From NCBI GenBank assembly GCA_017557405.1, contig JAFYYV010000010.1:1-61728 (forward strand): a DNA stretch of 61,728 nt. Direction: 5' to 3'. Of this stretch, positions 1-61,728 are shown piece after piece. How positions within the stretch are numbered: position 1 is the stretch's first letter; each line of letters begins with the position of its first letter. The stretch is from Prevotella sp. (lineage in GTDB: Bacteria; Bacteroidota; Bacteroidia; Bacteroidales; Bacteroidaceae). A program made the position numbers and the translations under genes. The notes under the pieces are model-generated. The model saw only the letters and a list, made by a program, of their open reading frames with translations. It did no database searches and had not been told where the DNA came from.

Positions 1-324
1 ACTTCCACTATTTTCTGTCCAGCCTCATGATGTCTGGCTGACGCTTAATGGGACGTTGGGACGATGGGACGATGCAACGCTTTTATGATATAGTTGGCTG
101 ATTTAGTTGCTCATCAAATAAAGTGAAGTATGAATCTTCACAAGATTAATCTCAACTATGAGGCTTCCTGGAAAGTCTTCCCAACTAGAGGTACAACCGA
201 ATCAAAGGGGGAAGTTTAGGGAAATCCCCACGTTAAAATAGGAAATACCCTCACAATAGTTATTCCTGAATTCACTATCTTTGTTCTCACTAACGAGTCG
301 TTGATTTTTTTACATGAAAGCAAT
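1..324. other. Gene-free stretch upstream of the first gene
   Basis: I see no gene here. The stretch holds three 8-bp tandem units (GGGACGTT, GGGACGAT, GGGACGAT at 50-73), a weak CAGCC/GGCTG hairpin at 20-40, and a -7 promoter box at 276-283 for the next gene. The left part may be the 3' flank of a gene outside the window. Confidence 0.5.
276..283 (+). promoter_or_regulatory. -7 promoter box (TATCTTTG)
   Basis: This is a full match to the Bacteroidetes -7 consensus TAnnTTTG, 42 bases before the chosen ATG at 325. No TTTG-type -33 box is seen at the usual 19-21 bp spacing. Confidence 0.5.
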
Positions 325-3183
325 ATGAAAAGAATTGCTATGGCTTTGATGTTGCTCGTCGTACTGGTGGGCTCGGCGGGCGCACAAACACGACTGGACG
401 ACATACGCCAGATGCTTGAAAAGGCGCCAGTGCAGGAAAAAGTCTATCTGCATCTCGACAACACCAGTTATTACAAGGGTGACACCATCTGGTATAAGTC
501 GTATTTGGTGAGGGCCGACAGTCTGACATACAGCGATATGAGTCGCATTCTCTATGTGGAACTACTTTCGCCCGACGGACTGGTGGTGAAGCGCGAGAGC
601 ATCATCGTTTCGCCCAATGGTTATAGCGACGGCAACTTCGTATTGCAGGATTCACTCTATTCGGGTTTCTATGAAATACGCGCCTATACGCGGTGGATGC
701 TCAACTTCTGTGTAACGGAGCATCCCTATGGGCGCAAGGACCGTGAATATTTTTATAATAAAGAGATGGCACGCGACTTTTTCCGCAAGTTCGGAACAGT
801 ATATAGTCGCGTGTTTCCTGTTTATGAGCGCCCTGACTCTGCTGGCGACTATGCGCATAAATACATCGTCAACAGACCGAAGACCAGAATAGAAAAAGAA
901 CTGAAAGCGAATCTGGAGGTGCGTTTCTATCCCGAAGGCGGCCATCTGTTGGCAGGTACCCGTTGTTCCGTAGCCTTCGAGGCAGTCAACGAGGAGGGTG
1001 AGCATGTTGATATCAGCGGACTGGTAACGATCAACGACAACAGCCAGATTATCCGTACTGAGCATCAGGGCAGAGGGCAGTTCTTCCTGACCGTACCTGA
1101 AGGCAAGGAGGCCGAGGCCTCGTTTGTCTATCACGGCAAGACCTACTACTTCGACCTGCCCAAAGCAGAGCGCGCAGGTTGTGCCCTGCATGTGGAGACC
1201 TCCCCCCAATCTACCACTGCCGACATCGCACTACAAGGTCTTCCTACCGACCGCGACTACGGAGTGGCTGTGCTATGTAGGGGGATGCTTAAATCATTCC
1301 AGACCATCAGAGGTAATGGGCGCATCACCATTGATCAAACGCAACTTCCCACAGGCGTCAATGACCTGTTGGTATTTGATGAGACAGGTAACCTGTTGGC
1401 AGACCGTCTGTTCTTTGTCAACCACCACGACTACGACCTGAATCCCATCACCGTCAGCGGTATGCTGAGTGAATACCAGCCTTTCGACTCCATCAGTCTG
1501 AAGTTCCAGGCACCTCCTGGTACAGGGCCCATATCTATTTCAGTGCGCGACGGGGCCTACGAGGATCCGACCTACGACACAGGCAACATTGTAACAGACC
1601 TGCTACTTTCCAGCGAACTGAAGGGTTTCATTGCCTACCCCGATTACTATTTTGAGTCGGACGATGAGACACACCAGCGCGCCCTCGACTTGTTGATGAT
1701 GGTACAGGGATGGCGGCGATACGACTACAACGAGATTACCAGTAATACACCCCTGCGTTATCAGCCCGAAAAGACCATGACCATCGAAGGATCCGTCTAT
1801 TCCGTGCCCAACACCGTCGAGGTCACACCCGGTGAAATACGCTACTGGCCTGTGGGTATTTTCGGTTTCGAAGAACTCACGGAAGCCAATGCCAACGGCG
1901 ATCAAGAACTTAGTGAGGAAAGAGTGCAGGGCATGGACCGCTATCAGGCCACCACTCCTAGCGGTCTTGTGGCACAGACACAGACCGGTACACTACAGGT
2001 GGAACAGGTGGGTACAGCCCTCTATGTAGATGAGGCCGCTTCACCCACGAGTGGCATCGACCCTTACTTCGGTATCGACCACAAGAGTCTATACAAACAG
2101 GTGGTTGTCGAAAGTGAACTCGTCTTTGAGGATGATATCGCCTCCATCGAACTGCCCACCGACTCCTTGGGACATTTCAGTTTCTCTATTCCTCCCTATT
2201 ATGGCAAGGCCATTCTCTTCCTCAAGGCTAGGAAAATCGACCTCAGTGAAAAGAAAAAGAAGAAACGCGAAAACCGCATGCTCGACGAGACGGCCTTCCC
2301 TGACTTCTATGTTAAGCGCGACCTTTTCTATCCCGTATTTGCCGAAAAATACGACTTCTACCAGTGCCACTTGCCAGAGATTACCGAAGCCAATGACTCC
2401 GATGACTATGTCCTGACAAACACCGACCGTATCTCGAAGATGGATCAGACGCTCAGCGAGGTCAAGGTGCAGGCCAAACGCCGTCGCGGACGACATGCCA
2501 TAGACTACTCGAAGCCCGCTTATGTCTATAACACTGACGAACTCTATAACCTCGTCACAGACCGTGGACTCTCCTTCGGCATGTTCAATCCCCGACGATT
2601 CCCCATGCAGGTGAGTATGGCCCTTTTGGGCAACTACAACAGCGACCGTCAAATACAGGTCATGGCCCGACTCAATGACAAAGAGTCTCGTCCCTATATA
2701 TATTACCGCAACTACGACCCTGGACCTGGCGCAGCCTCGCCAAACAATGATTCCGAATGGGTCGTCGCAGAACCCTTCAAGAGTGCCATGTGGGTCTTTG
2801 ATAACATAAAACTGAAACGCCAATCAGAGATACGCATGTTTACCGATTTTGAACTGCGCAACGAAGACAAGCATGTGGAGATGCAGACCACCGTGGCCGA
2901 CGTCACCCTCGATTTCATGCTTCTGCCCGATGATACTAGGCGCTACACTTATAGAGACCGGCGCATCATCCTCGAAGGCATGTACCATCCCGATGACTTC
3001 TATCATCCCGACTACAGCCAGCGCCCGCTGCCTGCTGACTTCAAAGACCATCGGCGTACGCTCTACTGGAATCCTAATGCCCGTCCTGATGCCGATGGCT
3101 GCTTCAATGCCACCTTCTACAATAACGGAAAGCCCACCCGCATCAAGGTCAGCACCGCAGGCATTACCACACCGATGAAGTAA
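325..3183 (+). CDS. Secreted macroglobulin (MG2)-like protein
   Basis: The product is a 952-residue exported protein with a clear signal peptide (MKRIAMALMLL, cleavage near AGA-QT). The N-terminal part has the signature of the MG2 domain of Bacteroidetes macroglobulin-like proteins: KVYLHLDNTSYYKGDTIWYK at about residues 33-52, then a YEIRAYTRW segment near 125. The middle and C-terminal parts look like beta-rich domains of the same large secreted family. No thioester motif, TonB-receptor barrel or protease motif is visible. The start at 325 is preferred over an in-frame TTG at 301 because it gives a clean signal peptide. The next genes are on the opposite strand, so it appears to be transcribed alone. 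Similar long proteins are common in Prevotella and Bacteroides and their function is not established. An envelope role, such as protease trapping or nutrient uptake, is only inference. Confidence 0.75.
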   Translation: MKRIAMALMLLVVLVGSAGAQTRLDDIRQMLEKAPVQEKVYLHLDNTSYYKGDTIWYKSYLVRADSLTYSDMSRILYVELLSPDGLVVKRESIIVSPNGYSDGNFVLQDSLYSGFYEIRAYTRWMLNFCVTEHPYGRKDREYFYNKEMARDFFRKFGTVYSRVFPVYERPDSAGDYAHKYIVNRPKTRIEKELKANLEVRFYPEGGHLLAGTRCSVAFEAVNEEGEHVDISGLVTINDNSQIIRTEHQGRGQFFLTVPEGKEAEASFVYHGKTYYFDLPKAERAGCALHVETSPQSTTADIALQGLPTDRDYGVAVLCRGMLKSFQTIRGNGRITIDQTQLPTGVNDLLVFDETGNLLADRLFFVNHHDYDLNPITVSGMLSEYQPFDSISLKFQAPPGTGPISISVRDGAYEDPTYDTGNIVTDLLLSSELKGFIAYPDYYFESDDETHQRALDLLMMVQGWRRYDYNEITSNTPLRYQPEKTMTIEGSVYSVPNTVEVTPGEIRYWPVGIFGFEELTEANANGDQELSEERVQGMDRYQATTPSGLVAQTQTGTLQVEQVGTALYVDEAASPTSGIDPYFGIDHKSLYKQVVVESELVFEDDIASIELPTDSLGHFSFSIPPYYGKAILFLKARKIDLSEKKKKKRENRMLDETAFPDFYVKRDLFYPVFAEKYDFYQCHLPEITEANDSDDYVLTNTDRISKMDQTLSEVKVQAKRRRGRHAIDYSKPAYVYNTDELYNLVTDRGLSFGMFNPRRFPMQVSMALLGNYNSDRQIQVMARLNDKESRPYIYYRNYDPGPGAASPNNDSEWVVAEPFKSAMWVFDNIKLKRQSEIRMFTDFELRNEDKHVEMQTTVADVTLDFMLLPDDTRRYTYRDRRIILEGMYHPDDFYHPDYSQRPLPADFKDHRRTLYWNPNARPDADGCFNATFYNNGKPTRIKVSTAGITTPMK

Positions 3184-3221
3184 TTGAAGTGTTAATTAAG
3201 ACAACAAACTAGCACCTATAC

Positions 3222-3260
3222 AAAAAAAGCGCCCGCTTGTTTTCACAAACAAACGAACGC
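3222..3260 (-). terminator. Rho-independent terminator of the ribosomal operon
   Basis: Read on the minus strand, a stem of about 14 bp (outer GCG/CGC, several G-T pairs, inner TTTGTTT/AAAACAA) with a short loop is followed by seven T residues. It lies about 80 bases after the tsf stop codon. The plus-strand side lacks a T run, so it serves only the minus strand. Confidence 0.85.
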
Positions 3261-3338
3261 CAACAAATAAAATTATGAAAAATTCTAAATCTTGATTATA
3301 GTATTCATCCGCAGATGAATGCTTTGCTTGCAAGCGGA

Positions 3339-4337
3339 TTACTCGGCAACGAGTGTGAAGCGCTTGAAGTCGACAATCTGCAACTCCTTGTCCTGCTGGG
3401 CGAGCCACTGGGAGACAGTGGCCTTGTTGTCGTCGCCGAACTGGAACTCCTGGTCGACGAGGCAGTTTTCCTTGAGGAACTTCTGCACGCGGCCTTTGGC
3501 GATGTTCTCGATCATGTTGGGATTGAGGGTTGCTGCTTTCTCGGCTGCTGCCTTCTCCTTGAGCTCGCGGGCCTCGGTGGCCTGCTCCTCGGTGAGCCAT
3601 CCCTTCTTGATGTTCGATGCGATGTGGTCTTCGCTGTCAACGAGGTTGGGGTTGATGCCTGCCTTCTTGAGCACTACTTCCACGTATTTCTCGACTTGCT
3701 CGAGCTTGGTCTTCTCGACGGCGGTCTTGTACTCCTCGTCGAGGACTGCCTGGGGAACGCTCTGGGCGTTGAGTGCGACGGGCTTCATGGCTGCTACCTG
3801 CATGGCGAGCTTGTGGCCTGCCTCGGCGTTGGCCTTGTTGAGCTGTACCATGGTGGCGAGCATGTGCTTGCCCATGTGGTCGTAGACTTCGATGTTGTCG
3901 CCGGTGAGGGTGAGGTAGCCATCGAGCTCCATCTTCTCACCTGTGATGCCTGAACGCTGTGTGACAGCATCCTGGACTTTCTGACCGTCGGCCAGTGTGA
4001 GCTCCTTCACTTCGTCGAGTGTCTGGCACTTGGCGGCGATGGCAGCGTCGAGGATGGTCTGTGTGAGGGCGATGAAATCGGCACCGTTTGCCACGAAGTC
4101 GGTCTCGCACTTGAGGGCGATGGTGGCTGCGAATCCTTCAACGGCTTTCACGAGCACGCATCCGTTGGATGTCTCGCGGTCGCTACGCTTGGCAGCGATG
4201 GCAAGTCCGCGCTCGCGGAGCAACTCCTTGGCTTTGGCGAAGTCGCCTTCGGCCTCGGTGAGGGCTTTCTTCACATCGGCCAGACCTGCACCGGTCATGG
4301 CACGCAGTTTCTTGATATCTTCAATTGAAATTGCCAT
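3339..4337 (-). CDS. tsf: Translation elongation factor Ts
   Basis: EF-Ts is the cytoplasmic nucleotide-exchange factor that regenerates EF-Tu-GTP. The 332-residue product has the N-terminal UBA-like region (IKKLRAMTGAGLADVKKAL, residues about 8-26) and the conserved core CETDFVA near residue 77, which contacts EF-Tu. The length fits Bacteroidetes EF-Ts. It lies 47 bp downstream of rpsB, the classical rpsB-tsf pair, and is last in the rplM-rpsI-rpsB-tsf unit before a strong terminator. Co-transcription with the ribosomal genes is inferred from strand, spacing and the single terminator. Confidence 0.98.
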   Translation of the reverse strand: MAISIEDIKKLRAMTGAGLADVKKALTEAEGDFAKAKELLRERGLAIAAKRSDRETSNGCVLVKAVEGFAATIALKCETDFVANGADFIALTQTILDAAIAAKCQTLDEVKELTLADGQKVQDAVTQRSGITGEKMELDGYLTLTGDNIEVYDHMGKHMLATMVQLNKANAEAGHKLAMQVAAMKPVALNAQSVPQAVLDEEYKTAVEKTKLEQVEKYVEVVLKKAGINPNLVDSEDHIASNIKKGWLTEEQATEARELKEKAAAEKAATLNPNMIENIAKGRVQKFLKENCLVDQEFQFGDDNKATVSQWLAQQDKELQIVDFKRFTLVAE

Positions 4338-4384
4338 ATTTCCTAAAATTCTAAAAATGTAAATTGTCTAATCGTAAATTACTA

Positions 4385-5266
4385 TTACTCTGCGGCGGGA
4401 GCTTCTTCCTCGGCAGCCTCGGCAGCGGGAGCCTCTTCGGCTACGGGTGCCTCTTCAGCGGCGGGAGCTTCCTCGGCGGCGGGAGCCTCTTCCTTGCGAC
4501 TCTTGCGAGCGCGACGCTTCACCACCTCTACAGCCTCTTCGGCCTGCTCGGCGGCAGCTTTCTCGTCGGCCTTCTCAGCCTTGCGCTCCTCGAGACCCTC
4601 GGCGATGGCCTGGCAGCAAGCTGTCAGCACGACATCAACAGAGTCCTTGGCGTCGTCGTTGGCGGGAATCACGAAGTCGATGTTCTTGGGGTCGCTGTTA
4701 GTGTCGACCATTGCGAACACGGGGATGCCCAGACGATTGGCCTCGCGCACGGCGATGTTCTCCTTCAGCACGTCGACCACGAACAAAGCGGAGGGCAGAC
4801 GGGTGAGGTCGGCAATAGAACCCAGGTTCTTCTCGAGCTTGGCGCGCTGGCGAGTGACCTGCAGCAGCTCGCGCTTGGAGAGGTTGGAGAATGTTCCATC
4901 AGCGATCAGTTTGTCGATGTTCGCCATTTTCTTCACAGCCTTACGAATGGTGGGGAAGTTGGTGAGCATACCGCCCGGCCAACGCTCGATGACGTAGGGC
5001 ATGTTGACAGATGTGGCCTTTTCAGCTACGATGTCCTTAGCCTGTTTTTTAGTAGCGACGAACAGGATTTTCTTTCCCGACTTGGCAATCTGCTTGAGGG
5101 CCTCGGCGGCCTCGTCGACTTTTGCCACAGTCTTGTGAAGATCGATGATGTGAATGCCATTGCGCTCCATGAAGATGTAGGGAGCCATGGCGGGGTTCCA
5201 TTTGCGACGGAGGTGGCCGAAGTGGCAACCTGCCTGGAGTAATTGGTCAAATGTTGTTCTTGACAT
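4385..5266 (-). CDS. rpsB: 30S ribosomal protein S2
   Basis: S2 binds the 30S body near the platform and is needed for S1 binding in bacteria that have S1. The 293-residue product has the S2 core: LLQAGCHFGHLRRKWNP near the N-terminus, GGMLTNF near residue 95, and the RLPSALFVVD and EANRLGIPVFAMVDTN segments. After the core it carries a tail of roughly 60 residues, first basic (KRRARKSRK) and then a run of EEAPAAEE-type pentapeptide repeats. This tail is longer than in most S2 proteins and low in complexity, and is probably disordered. It is third in the ribosomal operon. A 119-bp gap with two small hairpins separates it from rpsI upstream. Confidence 0.98.
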   Translation of the reverse strand: MSRTTFDQLLQAGCHFGHLRRKWNPAMAPYIFMERNGIHIIDLHKTVAKVDEAAEALKQIAKSGKKILFVATKKQAKDIVAEKATSVNMPYVIERWPGGMLTNFPTIRKAVKKMANIDKLIADGTFSNLSKRELLQVTRQRAKLEKNLGSIADLTRLPSALFVVDVLKENIAVREANRLGIPVFAMVDTNSDPKNIDFVIPANDDAKDSVDVVLTACCQAIAEGLEERKAEKADEKAAAEQAEEAVEVVKRRARKSRKEEAPAAEEAPAAEEAPVAEEAPAAEAAEEEAPAAE

Positions 5267-5385
5267 TTTGTTTTTTCTTTTTTATTGTTGTTTACTTTCT
5301 TTTTAAGCAGCCAGATGGTAGTTGGCTCGTATCGCTAGTTTGCCAAATCCATCCGGTTTAGATGCTAAACTCTTTCAGTGTGTCA
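5267..5385 (-). promoter_or_regulatory. Hairpin-bearing leader between rpsI and rpsB
   Basis: This 119-base gap holds two minus-strand hairpins: GTTTAG-CAT-CTAAAC (5356-5370) and AGCCA/TGGCT (5309-5327). An A/T-rich run precedes the rpsB start. It could be a ribosomal-protein leader through which S2 represses rpsB-tsf, a type of control known in other bacteria. The assignment here is inference and I cannot fold the region. Confidence 0.35.
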
Positions 5386-5772
5386 TTAACGCTTACTGAA
5401 CTGGAAGCGACGACGAGCCTTGGGCTGTCCGGGCTTCTTACGCTCAACAACGCGGCTGTCGCGTGTGAGGAAACCGTGGTCCTTCAGGTTCTTCTTGTCT
5501 TCGGCGTTCACCTTGACGAGTGCGCGGGCGATGGCAAGACGCAGAGCCTGGCTCTGGCCTGTGAAGCCGCCACCATCGAGGTTGACCTTGATGTCGTATT
5601 TCTCTTCAACACCGAGCAGGGCGAGCGGCTGCTTCACCACATACTGCAGGATGGCGGAGGGGAAATATTGGTTCAGTTCTTTATTGTTGATGATGATATT
5701 GCCTGTACCTTCCTTCAGATACACACGAGCCACCGAACTCTTGCGGCGACCAATTGCATTAATCTGTTCCAT
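5386..5772 (-). CDS. rpsI: 30S ribosomal protein S9
   Basis: S9 is a head protein of the 30S subunit whose C-terminal tail reaches the P-site tRNA. The 128-residue product has the family hallmarks: the N-terminal NAIGRRKSSVARVYL, the central GGGFTGQSQALRLAIARAL near residues 66-84, and the basic C-terminus KARRRFQFSKR. The canonical tail ends in the same S-K-R. It starts 13 bp after the rplM stop codon, the conserved rplM-rpsI pair. Confidence 0.98.
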   Translation of the reverse strand: MEQINAIGRRKSSVARVYLKEGTGNIIINNKELNQYFPSAILQYVVKQPLALLGVEEKYDIKVNLDGGGFTGQSQALRLAIARALVKVNAEDKKNLKDHGFLTRDSRVVERKKPGQPKARRRFQFSKR

Positions 5773-5785
5773 CTTTACCTATTTA

Positions 5786-6247
5786 TTATTTATACTGGTT
5801 GATATCAATAGCCTTGGGCTTCTGTGACTCATGGGGATGCTCTGTGCCGTCGTAGACATAGAGGTTGTTCAGGATGTGACGTCCCAGGATTCCCTTGGGG
5901 AGCATGCCTTTAACAGCGTGGCGGATGATCTTGTCCATACCGTCCTTGCGCTTGCGCAACTGTGCGGGCGTGTTGAAACGCTGACCACCAGGGTAACCAG
6001 TATAACGGGTGTAAACCTTATCGGTCTCCTTATTGCCAGTGAAAATCACTTTGGCAGCATTGATGATGATGACATTGTCGCCGCAATCCACGTGCGGTGT
6101 GAATGATGGTTTGTACTTTCCTCGCAACAGCTTTGCCACTTTCGAGCAAAGACGACCAACAACCTGGTCGGTGGCGTCGATGACCACCCACTCTTTCTTG
6201 GCTGTTTCCTTGTTCAAGGAAATAGTCTTGTAACTTAAAGTGTCCAT
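5786..6247 (-). CDS. rplM: 50S ribosomal protein L13
   Basis: L13 is an early-assembly protein of the 50S subunit. The 153-residue product shows the L13 core: KEWVVIDATDQVVGRLCSKV near residues 18-37, GDNVIIINAAKV near 57-68, and the AVKGMLPKGILGR motif near residues 111-123. It is the first gene of the ribosomal unit. Its start is preceded by a structured leader of about 140 bases and a -7 box. Confidence 0.98.
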   Translation of the reverse strand: MDTLSYKTISLNKETAKKEWVVIDATDQVVGRLCSKVAKLLRGKYKPSFTPHVDCGDNVIIINAAKVIFTGNKETDKVYTRYTGYPGGQRFNTPAQLRKRKDGMDKIIRHAVKGMLPKGILGRHILNNLYVYDGTEHPHESQKPKAIDINQYK

Positions 6248-6393
6248 TTTTGATTAAAATTTTACTACTAAAAAACATTTGATAATTATCAGTTGTGCAA
6301 AGGCGATTCACTAACCACGATGCCCGGCCAAAGACACCGCTATTAACACTCCTATGCCGGGGACTCTAAGTGTATCCCCAAATAATCGGTCTG
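6248..6393 (-). promoter_or_regulatory. Structured 5' leader of rplM
   Basis: The distance from the probable transcription start to the rplM ATG is about 140 bases. Read on the minus strand it begins with a GGGGA/TCCCC hairpin (loop of 11). A longer CCCGGC/GCCGGG stem overlaps the 3' arm of that hairpin, so the two are mutually exclusive. Such alternatives are common in autoregulated ribosomal-protein leaders. L13 is a plausible ligand, but this is inference. Confidence 0.5.
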
Positions 6394-6401
6394 CAAAGGT
6401 A
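6394..6401 (-). promoter_or_regulatory. -7 promoter box of the ribosomal operon (TACCTTTG)
   Basis: On the minus strand TACCTTTG matches the Bacteroidetes -7 consensus TAnnTTTG. It lies about 150 bases before the rplM ATG, just upstream of the hairpin-bearing leader. No clear -33 box is seen. Confidence 0.6.
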
Positions 6402-6538
6402 CTAATTATATTCCGTTACGCACGTGTGTGATTATTACAATAATCGAATATTTACGAACTATTAACATTTGTTAGGAAGAAATAAGGGTACAAGAAGGGG
6501 TAAACGACGACAATGTGCATTTTTGCGACAACAAAAGG

Positions 6539-6587
6539 AGTTGGTTTGCGGGTACAAAAAGAGCTGGTTTGCGGGTACAAAAAGAGC
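6539..6587. repeat. Tandem 23-bp repeat (about two copies)
   Basis: Two copies of a 23-bp unit with the core GGTTTGCGGGTACAAAAAG begin at 6543 and 6566 and differ at one base in their flanks. A partial related piece (GGGTACAAGAAG) lies at 6486. The second copy supplies the T run of the blaR-side terminator, and the first repeats that T run. Confidence 0.7.
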
Positions 6588-6613
6588 CAGCATCCTGCTT
6601 TCGCATGCTGGCT
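6578..6613 (-). terminator. Terminator of the blaI-blaR1 operon
   Basis: On the minus strand AGCCAGCAT and ATGCTGGCT form a perfect 9-bp stem with an 11-base loop, followed by CTTTTTGT. It lies 38 bases past the stop codon of the M56 gene. The remaining bases of this 400-base gap hold only the tandem 23-bp repeat and the rplM promoter and leader. Confidence 0.85.
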
Positions 6614-6651
6614 TCTTCGTTCGTCAAGAGCGTCTCGAAAACGAGCGGGAA

Positions 6652-8520
6652 TCAATTCTTGGCCTTGGTGGTGATGCGCATAATGTCGCTGTCGTCAATC
6701 TTGACGTTGATGGGGTCTTTCAGAGAACCCTCTGTCACCACGTCTTTTCCATCGACCAGGATTTTCTTGACGGGCTTGCCATTGATGGTGACTTTGCCGT
6801 CTTTGTCGATCTCGGCACCGGGCAGGCGTTTGATGATTTCCTCAGGGGTGAGGCTCTTGAAGTCTGTCGGAATGAAGGAACCTTCAGCAGCGGGCGTGAA
6901 ATTACCCTCGGCCTTGGGCTTGTCGTTGCCTTGCAGACGGAAGGTGATGGGGACGGTGTACTTCACGTTGACCGGCTTTCCATTCTGTGTGCCTGGAGTC
7001 CAGTTAGGCATCGCGGAGATGACACGGAGGGCCTCGGCGTCGAGTTGTGAATCGACAGACTTGACCACATGGGCGTCGGTGATGGAGCCGTCTTTGCGGA
7101 TTACGAACTGAACGATGACCCGACCTTGTTTGTTAGCCTCCATCGACTCTTTCGGATAGCGGATGTTCTGCTGCAGATAGCCCATGAGGTTGGATGCGCC
7201 ACCTGGGAATTGGGGCATACTCTCGCAAACGTCCAATGCATCAATCTGTTTCGACTCTTTGTCGAGTTCTTCCTGGTGTTTTTTGGTGTTGACGATAATC
7301 ACTCCATCCTTGGCGTCCTCGCCATAAGACTTGATGGCAGCCTCGGATTTCATCACAGTAATGCTCGCAATGGATTCCGGGGGGAGAGCCTGGAGGTCTT
7401 CGTCTGTAACCTTCTTGCCATCAACGATGATCATCGGGTTTTCTCCATTCAGTTTGGTATTGCGGATGCGGATTATTGGATTCTGTTTCTCAGCTTGCTG
7501 CTCGTCAACATTCCAGTTAACGATGGTGTTGTCGGTCTTGTCCTGCTCCACCACCTTGATGGTCTGGTTGCCACCGAGGTTGATGGTGCTGTTCTTCTTG
7601 CCCTTCTTCACGGGAACCTGCTTCTGAGGTGGGTCGGTATAGACCACGTCGGTGACGGTCTCGGCATTGAGGGCGAGGGTGACGCCCACGACGGGCAGCA
7701 TGGCCAGCAACTTCAGGGAGTTGCGGCGGGAGGATTTATTCAGTAACATCATATAAATTCGTTTTTTAATCGTGCTGTTGTTGATGCCGTTGGCGAGGAT
7801 ACTGGCCTTTGTACCCATCGCCTTGCGCATCAGAAGTTGGATGTATTGGCTCATGTCGGAGCCTGTTGAGAGGACGGATGCATCGGCTTCATACTCGTGT
7901 ATGGTTCGCAGGTCGCGACGCAAGAGCCATACCACAGGGTTGAACCATTGCAGGGCCGTGAGCACTTCAACGAAGACGATGTCCCAGCTGTGATGCTGTC
8001 GGATGTGCCCTCGCTCGTGGGCAAGTATCGAAGGGTTGCGCTCCTCGTAGTCAATCCGGCTTAACACGATGGTGCGCATCCAAGAGAAGGAGGCGACGGG
8101 CAGGTCGACAACTGCCAACGTCACACCGTTCTCCAACGAATGTCGCTCACTATTCTTGATCATTCGGCGTAGTAGCCGATAACTGTTTGCGATGTATATC
8201 AATCGGCTCAGCAGGCCGATGATGAAGATGGCGAAGAGGATGGAGGGCTGGAGGAGTGGGAAGGTCTTTTCTGCGGCCGTTTCCGCCACTTCGGCGACCA
8301 TCACCTCGGAGGTGTCTATGACGGGCGTCTGCTCGACCACTACGGTCTTGTGCAACGTGATGATGCAAAGGGGTAGGACGAGCGAGAGTAGGATGGAGGA
8401 GAGGAGCACAATGCGGTTCAGGCGGTGCATCGTCTCACGCTCCATCAGCAGCCGATAGCAGAAGTAGAAAACGGCTATCAACGCAGCTACTTTCAAATCG
8501 TAGATGAGAAACTCTGTCAT
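6652..8520 (-). CDS. BlaR1-type M56 metallopeptidase with TonB-like C-terminus
   Basis: This is a 622-residue inner-membrane sensor protease of the BlaR1/MecR1 family. Three or four hydrophobic segments (about residues 10-25, 37-56, 92-112) precede the gluzincin motif HERGH at 168-172, with a downstream HEYEAD that probably gives the third zinc ligand. A further membrane segment lies near 270-290. There is no penicillin-binding sensor domain. Instead the periplasmic part has two short TonB-receptor-plug-like stretches (IIVDGKKV near 350 and ILVDGKDV near 590). Between them is a TonB C-terminal domain (FPGGASNLMGYL to YTVPITFRL, about 425-530). The start overlaps the end of the repressor gene by 4 bp (ATGA), indicating translational coupling. 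By analogy it would cleave the BlaI-type partner when a signal arrives. The signal is unknown and no beta-lactamase is nearby. Confidence 0.9.
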   Translation of the reverse strand: MTEFLIYDLKVAALIAVFYFCYRLLMERETMHRLNRIVLLSSILLSLVLPLCIITLHKTVVVEQTPVIDTSEVMVAEVAETAAEKTFPLLQPSILFAIFIIGLLSRLIYIANSYRLLRRMIKNSERHSLENGVTLAVVDLPVASFSWMRTIVLSRIDYEERNPSILAHERGHIRQHHSWDIVFVEVLTALQWFNPVVWLLRRDLRTIHEYEADASVLSTGSDMSQYIQLLMRKAMGTKASILANGINNSTIKKRIYMMLLNKSSRRNSLKLLAMLPVVGVTLALNAETVTDVVYTDPPQKQVPVKKGKKNSTINLGGNQTIKVVEQDKTDNTIVNWNVDEQQAEKQNPIIRIRNTKLNGENPMIIVDGKKVTDEDLQALPPESIASITVMKSEAAIKSYGEDAKDGVIIVNTKKHQEELDKESKQIDALDVCESMPQFPGGASNLMGYLQQNIRYPKESMEANKQGRVIVQFVIRKDGSITDAHVVKSVDSQLDAEALRVISAMPNWTPGTQNGKPVNVKYTVPITFRLQGNDKPKAEGNFTPAAEGSFIPTDFKSLTPEEIIKRLPGAEIDKDGKVTINGKPVKKILVDGKDVVTEGSLKDPINVKIDDSDIMRITTKAKN

Positions 8521-8894
8521 GACTTCCGATGATTGATGATTTCCAATATCTCACTGACTTCTTCGTCGCTCAGCTGCTCGTCCTTGGCAAAGAACGACAC
8601 GAGCGAAGCAAACGAACCTCCAAAGAATGTGTTCTGCACCTCTTTCAAATAGGCGCGCGTATATTTCTCTTTGCTGATGGCGGCACTGAAAAGCTGGGCC
8701 TTTCCCGTCTTTTCGGCCTGCACGAAACCTTTCTCTTTCAATATCTTCAGGAAGGTGAGCAGGGTGGTGAGGGCTGGCTTGGGCTCGGGGAGCTTCTCCA
8801 TGATCTCGGAGGAGTACCCTTGGCTGCCTGGCAACGACCAGAGTGCGTTCATCACCTGCGTTTCGGCTTTTGTGAGCTGTTTATTGTCCTTCAT
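8517..8894 (-). CDS. BlaI/MecI-family winged-helix repressor
   Basis: This is a 125-residue cytoplasmic repressor. The N-terminal winged helix (LTKAETQVMNALWSL, then the recognition-helix area ALTTLLTFLKILKEKGF near residues 41-57) and the C-terminal dimerisation half (KYTRAYLKEVQNTFFGG, then DEEVSEILEIINHRK) follow the BlaI/MecI/CopY pattern. In this family the partner protease cuts the repressor and releases transcription. Here the partner is the next gene, overlapping by 4 bp. Its own promoter carries three matching inverted repeats, which supports autoregulation. The target signal is unknown, and the pair may respond to envelope stress rather than beta-lactams. Confidence 0.95.
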   Translation of the reverse strand: MKDNKQLTKAETQVMNALWSLPGSQGYSSEIMEKLPEPKPALTTLLTFLKILKEKGFVQAEKTGKAQLFSAAISKEKYTRAYLKEVQNTFFGGSFASLVSFFAKDEQLSDEEVSEILEIINHRKS

Positions 8895-8895
8895 G

Positions 8896-8975
8896 TTCTA
8901 ATTCTTTAGAATATCTGCCGCAAATATATTCTAAACTTTTAGAACTTCCAAATATTTCGCTCTAAAAAATTAGAA
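8896..8975 (-). promoter_or_regulatory. Three BlaI-type operators (TTCTAA-N4-TTAGAA)
   Basis: Three 16-bp inverted repeats with the same arms lie at 8896-8911 (spacer TTCT), 8929-8944 (spacer ACTT) and 8960-8975 (first arm CTCTAA, spacer AAAA). The start-to-start distances are 33 and 31 bp, about three helical turns. The first covers the leader just before the ATG, the second fills the gap between the -33 and -7 boxes, and the third lies just upstream of the -33 box. This placement fits cooperative repression. Confidence 0.85.
8921..8952 (-). promoter_or_regulatory. Promoter of the BlaI-BlaR1 operon
   Basis: On the minus strand a TTTG -33 box (8949-8952), a 20-bp spacer and TATATTTG (8921-8928) form a full match to the Bacteroidetes promoter pattern. 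The probable start of transcription is about 20 bases before the ATG. Confidence 0.85.
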
Positions 8976-9005
8976 TATTAACATAGATTAAGATTTTTGT
9001 GTCTT

Positions 9006-9023
9006 GTGAGCTGTTTTGCTCAC
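9006..9023 (-). terminator. Possible terminator hairpin after the GH53 gene
   Basis: GTGAGC/GCTCAC forms a 6-bp perfect stem with a 6-base loop, 13 bases past the stop codon. The following minus-strand sequence has no good T run, so intrinsic termination is uncertain. Confidence 0.35.
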
Positions 9024-9035
9024 GATTCTAACACG

Positions 9036-10289
9036 TTATTTAACAATGACTTTCGCGTTTTTGTGGATGTAGATGCCTGGCGCTGATGGCTTGTCGGTGG
9101 TTCGTCCGTCGATGGTGTACCAGCGTGGGTCGTCGGTTGGTTGGTTTTCGAGGGTCTTCACGTTGGCTTGGTCGCCTGTGATGAAGTTGCGCAGCTCGGC
9201 GGTGGCAGGCAATGCACGGCCTGTCTGGTTGTCGAAGAGCGAGGCGTTATACCAATCGTCTGTGACGCGCTGAGTCTCCCATTTGAGTCCGTATTCGTTG
9301 GCTTCGGGAAACCACCAGAAAAGTCCGGTCACATGGGTGTGCTTGTTCAGCATCGTGACCAGGTCGGCGGTGAAACGGCGTTGGCCTTCGTAGGTGAGGG
9401 GATAGCCTTGGTCGTTGCTGCCCACCTTGTAATGGTAGGCGCATCCCGTCTCGACCACCATGATCTGCTTGTCGGGGAACTTGCTTTCGAACTGGGTGAT
9501 AGTCTTCTCCAGTTGGTTCAGGTTGCTGTGGAAGTAGGGGTAGTAGCTGGTTCCGATGATGTCGTAGTCGACGTTGTAGTTGGCCAGCCGTTGGTAGAAA
9601 TCGGTGACAAGCGGCGTGTTGGCGGCTTGTTCGGTGTGGATGATGATCTTGGCGTCGGGGCAGACCTCGCGGCAAGCCTTCCCTGCATTCTTCAATGCGG
9701 TGGTGAAGGTGTTCCAATTCGTGTCTTTGTATCCTGTCCACGCACTGTTGTTCTCCAGTTTGCAATTACTGTCGAACAGCATTCCCCACGAGATTTCGTT
9801 GCCTGTCTGGATGAGGTCGGGCGTGGCTCCAGACTTCACCAACTCGTTGAGACAGTTGCGCGTGTAATCGTAGATGTACTCGTAGGCGGGCGTGTCCATC
9901 TGTTTGAACAAGTAAGGCGTTTTCTGCTGGCTCGGGTCGGCCCATGTGTCGCTGTAGTGAAAGTCCAACAGGAAGGCGAAACCGGCGTCTTTGATTCTCT
10001 TTCCCAGCTTCTTCACGTAGTCGAGGTCTTGGCGCACACCTTGTCTTTTTTCAGCGGCTGTGGCCCTCGAGGGGTCGACGAAAAGACGCACCCGCATGGC
10101 GTTCCAACCCTGCTGCTTGTAGAAGTCGAGCATGTTGGTGATGCGGGTTCCGTCTTGCGTCATGTAGTTGGCACCATGTTCCTCATAGGTGGGTAGCAAC
10201 GAGATGTCGCCACCTACGTATTTCTGGGCAGATGCACAGAGTGCAAAGAGCGCACAGAGTGCCGTTGATATGGTCCTTCCGATTCTCAT
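9036..10289 (-). CDS. Secreted GH53 endo-beta-1,4-galactanase
   Basis: The 417-residue product is predicted to cut beta-1,4-galactan side chains of pectin (type I arabinogalactan). It has a signal peptide ending CASAQ near residue 22. The GH53 TIM barrel is clear: MRVRLFVDP near 65-73, FLLDFHYSDTWADP near 106-119, acid/base Glu165 in QTGNEISWG, and nucleophile Glu280 in MVVETG. After the barrel it ends in a short Y-T-I-D-G-R ... G-I-Y-I ... K motif (about 391-417) shared with other secreted proteins of this window. It follows the 862-residue amylase gene by 40 bp, so it is probably the last gene of the amylase unit, which is odd for a pectin enzyme. A 21-bp direct repeat lies in the gap. Confidence 0.93.
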   Translation of the reverse strand: MRIGRTISTALCALFALCASAQKYVGGDISLLPTYEEHGANYMTQDGTRITNMLDFYKQQGWNAMRVRLFVDPSRATAAEKRQGVRQDLDYVKKLGKRIKDAGFAFLLDFHYSDTWADPSQQKTPYLFKQMDTPAYEYIYDYTRNCLNELVKSGATPDLIQTGNEISWGMLFDSNCKLENNSAWTGYKDTNWNTFTTALKNAGKACREVCPDAKIIIHTEQAANTPLVTDFYQRLANYNVDYDIIGTSYYPYFHSNLNQLEKTITQFESKFPDKQIMVVETGCAYHYKVGSNDQGYPLTYEGQRRFTADLVTMLNKHTHVTGLFWWFPEANEYGLKWETQRVTDDWYNASLFDNQTGRALPATAELRNFITGDQANVKTLENQPTDDPRWYTIDGRTTDKPSAPGIYIHKNAKVIVK

Positions 10290-10295
10290 TCCTTG

Positions 10296-10337
10296 TTATT
10301 AAGAAGTCTTACCGCATTATTAAGAAGCCTTACCGCA
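10296..10337. repeat. 21-bp direct repeat over the amylase stop codon
   Basis: The unit TTATTAAGAAG[T/C]CTTACCGCA occurs twice in tandem (10296-10316 and 10317-10337). The second copy contains the stop codon and last codon of the upstream amylase, and the first sits in the gap before the GH53 start. It looks like a recent tandem duplication of the gene end. Confidence 0.8.
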
Positions 10338-12918
10338 CGATGTACTTCTTTCCATTTTTGATGTAAACACCCTTGCGCAGCGGCTTTTCAACGGCTGTCC
10401 CACTAACGGTGTACCAACGGTTGTCGGAGGACGTGGGTTGGATGTTGAAGATGGCGGTGGAGATGTCTTCGTTGAACATAGAACCACTCAGCTTGGCATT
10501 CGACGTCGTGGGCTGGGCGAAGTAAGCACGGTAGGGTGCGATGTTGCCGTTGCTTCCGATTTTCACGAACGAGCCGTCGCTGGCCTTGTAGCCGTAGTAG
10601 GTGGTCGTGCTGTTGGAGTTCAACGTTTGCTTGGCAACTGTTCCAATGAACGTGAAGTCGCCGGCTGTGACACTCTTGGCTGTCCCGTCTGCCACAATCT
10701 TGTGCTTGAACGGCAGGAGCAACTGACCTGTGGTGTTGGCAATGAACACGTAGGGCGTGAATGCCTCCACCTTGTCGACCTCGTTGAAGTGCAGGTAACC
10801 ATCGGCGTAGCTTGCCAACGCATAGACCTTTCCGTTGAGATTCTGCATCTCGCTCTCGCTGATGCTGAAGGGTAGGCAGATGGTACTGCGGGACTCGGCG
10901 GTGAACTGACGGTTGAAGAGGTCGTTCAGACGTTGGGCATAGTCGGTGATGACACGCTGCAGGCCGCTGACGGTGTAGTAGCCGCCATTGACGAAATCGA
11001 GATTATTGGTCTGTGGTGAACGGTCGTTGTTGAAGATGATTTTCGTAGGTGTGGCATTGTCGTCGTTGCACACCCACTTCCAAATCTCGTTGCCATTGCC
11101 GGCTGTTCCCACCTTCGTTGCACTCACTCCTGGCCATGTGCCGCCTGTGAAGTCGCCGTTGTCGTTCCATGCCCACACTTTTACATTGCTGCCTGTCCAC
11201 TCGCTGGGCTTCTCGAAGTAGGCGAACACTTTGCCTTCTTCATAGGTCACGCCGTCGGGCATTTCCTGGTAGGTGTTCTCCGACGTCTTGTTGTCGGCGG
11301 TTGTTCCACCGTTATACTCGAAGAATTGATTGGAGGTAATGCCAGTTATGTCGCCAGTCTGCGGTTGATTGTTACCCTCGTTCAGGATGATGTTCAGCGG
11401 ACTGACATCAAACGTCTTGTAGTACCATGTCTTGCCGTTGATGATTGTCGTGTTGAGTGTGCTCAAACGAGTGCCAGGCCATGCGTTGTCGATGTAATTA
11501 CCATTCTGGTCCCATACATAGAGGTAGTAGTTGCTGCTGTTGGCATTGACGTAGATGGTGATGCCGTCGGCAGAAGGTTCTTCCACCTCCTTGGCGCTGA
11601 TGTAATAGGCGAAGTTGGGGTTCTCTTCATCGCCGCTTACCACACAGGTGTAGCCTGTCAGGTCAACGTTCTGGGGATAACCACTGATGACGAGCACCTT
11701 CTTCTTCGTACCTTGTACGACGGTTACATAGCCGCCGTCTTTATAGTACTGCTCGAGAATGGGGCTTTGGTTGTTGATGCCAGCTGCTTTGCGAGCCTCA
11801 ATCATCTTCTTGAGCGGCTCTTTATATTGAGTCCAGTGCTTCCAAAACAAGCAGGGCGTACCCGGCATGGCGAGGATGAAGGCGTTGGCGGCAAGGACGT
11901 TGCTTTTCAACTTATTGTCATCACGATAAGTATCGTGGTTGTCTACGAAGGTCACTGCATAGCGGTTGATTTCCGTGTCGGCAGCGTTTCCTTTGTCGCT
12001 CAGCGCATACCAGTTGTTGTTTCCGAAGGCATCGTTGATGACGAACTTCAACCCGAAGTCGAAGGCGGCACTCTGATAGTCGCCATAGGTCTTCGTATCC
12101 TTGATCCACTGCTTCACAGCGGCAGCGTTATCCCAATATTCACCAACGGAGAAGGTGGCGTTGACGGATTTGTTGTATTGCCCCACATAGGAAGCAGCAT
12201 AGCCTTTCACCATGTCGTAGCGGAAGCCAGCATAGCCGAGCTCGTTGACCAAAAAGTCGAGATAGGTCTTGATGTTCTGCTGCACAGTGGCGTTTGTGTG
12301 GTCGAGGTCTCGACAACCATCGAAATTATCTCGTTCGTCTTTCTTTGCTTCAGGGCTGCAGGTGTATTGCACGCCGTCATGATAACCTAGCGGACTGCCG
12401 GAAGTGAACAACTCGTCGTTGGAGCAGATGCCCCAAAGGTTCGTCATGTCGGTGCACCAGGTGAGTGAGTAGGTTTTGCCGCTGGTGGTGGTTACACTTT
12501 CGTTTGGAAAATCGGCCCAGTTGGTCAGTCCGTTCTTATGGTTGATGACAACATCCTCGATGATGCCTGTACCTTTGGCCTTGAACGTCTGGATCATGGT
12601 CTTCAACTCCGCCTCGGTACCGAAGCAGGTGTTGTGGCGAAGCCAATAGACTGGGCTATAGCCCATGTTCTCGTAGCCCCAGTTGCCGGGAGAGTTCCAT
12701 TGGTCTTCTTTGGTTTGTCCTGAATTGGGAACCCAGATGAGGTTGAAATATTGTGACAGTTCGTCGGCCTGTGCAGTCAGTTGATTCCATGTGGTCTCAC
12801 CGAATGAGTCCCAATAGAAACCTTGCAGCATCACTCCTTCGTATTTCTCGGGCCAGCCTTGTGCCATCATCAGCATGGGCATCAACAGGGCTGCTATGAA
12901 AGTGGTTATCTTCTTCAT
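10330..12918 (-). CDS. Secreted GH13 alpha-amylase with starch-binding modules
   Basis: This is an 862-residue exported amylase that hydrolyses internal alpha-1,4 bonds of starch. The signal peptide MKKITTFIAALLMPMLMMAQ fixes the start at 12918. An in-frame extension of 51 residues upstream has no signal-like features and overlaps another small gene in a different frame. The GH13 regions are complete: DVVINH (132-137), nucleophile Asp235 in GFRYDMVKG, acid/base Glu260 in SVGEYWD, and Asp329 in FVDNHD. After the barrel come two CBM26-like modules (about 480-560 and 590-690, each with W-D/N and AWPGT or TWPGV), a further beta-rich region, and the short C-terminal motif Y-T-V-S-G ... G-V-Y-I-K-N-G-K-K. 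It is homologous to the amylase at 13126-15195 and probably arose with it by duplication. It belongs to the operator-controlled amylase unit. Confidence 0.93.
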   Translation of the reverse strand: MKKITTFIAALLMPMLMMAQGWPEKYEGVMLQGFYWDSFGETTWNQLTAQADELSQYFNLIWVPNSGQTKEDQWNSPGNWGYENMGYSPVYWLRHNTCFGTEAELKTMIQTFKAKGTGIIEDVVINHKNGLTNWADFPNESVTTTSGKTYSLTWCTDMTNLWGICSNDELFTSGSPLGYHDGVQYTCSPEAKKDERDNFDGCRDLDHTNATVQQNIKTYLDFLVNELGYAGFRYDMVKGYAASYVGQYNKSVNATFSVGEYWDNAAAVKQWIKDTKTYGDYQSAAFDFGLKFVINDAFGNNNWYALSDKGNAADTEINRYAVTFVDNHDTYRDDNKLKSNVLAANAFILAMPGTPCLFWKHWTQYKEPLKKMIEARKAAGINNQSPILEQYYKDGGYVTVVQGTKKKVLVISGYPQNVDLTGYTCVVSGDEENPNFAYYISAKEVEEPSADGITIYVNANSSNYYLYVWDQNGNYIDNAWPGTRLSTLNTTIINGKTWYYKTFDVSPLNIILNEGNNQPQTGDITGITSNQFFEYNGGTTADNKTSENTYQEMPDGVTYEEGKVFAYFEKPSEWTGSNVKVWAWNDNGDFTGGTWPGVSATKVGTAGNGNEIWKWVCNDDNATPTKIIFNNDRSPQTNNLDFVNGGYYTVSGLQRVITDYAQRLNDLFNRQFTAESRSTICLPFSISESEMQNLNGKVYALASYADGYLHFNEVDKVEAFTPYVFIANTTGQLLLPFKHKIVADGTAKSVTAGDFTFIGTVAKQTLNSNSTTTYYGYKASDGSFVKIGSNGNIAPYRAYFAQPTTSNAKLSGSMFNEDISTAIFNIQPTSSDNRWYTVSGTAVEKPLRKGVYIKNGKKYIVR

Positions 12919-12955
12919 ATCCTTTTTATCCTTAGTTTTTGAAAACGTACTTGCG

Positions 12956-13123
12956 TTATTCATCCCAGACGTTGTAGTGCTGGAGGCTTTTGGCGCCGAG
13001 TTCAACGTCGTCTTGCCCTTCTTGGTCAGTGGGTACTTCTTGTGTGAGCGAACCTTCGAGCAAAGGCTCAATAGCAGCCACCATCATTTTGATGGCTGGA
13101 GTTAAATAGCGTTTCTTTTCCAT
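12956..13123 (-). CDS. Small 55-residue protein of the EKK-Y-x-x-P / H-N-V-W-D-E type
   Basis: This short gene encodes a 55-residue protein starting MEKKRYLTPAIKMMVAAIEP and ending GAKSLQHYNVWDE. It lies two bases after the stop codon of the upstream amylase and 37 bases before the start of the next amylase, on the same strand. I recognise the pattern of many small Bacteroidales proteins: a basic start with Y-x-x-P, a hydrophobic V/I-rich stretch, a leucine-rich middle, and an acidic tail ending in (H/Y)-N-x-W-D-(E/D). The family is uncharacterised as far as I know. There is no signal peptide or membrane segment. Its tight spacing argues that it is translated with the amylases. Its function is unknown, and a role in regulation or export of its neighbours is speculation. 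Confidence 0.8.
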   Translation of the reverse strand: MEKKRYLTPAIKMMVAAIEPLLEGSLTQEVPTDQEGQDDVELGAKSLQHYNVWDE

Positions 13124-13125
13124 TC

Positions 13126-15195
13126 CTATTTGAGGATCGTTTTTTTATTGTTAATGATATAGAGTCCTTTTCCAAGTCCACTCAGGGCTTCGGCTTGGTT
13201 GGTGGCAGTGCGAACGAGTCGACCATCGATGGTATAGACTTTGAAGTCGGTGGGCGTCTTCTCACTGACAACGAGGTCGATGCCTGTGGAAACAGTGCCG
13301 CGTAGTCCTTCCTTGTAGGTGTAGTAGCCACCATTGACAAAGTCAAGGTCGTTGGTCTGGGGTGTTCCGTTGTTGCTGAAGATGATGCCTTGTGGCTGTT
13401 TGGCACTGCTGTTGTTCTGCTTCTTACCGTTCCAGGTCCACTTCCAAACCTTGCAGCCATTGTTGGCAACACCTACCTGCTGGCATTCTACGCCAGGCCA
13501 ACTGCCACCTGTGAAGTTGTCGGAAGGAGAATTGGTCCAAGCCCAGCACTTGATGGTGGAAGTCCATGTAACAGGAGCCTCAAAGAAGGCGCAGATCTCA
13601 TCGGCTGTGCGGGTGCAACAAGCCGGGATGGTGAATTCCTCGATTTGCTCTTCTTTGACTACGTATTTGCGAGTGATGACATTCACCACTTTTCCGCCTG
13701 TGAGCAATCCTACTTTCAACGTCAAGTCTGTGCCAATGGGCAACGATATAGTTGTGCCGCTGGTGGCCTGCTTGCTGCTGGCTGTGGGTGTGGAACCATC
13801 GGTGGTATAGACGATCTTAGCGTTGGCGTCGGTAGAGACGGCGGTAAGCGTAGCCTTCTGCTCAGACGTGTAGTTGCCTGAAGCAAGGTCTACCCAAGCG
13901 GTGTTCATCGTTGTGGGCAGGTAATAGGAATAATGGTAGCCGCTGAGCACGCGTACCCATTGGTTTTCGGCGGGCTCATAGTCTTTCTGATTGCCAACGA
14001 CAACGAGCAGCGAACCATTGGTGCCAACCGTTTCGTATGCGGCGACACTGCTGATGGCGCTGTTGATAATCATGTTCGTATAAGTACTCTGATTGTGGAT
14101 TCCCACCAGTTTGCGTACGTCGATCATGGACTTGATGGCTTGCTTGCAATCAATCCAGTGGGTGAGGAAGACGCAAGGTGTGCCAGGCATGGCGAGCATG
14201 TAGGCATTGGCGGCGAGCGTATCCTTCTTCAACGGGTCTTGTGCGGCATTGGAGCGTTTCTCCGTATCGTGGTTTTCAACGAAAGTCACTGCATAGCGGC
14301 GATAGTCGCCATTCATGTAACTGCTGGAGATGAGCGGCCAGTTGTTGTCGTTGCGCTGAGCGAGTTTGTTCCATTGCCCGTTGTTGGCGGCATTGCGCAC
14401 GGTGTAGCGGAACTGGAAGTCGAAGGCGGCAGAGGTCTTGCCTGTAGCATCAATCCAGTTGCGGATGGTACCTGTGCCGTCCCAGCATTCGCCTACGCTA
14501 TAGGTGGGGTTGGCCGACTCGTTGTAAAGCTTGGTATAGGAACCTGCATAGCCCTTCACCATATCGTAGCGGAAACCGACGTAACCGAGATCGTTGAGCA
14601 ATAGGTCGAGGTAGGCCTTGACACATTTCTGTACATTCTCGCTCTTGTGGTCGAGGTCGCGCATACCGTCCCATCCCTCGCCAGTATCAGCATTGCCGAG
14701 CTGTACGCCGAGTCGAGTAGCTTCGGTCTTGGCCTTTCCATTATCGTCGTTCGAGCATACGTCGGTTGATGACATCGAATAGGTGACTCCCTTGTAGGTC
14801 TCTGTGGGGAAACCAAACCATCCGCTATTGCTCTTGCGGTGGTTGATGACGACGTCTGCGATGGTGCCGATGCCATTTGCCTTGAAAGCTTTGATGAGTG
14901 AACGTAGTTCGGCTTCGTTTCCGAAAGAACTATTGTAGTTGCTGAACCAATAAAGGTCGTCGTAGCCCATGGAAGTTCCACCGCAGTTGGCGCTCTGTGG
15001 CAACCAAACGAGGTCGAAATATTGCCCTAACTCGGCGGCTTGGCTTTCCAAGATGGTCCAGTTGGTATCGTCGAATGAGTCCCAATAGAATGCTTGCAGC
15101 ATGACGCCACCATAGTTCTGAGGCCATCCTTCAGCGGCTTGTGCCGTGAGTGAAAGCGATGAAAGGCACAGGATGAGGTTGAGTATCTTTTTCAT
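13126..15195 (-). CDS. Secreted GH13 alpha-amylase with CBM26-like module
   Basis: This is a 689-residue exported amylase. The signal peptide MKKILNLILCLSSLSLTAQA is followed by the GH13 barrel: DVVINHR (124-130), nucleophile Asp211 in GFRYDMVKGY, acid/base Glu236 in SVGECWD, and Asp310 in FVENHD. A chitobiase C-terminal-like beta domain (about 456-510, IVYTTDGSTPTAS) and a CBM26-like module (about 540-625, with AWTNSPSDNFTGGSWPG) follow. The chain ends in the short Y-T-I-D-G-R ... G-L-Y-I-I-N-N-K-K motif. It is first in a unit with the 55-residue gene, the second amylase and GH53. A LacI-type operator lies upstream at 15309-15322. It probably acts outside the cell or on its surface, feeding the SusCDEF complex. 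Confidence 0.94.
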   Translation of the reverse strand: MKKILNLILCLSSLSLTAQAAEGWPQNYGGVMLQAFYWDSFDDTNWTILESQAAELGQYFDLVWLPQSANCGGTSMGYDDLYWFSNYNSSFGNEAELRSLIKAFKANGIGTIADVVINHRKSNSGWFGFPTETYKGVTYSMSSTDVCSNDDNGKAKTEATRLGVQLGNADTGEGWDGMRDLDHKSENVQKCVKAYLDLLLNDLGYVGFRYDMVKGYAGSYTKLYNESANPTYSVGECWDGTGTIRNWIDATGKTSAAFDFQFRYTVRNAANNGQWNKLAQRNDNNWPLISSSYMNGDYRRYAVTFVENHDTEKRSNAAQDPLKKDTLAANAYMLAMPGTPCVFLTHWIDCKQAIKSMIDVRKLVGIHNQSTYTNMIINSAISSVAAYETVGTNGSLLVVVGNQKDYEPAENQWVRVLSGYHYSYYLPTTMNTAWVDLASGNYTSEQKATLTAVSTDANAKIVYTTDGSTPTASSKQATSGTTISLPIGTDLTLKVGLLTGGKVVNVITRKYVVKEEQIEEFTIPACCTRTADEICAFFEAPVTWTSTIKCWAWTNSPSDNFTGGSWPGVECQQVGVANNGCKVWKWTWNGKKQNNSSAKQPQGIIFSNNGTPQTNDLDFVNGGYYTYKEGLRGTVSTGIDLVVSEKTPTDFKVYTIDGRLVRTATNQAEALSGLGKGLYIINNKKTILK

Positions 15196-15245
15196 CTTTT
15201 ATATGGTTTTTGGTTGATTTGGGTAATCAAGAGAACTTTCAGGGG

Positions 15246-15253
15246 CGAAATTA
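15246..15253 (-). promoter_or_regulatory. Possible -7 box of the amylase unit (TAATTTCG)
   Basis: On the minus strand TAATTTCG has one mismatch to TAnnTTTG. It lies about 50 bases before the amylase ATG and 55 bp downstream of the LacI-type operator, nearly the same spacing as for susC and malQ. Confidence 0.45.
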
Positions 15254-15308
15254 CAAAAAACATTTGAAACCACCATGCATGTGCGGTTTGTTAATGTTTT
15301 TTAGCTAA

Positions 15309-15322
15309 TGCAATCGGTTGCA
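15309..15322 (-). promoter_or_regulatory. LacI-type operator of the amylase unit
   Basis: In gene orientation the site reads TGCAACCGATTGCA, with perfect TGCAA/TTGCA arms around a central CG, the usual LacI-family layout. It is 55 bp upstream of the probable -7 box of the amylase unit. Confidence 0.8.
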
Positions 15323-15353
15323 CGGGACGATAATGGAAACTTCTCAATAACAA

Positions 15354-15423
15354 CAAAAAAAGAAGCAAGAGACCTGCCTTGTGAAATGACTGTATCAATC
15401 ACGAAGACAATTCTCTTGCCTCT
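15354..15423 (-). terminator. Terminator of the susCDEF operon
   Basis: On the minus strand, arms AGAGGCAAGAGA and TCTCTTGCTTCT (one G-T pair) form a 12-bp stem with a loop of about 39 bases, followed by seven T residues. It begins 27 bases past the susF-like stop codon and separates the sus operon from the amylase unit. Confidence 0.8.
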
Positions 15424-15450
15424 TATTTCAAACTTCTAGCTTCTATCGAA

Positions 15451-17190
15451 TTATTCGACAGTGCAATAGATCTTGTCGCTAGTCTTGCGAGTGGGATAGA
15501 GCTTGATGGTGTTGCCCACCACAGTGATGTTGTCGCCATTGGCAACGAGGTCGTCCAATGTGGCACCACCGAGGTTGATGCCCCAGTCGCTGTTGACGCG
15601 GAACTTCCAACCGTTGGCATTCACACCAGCACCAGTAGCTTCATAGCAGAAATCGGTAGCATTCCATGTCATTTCGACATCGCCACCCCAGCCATTGAAG
15701 TCGCCGATGATACCCATCTTGTTCACTTTGACGCCATTGAGCGTCTTTGCTGCGAGGTCGAGCGTCACAAAATAGACACCCTCGCCAGCTGAAGCCTTGA
15801 AGTTGTCGCCCGTCTTCTCAAAGTCGCCGGTGACTTCATTCATGTTATTGCTGTTGAGTTGGCTGTCATCGCCCCAGTCGCCAGCAACCTTTTGGAATTT
15901 GAATTCCACTCCCCATCCGTTCGGGTCGGCCACATAGAGGAAGCCTGTGTAAACACCGTCCTCGCTGACAAGAGCAACTTTTTGGTCAGAAGCCGACCAT
16001 CCGTCGGTAGCACCGATGAAGTAGACGAACTGCTCGAAGTTGACAGCCTTGTACGACCATGTGAGTTCCATCATGTTGAAGGTCAAGTCGTAGTACTTGG
16101 CGCCAGGAACAGCCTCGATGACAAAGTCGCCACCGCCGTTGTTGTAGACGAATGTACCTGGAGTAGCACCAGCTGCCAGACATCCACTCCAATCGCCACC
16201 CAAACCTGACTCAGGCGTCATCTTGAACTGGATGTTACCACCATCCTCGGGAGCGGGGATACGGCAAGTGAACGTCGGGTTGCTATATGGATCACCACCA
16301 TTGTTGGTCAGTTTGTAGCTGGTGTCGTTATTGTTCCATCCATTCAGGGTACCAGTGAAATAGTAGGCAGGTTCGATGTTGATGAGCAGAGCTTTGGCTT
16401 CCCAGGTCTGGTCGAGCATATTGAAGACGAGGTCGTAGAATACAGCACCCTCAACAGCAGGAATGACCAGGTCGCCACCAGCATTCTTGTAAACGAACTT
16501 ACCATCCTCAGCACCAGCTGCCAGACATCCACTCCAGTCACCACCCAAGCCAGACTCGGGCGTTATCTTGAATTTGACGTCACTACCATCCTCGGGAGCG
16601 GGGATGCGGCAGGTGAAGATAGGATTCTCGTAAGGATCACTACCGTCGTTGGTGAGTTTGTAGTCAGTGTTGGTGTTGTCCCAGCCGTTAATCGTGCCAG
16701 TCAAGTAGTAGGCGGCCTCGATTTCGGGTGCCTCGGGAATAGCCTTGATGTTGAATGCCTCAGAGACGGTGACAATACTTTGTCCATTAGCATCGTAGTA
16801 AGCACGTACAACGGCCTCCACAGCACGTTCAACAGGACGCTTGCCAAATGCACCTTCGATAATGGAAGTGAGTTCTTCGGTAGACATAGCACCTTCAGCC
16901 GACAGGTCGTAAACCACGTTGTCGATGGTGATGGTGTAGCCCTTGAATATAGCATTCTCGTCGCTCACAGTAGGAGCCTTGATTTGGCAAACTTGTACTA
17001 ATTCGTTTGCAACTTCTGCCAAGTTGATGGTTGCTACTTCTGTGATGGAACCATTACCGAAGGCTACAGTTTGAGGAGTCTCTGGGGCAGAAGTCAGTGG
17101 ACCGGCAATGCCGTCCATGAAGTCCTGATCGCATGATGTGAATGCGATCGAGGACAACAGGGCGATAGATGCAAATAATATCTTTTTCAT
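15451..17190 (-). CDS. SusF-like starch-binding outer-membrane lipoprotein
   Basis: This is a 579-residue surface lipoprotein that probably binds starch next to SusC and SusD. The signal peptide ends in the lipobox FTSC with Cys20. The N-terminal domain (about 25-155) is SusE/F type. Two highly similar tandem domains follow at about 159-272 and 273-388, sharing blocks such as TFTCRIPAPEDG and TPESGLGGDWSGCLAAGA. Two more beta-sandwich domains lie in the C-terminal part (about 390-500 and 500-579, the last with IIGDFNGWGG). Tandem starch-binding domains are what SusF is known for. It is the last gene of susC-susD-susE-susF, 34 bp after the SusE-like gene and before a terminator. The near-identical pair suggests a recent internal duplication. 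Confidence 0.9.
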   Translation of the reverse strand: MKKILFASIALLSSIAFTSCDQDFMDGIAGPLTSAPETPQTVAFGNGSITEVATINLAEVANELVQVCQIKAPTVSDENAIFKGYTITIDNVVYDLSAEGAMSTEELTSIIEGAFGKRPVERAVEAVVRAYYDANGQSIVTVSEAFNIKAIPEAPEIEAAYYLTGTINGWDNTNTDYKLTNDGSDPYENPIFTCRIPAPEDGSDVKFKITPESGLGGDWSGCLAAGAEDGKFVYKNAGGDLVIPAVEGAVFYDLVFNMLDQTWEAKALLINIEPAYYFTGTLNGWNNNDTSYKLTNNGGDPYSNPTFTCRIPAPEDGGNIQFKMTPESGLGGDWSGCLAAGATPGTFVYNNGGGDFVIEAVPGAKYYDLTFNMMELTWSYKAVNFEQFVYFIGATDGWSASDQKVALVSEDGVYTGFLYVADPNGWGVEFKFQKVAGDWGDDSQLNSNNMNEVTGDFEKTGDNFKASAGEGVYFVTLDLAAKTLNGVKVNKMGIIGDFNGWGGDVEMTWNATDFCYEATGAGVNANGWKFRVNSDWGINLGGATLDDLVANGDNITVVGNTIKLYPTRKTSDKIYCTVE

Positions 17191-17224
17191 ATTCTTTTCT
17201 ATTACCGTTAATAATGTTCTTGAT

Positions 17225-18337
17225 TTAGAGCTTGGTGAAGACTACCTTGTGAGCTCCCTCGTAAGTGATATAGAGCTGGATCTTGTACTTGCCGGCTGCA
17301 TCGATGGCGATGTTGGGACCATCCTGAGTGAGGTCGTTGATGTCACCACCCCAGTTGATAGCCCAGTCGTCGTTGGCGCGGAACTTCAGTTCATCGGCAG
17401 CGAGATCCATCTCGACTTCCCATGCACCTGTCTCTGGGTTGTAGGTCATGTCGGTGTCATCGTTCCAACCACCTTCTTGTGCAGGACCAACCACACCGAT
17501 AGTGTTGATGGGTGTCAACGAGTAAGTGAGGTCGACCAGACTCATCTCCATCTTGTAGAAGCCCGGTGCAGGAACAATGAGGTTGCCAGCCTGAGCCTCC
17601 AGTTTGCCGTCTTCGCTGCCAGCACCCCAATCGGGAGCATCCCAACTGTCTTCGTGGCTGCGGAACTTGAACTCGGCATTCAGGTAAGCAAAGCCAGTAT
17701 AGACACCATTGAATATATCATCCTCAACAGCACTGCGCAGTGGATGTACAGTAGCCCAGCCGCTGTCATCGCCAATAGCATAGACAAACTCTTCATAAGA
17801 AGAAGTCACCTTGAAGCTCGGAACAACGTTGATTTTCACAACATTCGAGTAGACGGCGGGAATGGAATTGTCGGCCAGTGTAGCCTTGCAACGGAAGTAT
17901 ACGAGCATGCTGGCAGGCACTTGACTCTCTTCTTCCCAGTTCTCCAATGCGATGATGGCACGATTGATGGCAGATGCACTGAGACTACCGGAAACCGTCT
18001 GGAAACTGCCAGAAAGGTCTACGTAGGAGGCAGGAGTGATCTCATTACCTTCTTCATCGAACACTGCATCGGTGAACGTACCATCGACAGAGAGTTGGAA
18101 AGCGTAGACAGTGGCCAGCGTCATGCCATAGTTGGGCTGGCTCCATGTAAAGTTCACGTTGCTGCTGGTAGCTAGGTCCGTGAGCTGCTCAGCATAGGCC
18201 GGAGTGTTCAAGACAAACTCCGAGGTCATATTGCTGGTGTCAAGTATGGGATTGTCCTCGCGGTCGGAATCACACGATGTTATCATCAGTGCGCCCATGG
18301 CAAAAAACAAACCGCTCAGAAAATATTTTGCTTTCAT
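17225..18337 (-). CDS. SusE-like starch-binding outer-membrane lipoprotein
   Basis: This is a 370-residue lipoprotein with a signal peptide and lipobox MITSC (Cys22) followed by Asp residues, as in surface-exposed Bacteroidetes lipoproteins. The N-terminal SusE domain (about 30-160) has the FTWSQPNYGM segment. Two C-terminal domains (about 180-275 and 280-370) resemble the starch-binding domains of SusE and SusF; the last reads NTIGVVGPAQEGGW and KFRANDDWAINWGG. The latter is close to the last domain of the SusF-like neighbour (KFRVNSDWGINLGG). The start at 18337 is chosen because the upstream nine in-frame residues would extend the signal peptide. It lies 36 bp after susD. Confidence 0.9.
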   Translation of the reverse strand: MKAKYFLSGLFFAMGALMITSCDSDREDNPILDTSNMTSEFVLNTPAYAEQLTDLATSSNVNFTWSQPNYGMTLATVYAFQLSVDGTFTDAVFDEEGNEITPASYVDLSGSFQTVSGSLSASAINRAIIALENWEEESQVPASMLVYFRCKATLADNSIPAVYSNVVKINVVPSFKVTSSYEEFVYAIGDDSGWATVHPLRSAVEDDIFNGVYTGFAYLNAEFKFRSHEDSWDAPDWGAGSEDGKLEAQAGNLIVPAPGFYKMEMSLVDLTYSLTPINTIGVVGPAQEGGWNDDTDMTYNPETGAWEVEMDLAADELKFRANDDWAINWGGDINDLTQDGPNIAIDAAGKYKIQLYITYEGAHKVVFTKL

Positions 18338-18373
18338 CTTTATCTTGTTTTTGGAATTCAACAATAGTAAATA

Positions 18374-20041
18374 TTAGTATCCAGGATTCTGAACAAGGTT
18401 CGAATTCGACATGACATCACTCGAAGCCAACGGGAACAAATTGTACTTGTTGTCAACAGCATGTGGTGTTCCAATATTACTGTTCATTCCCTTGTGATCC
18501 CAGAGGTAATCTGCAGAGGTGAGTTGGTTGAAACGCACAAGGTCGGTACGACGTTGGCATTCCCAAGCCAGTTCACGAGCACGCTCGTCAATGATGTCCT
18601 GCTTTGTAGGATTCGTGATAGAACTGATACCTGCACGGTTGCGAATCTCATTGAACTTGGCGATGCCGTCGATGCCGCTCACACCACCAACCACCTGACA
18701 CTCGACCAACATCAGATAAACATCAGCCAAACGGAAGATGGGGAAGTCGGTGTCGGGGAAGGAGTTCACACCCTTCAGCAATTCAGTGAGTTTCTCTTTT
18801 GCTACGGTGTTTTGAGCATCTTCTGCCACAGCCTCGGCCACAAGACGTACTTCACTCAACTTGGAACCGTTGATGAGACTACCATCTGCCTTCAGGTTGG
18901 TGAACTTTTGGAAAGCATAACCACTATAGAATTCACCAATGTCCTCGATTTCCTTGGTCTGACCATCGGTAAAGAACACAGCACGACGGTCGGCAGCAGA
19001 GAACTTGTCAACAAACTCAGGAGTCACGCGGATACCACCCCAACCATTGCCACCAAGTCCCATGTCGTAGTAGGCCATATTGCCGCCTGTTGCAGCATTG
19101 ACAATGAATGTCGTACCACCATAACCCTGTGTCTGGAGATGATCTTGGTAGACGCTGAAGATGAGTTCGTGACCGACACCCAGGCATTGGTCGTTATCGG
19201 CACCAAACATCTTGAAGTAGTCAGCCTGCGACTCAAGCTTGTAGCCCAGGTCGATGACCTTTTTGCAGTATTCTGCACACTTGGCATAGTTCGGAGCTCC
19301 TGCATAGACACCTGCATTCAGGTAGAGCTTGGCCAAAATCATGTAGGCCATACCCTTGCCAGCACGGTATTTCTCAGGATTGGCGGGAAGTTGCTCTGCG
19401 CACTCTTCCATGTCTTTCACCAGCCACTCGAACAATTCGGCACGACTGATTTGCTGAGGATTGGCACCACCCACTTCTGTATTCTCATCGATGAAAGGCA
19501 CATTGCCGAAGAGGTCGATGGCGTGCAGATAGCTCAGACCACGCAAGGCACGAGCCTCGGCGCGATACTGTTGCATAGTGGGATCGCTGCTATTCGAGGC
19601 TTTGCCAATCTGGCGCATCACCTCGTTGCAGAGAGAAATTTGATAGAATACACGGCTGTATGCAGCAGTTACAAAAACGTCGCTGCTGGTCCACTGCAGT
19701 CCGTGCAGATCTTTGATAGTTTGGTCGTTCCAACCAATGACACACTCATCAGTAGGCAGTTCCTGCATGTAGAAAAGGGCGCGCAGATATTGACCGAAAC
19801 CACCATCGATACCCGAAATGTCGGGCGATCCACTCTCACCGTCGGGTGAACTGACTGAGAGAGCTGAGTAGCACTTGGCCAGTAGTTGGTTGTATTGCTC
19901 GATACCTGTCAGCACGTTTTCAGGCGTGTCGAGGTTGGGGTCGATAGGCGTCACGTCCAAGTCGCCCACACACGAATTGAAGGAAACGGCAGCAGCAAAG
20001 GCAAAGCTTACAATTCCAATTTTCTTTATGTTGAATTTCAT
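18374..20041 (-). CDS. susD: SusD-family starch-binding lipoprotein
   Basis: This is a 555-residue outer-membrane lipoprotein of the SusD/RagB family, the lid of the SusC channel. It has a signal peptide with lipobox FNSC (Cys24), then the helical TPR-like core (RAEARALRGLSYLHAIDLFG near residues 160-180) and the C-terminal region with FPIFRLADVYLMLVE and REL-AWECQRRTDLVRF. The flanking SusE/F-like genes, amylases and GH97 make starch or malto-oligosaccharides the most likely ligand. It is co-transcribed with susC, 19 bp downstream of it. Confidence 0.95.
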   Translation of the reverse strand: MKFNIKKIGIVSFAFAAAVSFNSCVGDLDVTPIDPNLDTPENVLTGIEQYNQLLAKCYSALSVSSPDGESGSPDISGIDGGFGQYLRALFYMQELPTDECVIGWNDQTIKDLHGLQWTSSDVFVTAAYSRVFYQISLCNEVMRQIGKASNSSDPTMQQYRAEARALRGLSYLHAIDLFGNVPFIDENTEVGGANPQQISRAELFEWLVKDMEECAEQLPANPEKYRAGKGMAYMILAKLYLNAGVYAGAPNYAKCAEYCKKVIDLGYKLESQADYFKMFGADNDQCLGVGHELIFSVYQDHLQTQGYGGTTFIVNAATGGNMAYYDMGLGGNGWGGIRVTPEFVDKFSAADRRAVFFTDGQTKEIEDIGEFYSGYAFQKFTNLKADGSLINGSKLSEVRLVAEAVAEDAQNTVAKEKLTELLKGVNSFPDTDFPIFRLADVYLMLVECQVVGGVSGIDGIAKFNEIRNRAGISSITNPTKQDIIDERARELAWECQRRTDLVRFNQLTSADYLWDHKGMNSNIGTPHAVDNKYNLFPLASSDVMSNSNLVQNPGY

Positions 20042-20060
20042 ATTCTTGTCCTCCTATTGA

Positions 20061-23027
20061 TTAAAAGTTAAAGCTTGCACCTACGAGGAAGTTGCGCGAA
20101 CGCGGATACATGTTGTTGTCGATACCATTAGCCACTTCGGGGTCAACGCCCTTGTAGTTGGTAATCGTAAACACATTCTGAGCGGTGAAGTGTACACGTG
20201 CCCAATCACAAATGTTGTAGGCGAGTGTCACCTTGTCGAGTTTCAGGAACGAAGCGTTCTGCACGTAATAGTCGCTCTTGTACTGAGCTTGGGAGAAGTT
20301 GGTAAACGGAGCAGTTGACACGCGGTTGGCGATGAAGCTGTTAGTCCACATGTCAGCCTTCATCTCAGCGTCTGAAGCCACGTTGTTGTATACGTAGTTG
20401 CCAAGGCTTGAGCGCAGGGCTGCTGAGAGCGTCCACTTCTTATAACTTAACTCGGTGTTGAAACCGATGTTCACGTCAGCATCGGGCTTGTAATACACGT
20501 AACGGTCGTCATCGGTAATCTGTCCGTCGCCATTGCGGTCCACATAGAGGCCCTCGAGAGGTTTGCCATTTTGGTCGTAAACTTGCTGGAATACATAGAA
20601 CGAGTTGAGTGGGTTGCCCACCTTCTGTATCTGGACGTTGTTACCCACACCACCCGAGATGCCACCTGTCTCTACACCTGGATAGGTGGGGTCGTCGCTG
20701 GCGGTCAACTTGGTGATCTCATTCTTGTTGTATGCCACGTTCACGCCTACCTCCCAGCGGAAGTCTTTCTGCTCGATGGGAACTACGTTCAGAGCCACTT
20801 CTATACCCTTGTTCTCCATGTCACCGACGTTCTGCAGCAGATAGTTGGTCAGGTTTGTTCCTCCCGACACGGGCACGTAGTTCAATAGGTCGTTTGTGAC
20901 ACGCTTGTACACATCGACGCTACCATTGATGCGGTTGTTCCAGAAGCCGAAGTCCAGACCGATGTTATAGGTAGTTGTCTCCTCCCACTTAATCTGAGCG
21001 GCATAGCCTTTCGGTGTAATGGGGATGATAACGTTGTTTCCAAACATGTAGTTAGAACCTTGGTTTATATGATAGGTCGGAATGGAGGGATAGTCACCCT
21101 GTCCGATATTCTGCTGACCTGTGACACCATAACCCAGACGAAGCTTCAAGTTCGACAGCCAGTCTGCGTTGCGTAGGAACGGCTCCTCGTTAATGCGCCA
21201 TGCAAAAGCAGCTGATGGGAACAGACCCCACTTGTTGTTCTGGAAGCGTGATGTTCCATCGTCACGCAGAGTAAAGGTGAGCAGATAGCGGTCCATAAAC
21301 GTGTAGTTCAAACGGCCGTAGAATGAAACCAGATAACTCTCGGTCTTGAACAGCGGTGTGTAGTTGAACTCTATGCCGCTGCCATCGTTGGCGCACTTGT
21401 AGTCAGTTGTCTCGTTGTAGAAATGCTGCCAGCTGTAACCACCGAGGATGTCGAAGCGGCTGTTGATTTCTTTCAGTTCCTTGGCATATGCCAGATAGAA
21501 TTCCAGTGTCTTGTCCTCACGCTTCTGAGTGTATTTTTCCCAAAGGCCACTACCATTTTGTGTCTTGTCGTGGTAGGAGATCTCACTGAACTGGTTGGTC
21601 ACATTCCATCCCGATGTGGTAGAGTAGTCAAGACCAAGGTTCAAGTTAGCGCGAAGTCCCTCGAGGAACTTGAACTTATAATCGAACTGTGCGTTGCCAA
21701 CGAAACGACGAATGTAGCTGTCTCTGTTCTGCTGCTCCAATTGGGCAACAGGGTTCAATATAGACATCGTGTTGGGTGCGCCATTTTGCATCCAGTAGTG
21801 ATAGCTGCCATCTTCGTTGTACACAGGCTTCAACGGGTTGTACTTCACGGCCGAACCAATGGCACCCTCGTCGGCAAACGAGTTGTGCGTAAATACGCCC
21901 TTACCGTTCAGGTTGATGGTCAGGCGATCGTTCAACAGCGTTGGTGTCAGGTTGACGCCCAGCGTTCCACGGTTCATGTTCGTTGTCTTCAGCGTACCAT
22001 CGTTGTTCAGGAATCCCGCGCTTACGCGATATGGCATCTTGAAGTCTGAGTTTTTAGCTACATAACCACCTGTCACGCTGGCGTTGATTTCCTCTGAGAA
22101 AGCAGTGCGATAAATCTCGTCCTGCCACTTGGTGTTGTAATACACTCCGTTCACGCCTAGGGCGGCAACTGCGTCGGCATTGTCGCCATAGTTTGCCATG
22201 AAGAAGTCCTTGAAAGCATCACCCTGCAACACGTCAACTTTCTTAGCAACCGTCTTGAATGTGCCAGTCAAGTCAATGTTCACGCGGGGCTTAGAACCTG
22301 CTTTACCTTTCTTGGTGGTGATCAGAATCACACCGTTTGATGCACGGCTACCATAGATGGCAGTTGCCGAAGCATCTTTCAGAATAGAGAAACTCTCGAT
22401 GTCGTTCGGGTTGATGGTGTTCAACACATCACCACCGCTAATTCCTGTCGAGCTGATGGGTAGACCATCAATCACGATTAACGGGTCGTTAGAAGCCGAG
22501 AGTGACGAACCTCCACGGATGCGGATAGTGGAGCCGGCACCTGGTGCACCACTGTTTGTCGTAATCTGCACACCTGGGGTCTTACCTTGTAGAAGGTCTG
22601 CGGGTGATGTTGCCAAACCTTTATTCAGTTGATCGGCCTCCACCGACATCACTGAACCTGTTGCATCACTCTTTTTCACCGTACCATAACCGATGACCAC
22701 CACGTCTTTCAGCAGTTGGGCGTCGTCTTGGAGTACGATGTTCACACGGGGAGCAGCGGCAACCTGGGCTTCTTGATAGCCCACATACGTCACCGTAATT
22801 GTAGCACCGCTGTTCGCTTTCACCTGGAAGTTACCGTCAAAGTCGGTAATCACACCGCCCTGCTGTCCTGCGACGCGCACGGTGGCACCGATGATGGGTT
22901 CGCCGGTAGCATCCTTCACATTGCCATTCACAGTAATCTGCTGTGCAAAGGCGCTGACAGAGAGAATCAGCCCACATATCAATGCGAGCATCCTCTGAGG
23001 CATTGTAAATTTTACCTGCTTCATCAT
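20061..23027 (-). CDS. susC: SusC-family TonB-dependent outer-membrane transporter
   Basis: This is a 988-residue TonB-dependent transporter, predicted to import malto-oligosaccharides with SusD. After a signal peptide (cleavage near AFAQ) come the carboxypeptidase-like domain (ITVNGNVKDATGEPIIGATV, then YVGYQE, about 28-100) and the plug with VVVIGYGTVKKSDATGS and DASATAIYGSRASNGV. The barrel runs to the C-terminus and ends FLVGASFNF, with the terminal aromatic residue expected for outer-membrane proteins. Two ATG codons in a row leave the exact start one residue uncertain. It is the first gene of the sus operon, divergent from the LacI gene, with a LacI-type operator in the shared gap. Confidence 0.96.
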   Translation of the reverse strand: MMKQVKFTMPQRMLALICGLILSVSAFAQQITVNGNVKDATGEPIIGATVRVAGQQGGVITDFDGNFQVKANSGATITVTYVGYQEAQVAAAPRVNIVLQDDAQLLKDVVVIGYGTVKKSDATGSVMSVEADQLNKGLATSPADLLQGKTPGVQITTNSGAPGAGSTIRIRGGSSLSASNDPLIVIDGLPISSTGISGGDVLNTINPNDIESFSILKDASATAIYGSRASNGVILITTKKGKAGSKPRVNIDLTGTFKTVAKKVDVLQGDAFKDFFMANYGDNADAVAALGVNGVYYNTKWQDEIYRTAFSEEINASVTGGYVAKNSDFKMPYRVSAGFLNNDGTLKTTNMNRGTLGVNLTPTLLNDRLTINLNGKGVFTHNSFADEGAIGSAVKYNPLKPVYNEDGSYHYWMQNGAPNTMSILNPVAQLEQQNRDSYIRRFVGNAQFDYKFKFLEGLRANLNLGLDYSTTSGWNVTNQFSEISYHDKTQNGSGLWEKYTQKREDKTLEFYLAYAKELKEINSRFDILGGYSWQHFYNETTDYKCANDGSGIEFNYTPLFKTESYLVSFYGRLNYTFMDRYLLTFTLRDDGTSRFQNNKWGLFPSAAFAWRINEEPFLRNADWLSNLKLRLGYGVTGQQNIGQGDYPSIPTYHINQGSNYMFGNNVIIPITPKGYAAQIKWEETTTYNIGLDFGFWNNRINGSVDVYKRVTNDLLNYVPVSGGTNLTNYLLQNVGDMENKGIEVALNVVPIEQKDFRWEVGVNVAYNKNEITKLTASDDPTYPGVETGGISGGVGNNVQIQKVGNPLNSFYVFQQVYDQNGKPLEGLYVDRNGDGQITDDDRYVYYKPDADVNIGFNTELSYKKWTLSAALRSSLGNYVYNNVASDAEMKADMWTNSFIANRVSTAPFTNFSQAQYKSDYYVQNASFLKLDKVTLAYNICDWARVHFTAQNVFTITNYKGVDPEVANGIDNNMYPRSRNFLVGASFNF

Positions 23028-23086
23028 TACTACATTTTTAGTTATTGTTAAGTTATTGCTAATAGTCGATTTATAGTTTCATGGTG

Positions 23087-23094
23087 CAAAGATA
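23087..23094 (-). promoter_or_regulatory. -7 promoter box of the sus operon (TATCTTTG)
   Basis: On the minus strand TATCTTTG fits TAnnTTTG exactly, 59 bases before the susC ATG. A TTTG -33 box is absent at the right spacing, which fits a promoter that needs an activator. Confidence 0.7.
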
Positions 23095-23148
23095 ATTTTC
23101 TTTCCAATACGATGTACTTTTTTTTCTGTTTTTCCGTTATATTAATTG

Positions 23149-23162
23149 TGCAATCGTTTGCA
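23149..23162 (-). promoter_or_regulatory. LacI-type operator of the sus operon
   Basis: In susC orientation the site reads TGCAAACGATTGCA, a 14-bp element with TGCAA/TTGCA arms and a central CG. Exactly 54 bp separate it from the susC -7 box. It also lies about 55 bp upstream of the divergent lacI-side -7 box, so it could act on both. Confidence 0.88.
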
Positions 23163-23217
23163 TTTCGAAAATGTAGTTAATTCATGTTGTGGTGTACTAC
23201 TATTAAGATGAATTTCC

Positions 23218-23225
23218 TAAATTTG
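23218..23225 (+). promoter_or_regulatory. -7 promoter box of the LacI-MFS-PAP2 unit (TAAATTTG)
   Basis: TAAATTTG matches the -7 consensus and lies 29 bases before the regulator ATG. No standard -33 box is seen. Confidence 0.55.
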
Positions 23226-23254
23226 CAATCAGAACACTACTGACCATCCGAAAA

Positions 23255-24280
23255 ATGAATGAACATGTGCCCATAACAATGAAGGATATTGCCAGAGAAT
23301 TAGGAGTCTCCGTGGCAACCGTTTCGCGTGCGCTGAAAGATAGTCCACGCATCAGTGCAGGGCAACGCGAGCGTATCAAAACATACGCGCGCGAACATCA
23401 TTTTTTTCCTAATGTCATAGCCGAAAGTTTGCGCAACTCGCGAGTGAAACCACAGAAGCTCATAGGGGTTATTATTCCGCAGTTTGCACATTATTATTTT
23501 TCATCCATTCTCAGTGGAATTGAAGAAGAGGCTTCGGCGCATGGCTATAACATCTTGGTGGCTCAGAGTGACGAGAAATACGACCGTGAGGTGCGCATTT
23601 GCCGTGCATTTTACGAAAACAAAGTGTGTGGAATCATCGTCTCACAGGCCAAGGACACCATGTGCTACGATCATTTCCAAATGTTGATTGACCAAGGCGT
23701 ACCATTGGTATTCTATGACCGCATTTGCACAGGGGTAAATGCTAGTCGTGTAGTAGTCGACGACTACATGGGCGCATACAATGCAGTGAACCATCTCATC
23801 AACACAGGCTGTCGGCGCATCGCGTTCTATGGTTCATCGATGACGCTCGAGATATCGAAGAATCGTTTCAACGGTTATAAGGACGCCCTACTGAAAAATG
23901 GATTGCCTTTGCATGAGCAGTGGATGCGCTTTTGTGACAATCGTATTGATGCGGAGTCTATCACCCCCGACATTCTCTCGCAAGAAGAAATTCCCGATGC
24001 CTTCTTTGCAGTGAACGACGATACTGCCATCGGCATTCTCTATACGGCGAAACGTATGGGTTATCGAGTCCCCGAGGACATTTCCATTTGTGGTTTCACT
24101 AATGGTCAACGTGCAGTAGCTTGCGATCCCATGCTGACTACTGTGGAGCAACGAGGTATTACGGTGGGGGAGGAGGCCGCAAACATTCTCATTAGTCAAG
24201 TGGAAGGAGCGTTGCCGCGCAACCATGTTGAAAAGCGGGTCGTTCGCACGCGTCTCATCATTCGAGGAACAACTAGATAA
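23255..24280 (+). CDS. LacI-family transcriptional regulator of starch genes
   Basis: This is a 341-residue cytoplasmic regulator. The N-terminal LacI helix-turn-helix is clear (MKDIARELGVSVATVSRALK, about 9-28) with the hinge helix near NVIAESLRNSR (53-63). The remainder is a periplasmic-binding-protein-like sugar-binding domain (LIGVIIPQFAHYYFSSIL near 70, DAFFAVNDDTAIG near 250, ISICGFTN near 275). It is divergent from susC and first in a unit with a sugar permease. Three matching LacI-type operators sit in front of susC, malQ and the amylase unit, so it is the obvious candidate to bind them. The ligand is probably maltose or a malto-oligosaccharide; whether it activates or represses is not settled by sequence. 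Confidence 0.93.
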   Translation: MNEHVPITMKDIARELGVSVATVSRALKDSPRISAGQRERIKTYAREHHFFPNVIAESLRNSRVKPQKLIGVIIPQFAHYYFSSILSGIEEEASAHGYNILVAQSDEKYDREVRICRAFYENKVCGIIVSQAKDTMCYDHFQMLIDQGVPLVFYDRICTGVNASRVVVDDYMGAYNAVNHLINTGCRRIAFYGSSMTLEISKNRFNGYKDALLKNGLPLHEQWMRFCDNRIDAESITPDILSQEEIPDAFFAVNDDTAIGILYTAKRMGYRVPEDISICGFTNGQRAVACDPMLTTVEQRGITVGEEAANILISQVEGALPRNHVEKRVVRTRLIIRGTTR

Positions 24281-24320
24281 TGCATTCTACAAGATGAATA
24301 ATCAAACAATATGAATTAAT

Positions 24321-25643
24321 ATGAAACAAAAACCTAATTTATCCTTCTGGGCTTTATGGAATCTGTCGTTCGGATTCTTCGGTGTACAAATCGCCTATGC
24401 CCTTCAAAGTGGAAACATTTCGCGCATTTTCCGCACATTGGGTGCCGATCCTCACGACTTGAGTTATTTCTGGATTCTTCCACCTCTCATGGGAATGATA
24501 GTGCAACCTATCATAGGCACACTCTCCGACAAGACATGGTGCCGTTTCGGTCGCCGCATTCCTTATCTGTTTATCGGAGCCTTTGTGGCAGTGGCTGTGA
24601 TGTGCCTGCTACCCAATGCCGGTTCTTTAGGGTTGGCTGTCTCGGCAGTGATGCTTTTCGGTCTTGTTATGCTGATGCTATTGGATACCAGTATCAACAT
24701 GGCCATGCAACCCTTTAAGATGTTGGTAGGCGACATGGTCAATGAGGAACAAAAAGCCAAGGCCTATTCCATCCAATCATTCCTTTGCAATGCTGGTTCT
24801 GTGGTGGGCTTCCTGTTCCCCTACATTTTTGCTGCCGTAGGTATCGCCAATGTGGCAGCACCAGGTGTCGTACCTCCTTCGGTGGTATGGTCGTTCTATG
24901 TCGGTGCAGCCATCCTCATTCTTTGTGTTCTCTACACCACGCTGAAGGTGAAGGAATGGAATCCGCAGGAGTATGCTGAATACAATGGCAAGAAGACTGA
25001 TGAATTGGCAGAGAATACAAGCAAGTCTGAAAAGTCCGATTGGTTCACGTTGCTGAAGAACGCCCCCTCCACGTTCTGGAAGGTGGGACTTGTACAGTTC
25101 TTCTGTTGGGCTGCTCTGCTCTACATGTGGACATACGTGGTGGACGCCGTCTCAGAGACTGTCTGGAAAGCCACCGACTCCTCTTCCGAAGCTTATCAGG
25201 TGGCTGGCAACTGGACGGGTGTGCTCTATGCCATCCAGGCTATGGGTAGTGTGGTATGGGCAACCATCCTTCCGCGTTTCAAGAACACCAAGATGGCCTA
25301 TGCTGTCAGTCTTGCGATTGGTGGTATCGGTTTCGCACTCATCCCCTTCGTGCCCAACCAATACGGTCAGATTGTTCCGTTCTTGCTCATCGGTTGTGCT
25401 TGGGCTGCCATGCTCGCTATGCCGTTCACGTTTGTTACCAATGCCTTGCAGGGGTATGGTCACATGGGAGCTTATCTCGGACTCTTTAATTGTACCATCT
25501 GTCTGCCGCAGATTGTTGCTGCCATCTGTGGTGGTTTCATCCTGCGTATGGTGGGAGGACATCCGTCCACAATGATGATTGTCTCGGGCGTGCTGTTGGT
25601 TTGTGGTGCATTCTGCGTGAGCTTCATCCGCGGCAAACGGTAG
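24321..25643 (+). CDS. MFS sugar permease, SLC45/maltose-transporter-like
   Basis: This is a 440-residue inner-membrane protein with about twelve hydrophobic segments. The N-terminal LSFWALWNLSFGFFGVQIAYAL and the loop GTLSDKTWCRFGRRIPYLFIGA are typical of the SLC45-like/GPH group of sugar:proton symporters found in Bacteroidetes starch loci. It has no signal peptide, and a long cytoplasmic loop with EWNPQEYAEYNGKK lies in the middle (about 210-245). Its place after the LacI gene and before MalQ suggests that it imports maltose or short maltodextrins from the periplasm for MalQ. Substrate assignment is inference from context. Confidence 0.9.
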   Translation: MKQKPNLSFWALWNLSFGFFGVQIAYALQSGNISRIFRTLGADPHDLSYFWILPPLMGMIVQPIIGTLSDKTWCRFGRRIPYLFIGAFVAVAVMCLLPNAGSLGLAVSAVMLFGLVMLMLLDTSINMAMQPFKMLVGDMVNEEQKAKAYSIQSFLCNAGSVVGFLFPYIFAAVGIANVAAPGVVPPSVVWSFYVGAAILILCVLYTTLKVKEWNPQEYAEYNGKKTDELAENTSKSEKSDWFTLLKNAPSTFWKVGLVQFFCWAALLYMWTYVVDAVSETVWKATDSSSEAYQVAGNWTGVLYAIQAMGSVVWATILPRFKNTKMAYAVSLAIGGIGFALIPFVPNQYGQIVPFLLIGCAWAAMLAMPFTFVTNALQGYGHMGAYLGLFNCTICLPQIVAAICGGFILRMVGGHPSTMMIVSGVLLVCGAFCVSFIRGKR

Positions 25644-25648
25644 GCGAT

Positions 25649-26221
25649 ATGCGAAAAATCCTCCTCCTCATATCTCTTGTGCTGCTACCTCTTTGGGTGG
25701 TGGCGCAAGAGTCTGATAAGCCTTATCATGGCGACGGACCCGACGACGTGCTGCGTTTCGTGCCCATCGCTTCAGTGTTTGCTTTGAAGGCTTGTGGTGT
25801 GGAGGGGGCTTCATCGTGGAAGCGGTTGGTGGTGAACACGGCGACCAGTTATGCATTGTCGGTAGGTACGGCGTGGGCGTTGAAGCATTCCATCCATGAA
25901 CGTCGTCCTGATGGCACCGACCAACATGCTTTTCCATCGGGACATGCCACAGTGGCTTTTGCTGGCGCACATATCCTACACAAGGAATATGGCCACTACT
26001 CACCGTGGATTTCCGTCGCAGGCTATGGTGTGGCTACTGCGGTGAGCATCGACCGCATCGCTCGTAATCGTCATCAATGGCACGATGTTTGTGTGGGAGC
26101 CGCCATAGGTGTCCTTGGTACAGAGTTGGGGTATTGGTTGGGCGACAAAATCACGGGCGAGCGCAGCCGTTATGTATTGAGTGTTGGCCCCGAAGGATTG
26201 TCGTTGGTGATCAATTATTGA
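25649..26221 (+). CDS. PAP2-family phosphatase
   Basis: This is a 190-residue exported or membrane-anchored PAP2 (type 2 phosphatidic acid phosphatase) protein. The three motifs are present: K-x6-RP (KHSIHERRP near 85-93), PSGH (near 101-104), and R-x5-H-x3-D (RIARNRHQWHD near 140). In the third motif the usual Ser before Arg is replaced by Asp. The start at 25649, five bases after the permease stop codon, gives a signal-like N-terminus MRKILLLISLVLLPLWVVAQ, so it is probably translationally linked to the permease. The substrate is unknown; lipid or sugar phosphates are both possible. A strong terminator follows. Confidence 0.9.
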   Translation: MRKILLLISLVLLPLWVVAQESDKPYHGDGPDDVLRFVPIASVFALKACGVEGASSWKRLVVNTATSYALSVGTAWALKHSIHERRPDGTDQHAFPSGHATVAFAGAHILHKEYGHYSPWISVAGYGVATAVSIDRIARNRHQWHDVCVGAAIGVLGTELGYWLGDKITGERSRYVLSVGPEGLSLVINY

Positions 26222-26275
26222 CGAAATAATTTGAAAACGCCCTCAAAATCACATTTTATGTAATCCGTTGAAATA

Positions 26276-26306
26276 CAGTCGCAATTCACAAGCGGCTGTT
26301 TTTTTT
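26276..26306 (+). terminator. Terminator of the LacI-MFS-PAP2 unit
   Basis: CAGTCGC and GCGGCTG form a 7-bp stem (one G-T pair) with a 9-base loop, followed by eight T residues. It lies 55 bases past the PAP2 stop codon and separates this unit from the malQ unit. Confidence 0.9.
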
Positions 26307-26339
26307 GTTCTGTCGGTGCAACTTCAAAATGGTCAAAAA

Positions 26340-26353
26340 TGCAAACGATTGCG
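26340..26353 (+). promoter_or_regulatory. LacI-type operator of the malQ unit
   Basis: TGCAAACGATTGCG matches the susC operator at 13 of 14 positions and lies exactly 54 bp upstream of the malQ -7 box, in the same orientation relative to its gene. Confidence 0.85.
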
Positions 26354-26407
26354 CAACAATTCGATGTCTTTCCGTGCTGTTTGAGGACAACTATTTATAA
26401 TAATATG

Positions 26408-26415
26408 TAATTTTG
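26408..26415 (+). promoter_or_regulatory. -7 promoter box of the malQ unit (TAATTTTG)
   Basis: TAATTTTG is a full match to TAnnTTTG, 27 bases before the malQ ATG. The nearest TTTG (26380-26383) is 24 bp upstream, too far for a standard -33 box. Confidence 0.7.
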
Positions 26416-26442
26416 TTGCATGAAATTATTAACCTATAGTCT

Positions 26443-29166
26443 ATGAATTTACGTTTTCATATAGATTACAAGACAGTCTTCGGTGAAGAGCTGGTCTTGA
26501 ATGTGATGAACTCAGCTACGGACAACGCCTCAGGCGATTCTCGGCGGAGCAAAGGTGGTATCATGCCAGCAAAAGTGAGAATGGGCACCCATGATGGCGA
26601 ACATTGGACATGCGAGGTGAATACATCAGCCAAAATTGCCAATGGATGCGTCATCGACTATTTCTATAGTGTGGAGACCGATGGCACGGAGAAACGCCAC
26701 GAGTGGCTCACCGAGGCCCATCGGTTGGAGTTGACACCCGCCTGCAGTGGAAACGTCTATGTTTACGACCATTGGATTGACATTCCCGAGGATTCCTATC
26801 TTTATAGTTCAGCTTTCACGGAGTGCGTCAATCGTCGTGAAGAGCGTCCAGTCGCCCATGCTGCAGGGTGGGGTGGCCAACCTGTGGTGCGCCTCGTGGT
26901 TCGTGCCCCACAGTTGCGTTCTATTGAGCGTTTGGCTGTTCTTGGTGGCGACGATGCGTTGGGTGCATGGAATGCCAAGCGGGCAGTTTCGATGGTCGAG
27001 CATAACCACAACGAGTGGACCATTGATTTGAACGCCCGTTCGTTCGTTGGCAACAGGTTAGAGTTCAAGTTTGTCGCCCTCGACGAGGAAGAAGATGTTT
27101 CGCCGCTTTGGGAGACAGGGTTGAATCGCTTCGTGCAACTGCCCGATGGTTTGAAAGATGGCGACTTGGTGGTTTATCAACTCAACCAGGCCTTCTTCCC
27201 CATCTACGACCGCAAGTTGGCTGGCACGTTGGTGCCCGTCTTCTCATTGCGCTCGCGCGACAGCTTTGGTGTGGGCGACTTCGGCGATTTGAAGAAGATG
27301 GTGGAGTGGGTGGCATCTACACGTCAGCGTGTACTCCAGATTCTGCCCATCAACGACACGACCATCACGCACACGTGGACCGATTCCTATCCCTATTCTT
27401 GCATCTCCATCTTCGCACTCCATCCTCAGTATGTCGACCTGACAGCTCTTCCTGCGTTGAAGGACGAGAAGAAGAGGGCTGCATTCGAGAAGCTGAGAGA
27501 GGAGTTGAACTCGCTTCCGCAAATCGACTATGAGCGTGTGAACAATGCCAAGACCGAATATCTGCGTTTGTTGTTCGAGCAAGAGGGTGCACGGATGATG
27601 AAGTCGGCAGAGTTCAAGGCCTTCTTCTACGAGGCAGGACAGTGGTTGGTTCCCTATGCACAATATTGCCACCTGCGCGATACTTATGGCACAGCCGACT
27701 TCTCGCAATGGCCCGACCATCAGACGTGGAACGAGGCCGACCGGAAGGCACTCGGCAATGTGCGTACACGTGCATACAAGGAGGTGGAGTTCTATTATTT
27801 CGTGCAGTTCATCCTGAGCACGCAGATGCATGGCGTGCACGAATACGCCCGTTCAAAAGGAGTCGTCTTGAAGGGTGACATTCCTATCGGCGTGAACCGA
27901 CACGGTTGCGATGTCTGGATGGAGCCTAAATACTTCAACCTGAATGGACAGGCTGGTGCTCCACCTGACGACTTCTCGGTGAACGGACAGAATTGGGGCT
28001 TCCCCACCTACAACTGGGATGCGATGGTGGCCGACGACTGCATTTGGTGGGTGCGTCGTTTCCAGAATATGTCGAAGTACTTCGATGCCTATCGTATCGA
28101 CCACGTGTTGGGCTTCTTCCGCATTTGGGAAATCCCTATCGAGAGCGTGCATGGTTTGCTGGGGCAGTTCTCCCCATCACTTGCGTTGACACGCGAGGAG
28201 ATAGAGGCTTATGGCTTGCATTGGCAGGAAGATTTGTTTACCCGTCCCTACATTGCCGACTGGACACTCGACGAACTCTTCAAGGATCGTGCCCAGGAAG
28301 TGAAGGACAACTATCTCATTGCCCGAGGCGACGGTTTCTACGACCTGAAGCCCGAGTTCGCCACTCAACGCAAGATAGAACAGCGTGTGGAGGCTGGCGA
28401 CTTCCGTGAGGGATTGTATGCAATGGTTAGCAACGTGCTCTTCGTACGTGACCATAAGGACGCTGAGAAGTTCCATCCGCGCATCTCGGCCCAGCTCGAT
28501 TTCTTGTATCGCGCGCTCTATGACAACGACAAGGAGGCTTTCAATCGCATTTACAACGACTATTATTATCGTCGCAACAACCAGTTCTGGTATCGAGAGG
28601 CGATGAAGAAACTACCTCGTTTGGTGCAGGCCACCCGTATGCTCGTCTGTGCAGAAGACCTCGGTATGGTACCCGATTGTGTGCAATGGGTAATGCAGGA
28701 GCTCCGAATCCTCTCGCTCGAACTGCAGTCGATGCCCAAAGACCCGAAGACTCGTTTCGGACATCTCTCGCGCAATCCTTATCGTTCCGTTTGCACCATC
28801 TCGAGTCACGATATGCCTACGTTGCGCATGTGGTGGGATGAGGATATGGAGCGTACACAGACCTACTACAACACCATGCTCTATCGTGGTGGAGCCGCAC
28901 CTCATCCGTTACCCGGATGGTTGGCCCGCGACATCATCTCACGTCATCTCACGTCGCCTTCGATGCTCTGCATCTTGGCTTTGCAGGATTGGTTGGCCAT
29001 CGATGAAGAGATGCGTTTGGCCGATCAGAACGCAGAACGTGTGAACATTCCCGCCAACCCGCGCCATTACTGGCGTTATCGCATGCACCTCAACATCGAG
29101 GATTTGATGCAGGCTACCGAGTTCAACAACAATCTGCGTGAACTGCTCACCCATAGTGGCAGATAA
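26443..29166 (+). CDS. malQ: 4-alpha-glucanotransferase (amylomaltase), GH77 with CBM20 domains
   Basis: This is a 907-residue cytoplasmic disproportionating enzyme that transfers alpha-1,4-glucan segments between malto-oligosaccharides. The N-terminal part has two CBM20-type starch-binding domains (about 1-115 and 140-250; the second has LAVLGGDDALGAWNAKRAV). The GH77 barrel follows with nucleophile Asp553 in AYRIDHVLGFFRIWEIP, acid/base Glu738 in CAEDLGMVPD, and Asp790 in SSHDMPTLRMWWDED. This CBM20-plus-GH77 architecture is typical of the large bacterial and plant DPE2-like type rather than the small amylomaltase. There is no signal peptide. It is the first gene of the unit malQ-GH97-pullulanase-SusA-like, under a LacI-type operator. 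Confidence 0.96.
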   Translation: MNLRFHIDYKTVFGEELVLNVMNSATDNASGDSRRSKGGIMPAKVRMGTHDGEHWTCEVNTSAKIANGCVIDYFYSVETDGTEKRHEWLTEAHRLELTPACSGNVYVYDHWIDIPEDSYLYSSAFTECVNRREERPVAHAAGWGGQPVVRLVVRAPQLRSIERLAVLGGDDALGAWNAKRAVSMVEHNHNEWTIDLNARSFVGNRLEFKFVALDEEEDVSPLWETGLNRFVQLPDGLKDGDLVVYQLNQAFFPIYDRKLAGTLVPVFSLRSRDSFGVGDFGDLKKMVEWVASTRQRVLQILPINDTTITHTWTDSYPYSCISIFALHPQYVDLTALPALKDEKKRAAFEKLREELNSLPQIDYERVNNAKTEYLRLLFEQEGARMMKSAEFKAFFYEAGQWLVPYAQYCHLRDTYGTADFSQWPDHQTWNEADRKALGNVRTRAYKEVEFYYFVQFILSTQMHGVHEYARSKGVVLKGDIPIGVNRHGCDVWMEPKYFNLNGQAGAPPDDFSVNGQNWGFPTYNWDAMVADDCIWWVRRFQNMSKYFDAYRIDHVLGFFRIWEIPIESVHGLLGQFSPSLALTREEIEAYGLHWQEDLFTRPYIADWTLDELFKDRAQEVKDNYLIARGDGFYDLKPEFATQRKIEQRVEAGDFREGLYAMVSNVLFVRDHKDAEKFHPRISAQLDFLYRALYDNDKEAFNRIYNDYYYRRNNQFWYREAMKKLPRLVQATRMLVCAEDLGMVPDCVQWVMQELRILSLELQSMPKDPKTRFGHLSRNPYRSVCTISSHDMPTLRMWWDEDMERTQTYYNTMLYRGGAAPHPLPGWLARDIISRHLTSPSMLCILALQDWLAIDEEMRLADQNAERVNIPANPRHYWRYRMHLNIEDLMQATEFNNNLRELLTHSGR

Positions 29167-29196
29167 TCGGCGCTGAAGCAACAAAAATCAAACTAA

Positions 29197-31524
<2,328 letters not shown>

Positions 31525-31528
31525 GGAT

Positions 31529-33634
31529 ATGAGAAAACTCTTAACGATTATCATTTTGCAATCTTCATTTAGCGTAGCTTTCGCACAGGACTTCCGTTTC
31601 GACGAGATGACCTACACGCCCCAGAAGACCACCTTCAAGCTCTTTGCACCCAAAGACATGAAGCGCGTCCAGTTGACCATTCACGACCAGGATGTCCTCT
31701 GTTCCGATCCAACCAAAGACAAGTCGTACAAGATGAAATACGACAAGGATGGCATTTGGAAGGTGGAGGTGAAAGGCGACCTGAAAGGGAAATACTACAC
31801 GTTCAACGTGGCCGACCACACTCGCTGGGGTATGGGGTGCATTCCCATCCCGTTCCCTTATAAGACCTTCTTTGGTAGGACACCAGGCGTCTTTGCCAAG
31901 GCTGTGGGTGTGAATGGCATGTGCGGAGCCATCATCGACCTGAAGGAGACCAACCCCACAGGATGGGAGCAGGACAAACGGCCTGTTGTGAAGTCGCCTG
32001 CCGACCTCGTCATCTACGAGATGCACCATCGTGATTTCTCCATCGATGCCTCGTCGGGTATCGAGCACAAGGGAAAGTTCTTGGCGCTGACGGAAGAGAA
32101 AGCCATCAACCACCTGAAGGCTCTCGGAGTGAACGCCATCCACATCCTACCTAGCTACGATTACGGTTCGGTGGATGAGACGCGCATCGACGAGGATCTC
32201 TATAAGACGCACATGGACGTGGATCTCTCTTTGCAACATGACTACGAGAGTCTACCCGAGGGTGTGATTCCTGCCAAGCCCGACTTCTCGCCGCAGTACA
32301 ACTGGGGTTACGACCCCGTGAACTACAACGTGCCCGAAGGTTCCTACAGCACCGACCCCTTCGATCCCACTTGCCGCATCCGCGAGTTCAAGCAGATGGT
32401 GCAGGCGCTGCACAAGGCTGGCATCCGGGTCATCCTCGACGTGGTGTATAATCATACCTACGACATCGAACACTCCAACTTCCAGCGCACCTACCCCGAC
32501 TATTACTATCGCAAGAATGCCGATGGAACCTATAGCAACGGCTCAGGTTGTGGCAACGAGACGGCTTCCGAGCAGCCTATGATGCGCCGTTTCATGATTG
32601 AGAGCGTGAAGTATTGGATCAACGAATACCACATCGACGGCTTTCGTTTCGACCTCATGGGCTGCCACGACATCGAGACGATGAACATCATTCGCGACGA
32701 GGTGAACAAAATCGACCCCACCATCTTCATCTATGGCGAGGGATGGAGTGCCGGACAGTGTGCCTATCCCGCTGAAAAACTCGCCACGAAGGCCCACACG
32801 AACCAGCTGAAAGGCATTGCCGCCTTCAGCGACGACATTCGTGATGCCCTGCGCGGTCCGTTCAGCGACGACACGAAGGGTGCTTTCCTTGCCGGCATTG
32901 CGGGCGAGGAGGAGAGTTTGAAGTTCGGCATCGTTGGCGCCATCAGCCATCCGCAGGTCGATATGTCGAAGGTGAACTATTCCAAGGAGCCTTGGGCGAA
33001 CGAGCCCACGCAGATGATTTCCTATGTCAGCTGCCACGACGACATGTGTCTTGTGGACCGTCTGAAAACGAGCGTATCCGGAATATCCGGAATATCCGGA
33101 ATAACCGGACAATCCGGAGTCTCCGACGAGCTCATCCGACTCGATTTGCTCGCTCAGACGGCCGTTTTCACCTCGCAAGGCGTTCCCTTCATGCTCAGCG
33201 GTGAAGAGATGCTACGCGACAAGAAAGGCGTTCACAACTCGTTTGAGTCGCCCGACTCGGTGAACCATCTCGACTGGGACAACCTCAAGCGCTATCCGCA
33301 GGTCTTTGAGTATTACAAACGTCTCATCCAGCTGCGCAAGAACCATCCCGCCTTCCGACTTGGCAAGGCCGACCTCGTGCGCAAGCATCTGGAGTTCATC
33401 GTTCAGGGCGACTGCCTCGTGGGATTCATCCTGAAAGACCATGCTGGTGGCGATGCATGGTCGAACATCATCGTCATCCTCAATGCCAACCGTGAACCGC
33501 AGATGGTCAACATCCCTGAAGGCCACTACACGGTCGTGGGCTGCGATGGCAACATCGATGAGAACGGACTTGGCGAAATCAATGGAAACCAGGTGGTTGC
33601 CGACCCACAATCGGCACTCATCTTGCACGATTAA
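31529..33634 (+). CDS. Type I pullulanase, GH13 with CBM48-like N-terminus
   Basis: This is a 701-residue exported debranching enzyme that hydrolyses alpha-1,6 bonds of pullulan and limit dextrins. The start at 31529, four bases after the susB stop codon, gives a signal peptide MRKLLTIIILQSSFSVAFA. A CBM48-like domain (about 25-110) precedes the barrel. The type I pullulanase signature YNWGYDPVNYNVPEGSYST is near 255-275. Catalytic residues are Asp375 in DGFRFDLMG, Glu404 in YGEGW and Asp504 in SCHDD. Directly after the last motif, residues about 516-533 form a low-complexity SGISGISGITGQSG stretch encoded by 9-bp repeats, which is not expected in this conserved region. The spacing points to tight co-translation with susB. 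Confidence 0.94.
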   Translation: MRKLLTIIILQSSFSVAFAQDFRFDEMTYTPQKTTFKLFAPKDMKRVQLTIHDQDVLCSDPTKDKSYKMKYDKDGIWKVEVKGDLKGKYYTFNVADHTRWGMGCIPIPFPYKTFFGRTPGVFAKAVGVNGMCGAIIDLKETNPTGWEQDKRPVVKSPADLVIYEMHHRDFSIDASSGIEHKGKFLALTEEKAINHLKALGVNAIHILPSYDYGSVDETRIDEDLYKTHMDVDLSLQHDYESLPEGVIPAKPDFSPQYNWGYDPVNYNVPEGSYSTDPFDPTCRIREFKQMVQALHKAGIRVILDVVYNHTYDIEHSNFQRTYPDYYYRKNADGTYSNGSGCGNETASEQPMMRRFMIESVKYWINEYHIDGFRFDLMGCHDIETMNIIRDEVNKIDPTIFIYGEGWSAGQCAYPAEKLATKAHTNQLKGIAAFSDDIRDALRGPFSDDTKGAFLAGIAGEEESLKFGIVGAISHPQVDMSKVNYSKEPWANEPTQMISYVSCHDDMCLVDRLKTSVSGISGISGITGQSGVSDELIRLDLLAQTAVFTSQGVPFMLSGEEMLRDKKGVHNSFESPDSVNHLDWDNLKRYPQVFEYYKRLIQLRKNHPAFRLGKADLVRKHLEFIVQGDCLVGFILKDHAGGDAWSNIIVILNANREPQMVNIPEGHYTVVGCDGNIDENGLGEINGNQVVADPQSALILHD
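33074..33127. repeat. 9-bp tandem repeat inside the pullulanase gene
   Basis: Six 9-bp units share the core TCCGG (ATATCCGGA twice, then ATAACCGGA, CAATCCGGA and more diverged ends). They encode alternating S-G-I triplets. The number of bases is a multiple of three, so the frame is kept. Confidence 0.85.
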
Positions 33635-33658
33635 CATGAAACATCATCAACAACGAAT

Positions 33659-35656
33659 ATGAAAACCTTATCATCCCTAACCTCTTACCTTTTATCTCTT
33701 GTCTTTATATCTGTTATTACATCGTGTAATAACGAAGTGAAAGACGCCAAGTTGCTCGACCAACTCACGGAGGGCGATGTCCAGATTTCGCGCATCGACC
33801 CCACCGACTGGTATGTCGGACTGAAGAACCCCACCTTACAGCTCATGGTCTATGGACAGGGCATCCGCGAGGCTGAGGTCAGTGTCCGCGGGGCGAAGCT
33901 CGATTCGCTCGTGCGACTCGACTCACCCAACTACCTGCTCGTCTATCTCAACGTGAAGGGTGCGAAGGCTGGAAACCTGCCACTCACCTTCAAACTCGAT
34001 GGCAAGGAGACCACGGTGGCCTACCAGCTGAAGGAGCGCGAGATGGCTGGCAGCGAGCGCAAAGGATTCACCAATGCCGATGTGCTCTATATGCTCATGC
34101 CCGACCGATTCGCACAAGGGACCGAAAAACCGTTGGAGTTGAAAGATGAATCATCCTTCATCCTTCGTCCTTCATCCAATTACAAGGTGGACCGCTCCCA
34201 ACCCTCTCTGCGCCATGGAGGCAATCTGGAGGGCATACGGCAGCATCTCGATTACTTCAACGAGCTGGGCGTCACAGCCCTGTGGTTCACGCCCGTGTTG
34301 GAAAACAACTCACCCGACAGCGAGAATGGTTTTTCAACCTATCACGGCTATGCCACCACCGACTACTATCGTGTTGACCCGCGTTTCGGCACGAACGAAG
34401 ACTATCGTCGTCTGGTCAGCGAAGCCCATCAGAAAGGCTTGAAGGTCGTGATGGACATGATTTTCAACCATTGTGGTTTCGAGCATCCTTGGACGAAGGA
34501 CATGCCTTCGAAAGACTGGCTCAACACTCCCGACTGGCTGACGGAATCTGAGCAGAGCGGACACGACCCCATGACGGGATTTGGCGATAATGCAGGCGAG
34601 AGCAAATACCTGCAGACCTCCTACAAGCTCACGCCCGTGCTCGACCCCTATGCCTCGAAGGTGGACCTCAAGGAGACTGTCGAAGGATGGTTCGTGCCCT
34701 CCATGCCCGACCTCAATCAGCACAACCCCCACGTGATGCGCTACCTCATCCAGAACTCCAAGTGGTGGATAGAGACCGTAGGCATCGACGGCATTCGCAT
34801 GGATACCTATCCCTATGCCTACGCCGACGCGATGGCCGAGTGGATGAAGGAGCTCGACGAGGAATATCCCAACTTCAACACCGTGGGCGAGACGTGGGTT
34901 ACCGAACCCGGCTACACCGCCGCCTGGCAGAAAGATAGCAAAATGGCACCGGCCAACTCCTACCTCAAGACCGTGATGGACTTCTCCTTCTTCGACAAAC
35001 TCAACCAAGCCAAGCACGAGGAGACCGATGGGTGGTGGAACGGCTTCAATCGCATCTACAACTCCTTCGTCTACGACTATCTCTATGTGAATCCCTCGAG
35101 TGTGATGGCGTTCATCGAAAACCACGACACCGACCGTTATCTCGGCAACGGATGCGACACCCTCTCCCTCAAGCAGGCGCTCGCCCTGCTGCTCACCATC
35201 AACCGCACCCCACAGCTCTACTACGGCACCGAGGTGCTCATGAACGGTACGAAGGAGGTCACCGATGGCAATGTCCGCCGCGACTTCCCGGGCGGATTCC
35301 CAGGCGACACCCACAACTGCTTCACCGCCGTAGGACGCACACCCGCTGAGAACGCCATGTTCAACTGGCTCTCCCGACTGCTCCATTGGCGTCAGGCCAA
35401 TCCCCTCATCATCGAGGGCAGCCAGACGCAGTTCATTCCTTGGAAGGGAGTCTATGTCATCGCCCGCCAACACGATGGACATGCTTCGCTCACCATCCTC
35501 AACGGCACCTCCCAACCTGCTGTTTTCGAGGTGGCCCGCTATGCTGAAATCATCGGACAGACACAGCAAGCCCTTGATATCATCACTGAGAAAGCTGTGC
35601 CTCTCGACAAAGACATCGAACTCTCTCCGCGACAAACGCTCATCCTCGCCTTCTAG
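33659..35656 (+). CDS. SusA-like GH13 maltodextrinase/neopullulanase lipoprotein
   Basis: This is a 665-residue GH13 enzyme of the neopullulanase/cyclomaltodextrinase type. The signal peptide ends in a lipobox ITSC (Cys23), so it is lipid-anchored, facing the periplasm or the surface. An N-terminal beta domain (about 30-130), the barrel and a C-terminal beta domain (about 580-665) follow. The barrel has LMPDRFAQG (about 146-154), MIFNHCG, Asp382 in GIRMDTYPYA, Glu411 in GETWVT and Asp490 in ENHDTDR, all the catalytic residues. Two stretches are built of 7-bp DNA repeats: the signal peptide (33673-33707) and an insertion after FAQGTEKP (34151-34178, reading SSFILRPSS). It is last in the malQ unit, before a terminator. 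SusA and SusG are both possible counterparts; overall order favours SusA. Confidence 0.92.
   Translation: MKTLSSLTSYLLSLVFISVITSCNNEVKDAKLLDQLTEGDVQISRIDPTDWYVGLKNPTLQLMVYGQGIREAEVSVRGAKLDSLVRLDSPNYLLVYLNVKGAKAGNLPLTFKLDGKETTVAYQLKEREMAGSERKGFTNADVLYMLMPDRFAQGTEKPLELKDESSFILRPSSNYKVDRSQPSLRHGGNLEGIRQHLDYFNELGVTALWFTPVLENNSPDSENGFSTYHGYATTDYYRVDPRFGTNEDYRRLVSEAHQKGLKVVMDMIFNHCGFEHPWTKDMPSKDWLNTPDWLTESEQSGHDPMTGFGDNAGESKYLQTSYKLTPVLDPYASKVDLKETVEGWFVPSMPDLNQHNPHVMRYLIQNSKWWIETVGIDGIRMDTYPYAYADAMAEWMKELDEEYPNFNTVGETWVTEPGYTAAWQKDSKMAPANSYLKTVMDFSFFDKLNQAKHEETDGWWNGFNRIYNSFVYDYLYVNPSSVMAFIENHDTDRYLGNGCDTLSLKQALALLLTINRTPQLYYGTEVLMNGTKEVTDGNVRRDFPGGFPGDTHNCFTAVGRTPAENAMFNWLSRLLHWRQANPLIIEGSQTQFIPWKGVYVIARQHDGHASLTILNGTSQPAVFEVARYAEIIGQTQQALDIITEKAVPLDKDIELSPRQTLILAF
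33673..33707. repeat. 7-bp-periodic repeat in the SusA-like signal peptide
   Basis: Five heptamers (ATCCCTA, ACCTCTT, ACCTTTT, ATCTCTT, GTCTTTA) run through codons 5-17 of the gene and encode the hydrophobic part of the signal peptide. Confidence 0.6.
34151..34178. repeat. 7-bp tandem repeat inside the SusA-like gene
   Basis: Four heptamers (TCATCCT, TCATCCT, TCGTCCT, TCATCCA) lie in frame between the FAQG motif and the RHGG motif of the GH13 barrel. Confidence 0.85.
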
Positions 35657-35670
35657 AAAAATAAACAGAA

Positions 35671-35698
35671 AAGACCATCAATCGATGGTCTTTTTCTT
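35671..35698 (+). terminator. Terminator of the malQ unit
   Basis: AAGACCAT and ATGGTCTT form a perfect 8-bp stem with a 6-base loop, followed by TTTCTTTG. It begins 14 bases past the stop codon of the SusA-like gene. Confidence 0.88.
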
Positions 35699-35700
35699 TG

Positions 35701-35788
35701 TCATTTGTGGCTTTTGACCACGTCATTGCATAGCTTTGACCGCCTCATAGCCTAGCTTTGAGACTGTCATTGCATAGCTATGACAAAG
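35701..35788. repeat. Four degenerate 22-bp tandem repeats
   Basis: Units begin at 35701, 35723, 35745 and 35767, each opening with TCAT. The last three carry TAGCTTTGA or TAGCTATGA at the same place, and the first has GGCTTTTGA. The period is exactly 22 bp, two helical turns. Confidence 0.8.
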
Positions 35789-35802
35789 TCGAAAGAGCAT
35801 TT

Positions 35803-36023
35803 TGTAACATGTAACAATTGTAACATGTAACATTTAGCACCTTCCACATATGCAAGACAGCCTCGTCTCCTATAGGTTATTATAATATTATATTATAATA
35901 AAATAATTAATATTATACATTATGTAATTTTACCCATATAAATCTATCTATTTGTAATCTCATTTTCATCTCGGAAATATGGAACGACCTTATTGTTACA
36001 TGTTACAAATGTTACATGTTACA
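35803..36023. mobile_element. MITE-like element with 30-bp terminal inverted repeats
   Basis: The left end (35803-35832) and right end (35994-36023) are inverted repeats that differ at one of 30 positions. Each end is itself two copies of a TGTTACATGTTACA-type 14-mer separated by two bases. The interior is A/T-rich and non-coding. A second copy, in the opposite orientation and cut by the window edge, starts at 61593 and shares the end and long interior blocks such as TTTTCATCTCGGAAATATGG. Two copies with conserved ends and no gene suggest a small non-autonomous mobile element or an interspersed repeat. Confidence 0.7.
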
Positions 36024-36079
36024 TTTTCCCTGAAATGGTTTGCATTTGAGATGACGGGTGTGTGTTGTATTATCTGCAT

Positions 36080-36109
36080 AAAAAAAGAACGCAAGACAGG
36101 CTTGCGCTC
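36080..36109 (-). terminator. Terminator of the esterase gene
   Basis: On the minus strand GAGCGCAAG and CTTGCGTTC form a 9-bp stem (one G-T pair) with a 5-base loop, followed by seven T residues. It lies about 30 bases past the esterase stop codon. Confidence 0.88.
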
Positions 36110-36139
36110 TTCGTTTTTATCAACTGTCCGTATGGTTGA

Positions 36140-37087
<948 letters not shown>

Positions 37088-37171
37088 CTACGTTTGATCG
37101 TTTTGGTTTAATTGTTCTTTCAGCCCAATCCCATATTGTCTCATTTTGGATATAGGTTTGTGCTTTTTCTG

Positions 37172-37204
37172 CAAAGGTAGTGTTTTCTGGAGAAAAAAAG
37201 CAAA
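37172..37204 (-). promoter_or_regulatory. Promoter of the esterase gene
   Basis: On the minus strand TTTG (37201-37204), a 21-bp spacer and TACCTTTG (37172-37179) match the Bacteroidetes promoter pattern. The leader to the ATG is about 120 bases. Confidence 0.75.
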
Positions 37205-37242
37205 TAAATTTGAATCTTCTTTACTTAATCGAAATATTTCAT

Positions 37243-37250
37243 TATCTTTG
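37243..37250 (+). promoter_or_regulatory. -7 promoter box of the regulator gene (TATCTTTG)
   Basis: TATCTTTG matches TAnnTTTG but ends only five bases before the ATG at 37256. Transcription from it would start at or within a base or two of the start codon, giving a leaderless message. Confidence 0.55.
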
Positions 37251-37255
37251 CGTGC

Positions 37256-40201
37256 ATGAGACGCACGTTGCTATTGGTTTTGGCATTTGTATTTTCGTTG
37301 GGCATGAGGTCACAAGGCCAGTATGTCGAGCGCTACAACGTCTTGTATTTTAACATGACGCACGGCCTTCCGAACAACTTTGTTGACGACCTTTATGCCG
37401 ACAGCGATGGCTTCATGTGGATTGCCACTCATGGTGGCGGATTGGTGCGCTACGACGGTTATTCGGTGCTCGATTTCGGAGTGGGGAAGACGGGCGGTTT
37501 TTTCCGTAGCAATTCGTGTAGGAGCGTTTGCGAGGACGGGTTCCATCGATTATGGGTTTCGTTCGATGAATGCACGGAGGTGCTCGACCTGGAGATGCTG
37601 AAACCTGCTTCGCTTGAGGACAAGAAAGGGCGCTTGACACAGTTGTTGCAAGAGCGTTCCATCCGCGTGCATTGCGATGCAAAAGGAAGAATGTGGATTG
37701 TGACGATGGACAACATCTATTGCGTAAGCTTCCTGCCCGACGGCAAGATTGACGATATCCTGCAATATGCTTATAATGCCAATACGCCCGATGTTTTTCT
37801 GCGCGATATCGATGGCGATGGGACGGTGTGGGTGGCTTTCGGTGGCGGTCTTCATCGCCTTTCCGTTCAGGGCGGCAAACTGGTGAGCAATAGCATATCG
37901 CCCCAGTTGCAAGCGCTTCCCGTTTCGTTTATCATCGACGTGGTGAAACGAGGAGGGAAGGTGTGGATAGCGACGAATGTGGGCTTGTATCTCTACGACC
38001 CTTATATCAACAAGGTGTCGGTGTTCACGCATACGCTTTCGCCCACCTCTTTGTCGCACAACTATGTGTCGAGTCTTGCCGTTTCGTCCGACGACCGGTT
38101 GGTGGTGGGCACCTTGAGTGGTGTTGACGTGCTGAATGAGGCGACGGGCGAGTTCGAGCATTGGGACACGGGCAGCGCGCATCCGTTGTCGAGCAATTTC
38201 GTGAACTGCATGTTGTCGGTGAACGGACAGGTGTGGGTGGGCACTGAAGGCGGCGGTGTGGTGAGGCTCGTTCCGCGTCAGCTGACGCTTCAGAATTTCG
38301 TACACACGGCTGATGCCATGTCGCTGTCGCAGAATGCGGTGAACGCGATGTATGTGGAGCCTGGCGGCACGTTATGGGTGGGAACGGTGGAAGGAGGCTT
38401 GAACAGACGTGAGCCGGGTGAGCATGGTTTCTCGCACTACACCACATCGAACACGCGGCTATCGCACAACAGCGTCTCGGCGTTGGCAGGCGACTCGCAA
38501 GGACGTTTGTGGGTCGGTACGTGGGCAGGCGGCATCAATGTGTTGCAGTTGGACAATCCTGCGGGTGTGGAGCCTTTGTCGGTTCCTGCCGATTATCAGC
38601 CTTTGTTGAACTTCATCGGCGTGTTGGCCTACGATGCGTTGAACGACGGACTTTGGATAGGCAGCAACGATGGTATCTACTTCTACAACCTCAAGTCGCG
38701 CGAGATGATGGACCCATTCGAGGGCAGCCGCAACTTCAGGGGTTGCATCGGTAGCATCATCACGAAGGACGGTCATCTGTGGATGGGGTGCCTGGAAGGT
38801 GCGGTGGATGTCGACCTTCATCGACCAACGGCTCAGTCGCCTTTCCGTTTCAGACATCTGACTTTCAAACTTGACGCACCCGAAAGTGGCATCATCGACA
38901 AGATAGCTTGTTTCTGCGAGGCTTCGGATGGCTCGCTTTGGTTAGGCAGCAACGGCTACGGACTTTACAAACGCGAGGTGGACGAGGCTGGAAAAGAGAC
39001 CTTCAAGGCCTATCACGTGGAGGATGGCTTGGCGAACAACGCCGTGAAGGGAATCGTGGAGGGACAGGATGGCATGCTGTGGATCACCACCGTGCACGGG
39101 CTGTCGCATTTCAATCCCAAGACGGAGGTGTTCACGAATTTCCATGAGGAAGACGGATTGGTCTCCTCGCAGTTCTATTGGAACTCGGCCATCAAGGGCA
39201 ACGATGGCGTACTGTATCTTGGTACAGAAAAGGGTCTTGTGTGTGTGACGGGCGAGAAGGGAATGGATGTTTACAAAGGTCGTCTGCATTTCACGCAGCT
39301 GACGGTGGCCAATCAATTGGCTGAGGCGGGTTCGAGATACATCTCGAAGAGCATTTCGCATGCGAAGAGCATCCAGTTGAGCGAGAGCGACAAGTCGTTC
39401 ACCATCGAGTTCTCCGCCCTCCACTATGGCAACGAGACGCAAGGCATCTACAGTTACAGGATGCGCGGTTTCGAGCGTGAGTGGACGCCGCTTCCCTCTG
39501 GGCAGCACAGCGTTCGCTACACCAGTCTTCCTTCGGGCAACTACGTGTTCGAGGTGAAATATGAGTCGGCGCTCGATAATGGAGAAGACAGTCGTATCTC
39601 GATAGCCATCGATGTGACTCCCTATTTCTGGAAGAGTTGGTGGTTTGTCTCGTTGATGCTCCTCGCCCTGACGGTGTTTGCCAGTTGGCTGTATCGTCGA
39701 CGTCTCGAGGTGATGAAGAAGCGTGAGGCAGAACGGTTGATGCGTCCGATAGAAAAAGTGTTGCGCGAGAGTGATGCCCCCGAGCAGTTGCAGGAGCGCA
39801 TACAGAGCATCTTGAGCAACCAGCGCCGCTTTGCCGAGAGTTCGAAGAAGAGTGTCGAGGCCGATGCCGAGGAGATGAAGAAGAGCGTGAAGCCCTTCAT
39901 GGATCGCGTGATGGAAATCATGGAGAAGAACTACATGAACTCGGAGTTTGGTGTGATGGAGTTCTGCGAACAGATGGGTATGAGCCGTAGCCTGCTTGCC
40001 AAGAAACTGAATCAGGAGACTGGACAGAGCACCTCGCAATTCATCCGCAACTATCGTCTCGACATCGCCAAACAAATCTTGAAACGTGGCGACCAACGTA
40101 ACATTGCCGAGATAGCATTTAGCGTAGGGTTCAACGACCCCAAATACTTCACCCGTTGCTTCACGAAACTCTATGGCACGAGTCCTTCCTCCATGTTCTG
40201 A
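37256..40201 (+). CDS. Membrane-spanning propeller/AraC regulator lacking kinase and receiver
   Basis: This is a 981-residue inner-membrane regulator built like a hybrid two-component system with its middle removed. After a signal-like N-terminus (cleavage near MRSQGQ) come two beta-propellers of two-component-regulator repeats (many GLPNNFV, GFMWIATHGGGL, LWVGTVEGGL and LWITTVHGLSHF units, about 25-680). A Y_Y_Y domain follows (about 690-785, YRMRGFEREWTPL), then a membrane segment (about 793-813) and a coiled linker. The AraC-type HTH is at about 885-981 (FCEQMGMSRSLLAKKLN, IAEIAFSVGFNDPKYFTRCF). No HisKA, HATPase or receiver domain is present. It precedes the SusC gene whose promoter carries two direct repeats, so it probably senses an oligosaccharide and activates that operon directly. 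Confidence 0.9.
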   Translation: MRRTLLLVLAFVFSLGMRSQGQYVERYNVLYFNMTHGLPNNFVDDLYADSDGFMWIATHGGGLVRYDGYSVLDFGVGKTGGFFRSNSCRSVCEDGFHRLWVSFDECTEVLDLEMLKPASLEDKKGRLTQLLQERSIRVHCDAKGRMWIVTMDNIYCVSFLPDGKIDDILQYAYNANTPDVFLRDIDGDGTVWVAFGGGLHRLSVQGGKLVSNSISPQLQALPVSFIIDVVKRGGKVWIATNVGLYLYDPYINKVSVFTHTLSPTSLSHNYVSSLAVSSDDRLVVGTLSGVDVLNEATGEFEHWDTGSAHPLSSNFVNCMLSVNGQVWVGTEGGGVVRLVPRQLTLQNFVHTADAMSLSQNAVNAMYVEPGGTLWVGTVEGGLNRREPGEHGFSHYTTSNTRLSHNSVSALAGDSQGRLWVGTWAGGINVLQLDNPAGVEPLSVPADYQPLLNFIGVLAYDALNDGLWIGSNDGIYFYNLKSREMMDPFEGSRNFRGCIGSIITKDGHLWMGCLEGAVDVDLHRPTAQSPFRFRHLTFKLDAPESGIIDKIACFCEASDGSLWLGSNGYGLYKREVDEAGKETFKAYHVEDGLANNAVKGIVEGQDGMLWITTVHGLSHFNPKTEVFTNFHEEDGLVSSQFYWNSAIKGNDGVLYLGTEKGLVCVTGEKGMDVYKGRLHFTQLTVANQLAEAGSRYISKSISHAKSIQLSESDKSFTIEFSALHYGNETQGIYSYRMRGFEREWTPLPSGQHSVRYTSLPSGNYVFEVKYESALDNGEDSRISIAIDVTPYFWKSWWFVSLMLLALTVFASWLYRRRLEVMKKREAERLMRPIEKVLRESDAPEQLQERIQSILSNQRRFAESSKKSVEADAEEMKKSVKPFMDRVMEIMEKNYMNSEFGVMEFCEQMGMSRSLLAKKLNQETGQSTSQFIRNYRLDIAKQILKRGDQRNIAEIAFSVGFNDPKYFTRCFTKLYGTSPSSMF

Positions 40202-40515
40202 GGAAGAATCTGATTGAGCGAGCGCCTGAGTTTTGTCGTCTTTTGGCAACAATCCCTTTTATCGGCGATTCTCCGTCTGTAGGTGGATAAAGATTAGGAT
40301 TTTTTCCTAATAATCGTTTTGTCCACCTAATATGCTATTTTGTCCACCTTCCCGCTTTTCTTTTTATGTATCTTTGCGATGTCGATTCAGTCGAACTAAC
40401 AATGTGAAACCGAAACAATCATAAACCGCCCATTAAGATGAAAAGACACATTTGGGCTTGTCGAGAAAACATTCTACTAACAATAATACATCAAACATTT
40501 TAAAAACAATCAACA
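40202..40515 (+). promoter_or_regulatory. Control region of the arabinan SusC operon
   Basis: This 314-base gap holds direct repeats of TTTTGTCCACCT at 40317-40328 and 40338-40349 (21 bp apart), an inverted partner AGGTGGA at 40281-40287, and a -7 box TATCTTTG at 40369-40376. The leader is about 135 bases. The repeats fit two AraC-type half-sites on one face of the helix just upstream of the promoter. No standard -33 box is present. A 21-codon reading frame at 40438-40503 is not supported. Confidence 0.75.
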
Positions 40516-43500
40516 ATGAGAAAACAAGTATTATTCTCTGCGATGCTATGTTTGAGCTTTGTGGGAGGATTGGCTATCAGTCCGACTCCCGCGATGGCTA
40601 CAGTAGCACCGCAACAGAACATCAAGGTCAGCGGCCAGGTCGTTGATCAGGATGGAGAACCGCTCACGGGAGCGACCATCAAGGTGCAGGGCGCCACAAC
40701 AGGCACCGTGACCGACCTTGACGGAAACTTCCAGTTGGACGCTCCGGCAAACGCTACTCTCGTGGTTAGCTATGTGGGCTTCAAGGATTATGAGGTGGCT
40801 GTTCGCGGCCGCGCCATCCTTGGCCAGATTCAACTCGCTGCCGAAGACTTGACGCTGAATCAAGTGGTGGTGGTCGGTTATGGTACGCAGAAGAAGGCCG
40901 ACCTGACCGGTTCGGTTTCTGTGGTGAATGCCGATGAGTTGAAGCGTGTTTCCAACTCGAACATCTCCACCATGCTCGAAGGTAAGGTGGCTGGCGTGCA
41001 GATCACCTCGGATGGTCAGCCGGGTGCCGACCCATCGGTGAGGATACGTGGTCTCGGTACGTTTGGAAGCACCGCTCCTTTGTATGTCATCGACGGAGTT
41101 CCTATGGGAACCACCATCCGCGACTTCTCGCCTAATGACATTGAGACCATCCAAGTGTTGAAAGACGCTTCTGCTGGTGCCATCTACGGTTCGCGTGCCG
41201 CTAATGGTGTGGTTATCATCACGACCAAGAGTGGTGCAAAAGACCAGCCGCTGAAGGTGGGCTATAAGGGCTACTTCGGTGTTGACCAGCTTTCGAAGGG
41301 CGTTTACGACGTGATGAACTCCGAACAATACAGCCAGTATCTCGGAATGGCTAGCCAGAATACGGGTGTGGCTACTCCTGGCGGCTACAGCTTGGGCGAA
41401 GACGGCAAGTATCACTTCATGGACAACACCAACACCGACTGGTTCAAAGAGATCTTCAAGACGGGTATCCGCCAGAACCACAACGTGAACCTCAGTGGTG
41501 GTGGCGCGAACAATACTTATAATATAGGTCTTGACTACTACAACCAGAAGGGTACGCTGGAGGGCGCAGGTCCTAACTACGAGCGCTTTACCGCCCGCGT
41601 AAACAACACGATGGATACGAAGTTCGTGAAGTTCCGCACAAGTCTTGTCTACTCGCACTCCAACCAGGACAACATGGCTATCTCGAATGCCAACGAGTAT
41701 ATCCAAGGTCTGTATGGAAACCTGCCTAACATCCTGCTGGGTGCACTCACCATACAGCCCACCATTAGGGCTTACGACCCATCTACTTGGGTGCTCGACG
41801 ACAAGGTAGGATCGGCCAGCAACTATCGCTACGACGCCTATGGATACGGTGTTTACTACGATACCATCCACGGTGATATCTCGGCTTCGAACCCTCTGTT
41901 GACCAACAACCTCTTCACACGCAATACCATCGTCGACCGCTTTGTAGGTACTGCTTCGGCTGATGTCGACCTGCTGGAGATGCTGGGCGCGAAGAGCAAG
42001 AACCACAAGTTGAACTACAAGATCAACCTTTCATATAGCACGACGAGTTGCAACGACAAGACGTGGATTTCGGCTTGGATTCAGAGCAACCGCGTATATC
42101 TCGACAAGAGCAACGAGCGTCTGACAAAGGCTCACCGCAAATATACCGATGCCTTGATTGAGAACACGTTGACCTACGATGGAACATTCGGAAAACATCA
42201 CACGAACATCGTGGTGGGTCAGACCTACGAGGAGGAAAACACAAATACGTTGTCGGGTTGGGGCGTTGAGTTCTCAGAGCCTTACTTCCTGCAGTTGCAG
42301 AATGCCAACAACACGTATTCCGACTCTTATGAATACAAACACGCATTGACATCTTACATCGCTCGTCTGAACTACGACTACGATGGAAAATACCTGCTTT
42401 CGGCGATTGTACGTCGTGATGGTAGCTCGCGTCTTTCGAAGAACATTCGTTGGGACACCTTCCCATCAGTATCTGTTGGTTGGCGTTTCGATAAGGAGAG
42501 CTTCTTCCCCTTCAGCCGTGATGTGGTCAACATGTTCAAGCTTCGCGCCAGCTATGGTGAGCTTGGTAATGAGAACATCGGTGAGTATGCTTATCAGGCT
42601 ACGATGGCTCGCAACAACATGACCTATAGCTTCGGCAACGTGCCCGTAACGGGTTCTGCAGTTTCGACATTCGTGAACGAGAACATCGCTTGGGAGAAAA
42701 AGAAGACTATGAATGCTGGTATCGACCTCGCTTTGTTCAACAACCGCATCGAGTTCACAGCTGAGTGGTTCAAGAATCAATCGGTTGACTTGCTCTACGG
42801 AGTGCCTGTGCCCGAGAATGCTGGTGTGTCGAACACCACTGTAACGATGAATGCCGCTTCGATGGACAACACCGGTTTGGAGTTCTCTGCAACCTATCGC
42901 AACAACGATCACGCTTTGAAACACCAGATTAGTGCAAACGTGAGCACCGTGAGAAACAAGGTGAAGTCGCTGGGCTTCGGTACCGACTACTACCTCACGG
43001 GTGACTATATGACCTACGTAGGTGAGGAGATTGGTCAGTTCTACGGCTATGTATATGAAGGTATCGCACGCACGCAGGAAGAGCTTGATGCTCATAACGC
43101 CGTTGCTATGCAGCAGGGTGCTCAGGTGGGCGACTGCATGTATAAGGACCTGAATGGTGACGGTCAGATTACCACAGCCGACCGCAAGGTGTTGGGTAGT
43201 GGTATGCCGAAGTTGAACTTTGGTTTGAGTGCTCATTTGGAGTACAACATCTTCGACCTGAGCATCTCTACTTATGGAGCTCTCGGTTATCATGTCTCCG
43301 ACCACATCTACAACGCATTGAACAGCTGCTACGGCTATGGAAACAAGGATGTGGCCGTCTTGGATGCAAACCGTTGGAATGGCGACACCTATGTATCGGA
43401 AGTTCCTCGTACTTACATCACAGCGAATGGCGAGGGCTGGAACGACTATTTCAGCGATCGTAAGATTCAGAACGCCGCTTACTGGAAGATTGCCAATGTC

Positions 43501-43707
43501 GAACTTGGCTGCAACCTCCCCAACAAGTGGTTTGGAAACTATGTTTCGGGCGTGCGCCTTTATGTGGCTGCTCAGAACCTCTATACTTTCACGGGTTACA
43601 AGGGCTACAATGTGGATTACGCTCCTGGTACGTTCACACCGGGCTACAACTACTGCTCTTATCCGAGTGCTCGTAGCTTCATGGCTGGAATCAACTTCAC
43701 CTTTTAA
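40516..43707 (+). CDS. SusC-family TonB-dependent transporter (arabinan locus)
   Basis: This is a 1063-residue outer-membrane transporter. The signal peptide (cleavage near AMA-TVAPQQ) precedes the carboxypeptidase-like domain (KVSGQVVDQDGEPLTGATI, about 37-110), the plug (VVVVGYGTQKKADLTGS and DASAGAIYGSRAANGVV) and the barrel, which ends SFMAGINFTF. It pairs with the SusD-family gene 15 bp downstream and with a GH43 arabinanase. The probable substrate is an arabino-oligosaccharide, inferred from the GH43 enzyme and the esterase rather than from this protein. The promoter carries AraC-type direct repeats. Confidence 0.95.
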   Translation: MRKQVLFSAMLCLSFVGGLAISPTPAMATVAPQQNIKVSGQVVDQDGEPLTGATIKVQGATTGTVTDLDGNFQLDAPANATLVVSYVGFKDYEVAVRGRAILGQIQLAAEDLTLNQVVVVGYGTQKKADLTGSVSVVNADELKRVSNSNISTMLEGKVAGVQITSDGQPGADPSVRIRGLGTFGSTAPLYVIDGVPMGTTIRDFSPNDIETIQVLKDASAGAIYGSRAANGVVIITTKSGAKDQPLKVGYKGYFGVDQLSKGVYDVMNSEQYSQYLGMASQNTGVATPGGYSLGEDGKYHFMDNTNTDWFKEIFKTGIRQNHNVNLSGGGANNTYNIGLDYYNQKGTLEGAGPNYERFTARVNNTMDTKFVKFRTSLVYSHSNQDNMAISNANEYIQGLYGNLPNILLGALTIQPTIRAYDPSTWVLDDKVGSASNYRYDAYGYGVYYDTIHGDISASNPLLTNNLFTRNTIVDRFVGTASADVDLLEMLGAKSKNHKLNYKINLSYSTTSCNDKTWISAWIQSNRVYLDKSNERLTKAHRKYTDALIENTLTYDGTFGKHHTNIVVGQTYEEENTNTLSGWGVEFSEPYFLQLQNANNTYSDSYEYKHALTSYIARLNYDYDGKYLLSAIVRRDGSSRLSKNIRWDTFPSVSVGWRFDKESFFPFSRDVVNMFKLRASYGELGNENIGEYAYQATMARNNMTYSFGNVPVTGSAVSTFVNENIAWEKKKTMNAGIDLALFNNRIEFTAEWFKNQSVDLLYGVPVPENAGVSNTTVTMNAASMDNTGLEFSATYRNNDHALKHQISANVSTVRNKVKSLGFGTDYYLTGDYMTYVGEEIGQFYGYVYEGIARTQEELDAHNAVAMQQGAQVGDCMYKDLNGDGQITTADRKVLGSGMPKLNFGLSAHLEYNIFDLSISTYGALGYHVSDHIYNALNSCYGYGNKDVAVLDANRWNGDTYVSEVPRTYITANGEGWNDYFSDRKIQNAAYWKIANVELGCNLPNKWFGNYVSGVRLYVAAQNLYTFTGYKGYNVDYAPGTFTPGYNYCSYPSARSFMAGINFTF

Positions 43708-43722
43708 TTGACAATGATAATT

Positions 43723-45495
43723 ATGAAGACTAAAATATTCAACATCTATAGCACGCTCTGTGCACTCTGTCTTCTCGGTGTGCTTTGTGTCTCATGCGAG
43801 GACAAACTGGAACTGACGAACCCGAACCAGCAGACGACAGGAACGTTCGGCAACACGGCTGAGGACTTGGAGGAATGCGTGATTGCTGCTTACAACCATA
43901 TCCGTATGGAGGGCTCATTTGCTCGTGTGGGCTACACGATTGACGTGTGCCGCGGTGACGAGGTATGGAACTCCTCTCAGGTTTGGTATATGCCTTTCGA
44001 TGACATGAACGACCCAGTGACTGACGAAATCAGCTTCTGGCCTTGGCGTGAATGGTATTATACGATCAACGTGTGTAATTTCATCCTTTCTCGTACAGGC
44101 GAAGACAATGGTGCGCTGAACGAGCAGATGAAACGAATCAAGGGTCAGGCTCTCTTTATCCGTGCCCTTTCCTACTATAATCTAGCTGGATATTATCAGA
44201 CTCCGCCACTGATTACCGATTATAACACTTATTCGACGCTTGATGGTCTTTATGCCACCAACAGCACATACGACGATGTACTCGACTTCGTGGAGAAGGA
44301 CTTCCAAGAGGCTATGTCTTTGCTGCCCAGCCGTAGTGAAGGTGGTGAGTGGGCCAACGGTCGTGCTACCAGTGGTGCTGCCGCAGGCTTCTATGCCCGC
44401 ACTTTGATGATGCGCCACAAGTATAGCGAGGCTTTGGCAGTTCTGAAGGCTATCATTGGCGGCCAGTATGGTACTTACAAACTTATGGCCAACTATGGTG
44501 ACAACTTCCGTGAGGGACCTGCTTATGAGAATAACGATGAGAGTCTGTTTGAGGTTCAGTTCTTGGATTACGGTTCGCAGGGTGTAGATGATGAATGGAC
44601 ACCTGTGAACACCAGCCCGAACGCCACACAAGGTCATGCTATCGAGAGTAACTACGGTCCTGGCGACTGTGGTGGATGGGCCGACCTTTCCGCTTCTCCT
44701 TGGCTCTACAATCTCTTCAAGGCCGAGCGCACTACGAGTGGAAAACTCGATCCGCGTCTCTATTGGACTATAGGTACCTATGAGGCCGATTGGGATGGCT
44801 TCGAATATGGAAATGTCTGCTATACGTTGCCTTTGACAGCCGATGCGCCGATGGTGACCAACAACAACAACGGTGGTCTGCCTATTGCCAAGAACACCAA
44901 CCTGCGCACAGGTCTTTATGACAAGGTGGTGACAGGTCTGCACTGCGGTATCAACCTCCGCATCATGCGCTATTCGGATGTTCTGTTGCGTGCTGCCGAG
45001 TGCGAGAACGAGATCAATGGTCCCACCCAGCAGGCTATCGATTGGATCAACCAGGTTCGTAACCGCGCACAGTTGGCAAACTTGAACCTTGCCGACTTCA
45101 ATACGAAGGACAAGCTCTTCGAGCAGATTGCCAATGTGGAGCGTCCGAAGGAGTTCGGTTGTGAGTATGGTCGTGGCTTCGATTTGCTCCGCTGGGGATT
45201 CTTCTACAGCGCCGACCGTCTGCAGCAGTTGAAGGAACATGGTACATTCCGCCGTTCTGCCGACCGCAGTCGTGTCAAAGAGGCTGTCAGCTATGCTGAC
45301 ATCGCCACTGACGCTGAGCTGAAGAGTTCTTACGACACTTATGTACAAGGTCATGAGTTCCTTCCCATCTATCAGGGATTGACCACCAAGAACCCGAACC
45401 TGAAGGGCAACTCAGCCAATGAGAGTTCCGACAACTCGGGCTACTTCATCAGCAATGGTTGGACAGTGCATCCTGTGGTGAACTTGGGAAAATAA
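43723..45495 (+). CDS. SusD-family substrate-binding lipoprotein (arabinan locus)
   Basis: This is a 590-residue outer-membrane lipoprotein of the SusD/RagB family. The signal peptide ends in the lipobox CVSC (Cys25), followed by E-D. The TPR-like core has RIKGQALFIRALSYYNLAGYY (about 143-163), and the C-terminal part has LRIMRYSDVLLRAAECENEI and the RPKEFGCEYGRGFDLLRWG segment. In-frame starts at 43708 (TTG) and 43714 (ATG) are possible; 43723 gives the most regular signal peptide. It follows its SusC partner by 15 bp. Confidence 0.94.
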   Translation: MKTKIFNIYSTLCALCLLGVLCVSCEDKLELTNPNQQTTGTFGNTAEDLEECVIAAYNHIRMEGSFARVGYTIDVCRGDEVWNSSQVWYMPFDDMNDPVTDEISFWPWREWYYTINVCNFILSRTGEDNGALNEQMKRIKGQALFIRALSYYNLAGYYQTPPLITDYNTYSTLDGLYATNSTYDDVLDFVEKDFQEAMSLLPSRSEGGEWANGRATSGAAAGFYARTLMMRHKYSEALAVLKAIIGGQYGTYKLMANYGDNFREGPAYENNDESLFEVQFLDYGSQGVDDEWTPVNTSPNATQGHAIESNYGPGDCGGWADLSASPWLYNLFKAERTTSGKLDPRLYWTIGTYEADWDGFEYGNVCYTLPLTADAPMVTNNNNGGLPIAKNTNLRTGLYDKVVTGLHCGINLRIMRYSDVLLRAAECENEINGPTQQAIDWINQVRNRAQLANLNLADFNTKDKLFEQIANVERPKEFGCEYGRGFDLLRWGFFYSADRLQQLKEHGTFRRSADRSRVKEAVSYADIATDAELKSSYDTYVQGHEFLPIYQGLTTKNPNLKGNSANESSDNSGYFISNGWTVHPVVNLGK

Positions 45496-45521
45496 ACATT
45501 AAACATTAAAGATTAAATATT
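45494..45521. repeat. 7-bp repeat abutting a start codon
   Basis: Four heptamers (AAACATT, AAACATT, AAAGATT, AAATATT) fill the gap from the SusD stop codon exactly to the next ATG at 45522. Confidence 0.85.
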
Positions 45522-47432
45522 ATGAGACATCTCAATAAAATAGCGACCGCATTCTGTGCAGCAGCCCTTGGATTGCTAAGCATGACGAGCTGCGAGGGCG
45601 GTGACCTGTACAGTGTGGATTCTCCCGACTGGATTTCGGCAAAGGCAGATTCTATTGCCAATTCCAAAACCCAGGGCGGCGATGAAGAGATTGAAGGTCT
45701 GGAAGAGGACGTATATACCATCGGTGCCACTGATTTCTCCTCTGGCTGGTGGGCCGCGTTCACCAAGTATTACCAGATCCCCGAGAATGGTGTGTGGGAT
45801 GCTGTGTTCAATATGAACATCAACCCCAATGCTTCGAATACCTATAAGAATTTTGCACTCATCATCACTAACGATGAGGATCGTGGTGCCGCCAACTATA
45901 AGGAGTATGGTGCCATCCGATACGATCATCAACCGAGTGGAAACTCGGAGTGGGGTGATTACATCGACCGCAGTTTGGTGGAGAGTACTCTTACTTTCAA
46001 CACCGATACTGATGCTGGAGTGGACAAACTCGGTGGTAAGGTTAGATTGACCATCGACCGCAGAGGTGGTGGATTGATTGTCACGATGACCAATGGTACG
46101 GTAATCAAGACTTACACGCAGAAATCACCTCTGGCGAATCTCAATGCTGATGCATCGAACACGACCATTCGTGCGTTCCTCGTTCCTGAGGGCTCTTATA
46201 TCGGCTTCTTGGGTTCAACCATCGAACCCATTGGTGGCTTTACCTCTGCTGAGGACAAGATGCCTTTGTCGATGACGCTGAACAGTGTTCCTCGCAAGGT
46301 GCTCCAGGGTACGGAACTTGCTGATGCATTCGCTAATGTTACCGCTACTGTCGAGTTCGAACAAGCTGTATCGAAGACTGTGCCGGCCAGCGATCTGACT
46401 TTCCAGGCCATTCCTGACATGAACCAGTTGGGTTCAAAGACCCTCGTGGCTGTCTACAACAAGACATATAAGGGGGAGAATTGCAGTCCTATCATTGCCT
46501 ACGCTACCTTCGATGTGGTTGATAAGATGTATACATCGCTGGGTGCTACTGACAACTCGACAGGTTGGTGGGGTGCACACTCAGATAATATCAAGGTAGG
46601 CCCCAAAGAGACCTTCGTCAGCACTTTCACCAACTATACAAGTGGTGCCAACAACTGGAACAACTTCGTGGTAGTGCTCTGCAGAGCTGACAACAGCGAG
46701 TATGCCGTTGTGCGTGCCGACAACTACGGATGGGGTGATGGTTATGCTGCCTGCACACCTGTTGGAACTCAAGGTGATTGGGGTGCTTGGCTCGCAGCAA
46801 TGGATGGTGCCAAAGTGACCACCTACGTGACGAACAATGGTGATGGAACAGCTGATGTGAAAGCCGTGATGGAGGGAACGGATGGCAACACCTATACGCA
46901 GGAGTATCTTGGCATCAACACCGTTGATCCCGACAACTTCTACTTCCGCTTCACGGTGGATGGTTGCCATCTTGAGTTCGACAATGTCATAGGTGCTGAA
47001 GACAACACTACAGGATGGTGGGGCGCTCATTCTGCGATGATCAACGTACCCGTTGGCAAGATCTATTCGACTCGCATCAAGAACTTCACCAACGGAGCCA
47101 ACAACTGGAACAACTTCGTGGTGGTGCTCACACGTGAGGACAATAGCGAATATGCCGTTGTTCGTGCCGACAACTATGGATGGGGCGACAGCTATGGAGC
47201 CTGCACACCGAGTGGCGGACCAGCCGATTGGGGTACTTGGTTGAAAGCTATGGATGAGGCAATGGTTACCGTCTCTGTTACCAACAAGGGTGGCTCAGCC
47301 GATGTGAAGTGCGTGATGGTGGGCAACGATGGAAATACCTACTATCAGGATTATCTTGGCATCAGTCCTATCGATGGTGACAACCTCTACTTCCGCTTCA
47401 CCGTTGATGGTAGCCATCTGGTCTTTGAGTAG
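45522..47432 (+). CDS. Putative surface glycan-binding lipoprotein with repeated beta-domains
   Basis: This is a 636-residue lipoprotein (lipobox MTSC, Cys24) in the position where loci of this type encode a SusE-like surface glycan-binding protein. I do not recognise the family by name. It contains three related domains starting at about residues 68, 341 and 491, each opening G-A-x-D-x-(S/T)-(S/T)-G-W-W-(G/A)-A. The last two, 150 residues apart, share long blocks such as ANNWNNFVVVL and SEYAVVRADNYGWGD. An Ig-like region (about 245-330) separates the first from the second. The many conserved Trp and Tyr residues would suit sugar stacking. It lies between SusD and GH43, so binding of arabinan is the simplest guess. 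Confidence 0.7.
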   Translation: MRHLNKIATAFCAAALGLLSMTSCEGGDLYSVDSPDWISAKADSIANSKTQGGDEEIEGLEEDVYTIGATDFSSGWWAAFTKYYQIPENGVWDAVFNMNINPNASNTYKNFALIITNDEDRGAANYKEYGAIRYDHQPSGNSEWGDYIDRSLVESTLTFNTDTDAGVDKLGGKVRLTIDRRGGGLIVTMTNGTVIKTYTQKSPLANLNADASNTTIRAFLVPEGSYIGFLGSTIEPIGGFTSAEDKMPLSMTLNSVPRKVLQGTELADAFANVTATVEFEQAVSKTVPASDLTFQAIPDMNQLGSKTLVAVYNKTYKGENCSPIIAYATFDVVDKMYTSLGATDNSTGWWGAHSDNIKVGPKETFVSTFTNYTSGANNWNNFVVVLCRADNSEYAVVRADNYGWGDGYAACTPVGTQGDWGAWLAAMDGAKVTTYVTNNGDGTADVKAVMEGTDGNTYTQEYLGINTVDPDNFYFRFTVDGCHLEFDNVIGAEDNTTGWWGAHSAMINVPVGKIYSTRIKNFTNGANNWNNFVVVLTREDNSEYAVVRADNYGWGDSYGACTPSGGPADWGTWLKAMDEAMVTVSVTNKGGSADVKCVMVGNDGNTYYQDYLGISPIDGDNLYFRFTVDGSHLVFE

Positions 47433-47433
47433 A

Positions 47434-47461
47434 ACAATTGACAATTTATAATTGACAATTT
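47434..47461. repeat. 7-bp repeat before the GH43 start codon
   Basis: Heptamers ACAATTG, ACAATTT, ATAATTG, ACAATTT run to within four bases of the ATG at 47466. Confidence 0.85.
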
Positions 47462-47465
47462 ACAA

Positions 47466-49427
47466 ATGATAAGAATAAAAAAGGTCGCATGGGAAGACTT
47501 CCTTACCCCTCTGAATAGGGGGGTGAGGGGGCTCTTCCTCCTATTGGCGCTCACAGCTTGTGGAGGTAGCGATGATGATCCCGAACCTGATCCGACACCC
47601 GTGAATCCCATTAAGGTTTCTACGCCTGTCGTCAGCAGCATTACCTCGTCATCGGCCATCGTCACAGCTACTGTTGCACCCACTACGGGAGTTACACAGA
47701 TGGGTTTTTGTTATTCTACACAACAGAATCCAACTACGGGCGACAAGACTGTCAACTCGGCCACCAGTAGCATGAACGTCACGCTCAATGCTCTCATTCC
47801 CAATACCCTCTACCATGTGCGTGGGTTTGCTGTGGCTGCTGGAAAAACGGTCTATTCCGAGGATGTTAGTTTCACTACGGAACCCTCTTCGGGTGGTGGT
47901 ACTAATTCACTTGATGACTATGTTGCTCCCACCTACGTTGATGACTATCGTAGTATTTCCGCGTGGAGTCAGCGTTCGCAGTGGAACCTTGCTAATGTGC
48001 ACGACCCATCGGTGATGTTGGCCGAAGACGGTTATTACTACATGTATCAAACCGATGCTTCGTATGGTAATGCACATGCTGCAGGCGGACATTTCCACGC
48101 ACGTCGTTCGAAGAACCTCGTTGATTGGGAATATCTCGGAGGTGTCATGAGCGCCGCACCCTCTTGGGTGAAGGACACTCTCAACATCAGCCGCCAACGT
48201 CACGGACTCCCTACCATCAACAGCCCACAGTACGGCTATTGGGCTCCCTGCGCCCGCAAGGTGAAGAACGGCCTCTATCGCATGTACTATTGCATTGTCA
48301 TCGACAACTACATCAAGACAGGAAAAGCCAACACAACAGCCAACTTCGATAACTCGTGGACCGAGCGTGCTTTCATAGGCGTGATGGAAACCAGCAACCC
48401 TGCTTCCAACAAATGGGAAGACAAAGGTTTCGTACTCTCGTCTATGTCCGATAGGGGAAAAAATTGGGCGCGCAACTCTACTGACGATTGGAGTGGCTAC
48501 TTCCGCTATAATGCGATTGACCCATCGTACATTATCACCCCAGAGGGTCAGCATTGGCTCATCTTCGGTTCGTGGCACTCTGGTTTTGCTGCTCTGCAGC
48601 TCAATGCTGACACGGGAAAGCCCATCAACAAGATGCCTGAGTTCTGCACCACACTTTCCGAACTCAACAAGGTCATGAAGCATGTCTACACCCGCAAAAA
48701 TGGTGATCGTTGGCAGGGTTCGGAGGCTCCTGAGGTGGTCTATCATGATGGCTACTACTATCTGTTCATGGCCTACGATGCCCTCGATGTTCCCTACAAC
48801 ACGCGTGTTGTACGCTCGCAGAACATCGATGGTCCCTACTACAATATGGCAGGTGCGAACGTGACGAATGGTGGTGATGCATTGCCTATCATGACCCATC
48901 CTTACAAGTTCTCGACAGGAAATGGTTGGGTAGGCATCTCCCACTGTGCCGTGTTCAACGATGGCGCTGACAATTGGTATTATGCCTCGCAAGGACGTTT
49001 CCCGACAACAGCAGGTGGTAATGCTCCAAATGCCGTGATGATGGGACATGTGCGCTCCATTCGATGGATAAGTAGTGGATGGCCAGTCGTGATGCCTGAG
49101 CGCTATGGTGCCGTTCCACAAGTGGCAATATCTGAAGATGAACTTGTAGGCAAGTGGGAGCACATCGACCTTGCATACTCTTATGGCAAGCAGAAGACGG
49201 CTACCACGATGGAATTGGCTGCCGATCACAAGGTTGCTTCGGGAGCATGGAAGGGAAAGACATGGAGCTTTACAGCCTCCACTAATACGCTGAAAGTCGG
49301 CGATGTCGAGTTGATGTTGCAACGCGAGTGCGACTGGGAGGCTACTCCTCGCCGTGCCACCATTGTCTATGCTGGGTTGTCCTCCAATGGTAAATCCACC
49401 TATTGGGGAAAGAAACAGAGCAATTAA
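47466..49427 (+). CDS. GH43 arabinan endo-1,5-alpha-arabinanase, lipoprotein
   Basis: This is a 653-residue GH43 enzyme predicted to cut alpha-1,5-arabinan. The N-terminal signal ends in a lipobox LTAC (Cys32). A fibronectin-like or Ig-like domain (about 45-135) precedes the five-bladed propeller. Catalytic residues are Asp180 in HDPSV (base), Asp352 in NAIDPSY (pKa modulator) and Glu420 in GSEAPEVVY (acid). The C-terminal beta domain (about 555-653, GKWEHIDLAYSYG) is typical of endo-arabinanases. A C/G-rich palindromic repeat (47500-47531) forms codons of the signal region, reading FLTPLNRGVRG just before the hydrophobic core, which makes an unusually long n-region. It is last in the arabinan operon, before a strong terminator. 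Confidence 0.92.
   Translation: MIRIKKVAWEDFLTPLNRGVRGLFLLLALTACGGSDDDPEPDPTPVNPIKVSTPVVSSITSSSAIVTATVAPTTGVTQMGFCYSTQQNPTTGDKTVNSATSSMNVTLNALIPNTLYHVRGFAVAAGKTVYSEDVSFTTEPSSGGGTNSLDDYVAPTYVDDYRSISAWSQRSQWNLANVHDPSVMLAEDGYYYMYQTDASYGNAHAAGGHFHARRSKNLVDWEYLGGVMSAAPSWVKDTLNISRQRHGLPTINSPQYGYWAPCARKVKNGLYRMYYCIVIDNYIKTGKANTTANFDNSWTERAFIGVMETSNPASNKWEDKGFVLSSMSDRGKNWARNSTDDWSGYFRYNAIDPSYIITPEGQHWLIFGSWHSGFAALQLNADTGKPINKMPEFCTTLSELNKVMKHVYTRKNGDRWQGSEAPEVVYHDGYYYLFMAYDALDVPYNTRVVRSQNIDGPYYNMAGANVTNGGDALPIMTHPYKFSTGNGWVGISHCAVFNDGADNWYYASQGRFPTTAGGNAPNAVMMGHVRSIRWISSGWPVVMPERYGAVPQVAISEDELVGKWEHIDLAYSYGKQKTATTMELAADHKVASGAWKGKTWSFTASTNTLKVGDVELMLQRECDWEATPRRATIVYAGLSSNGKSTYWGKKQSN
47500..47531. 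repeat. C/G-rich palindromic repeat inside the GH43 signal region
   Basis: CCCCT and AGGGG arms around CTGAAT sit in a TTACCCCT...GGGTGAGGGG context. It resembles C/G-rich palindromes at 58172-58204, 59929-59962 and 60202-60244. Confidence 0.65.
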
Positions 49428-49494
49428 AAGTTTCACATACTCCCGCCACGAAGTCCTTTCCTTCTCAAGGGGAGAGGGCGGAGTGGTAAACAAA

Positions 49495-49536
49495 ATCGGA
49501 AGCACTGAAATACAGTCGCTTCCGATTCCTTTTTTC
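49495..49536. terminator. Bidirectional terminator between GH43 and the metallophosphoesterase
   Basis: ATCGGAAGC and GCTTCCGAT form a perfect 9-bp stem whose 14-base loop contains ACTG/CAGT. It is followed by TCCTTTTTTC on the plus strand, and by TTTTG on the minus strand. It lies between two converging genes. Confidence 0.9.
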
Positions 49537-49550
49537 ATAGTATTTTCTTG

Positions 49551-52442
49551 CTATTTAGCGTATTTCCCTAAGATAATGTTCACCAAAGTGGTCACATCGC
49601 CAACATCAACATTGCCATTTCCATCGAGATCTGCATTGTTGAACTCATCGGTGGCTTTGTTGAGTACGATGTTCACCAACAAAGTCACATCGCTCACATC
49701 CACTTTGCCATCATGATTGACATCACCCTCTGCCAACGCTCTGATGTATTCGAGTTTGAAGTTCTTGACCTGATAATAGTATAAATACGAGCGGATACCG
49801 ATGCAGGCACTGTTGTTTGCCACATCAAATTCGCACGAATAGTTCTTGAATTCATTGCCCCCAACATTCTCGGAGCACCCGATGGATTCTCCGCTGCTTC
49901 CATAAAGGGCAATGGTGGAAATGGCAGCGTTGTCGCCAGGTTCCGTCTTCACGTCAGCTGATAGGCGGTAGATGCCATTAGGTAGGTTGACCAACATCTG
50001 CGTGAGTTCTGCGCGATGGATAGTTCCCGCCCATGCATTAAACAACTTTTCAGAAGCATCAACGTAGGTGTCGTTCCATCCTTCATAATCATATTCAAAA
50101 GTCCATTCATTTGGAATTTGGACACGCGGTGCTATTTCATTTCCAATGTACCCTCCTGTGAAATCGGCGTTGGCAATGAGTGATGTCCCGATGTTATTGG
50201 CATTACTGATGACAACAGCATTGTTGAGTACAGCGGTAGCGGTTTCTATTTCGCTATAGCTCTTTTCAGCCAGTTCTTCGTCAGTCCACTCGAATTGTTT
50301 GACAGCCGACTGTGCAACATCGGTTGACAATGCTTTGGCTGCGTGCAGCGCCTTCTTATAGGGTGACCCAGTACCTGTGCAGTGCAACGTGATATCATCT
50401 ACGCTGACAGCGTTCTCTGTGTTTCCCTTTCCTCCTGTAAAACCGAATGAGAGAGTGAGGAGCGTCGGTTTATAGATAATCAGCGTGATGTTTTGCTCTT
50501 CCCAGTTGTCTGTGGGAAGAATGGTAGTTCGTTGGCCGTTCACCTCATAATAGTTGAGGTTTGGGGTGAAAGAGCCAATCTTCTTGATGTTGAATTTTAG
50601 CGTGTAAGTGCCAGTAGGCAAAGCCGCTTGCTTCAGAATCTGCTCGGTGCAAGTGTAGGCTTGCCATTTCGCACGCAGATATATGCTCGTTGGGGTAGAG
50701 GCACCATCATCGGTTTTCTGGCGAAGATGGATGTAATTTGCGTTTTCTTCATTGGTAAACGAAGCCACATGCTCGTTCCATCCCGTTTGCGGATATATGT
50801 TCGAGTTGGTTGTGAGAACATTTCCTTGTGCCGTCTCAAAATTGGTGTTGGCTCCTAGCAATGCCGTTACATCAAGGCTTTCCGTTGATTGGTTTTCGAT
50901 ATAGTCGCCGAAAGCATTGTTCATGGCCGAAATGGCATCCTCAACCGCTTCGGTGTTGGTGGCATTGGCGAGTTGGGCAGTAGCTGCAGAGATGCCGCTG
51001 TCGTTGATGGAATTCAAAGCAGTTGCCAATCTTGTTGCCACAGCGTTTTCTTTTTGGGTGGCATTAGCGTTGAACTCTGTCATCTCGGTGTCATCGTGTC
51101 CGCTGTTGTTCGTTTCAGAGAAGTGCACTTGCTTCACCTCCACAACACCCTTGTTGCCTTTCATCAAAACAATATATCCGCCAGCCAATCCACCATCGTT
51201 GTATCCTGTTGCCGCCACCGTGTAGTCTTTCAGGTCGTTGTAGGTGTTTTCGGCATAATAATGCGCGTGTCCCGAGAAATGCACGGGATTCTTTGTTTGA
51301 TTGATGATATAAGTCAGCGCGTCTTTCTTTTTCTTGGCATAAGATTGTGCTTCGGCGTTTGAGTTGTAGACACCGAGGTCACGATCGGTTCCATAAATTG
51401 AGGTGTCGTTGGTTTTGATGTATTTACCCACATCATTCTGGTCAAGCCACCATCTATCGCAATCGCTGCCAGCCACGAAAGGATAGTGTTGCATCCAAAC
51501 CGAAGGTTCGTCCTTGTGGTTTCCTACGAACTGCTTCAATGCGTTGATAACGCCATCGGGAGCATAAAAGGTGCCGCTGCCTAACAAAATAGGCTTTGTA
51601 TATGGTTTTTGGAACCAATAAGTCTGACCGCAATAGAATCTCACGCCATTGAACGTGAACGTGAAAGGATTGGCTTGTATGTGTTTGCTACCATCCGAAA
51701 TGATGTCAACATTCTCGATACCATAGTTTTTAGCCGTTGCACGTTGGTCGCTGACCACATCCAAAGCAATGTCGTTACAAGATGCTCCGCTGAGTGTCAA
51801 ACCATAGTCAGGACTCTCGCCCGTCCAATAATCAGGCACAAGGTCATGATTGCCGCAGAGTGTGATGAACGGGATACCTGCTTGGTTGAAACCTTGATGA
51901 GCGGTTTTGAAATCACTGCCAGTTTTCTCACTGTCTCCGTCCATATCGCCCAAACTGAATGCAATGTCGCATGTTGGTACATAGCCTGGAAGTGCATCAA
52001 AAGCGAAGTGAGGACCATCATTGTTTCCCATGTTCACAATACGGCTGATGTATGCCTGCATATCTTCGACACTAGTGCCATCGTGCCCGTTTTGTGCAAT
52101 ATGTGGGTCGGAAAGAAAAACGGCGGTAAAATATTTTCCTTCCGAGAATTTGAACTGATACGCAGTGCCCCTATAGAGGAAAACCACTTCTTCATCATCG
52201 GTGAGGCTGAGTGTTGAAGGGTTGGGAACAATTTCCGCAGTCGATACCGTTAAGCCCTCCACCTTCACGGTGAGTCCGCTTTTCATCACGCTGGCAAAGT
52301 CGGTTCCCACAGGAAACTCCACGAGCGTAGTGCCGTTGGTCAGGTTTTTCGTCGTGGTGTTGACACCCGAAAATTCGAATGTCATTTGGGCGTTTGCCAC
52401 AATGCAAACCAAGCACATGAGGAAAAGCGAAAATCGTTTCAT
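49551..52442 (-). CDS. Secreted calcineurin-like metallophosphoesterase with dockerin
   Basis: This is a 963-residue exported protein. After the signal peptide (cleavage near ANAQ, residue 19) and a short beta domain, the metallophosphoesterase domain (about 103-450) shows all metal-binding motifs: LSDPHI (Asp112, His114), GDMDGD (Asp166), CGNHD (Asn198, His199) and SGHAHY. A helical linker (about 460-530) and two carbohydrate-binding-like beta domains (about 545-690 and 770-905) follow. The C-terminal 58 residues form a type I dockerin with two calcium loops (DVNHDGKVDVSDVT and DLDGNGNVDVGDVT). Dockerins normally bind cohesins; none is visible in this window. The substrate is unknown; phosphate monoesters or diesters outside the cytoplasm are likely. 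Confidence 0.9.
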   Translation of the reverse strand: MKRFSLFLMCLVCIVANAQMTFEFSGVNTTTKNLTNGTTLVEFPVGTDFASVMKSGLTVKVEGLTVSTAEIVPNPSTLSLTDDEEVVFLYRGTAYQFKFSEGKYFTAVFLSDPHIAQNGHDGTSVEDMQAYISRIVNMGNNDGPHFAFDALPGYVPTCDIAFSLGDMDGDSEKTGSDFKTAHQGFNQAGIPFITLCGNHDLVPDYWTGESPDYGLTLSGASCNDIALDVVSDQRATAKNYGIENVDIISDGSKHIQANPFTFTFNGVRFYCGQTYWFQKPYTKPILLGSGTFYAPDGVINALKQFVGNHKDEPSVWMQHYPFVAGSDCDRWWLDQNDVGKYIKTNDTSIYGTDRDLGVYNSNAEAQSYAKKKKDALTYIINQTKNPVHFSGHAHYYAENTYNDLKDYTVAATGYNDGGLAGGYIVLMKGNKGVVEVKQVHFSETNNSGHDDTEMTEFNANATQKENAVATRLATALNSINDSGISAATAQLANATNTEAVEDAISAMNNAFGDYIENQSTESLDVTALLGANTNFETAQGNVLTTNSNIYPQTGWNEHVASFTNEENANYIHLRQKTDDGASTPTSIYLRAKWQAYTCTEQILKQAALPTGTYTLKFNIKKIGSFTPNLNYYEVNGQRTTILPTDNWEEQNITLIIYKPTLLTLSFGFTGGKGNTENAVSVDDITLHCTGTGSPYKKALHAAKALSTDVAQSAVKQFEWTDEELAEKSYSEIETATAVLNNAVVISNANNIGTSLIANADFTGGYIGNEIAPRVQIPNEWTFEYDYEGWNDTYVDASEKLFNAWAGTIHRAELTQMLVNLPNGIYRLSADVKTEPGDNAAISTIALYGSSGESIGCSENVGGNEFKNYSCEFDVANNSACIGIRSYLYYYQVKNFKLEYIRALAEGDVNHDGKVDVSDVTLLVNIVLNKATDEFNNADLDGNGNVDVGDVTTLVNIILGKYAK

Positions 52443-52489
52443 TCGGTTAATGCGATTAGATTGGTAGTATATTTTTTTGATTTCGTTGG

Positions 52490-52520
52490 CAAATATACTT
52501 GTTTTTATCGAAAGAGCAAA
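52490..52520 (-). promoter_or_regulatory. Promoter of the metallophosphoesterase gene
   Basis: On the minus strand TTTG (52517-52520), a 19-bp spacer and TATATTTG (52490-52497) match the Bacteroidetes promoter consensus, with a leader of about 40 bases. Confidence 0.8.
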
Positions 52521-52564
52521 GTTTTTCGCTTGTTTTTTGTAAAAAGGAGGAACAGAGAGGTTAA

Positions 52565-52595
52565 AACGAAAAGAGACCAGACGATGTCTGGCCTC
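52565..52595 (-). terminator. Terminator of the OmpA-family gene
   Basis: On the minus strand GAGGCCAGAC and GTCTGGTCTC form a 10-bp stem (one G-T pair) with a 3-base loop, followed by TTTTCGTTTT. It lies about 26 bases past the stop codon. Confidence 0.88.
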
Positions 52596-52621
52596 TTCGA
52601 TTCGTATCAGGTTGTATGGAA

Positions 52622-53476
52622 TTACTCTTCGGGAGCGTGGTCGATGAGTTCCATAAACTCGTCGAGTTTCGGGGTGATGATGATTTGCGTGCGGCGGTTA
52701 CGCTGCTTGCCAATCTCGGTGTCGTTGGTGGCGATAGGATTATATTCACCACGTCCGCCAGCTGTCAAGCGTTTCGGGTCGACACCATAGTGGTTTTGCA
52801 GGTATTGCACCACGCTGGAGGCACGCAGACAAGAGAGGTCCCAGTTGTTGCGGATGTTCTCGCGCGAGATGGGTACGTTGTCAGTATTACCCTCGATCAG
52901 CACATCGTAGTCCTTATAATCCATGATGATCTTGGCAATCTTCGAGAGCGTCTCCTGAGCGCGTTCGTTGATTTCGTAAGAACCACTCTTATAGAGCATG
53001 TTGTCGGCAAGTGAGATATATACAACGCCCTTCAGCACCTGCACATCAACATCCTTGAGTTCCTCTTTCGAGAGCGAGCGTGTGAGATTGTTGGTGAGCA
53101 CCATATTGAGTGAATCACTCTTGGTCTTCACCTCTACGAGGTGGCGGATGTATTGGTTCGATTCGTTAATCTGGTCGACCAGCTTCTCAATCGAGATGTT
53201 GTTCTGGTTGGCGTTGCTGAGGCTCTTGTCGAGCGACTGCTGGAGTCGTGCGTAAGCGCGTTTCTGCTCGGCGAGCTGTTGCTGTTGTTGTTTCAGCTGC
53301 TCTTCCAGCGAGGCTACACGAGTCTGCGAAGCGGCGAGCTGTTCCTTTGCATCCTGATAACTGTTGGTGAGTTCGCGGTTTTCATTTTGGCAATTTTCGA
53401 GATCTTTCTTGCTTGCGCATCCCGAGAGAACGAGGGTAGCGGTGGCAAGAGCGATCAGCCATACATTCTTTTTCAT
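52622..53476 (-). CDS. OmpA-family peptidoglycan-associated lipoprotein with coiled coil
   Basis: This is a 284-residue lipoprotein with lipobox LSGC (Cys20). A coiled-coil region (about 25-115, rich in Q, E and L with KQQQQQLAEQKRAY) leads to a C-terminal OmpA/MotB domain (about 145-275). The latter has the peptidoglycan-binding signature IEGNTDNVPIS and LRASSVVQYL, then GRGEYNPIATNDTEIGKQRN with the NRR segment. It probably tethers the outer membrane to peptidoglycan. It is flanked by unrelated genes and has its own terminator, so it is probably transcribed alone. Confidence 0.93.
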   Translation of the reverse strand: MKKNVWLIALATATLVLSGCASKKDLENCQNENRELTNSYQDAKEQLAASQTRVASLEEQLKQQQQQLAEQKRAYARLQQSLDKSLSNANQNNISIEKLVDQINESNQYIRHLVEVKTKSDSLNMVLTNNLTRSLSKEELKDVDVQVLKGVVYISLADNMLYKSGSYEINERAQETLSKIAKIIMDYKDYDVLIEGNTDNVPISRENIRNNWDLSCLRASSVVQYLQNHYGVDPKRLTAGGRGEYNPIATNDTEIGKQRNRRTQIIITPKLDEFMELIDHAPEE

Positions 53477-53671
53477 ATTGTTTTCCTTTCTGTTAGATGA
53501 TTGATTTTACGTTCTATGTTAATATTTCGTTTGCAATAATAGCGCATTTTCCTTTATTCTGACGAAGAAAAGGGCGAAAAATTGCTTGGGTTTAGTGATT
53601 TTTAACCACGCCCGAGGGCTCCTTATCTTAAATTAACGTGATGTGCGAGGTATTTTTTTATTTATTTTTGA

Positions 53672-53701
53672 TTTGGAACTCGATATTTTTGAGTACCTTT
53701 G
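53672..53701 (+). promoter_or_regulatory. Promoter of purL
   Basis: TTTG (53672-53675), an 18-bp spacer and TACCTTTG (53694-53701) approach the Bacteroidetes consensus. The leader to the purL ATG is about 36 bases and no riboswitch-like structure is evident. Confidence 0.65.
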
Positions 53702-53743
53702 CATGCGTAAAAAGAGTACACAATTATAATCGAGCTATAGCAA

Positions 53744-56700
53744 ATGATTCTTTTCTTTAAGACTCCGCAAGGGAGTGTGATTGCGACAGATGTTGACCAC
53801 CAGTTGGATCAACAAGAGGTAAGTGAGTTATGTTGGCTTTATGGCGATGCTACGCTGCTGGACGAGAGCGAGTTGCCGGGCATCTTTGTCGGTCCGCGCC
53901 GCGAGATGGTGACCCCGTGGGCAACCAATGCCGTTGAGATTACCCAAAACATGGGATTGAAGGGCATTCAGCGCACCGAGGAGTATTTCCCCATTGACAA
54001 TTCAAGATTGACAGTTGACAATGAAGTTCCCGAAGATGCATACGATCCGATGCTTCAGCGTGTCTATAAAGGTCTTGACCAGCGTGTGTTCACCGTGCGC
54101 ATTGAGCCAGAGCCCATCAAGTTGGTTGAGAACCTCGAGGAATACAACGAGCAGGAAGGTTTGGCACTCTCGCCCGAGGAAATCGAGTATCTGCACAAGA
54201 TAGAGAAGCAGAACGGACGTCCGCTGACTGATTCCGAGATTTTCGGTTTTGCGCAAATCAACTCTGAGCACTGCCGCCACAAGATTTTCGGTGGCACGTT
54301 CATCATCGATGGCGAGGAGAAGGAATCTTCGTTGTTCTCGATGATCAAAAAGACCACCCAGGAGAATCCCAACAAGATATTGTCGGCCTACAAGGACAAT
54401 GTGGCTTTCTCACAAGGTCCTATTGTCGAGCAGTTTGCTCCAGCCGATCAGTCAACTGCCGATTGGTTCCGCGTGAAGGAGATTGAGAGTGTCATCTCGC
54501 TGAAGGCCGAAACACACAATTTCCCCACCACCGTAGAGCCTTTCAACGGTGCTGCTACGGGTACGGGTGGTGAGATTCGCGACCGTATGGGTGGTGGAGT
54601 AGGTTCGTGGCCCATTGCAGGAACGGCTGTTTATATGACGGCTTATCCACGTATCCAGGAGGACGAGAATACGGATTCTGAACTCGGAACGCTCCGGGAT
54701 TGGGAGGACATCCTGCCTGTTCGTCAGTGGCTCTATCAGACTCCTGAGCAGATATTGATCAAGGCTTCGAATGGTGCCAGCGACTTCGGAAACAAGTTCG
54801 GACAACCACTCATCTGCGGTTCTGTGCTCACCTTTGAGCATCAAGAAAAGCCTCTTACCTCTGACCTCTCACCTCTTACCTCTCCAAGGTACGCCTACGA
54901 CAAAGTCATCATGTTGGCTGGTGGTGTGGGATATGGCACGAAGCGCGACTGCTTGAAGAAAGAGCCTCAGAAGGGCAACAAGATAGTGGTGGTCGGTGGT
55001 GATAACTATCGCATCGGACTTGGCGGTGGAAGTGTATCTTCGGTCGATACGGGTCGCTATTCGAATGGCATCGAGTTGAATGCCGTGCAGCGTGCGAACC
55101 CCGAGATGCAGAAACGTGCCTACAACCTCGTTCGCGCATTGGTAGAAGAAGACAACAACCCCGTTGTTTCCATCCACGATCATGGTTCGGCAGGCCACCT
55201 GAATTGCCTGTCAGAGCTTGTCGAGGAATGTGGTGGTGAGATTGAGATGGACAAGCTGCCCATTGGCGACAAGACGCTCTCTGCAAAGGAAATCATCGCT
55301 AACGAGAGTCAGGAGCGCATGGGATTGCTCATCGATGAGAAGCATATCGACCATGTGCGCCGCATTGCCGAGCGCGAGCGTGCTCCGCTGTATGTGGTGG
55401 GCGAGACGACAGGCGATGCTCATTTCTCGTTCAAGCAAGCCGATGGCATAAAGCCTTTTGATTTGGATGTGGCTCAGATGTTCGGTCATTCACCGAAGAC
55501 CATCATGCGCGATAACACGGTGGAACGCCATTATGAGGATGTGAAATATGATGCGAAGGATTTGAATAAATACCTCGAGCGCGTGCTCCAATTGGAGGCT
55601 GTGGCTTGTAAGGATTGGCTCACCAACAAGGTCGACCGTTCGGTGACAGGTAAGATAGCCCGCCAGCAGTGTCAGGGTGAGATTCAGTTGCCGTTGTCCG
55701 ATTGTGGTGTTGTGGCCCTCGACTATCGTGGAAAGAAGGGTATTGCCACCGCCATCGGTCATGCTCCGCAAGCAGGATTGGCTTCGCCTGAGGCAGGTTC
55801 TGTGCTCTCTGTGGCCGAGTCGCTCACGAATCTTGTGTGGGCTCCGCTCGCCGATGGATTGAACAGTGTATCGCTCTCAGCCAACTGGATGTGGCCGTGC
55901 CGCTCTCAGGAAGGTGAAGATGCCCGCCTCTATGCGGGTGTGCAGGCATTGTCCGACTTCTGTTGCGCCCTCCACGTGAATGTGCCTACCGGAAAAGACT
56001 CGCTTTCGTTGACACAGCAATATCCCAATGGCGAGAAGATTATCTCGCCGGGAACCGTGATTGTCAGTGCTGGTGGTGAGGTGAAAGATGTGAAGAAGGT
56101 TGTGTCGCCCGTGTTGGTCAACGACAAGAACTCCTCGCTCTATCACATCGATTTCTCGTTCGATGAGCAGCGCCTTGGTGGTTCTGCCTTCGCACAGAGC
56201 CTCGGAAAGATTGGCGATGATGTTCCCACGGTGAAGAATCCCGAGTACTTCGTTGATTGCTTCAACGCCATTCAGGAACTCATCCGCCGTGGATGGATCA
56301 TGGCTGGACACGATATCTCGGCTGGTGGATTGATCACCACGTTGCTCGAGATGACCTTCGGCAATGCCAAGGGTGGTATGCACATCAACCTCCACTCACT
56401 CAACTGTACCGACATCGTAAAGACACTCTTTGCCGAGAATCCCGGTGTGGTCATTCAGGTGAGTGACGAGCATAAATACGACCTGCGCGAATATCTCGAG
56501 GATTGTGGCGTGGGCTTTGCTAAGATTGGTTATTCCACTCCTTACGAGCGTACCATTGTGGTGAAGAATGGCGATGACGAATATTCGTTCGACATTGATG
56601 CCCTGCGCGATGTGTGGTACAAGACCAGCTATCTGCTCGACCGCAAGCAAAGCTTCAACGGAATGGCCGCTGAGCGTTTCAAGAACTACAAACATCAGCC

Positions 56701-57541
56701 CATCGAGATGCGGTTCAACACCAACTTCACGGGCAAACTTTCGCAATACAAACTCAATCCTGAGCGTTGGAAGAGAACCTCCAGCAAGCATGAACCTGCT
56801 CCCAAAGCCGCCATCATCCGCGAGAAGGGTACCAATGGCGAGCGCGAGATGGCTTATTCGCTCTATCTGGCTGGCTTCGATGTGAAAGACGTGATGATGA
56901 CCGACCTCATTACAGGCCGCGAGACGCTTGACGAAGTCAACATGATTGTCTTCTGTGGTGGATTCTCCAATAGCGACGTCCTCGGCTCGGCCAAAGGATG
57001 GGCAGGAGCGTTCCTCTACAATCCGAAGGCAAAAGAGGCACTCGACCGCTTCTATGCTCGCGAAGACACCCTCTCGCTGGGTATCTGCAACGGTTGCCAA
57101 CTCATGGTGGAGCTCGGACTTTGTGGCACATCGAATGCGAAGATGCTGCACAATGTCAGCCATAAGTTCGAGAGCGAGTTCATTACGTTGCGCATACCGC
57201 AGAACAACAGCGTGATGTTCTCATCGCTCAGCGGCAACAAACTCGGCATCTGGGTCGCTCACGGCGAAGGACGCTTCTCGTTGCCCGAGGGTGAGGAGCA
57301 CTACAACGTCATCGCCAAATACAACTATTCGGGTTATCCTGGCAATCCTAATGGCAGCGACTTCGATGTGGCAGGTATCTGCTCACAGGATGGTCGCCAT
57401 CTCGCCATGATGCCCCATCTGGAGCGTGCCATCTTCCCCTGGCAGAATGCTTGGTATCCCGCCGCCCACCGCAACGATGAGGTGACCCCGTGGATTGAGG
57501 CATTTGTCAATGCAAGGAAGTGGATAGAATCAAGGCGTTAA
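53744..57541 (+). CDS. purL: Phosphoribosylformylglycinamidine synthase (single-chain)
   Basis: PurL makes FGAM from FGAR, glutamine and ATP in purine synthesis, in the cytoplasm. The 1265-residue chain carries the synthetase domains (EQFAPADQSTADWF, LKAETHNFPTTVEPFNGAATGTGGEIRD near 255-285, and SIHDHGSAGHLNCLSELVEE near 475) and the C-terminal glutamine amidotransferase domain with Cys1115 in GICNGCQ and the HLERAIFPW segment. Two stretches look inserted and are built of 7-bp DNA repeats: DNSRLTVDN near residues 84-93 and KPLTSDLSPLTSP near 369-381, the latter between LTFEHQE and YAYDKVIM. Both keep the frame. The stop codon lies inside an 11-bp perfect hairpin. It appears to be transcribed alone or with the chromate transporters that follow. 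Confidence 0.97.
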   Translation: MILFFKTPQGSVIATDVDHQLDQQEVSELCWLYGDATLLDESELPGIFVGPRREMVTPWATNAVEITQNMGLKGIQRTEEYFPIDNSRLTVDNEVPEDAYDPMLQRVYKGLDQRVFTVRIEPEPIKLVENLEEYNEQEGLALSPEEIEYLHKIEKQNGRPLTDSEIFGFAQINSEHCRHKIFGGTFIIDGEEKESSLFSMIKKTTQENPNKILSAYKDNVAFSQGPIVEQFAPADQSTADWFRVKEIESVISLKAETHNFPTTVEPFNGAATGTGGEIRDRMGGGVGSWPIAGTAVYMTAYPRIQEDENTDSELGTLRDWEDILPVRQWLYQTPEQILIKASNGASDFGNKFGQPLICGSVLTFEHQEKPLTSDLSPLTSPRYAYDKVIMLAGGVGYGTKRDCLKKEPQKGNKIVVVGGDNYRIGLGGGSVSSVDTGRYSNGIELNAVQRANPEMQKRAYNLVRALVEEDNNPVVSIHDHGSAGHLNCLSELVEECGGEIEMDKLPIGDKTLSAKEIIANESQERMGLLIDEKHIDHVRRIAERERAPLYVVGETTGDAHFSFKQADGIKPFDLDVAQMFGHSPKTIMRDNTVERHYEDVKYDAKDLNKYLERVLQLEAVACKDWLTNKVDRSVTGKIARQQCQGEIQLPLSDCGVVALDYRGKKGIATAIGHAPQAGLASPEAGSVLSVAESLTNLVWAPLADGLNSVSLSANWMWPCRSQEGEDARLYAGVQALSDFCCALHVNVPTGKDSLSLTQQYPNGEKIISPGTVIVSAGGEVKDVKKVVSPVLVNDKNSSLYHIDFSFDEQRLGGSAFAQSLGKIGDDVPTVKNPEYFVDCFNAIQELIRRGWIMAGHDISAGGLITTLLEMTFGNAKGGMHINLHSLNCTDIVKTLFAENPGVVIQVSDEHKYDLREYLEDCGVGFAKIGYSTPYERTIVVKNGDDEYSFDIDALRDVWYKTSYLLDRKQSFNGMAAERFKNYKHQPIEMRFNTNFTGKLSQYKLNPERWKRTSSKHEPAPKAAIIREKGTNGEREMAYSLYLAGFDVKDVMMTDLITGRETLDEVNMIVFCGGFSNSDVLGSAKGWAGAFLYNPKAKEALDRFYAREDTLSLGICNGCQLMVELGLCGTSNAKMLHNVSHKFESEFITLRIPQNNSVMFSSLSGNKLGIWVAHGEGRFSLPEGEEHYNVIAKYNYSGYPGNPNGSDFDVAGICSQDGRHLAMMPHLERAIFPWQNAWYPAAHRNDEVTPWIEAFVNARKWIESRR
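53993..54020. repeat. 7-bp tandem repeat inside purL (first)
   Basis: Heptamers ATTGACA, ATTCAAG, ATTGACA, GTTGACA lie in frame in the N-terminal region. The same TTGACA-type heptamer builds the intergenic repeat at 47434-47461. Confidence 0.85.
54851..54885. repeat. 7-bp tandem repeat inside purL (second)
   Basis: Five heptamers (CCTCTTA, CCTCTGA, CCTCTCA, CCTCTTA, CCTCTCC) are translated as PLTSDLSPLTSP within the synthetase core. Confidence 0.9.
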
Positions 57542-57556
57542 CGCATTAACGCCTTG
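57531..57556 (+). other. Hairpin enclosing the purL stop codon
   Basis: CAAGGCGTTAA and TTAACGCCTTG form a perfect 11-bp stem with a 4-base loop, and the TAA stop lies in the 5' arm. No T run follows, so it is not a standard terminator. It may protect the message end or slow release. Confidence 0.75.
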
Positions 57557-57561
57557 ATAAG

Positions 57562-57617
57562 GTATGAGGTGTGAGATGTGAGTTCAAAATTCATAATTCA
57601 TAACTCGTAATTCATAA
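57562..57617. repeat. Run of eight heptamers upstream of the chromate transporter genes
   Basis: GTATGAG, GTGTGAG, ATGTGAG are followed without a break by TTCAAAA, TTCATAA, TTCATAA, CTCGTAA, TTCATAA. Two different heptamer families share one 7-bp phase. The run ends 11 bases before the ATG at 57629. Confidence 0.88.
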
Positions 57618-57628
57618 TTATATCGCAT

Positions 57629-58168
57629 ATGGATAAGATATACTGGGATAGTTTTAAGACCTTCTTCAAGATAGGAGCCTTCACGCTGGGAGGCGGCTAT
57701 GCCATGATTCCCATCATCGAATCGGAAGTCATGGAGAAGAACAAGTGGGTGAGCCGTGAGGAGTTCATCGACCTCATTGCTGTTGCCCAAAGCTGTCCTG
57801 GTGTATTTGCCATCAACATCTCCACGTTTATCGGCTACAAGCTGCGGCGCGAGCGGGGAGCCATCTGCTCAGCCCTCGGAACGGCATTGCCCTCGTTCTT
57901 CATCATCCTCCTCATCGCCATGTTCTTCCATCATTTCATGGAAGTAGGGTGGATAGCCGCCATGTTCCGCGGCATTCGTCCTGCTGTGGTAGCTTTGATA
58001 GCCGTACCAACATTCAACATGGCAAAGAGTGCCAACATCACCCTCGCCACCTGTTGGATTCCCATCGTCTCGGCTCTGCTCATCTGGAAGCTTGGGGTCA
58101 ACCCCATCTTCATCATCATCGCCGCCGGCGTAGGTGGCTATCTCTACGGACAATTCTTGAAAGAATAG
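57629..58168 (+). CDS. Half-size chromate (CHR family) transporter, first subunit
   Basis: This is a 179-residue inner-membrane protein of the CHR chromate transporter family in its short, single-domain form. The N-terminal signature FFKIGAFTLGGGYAMIPI (about 11-28), the AQSCPGVFAIN segment (about 53-63) and several hydrophobic helices support this. Short CHR proteins occur as adjacent pairs that probably assemble as heterodimers, and the second member follows after 93 bp. The family exports chromate in some bacteria. In gut-type Bacteroidetes the real substrate is unproven. Confidence 0.92.
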   Translation: MDKIYWDSFKTFFKIGAFTLGGGYAMIPIIESEVMEKNKWVSREEFIDLIAVAQSCPGVFAINISTFIGYKLRRERGAICSALGTALPSFFIILLIAMFFHHFMEVGWIAAMFRGIRPAVVALIAVPTFNMAKSANITLATCWIPIVSALLIWKLGVNPIFIIIAAGVGGYLYGQFLKE

Positions 58169-58171
58169 AAG

Positions 58172-58261
58172 CCCCCACCCAACCTCCCCCTGTAGGGGAG
58201 GGGGCAGAAGAACCCCATTAACCCCATAAATAACCCCAATAAGCCCAATAAGCCCATAAAA
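58172..58261. repeat. C/G-rich palindrome and 9-bp repeat between the CHR genes
   Basis: A palindrome with CTCCCC/GGGGAG arms (58184-58200) in a run of C and G is followed by 9-bp units (ACCCCATTA, ACCCCATAA, then ATAACCCCA, ATAAGCCCA, ATAAGCCCA) that reach the next ATG. No gene lies here. Confidence 0.75.
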
Positions 58262-58837
58262 ATGATATTCCTCGAACTCTTCTACACCTTCTTCATGATA
58301 GGCCTCTTTGGATTTGGCGGCGGCTACGGCATGTTGTCGCTCATCCAAACCGAGACGGTCGTCCATCATGGATGGCTCACCACCGCTGAGTTCACGAATA
58401 TCGTGGCCGTCAGTCAGATGACGCCAGGACCTATTGGAATCAACTCAGCCACCTATTGTGGCTATACGGCCGTTGAGAAAACCACAGGAAGTCAGCTCAT
58501 GGCCGTCTTGGGCTCTTGTACCGCCACCTTTGCCCTCGTGCTACCCTCGCTCATCCTCATGATTCTCATCTGCAAGATGTTCATGAAATATATGAACACG
58601 CAGGCCGTGCAAAGTGTCTTCCAAGCCCTGCGCCCTGCTGTCGTAGGACTTCTGTTGGCTGCCACCCTGCTGCTCATGAACGCTGATAATTTCTCATCGC
58701 CCAGCGTCAATCCTTGGCAGTTCTGGATTAGCATCGCCATCTTTGTCGCCACCTTCGTGGGCACGAAATTCGTCAAGATCAATCCCATCCGGATGATCCT
58801 CTTTGCCGCCTTCGCAGGACTTCTCCTGCTATATTGA
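58262..58837 (+). CDS. Half-size chromate (CHR family) transporter, second subunit
   Basis: This is a 191-residue inner-membrane protein, the partner of the gene just upstream. It has the CHR signature FFMIGLFGFGGGYGMLSLI (about 9-27) and the matching SQMTPGPIGINSATYCGY segment (about 53-70), where the first subunit has AQSCPGVFAIN. About six hydrophobic helices follow. The two proteins differ enough to be distinct subunits of one transporter rather than a recent duplication. Confidence 0.92.
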   Translation: MIFLELFYTFFMIGLFGFGGGYGMLSLIQTETVVHHGWLTTAEFTNIVAVSQMTPGPIGINSATYCGYTAVEKTTGSQLMAVLGSCTATFALVLPSLILMILICKMFMKYMNTQAVQSVFQALRPAVVGLLLAATLLLMNADNFSSPSVNPWQFWISIAIFVATFVGTKFVKINPIRMILFAAFAGLLLLY

Positions 58838-58863
58838 TTTCTTTCAAACTATTCTACTATCCT

Positions 58864-59919
58864 ATGAACAAATCAAAAACTATTCTAATGACTTTGCTGG
58901 CTTTGGCCACCTGCAGTTCGCTCTTCGCTCAGCGTCCCCGACAGCGCACTGCCTTCAACACCGACACCCTCATGGTTCACGACCCCGTACTGGCTTTTGA
59001 AAACGGCACGTACTACCTTCTTTCCACAGGCATGGGCATCAGTTGGGCTACCTCCGAAGACCGCCAGACGTGGACCGTGCAACCCACGATGTTCATGAAT
59101 GAGGTGCCACAGTGGACCCACGACTTCGTTCCTGGCTTCCGCAATCATGTCTGGGCGCCCGACATCATCCGCTGGCACGGACGTTGGTGGCTCATGTATT
59201 CGTGCTCCACGTTCGGAAAGAACACCTCCGCCATCGGTTTGCTCTCCACGCCTTCGCTCGCTCATCCTGAGTGGAAGGACGAGGGTTGCGTGGTTGCCAG
59301 CAACTCACCGAAGTCGTTCGATGCTACGGCGCATGTCGATTGGAACGCCATCGACCCCAATATTGTTATCGACCGCAACGATCAACCTTGGCTCACGTTC
59401 GGCTCGTTCTGGGATGGCATCCAACTCGTCCGGCTCGACTCCACCATGCACATCATGCGAGGTTTCCAGCCATCCACCATCGCCCGCCGCTATGGTTCGC
59501 CAATGCCCGATATCCAGAACCCCACCTCCGAGTTCGCGGGTCCTAATGCCATCGAGGCGCCATTCATCTATCAGCGCGATGGATGGTACTATCTCTTCGT
59601 GAGTTGGGATTATTGCTGCCGAGGCTCTCAGAGCACCTACCGCGTTGTCTGCGGCCGTTCTCGCAACATCACGGGGCCCTATGTGGATCGCGAGGGCAAA
59701 CGGATGCTGGATGGAGGTGGAACGTTGGTCATCGAGGGCGATAAGACGCTCTTCGAAGCTGCCGGCCACTGTGCCGTCTACGACCTCCCCATGTCAGGAA
59801 AACCTCAGCAAACGCTCTTCATCTGCCACGGCTACAGTGTGCCCATGCAAGGCCAATCCATCCTCGTCCAGCGCATCCTCGAGTGGGAGGAAGGGTGGCC
59901 AAAAACAATTCACAATTGA
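58864..59919 (+). CDS. Secreted GH43 arabinan endo-1,5-alpha-arabinosidase
   Basis: This is a 351-residue exported GH43 enzyme, a single five-bladed propeller. The signal peptide (MNKSKTILMTLLALATCSSLFAQ) fixes the start at 58864 rather than ten codons upstream. Catalytic residues appear in MVHDPVLAF (Asp, base), WNAIDPNIV (Asp) and NAIEAPFIY (Glu, acid). CGRSRNITGPYVDREG near 265-280 is typical of arabinanases. It lacks the extra C-terminal domain of the GH43 lipoprotein at 47466-49427. Its last codons (KTIHN) come from a 7-bp repeat, so the original C-terminus may have been changed. It is separated from the arabinan operon by about 9 kb of unrelated genes. Confidence 0.9.
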   Translation: MNKSKTILMTLLALATCSSLFAQRPRQRTAFNTDTLMVHDPVLAFENGTYYLLSTGMGISWATSEDRQTWTVQPTMFMNEVPQWTHDFVPGFRNHVWAPDIIRWHGRWWLMYSCSTFGKNTSAIGLLSTPSLAHPEWKDEGCVVASNSPKSFDATAHVDWNAIDPNIVIDRNDQPWLTFGSFWDGIQLVRLDSTMHIMRGFQPSTIARRYGSPMPDIQNPTSEFAGPNAIEAPFIYQRDGWYYLFVSWDYCCRGSQSTYRVVCGRSRNITGPYVDREGKRMLDGGGTLVIEGDKTLFEAAGHCAVYDLPMSGKPQQTLFICHGYSVPMQGQSILVQRILEWEEGWPKTIHN

Positions 59920-60012
59920 CAATTAAAAGCCCCCTCCCGGCCTCCCCCAAAAGGGTGAGGGGAAGGAAACAGCCAAATCGATAAATCAATTGTAAATCGT
60001 AAATCGTCAAAT
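59905..60012. repeat. Repeat cluster after the second GH43 gene
   Basis: Heptamers ACAATTC, ACAATTG, ACAATTA (59905-59925) overlap the GH43 stop codon. A C/G-rich palindromic repeat follows (59929-59962). GTAAATC, GTAAATC, GTCAAAT heptamers lie at 59992-60012. The rest of the gap to 60112 has short inverted pieces such as CGCTACGCGC/GCGAAGCG but no gene. Confidence 0.75.
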
Positions 60013-60112
60013 TGGACTCGCTACGCGCTTTTATAAAGCGAAGCGACTAAAAGAAAATTGATCTTGCTCCTCAAACTCCTTTAATTTTTTAATTTAGGCC
60101 GCAGGCCGTGGG

Positions 60113-61438
60113 CTACCTCCCCACCCACTTCTTTCCGTCTTTCACGTAGATGCTTGATGGCAATGCCCGGCCTTCCGGTATACGACGCCCTTGCAAATCA
60201 TAAGTGGGGCTTCCCCCTTTTTGGGGGGATGAGAGGGGGGCCACTCCTGCCGTCACATCCCCCATGAACTGGCCGATGAAGAAGATGGCGCCTGTCGATT
60301 GTTCGCTGATGATGTAGAGGAACGGGCGGTTGGCGTGGAATGTCGTGGGGTTCATCACCGCCGTCTCCTTATAGCCGATAATGGTCACGGCAGCAGCCTC
60401 TGTGCCTTCCTCGTCAAGCTTTATCTTCGCCACTTGTTTCATCAGGTCGATGAACACCGATGCGTTGCAGAAGTAGGGGAACTCCGCGTTGGCAGGGCTG
60501 AACGCCGAGGGCATTCCGAGAGCCGTCATGATGGGCTTCAGGTCCACTTCGGTATCGGTCTCGAAGCGTGGCAGCTTCAAGTCCACCATGTGCGTCTTTC
60601 CTTTGAACTGCCAGTTTTCGCCGTTCAACTCTTCCAGCAGGTCGTCGAGGCTCTTCCCTTCGCGCGGCAGGAACACCTCCATCGCGTAGCCCATGTTGCC
60701 ATAGGGTAGGCGGATGGCCTGATAGAGGTCGTTCTCCGTGTATTCGAACTCATTCTGCTGGTGCATCATCTGCACCTTCTCGCCGCTCTTGAACGTCTCC
60801 GTGCGTGTCATGTTGGGGTCGAACTCCAGTGTCCACGCACCCTTGAAATAGATGGCGTTGAGCAGGTAGCTCACGGCATTCACGTCAAACTCCTCAGGCG
60901 ACAGAATCTTCTCAATCATCCCCTCTGTGTGGTCGCTCGCCCACTGGTTGATGACGTCCATCGTCTCCCCGTCCGCAAAGTCGCGCGTCTCAGGGTTGGC
61001 ATCGTAGTATTTGTTGGCTTTCTCCTTGAACGCCTCCTGCAGCTCGTAGCCGCGGTTCATGTAAATCGTGTTGCCAATCATCACCTTCGTTTCCTTGTCA
61101 ATCTCCGCGCTCTCCGTCAGCATCTTGCGGCAGAACAGGTTCGTGGCATCAGCATCGCCGAATCCCAGCACCTGGTTGATCTCCGCCAACGTCTGCCCGG
61201 CAGCCCCGTTGTTCACCATCCCAAGCGCATAGGTGATGCTCAGGGGCGAGAGCACCTGACTGCGGTCCGTCCGTGCCTCGCGGAAGAGGTTGAACGCGAA
61301 GTCGTTGTTCTTCTCCACCAACTGTCTTTCCTCGGCAGTGAGCGAAATCTCCTTGGGTTTTGTATCGTCTGCGTATGCGCAGATGGCCAGCAGCGGCAGC
61401 GCCACCATCATCACTAAGGTCAATACTGTTTTTTTCAT
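60113..61438 (-). CDS. Secreted serpin (serine protease inhibitor)
   Basis: This is a 441-residue exported serpin. The start at 61438 follows a strong ribosome-binding sequence (GGAGGAAACAAC) and gives a signal peptide MKKTVLTLVMMVALPLLAIC; a further 23 in-frame residues upstream are unlikely. The serpin core includes SPLSITYALGMVNNGAAGQT (about 69-88), LLNAIYFKGAWTLEFD and HANRPFLYIISEQSTGAIFFIG. The hinge EEGTEAAAVT (about 343-352) has the small residues needed for loop insertion, so it should be inhibitory. By simple alignment with other serpins P1 is near Thr in YKETAVM, which needs checking. After the serpin fold a C/G-rich palindromic repeat (60202-60244) is translated as APLSSPQKGG, then the C-terminal Y-D-L-Q-G-R-R ... 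Y-V-K-D-G-K-K motif follows. It may protect surface enzymes from host or competitor proteases. Confidence 0.94.
   Translation of the reverse strand: MKKTVLTLVMMVALPLLAICAYADDTKPKEISLTAEERQLVEKNNDFAFNLFREARTDRSQVLSPLSITYALGMVNNGAAGQTLAEINQVLGFGDADATNLFCRKMLTESAEIDKETKVMIGNTIYMNRGYELQEAFKEKANKYYDANPETRDFADGETMDVINQWASDHTEGMIEKILSPEEFDVNAVSYLLNAIYFKGAWTLEFDPNMTRTETFKSGEKVQMMHQQNEFEYTENDLYQAIRLPYGNMGYAMEVFLPREGKSLDDLLEELNGENWQFKGKTHMVDLKLPRFETDTEVDLKPIMTALGMPSAFSPANAEFPYFCNASVFIDLMKQVAKIKLDEEGTEAAAVTIIGYKETAVMNPTTFHANRPFLYIISEQSTGAIFFIGQFMGDVTAGVAPLSSPQKGGSPTYDLQGRRIPEGRALPSSIYVKDGKKWVGR
60202..60244. repeat. C/G-rich palindromic repeat inside the serpin gene
   Basis: On the minus strand the coding sequence reads CCCCCCAAAAAGGGGG flanked by GGCCCCCC and GAAGCCCC. 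It closely resembles the intergenic repeat at 59929-59962 (CTCCCCCAAAAGGGTGAGG). Confidence 0.8.
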
Positions 61439-61496
61439 GTTGTTTCCTCCTATTCTATTGGTTGTTGATGTAAATGGATTCACATCTCTCTGATTG

Positions 61497-61528
61497 CAAA
61501 GATACAAAAAATAATTGAAACCTCCAAA
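61497..61528 (-). promoter_or_regulatory. Promoter of the serpin gene
   Basis: On the minus strand TTTG (61525-61528), a 20-bp spacer and TATCTTTG (61497-61504) fully match the Bacteroidetes promoter pattern. The leader is about 52-58 bases. Confidence 0.88.
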
Positions 61529-61592
61529 TTTCGCCCTCGCTAGTGCGCAAAAATTTGTTAATCATGGAAGGCTTCTTCTGAAAACACAAAAA

Positions 61593-61728
61593 TGTAACAT
61601 GTAACATTTGTAACATGTAACATTAAGGTGGTTCCATATTTCCGAGATGAAAATTTGGTTGCAGATTGATAGATTAGTAGCGCTAAAAATAAGTAGGATG
61701 TAATAATATTAATTTTATTATAATATAT
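61593..61728. mobile_element. Second copy of the MITE-like element, cut by the window edge
   Basis: The 30-bp terminal repeat (61593-61622) is the exact reverse complement of the right end at 35994-36023. The next 106 bases match the interior of that element in reverse (shared block TTTTCATCTCGGAAATATGGAAC, given here in part, and the A/T-rich TATTATAATAAAAT). No gene is seen in 61529-61728. Confidence 0.72.

Follow-up and report, generated by a model that had tools for sequence, protein, structure and literature searches.

Tandem arrays in the window

The stretch of Prevotella sp. DNA analysed here (61,728 nucleotides; the window) raises the question of how short tandem arrays of similar period came to lie both between and inside its genes. 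Judged by the named relatives, the genome belongs to a Prevotella of rumen type. A preliminary description had listed nine places with a 7-bp period. All nine were recovered at their coordinates. Segments were scored at lag 7 with +1 for a match and -2 for a mismatch, and 30 Markov-2 shuffles of the window served as the null. The arrays and the module lying between two of them are as follows.

33673..33707, forward strand: diverged CCTCTTA-type array coding for the signal-peptide-like start of a cyclomaltodextrinase; score 6
34151..34178, forward strand: TCATCCT array in the cyclomaltodextrinase gene; score 14
45493..45522, forward strand: TAAACAT array occupying the space from a SusD-like gene to the ATG at 45522; score 17
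47434..47465, forward strand: ACAATTG/ACAATTT array that takes up the 33-bp gap upstream of the GH43 gene at 47466; TRF periods 7 and 14
53993..54020, forward strand: array of diverged ATTGACA units in a purL loop; score 6
54851..54885, forward strand: CCTCTTA array in a purL loop; score 17
57560..57619, forward strand: one word family as an inverted pair (TRTGARN followed by TTCATAA), a hairpin in the gap between purL and chrA upstream of the ATG at 57629
59905..59924, forward strand: ACAATTC array across a GH43 stop codon (ORF end 59919) and left-hand arm of an inverted pair
59925..59987, forward strand: GC-rich palindromic module between the arms at 59905 and 59988
59988..60012, reverse strand: AATTGTA/AATCGTA array, right arm facing 59905 (TRF; pairing in the fold)

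The matches per compared position at lag 7 are 19/28 at 33673, 18/21 at 34151, 19/21 at 45494, 16/21 at 47434, 14/21 at 53993, 23/28 at 54851, 37/49 at 57562, 12/14 at 59905 and 11/14 at 59992. Seven sites score at least 10 and stand as 7-bp repeats, whereas those at 33673 and 53993 score 6 and are not beyond chance by score. In the whole window, lag 7 yields 7 segments scoring at least 10 and 4 scoring at least 14; the shuffle means are 0.10 and 0.00. Thus the arrays are real, as shuffles almost never reach the score of seven of the nine sites and the other two have outside support. Positions 33682-33715 match position C43:30540 at 94% and two further places of the same genome at 90-91%. The purL loop at 53993 spans 93 nt in the window, against 66 nt in all five of the nearest relatives in the alignment.

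Four of the nine sites are in coding sequence, as had been described, and the array at 59905 overlaps a stop codon. The coding arrays are in frame and diverged. The gene with the array at 33673 has the cyclomaltodextrinase domains PF00128, PF09087 and PF10438. At the array at 34151 its protein has eight more residues than each of five relatives (alignment with L334-L338), and the word family of this array recurs at nine other arrays in the sample from the same genome.

Several arrays end near a start codon, again in agreement with the first observations: two lie directly before the ATGs at 45522 and 47466, and one lies 9-11 bp before the ATG at 57629 (ORF list). The start at 45522 is taken from that list, and a simple gene-calling script picked a later one. 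The first unit of the array at 45493 holds, at the array edge, the TAA stop codon of the SusD-like gene (SusD PF07980). Upstream of the GH43 gene at 47466, array makes up more than 60% of the gap. The gene downstream of the pair at 57560 encodes a chromate transporter (chrA, PF02417). What had been taken here for two heptamer families in one phase are largely mutual reverse complements that fold into one hairpin. The arrays at 59905 and 59992 likewise pair in the fold and flank the GC-rich palindrome; a similar module, compared by eye, lies downstream of a copy of the 80-bp core (see below) in L229.

Period of the arrays

Two sets of 20 stretches were taken from the genome of the window. In the first set 16 lie on four contigs already matched by array-bearing DNA, which largely accounts for the 26:5 excess of lag 7 over lag 8 in this set. 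The remaining four stretches and the entire second set were treated as blind (435 kb). Counting segments that score at least 13, the blind stretches contain 27 arrays at lag 7, 25 at lag 8, none at lags 4-6, 10 and 13, and 0-5 at other lags; the ratio of lag 7 to lag 8 is uncertain, because some lag-8 arrays belong to a TGTAACA-armed element (families AACAATGT and AACATTGT) and are not free arrays. At 80 loci of relatives, chosen by purL alone, lag 7 gives 83 segments, lag 8 gives 29, and other lags give 0-16.

The statement that the period is always seven therefore does not hold. Even the window has, at this threshold, four segments at lag 7, one at lag 8 and two at lag 9. Lag 7 is enriched over lags 4-6 and 9-13, but not over lag 8 between genes. 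The preliminary description had named a lack of enrichment over neighbouring lags as refuting its reading; such a lack is seen for lag 8 between genes and for none of the other lags. Chance or ordinary low complexity, in favour of which one could quote the two sites scoring just 6, can practically be dismissed: lags 4-6 and 13 give only 0-2 segments in either data set, and the Markov-2 shuffles average 0.1 segments where the window has 7. The 7-bp arrays exceed the shuffles by far, and the proposal that some process makes and spreads them is supported.

A larger sample of the same genome (804 kb, partly from contigs known in advance to carry such words, with genes called by a simple caller) contains 57 arrays at lag 7, namely 33 intergenic, 22 coding and 2 mixed, and 28 at lag 8, of which 26 are intergenic. 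Within called genes lag 7 is ahead, with 22 arrays vs at most 2. The density of lag-7 arrays is 2.21 per 10 kb outside genes and 0.34 inside. Thus this genome has 7-bp units and, between genes, nearly as often 8-bp units. Gene calls were poor for one further genome, G016 (coding fraction 0.52).

Word families and composite modules

The preliminary description held that arrays arise regardless of sequence. However, unlinked arrays share word families in 29 of 703 pairs in the blind stretches, where the null averages 0.7 and never exceeds 3, and in 110 of 2,701 pairs in all stretches of this genome (null mean 2.8). The commonest families are AAGGATG, AACACCC, AACATTG, AAGAGGT and AAATTGT. Both coding and intergenic arrays are present in six of the eight families listed. 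AAGAGGT, the family of the array at 54851, occurs at three other places in the sample.

Other genomes have other words. In G040, AACTDTG occurs in tandem 79 times and its reversed control 0 times. The AACTATG family accounts for 17/39 arrays of G040, and 166/946 pairs share a family; both figures are inflated, since all 20 stretches lie on contigs matched by a motif search. The word CGACC-N-GGTCGCTTGCAAG was found six times in G040, each time no more than about 25 bp away from units of the AACTATG family.

An 80-bp core is present in seven copies in the genome of the window, with 83-100% identity to the query. Its flanks score at least 7 at lag 7 or lag 8 on 9 of 14 sides, vs 101 of 1,200 intergenic control windows. 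Three copies have scoring flanks on both sides, three on one side and one on neither, and the unit varies between copies. The fold of the core is only mildly better than that of shuffles (z -1.64), and six loci of the core or the TGTAACA element gave no Rfam match at E up to 1. Composite copying covers a minority of arrays, as a dispersed module adjoins just 25 of the 98 intergenic arrays (control 73/504). GC mini-hairpins adjoin arrays with a weak excess, 5/48 vs 37/1,618 in the genome of the window and 6/37 vs 45/800 in G040. The count of module edges touching arrays (19/122 vs 2/610) was dropped, because masking of arrays forces such edges.

Inverted pairs

Alternatively, the arrays could be arms or edges of palindromic mobile elements, similar to MITEs or BIMEs, in which case the hairpin would be the spreading unit and the tandem units its terminal structure. 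In relatives, 19 of 92 arrays have an inverted partner within 300 bp, as do 10 of 272 controls (score 12). The pairs are polar. The G-bearing arm comes first in 22 of 28 pairs outside G041 (22:6) and in all 21 pairs of G041 and L090 (21:0). Neighbouring arms in G041 are ordered minus-plus in 17 cases and plus-minus in none, with 8 plus-plus and 6 minus-minus. The CGACC..GGTCG word beside arrays at 6/6 places in G040 also fits such elements.

On the other hand, the excess in the sample of the genome of the window is small (6/42 vs 6/125 at score 12, 1/42 vs 4/125 at score 16), and most arrays have no inverted partner, inverted arms being found at a minority. The profile of REP-type transposases (Y1_Tnp, PF01797) had no matches in G040, G041 and G043, one weak match in the genome of the window (24.9 bits) and 1-3 matches in G010, G016, G042 and G045. 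RAYT/REP transposition was thus rejected as the general driver, and an origin from palindromic elements as such appears rather unlikely. Outside G041, inverted pairs tend to point their stop codons inward, with stops denser in the left arm in 18 pairs and in the right arm in 5; in G041 there is hardly such a tendency (11 vs 8).

Location in intergenic gaps

Arrays take up a larger share of short co-directional gaps: 10.3% at 30-60 bp and 1.1% above 400 bp in the genome of the window, 15.8% and 0.2% in G040. G041 has mainly an octamer, and AAACAACY occurs there in tandem 240 times, and 0 times in five other genomes. As 17 of the 20 stretches of G041 lie on motif contigs, the unbiased evidence is this whole-genome pattern count together with L090, which has 6 arrays at lag 8 and 0 at lag 7. 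Three blind G041 stretches (28.6 kb) contain no lag-7 or lag-8 arrays.

The octamer arms of G041 occupy 31 of 155 co-directional gaps, 0 of 24 convergent gaps and 1 of 23 divergent gaps. This location, the genome-specific words of G040 and G041, and the three window arrays 0-11 bp before an ATG could be explained by a selected sequence-specific signal. In that case a putative RNA- or DNA-binding protein would recognise the word and act on gene gaps, by analogy with the proposal for TAACTGA repeats. However, identical families also occur within coding genes, and the words differ among related species at the purL-chrA junction (see below). The preference for co-directional gaps is not a general rule either: no gap-type preference was observed in the genome of the window, G040, G043 and G045, and in G042 it is reversed, the arrays favouring convergent gaps (6/10 vs 8/43). 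Selection for a signal is therefore improbable.

Differences between species

Array comparisons between species were made with one genome per species. At the purL-chrA junction related species differ in both array unit and copy number. A AAAGGTAA-type octamer is present in about one copy at locus L030, two at L034 and three at L106; in L107 the unit is TAAGTGA, the stop codon plus the GTGA of the junction itself; L024, L025, L032 and L089 have no array.

Similar differences are seen within purL. The loop at 54851 has an array of the same kind in L023 and none in L106, L105, L025, L104 and L089. L025 and L026, whose purL genes are 94% identical, have arrays with different units in the same loop. 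Among 17 purL insertions of at least four residues with lag-7 scores of at least 10, not all of them independent, two are multiples of seven residues (2.4 expected by chance), and coding growth solely by three-unit steps was thus rejected. Only some purL insertions are palindromic, as judged by eye.

The L107 unit is what one would expect if arrays arose only by local slippage, each from a random word resident at its site, and were never copied from one site to another. Heptanucleotides are also the commonest long-unit class in most of the genomes surveyed by Mrazek (2007, as summarised in PMC4679880). However, family sharing, seen in the blind stretches too, and the composite modules disfavour this explanation, and the empty purL loops contain no CCTCTTA seed. 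It is very unlikely as a complete account.

Origin of the arrays

The best explanation, to which we assign a probability of about 0.6, is that the arrays are simple sequence repeats with long units. They would grow in place through tandem duplication, would also be copied about, and would be tolerated in gaps and loops. Firstly, one or a few units would be tandemly duplicated, probably by replication slippage, and the arrays would then grow, shrink and homogenise in place. Secondly, pre-formed pieces may be copied elsewhere, either on their own, in inverted pairs or together with short hairpin modules, and this would create the favoured words of each genome. Finally, arrays would persist, probably near-neutrally, where extra DNA does little harm: in short intergenic gaps, where the unit may include the upstream stop codon, and in protein loops, where only frame-preserving outcomes would survive. 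The enrichment, the family sharing, the composite modules, the location in gaps and loops, and the differences in unit and copy number at one junction are direct observations.

However, neutrality predicts neither the polarity of inverted pairs nor the co-directional location in G041. Conceivably, though with little probability, some Prevotella-like lineages have an undescribed activity that writes arrays, either through a trans-acting factor or by templated copying. It would favour certain lengths (7 for most relatives, 8 for G041 and both for the genome of the window), certain sequences and a palindromic layout of preferred polarity. With a change of word it would also re-write old sites, and orthologous junctions and loops would thereby keep an array and swap its unit.

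Tandem repeats of approximately 7 bp are common in several groups of bacteria that are not related to each other. In this lineage many related species differ at one and the same junction in unit, length and copy number, so that slippage, copying and selection can be told apart. Even a conserved enzyme, PurL, has loops filled by repeats otherwise found between genes. Caution is due in these genomes with small hypothetical genes and odd start-site calls, as they may be artefacts of the repeats.

Relation to known repeats

Similar repeats are already known in other bacteria, and the arrays described here are far above chance in the genome of the window and many relatives. The preliminary description knew of no counterpart in this group. 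However, according to PMC4679880, TAACTGA direct repeats occur in Beggiatoaceae, cyanobacteria and five Bacteroidetes, two of which also have other heptamers. Our literature search found no description of such repeats in Prevotella. The arrays resemble TAACTGA repeats, as presented in that report, in the 7-bp unit, the frequent position directly upstream of a start codon, the presence of stop triplets in every frame of the unit and the patchy distribution. Unlike that one word shared across phyla, the families here vary by genome, and TAACTGA is absent from two lists, one of 40 and one of 25 families.

The heptameric repeats GGGAATC and GGGGA(T/C)T of Xanthomonas and Nostoc, as characterised in PMC4692102, are similar in several respects: the arrays are mostly of four units and mostly intergenic, near the end of the upstream gene, with few in divergent gaps, many form inverted pairs, and close relatives vary in length and sequence. 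For them one G-tract word per genome is reported, whereas here there are many A+T-rich words, also in purL, with octamers alongside. Among the commonest families AACACCC (GGGTGTT) alone contains three G in a row, so the units are not of the G-quadruplex type of Xanthomonas.

Long simple sequence repeats of prokaryotes have units of 5-11 bp (Mrazek 2007 per PMC4679880; Mrazek and Huang 2014, PMC4060949), a range that includes the units found here. These surveys, as far as they are summarised there, are genome-wide counts, whereas here single sites were followed across species and linked with shared families and modules. As in heptameric long repeats, tandem 7-bp units are above expectation and mostly intergenic.

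Two kinds of dispersed elements are also comparable. Porphyromonas gingivalis belongs to the same bacterial order as Prevotella. Its BrickBuilt MITE likewise has tandem units in a small dispersed intergenic element with inverted ends, but the unit is a 23-bp minisatellite and the single element family is described as always intergenic (PMC4596501). Rickettsia palindromic elements, which according to PMC10969869 are about 150 bp long and form conserved families, differ from the short arrays seen here; they are likewise palindromes read in frame within genes, as are some of the purL insertions.

Heptamer arrays and period length

The window contains a locus of carbohydrate use that comprises genes for a cyclomaltodextrinase, for a regulator combining propeller repeats with an AraC-type helix-turn-helix, for SusC-like and SusD proteins and for GH43; purL and two genes for chromate transporters come after it. 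Among named relatives, rumen Prevotella and Prevotellaceae MAGs are the closest to its purL, with at most 84% identity in the best segment. Lag-7 segments were scored with +1 for a match and -2 for a mismatch. Seven of the nine places listed as heptamer arrays in the preliminary description score at least 10, and those at 33673 and 53993 only 6. Seven segments of at least 10 are observed in the window compared to 0.10 in shuffles, and the described arrays are thus partly confirmed. Other tandem repeats of the window are found at 48-74 (8 bp), 4419-4492 (18 bp) and 6522-6587 (23 bp).

The genome was considered as sampled stretches. The first set (382 kb) came mostly from contigs already known to match array-bearing DNA; the blind sample (435 kb), comprising four stretches of the first set and all of the second set, was taken without such knowledge. 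In the mostly pre-matched first set, lag 7 has 26 segments scoring at least 16, lag 8 has 5, and the other lags from 2 to 13 have 0-2; lag 14, a multiple of 7, has 17, lag 15 has 5 and lag 22 has 10. In the blind sample, 27 segments of at least 13 occur at lag 7 and 25 at lag 8; lag 9 has 5, lags 11 and 12 have 2, and lags 4-6, 10 and 13 have none. At the threshold of 16, lags 7 and 8 retain 21 and 17. Both 7 and 8 are therefore prominent. Thus the period is not always seven, contrary to the earlier claim, and the enrichment of lag 7 holds over lags 4-6 and 9-13, but, between genes, not over lag 8. In all stretches of this genome, 57 lag-7 arrays were found (33 intergenic, 22 coding, 2 mixed), 30 of them with four whole units, and 26 of the 28 lag-8 arrays are intergenic.

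The sample of relatives (80 loci, 1.49 Mb) was selected solely by purL. Lag 7 has 92 segments scoring at least 12 and lag 8 has 35; the counts for lags 9, 10 and 11 are 22, 12 and 14, lags 4-6 have 1-3, and lag 22 has 61. At least one lag-7 segment occurs in 32 loci, and none in 48. The related genome G016, a single contig, has 8 lag-7 and 13 lag-22 arrays in 400 kb, and therefore draft assembly is not the sole cause of the arrays. In another relative, G041, tandem AAACAACY occurs 240 times in 2.2 Mb (reversed control, 0), and it was absent from the five other genomes searched. Stretches of G041, mostly selected for this motif, contain 61 lag-8 and 9 lag-7 arrays; its purL locus L090, which was not motif-selected, contains 6 and 0.

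Word families

The own stretches contain 74 arrays scoring at least 11, which form 33 families of words identical up to rotation and strand. A family is common to 110 of the 2,701 pairs; when each array was swapped for a heptamer from within 1.5 kb (200 draws), the mean was 2.8 and the maximum 7. In the blind stretches only, 38 arrays form 22 families and 29 of 703 pairs share one (null mean 0.7, maximum 3). Hence the arrays are not indifferent to sequence, contrary to the suggestion that they arise regardless of it. The motif-picked contigs of the relative G040 yield 166 same-family pairs out of 946 (44 arrays, null mean 1.0). Among 121 lag-7 arrays of 32 genomes, 16.8% of within-genome pairs are near-identical, compared to 9.7% (maximum 14.1%) after shuffling of genome labels. 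Among the eight families of this genome that were listed, six contain coding as well as intergenic arrays.

Gaps and inverted pairs

Array bases (lag 7 or 8) constitute 10.3% of 30-60-bp co-directional gaps and 1.1% of gaps longer than 400 bp in this genome, and 15.8% and 0.2%, respectively, in G040. The preferred gap type varies between genomes. The whole upstream stop codon lies inside the array in 8 of 38 array-bearing co-directional gaps here, and in 2/25, 5/36, 4/12, 2/8 and 2/11 in the relatives G040, G041, G045, G042 and G043.

Inverted partners accompany 19 of the 92 relatives' arrays, compared to 10 of 272 controls. The excess is less clear in the own sample (6/42 vs 6/125; at score 16, 1/42 vs 4/125). 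The G-bearing arm comes first in 22 of 28 inverted pairs outside G041 (p 0.004) and in all 21 pairs of G041 and L090. This polarity is identical when read from either strand and is therefore a property of the element.

Probable growth in place and arrays inside genes

Judging by comparisons of the purL-chrA junction and of one purL loop, arrays probably grow in place. With chrA starts inferred from the downstream coding sequence and not by a start-site predictor, chrA begins right at the purL stop in the relatives' loci L024, L025, L032 and L089. About one, two and three copies of AAAGGTAA-type units are found in L030, L034 and L106. Other junctions carry arrays of other words: AAAATTGA (L105), TAAGTGA (L107), AATTAAG (L042), GCATTAA (L031), CACTCTA/CACTATG (L041) and GCTTAAT (L100). 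The window junction carries a TATGAGG/TTCATAA hairpin.

Within purL, 17 insertions of at least 4 residues, defined against columns present in half or more of 104 sequences, score at least 10 at lag 7. Two of these 17 insertions, which are not all independent of one another, are multiples of 7 residues (2.4 by chance). The window loops at 53993 (purL) and 34151 (cyclomaltodextrinase gene) are longer by 27 and 24 nt than in each of five array-free relatives. Compared to L106 and L025, the purL loop at 54851 has 30 extra nt; the excess is only 27, 9 and 3 nt relative to L105, L104 and L089, which have other, non-repeat sequence there. In one purL loop, L025 and L026 have common flanking changes, missing in the four others shown, and different array units. 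The insertions of L071 and L084, compared by eye, are palindrome-like with heptamer arms and occupy the same loop with different words.

Proposed copying of modules

Array-bearing sequence is probably also copied between sites. G040 contains six copies of CGACC-N-GGTCGCTTGCAAG, each with AACTATG-family units within about 25 bp. Intergenic arrays adjoin a dispersed module in 25 of 98 cases, compared to 73 of 504 control positions. The own genome has seven copies, and additional partial ones, of an 80-bp core, possibly a structured RNA or DNA element. The adjoining 60 bp were scored for lag 7 or 8 with a cut-off of 7: both sides reach it in L227, L232 and L233, one side in L228, L229 and L230, and neither in L231. 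The cut-off is thus reached on 9 of 14 sides, compared to 101 of 1,200 intergenic windows. The repeat unit beside the core varies from copy to copy. Similar cores in relatives, tandem in G010, are array-free in those shown, and the core is therefore distinct from the arrays with which it is combined in this genome.

The core (L227-L233; relatives, L268-L289) has near-invariant GGCTGCAC...TTTGCAC stretches. Its inner and outer stems vary between copies, by eye in a seemingly compensatory manner. The tandem copies of G010 adjoin sequence resembling TAnnTTTG, a promoter motif.

Relation to known repeats

Heptamers, inverted pairs, gap location, and length and sequence variation between species are already known for Xanthomonas and Nostoc SSRs (PMC4692102). 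TAACTGA repeats are described in several phyla, among them five Bacteroidetes (PMC4679880); the earlier view that no counterpart is known in this group is thus not supported. No report of Prevotella heptamer arrays was found in the partially covered literature on tandem and heptamer repeats. The arrays described here are distinguished by the many A+T-rich word families per genome, the 7-/8-bp unit ratio differing between relatives, the preferred polarity of inverted pairs, and the array-bearing purL loops.

Other repeats

Further repeats of the window and of other loci are as follows.

Window 35790-36040 and 61589-61727: TGTAACA-armed dispersed element, about 250 bp, TGTAACATGTAACA arms inverted around an A+T-rich centre
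Window 35713-35784 (GTCAAAGCTATGCAATGAC-type); L003, L008, L009, L012, L020: arrays of 22-bp units
Window 59925-59975; purL of L025, L108, L084; purL gaps of L023, L038, L053, L113: GC-rich palindromes

Of 48 candidates for the armed element in this genome, 40 were scored, giving at least 40 listed matches; this count includes the query itself and its reversed arms. Many of the matches lie at contig ends, and the window itself ends in one. Some own lag-8 arrays (families AACAATGT and AACATTGT) are part of this element. Related sequence is present in G016, and two copies had no match in Rfam. All 25 arrays of 22-bp units in the own sample are outside called genes; other words occur in G016, G040 and elsewhere. 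The GC-rich palindromes, of the CCCTCCC...AAAGGAGGG type, are intergenic and also occur in frame within purL loops. L038, L060 and others carry 10-bp units (AGTTAAAGGG type) arranged in inverted order, and a small number of relatives have units of 9 and 11 bp.
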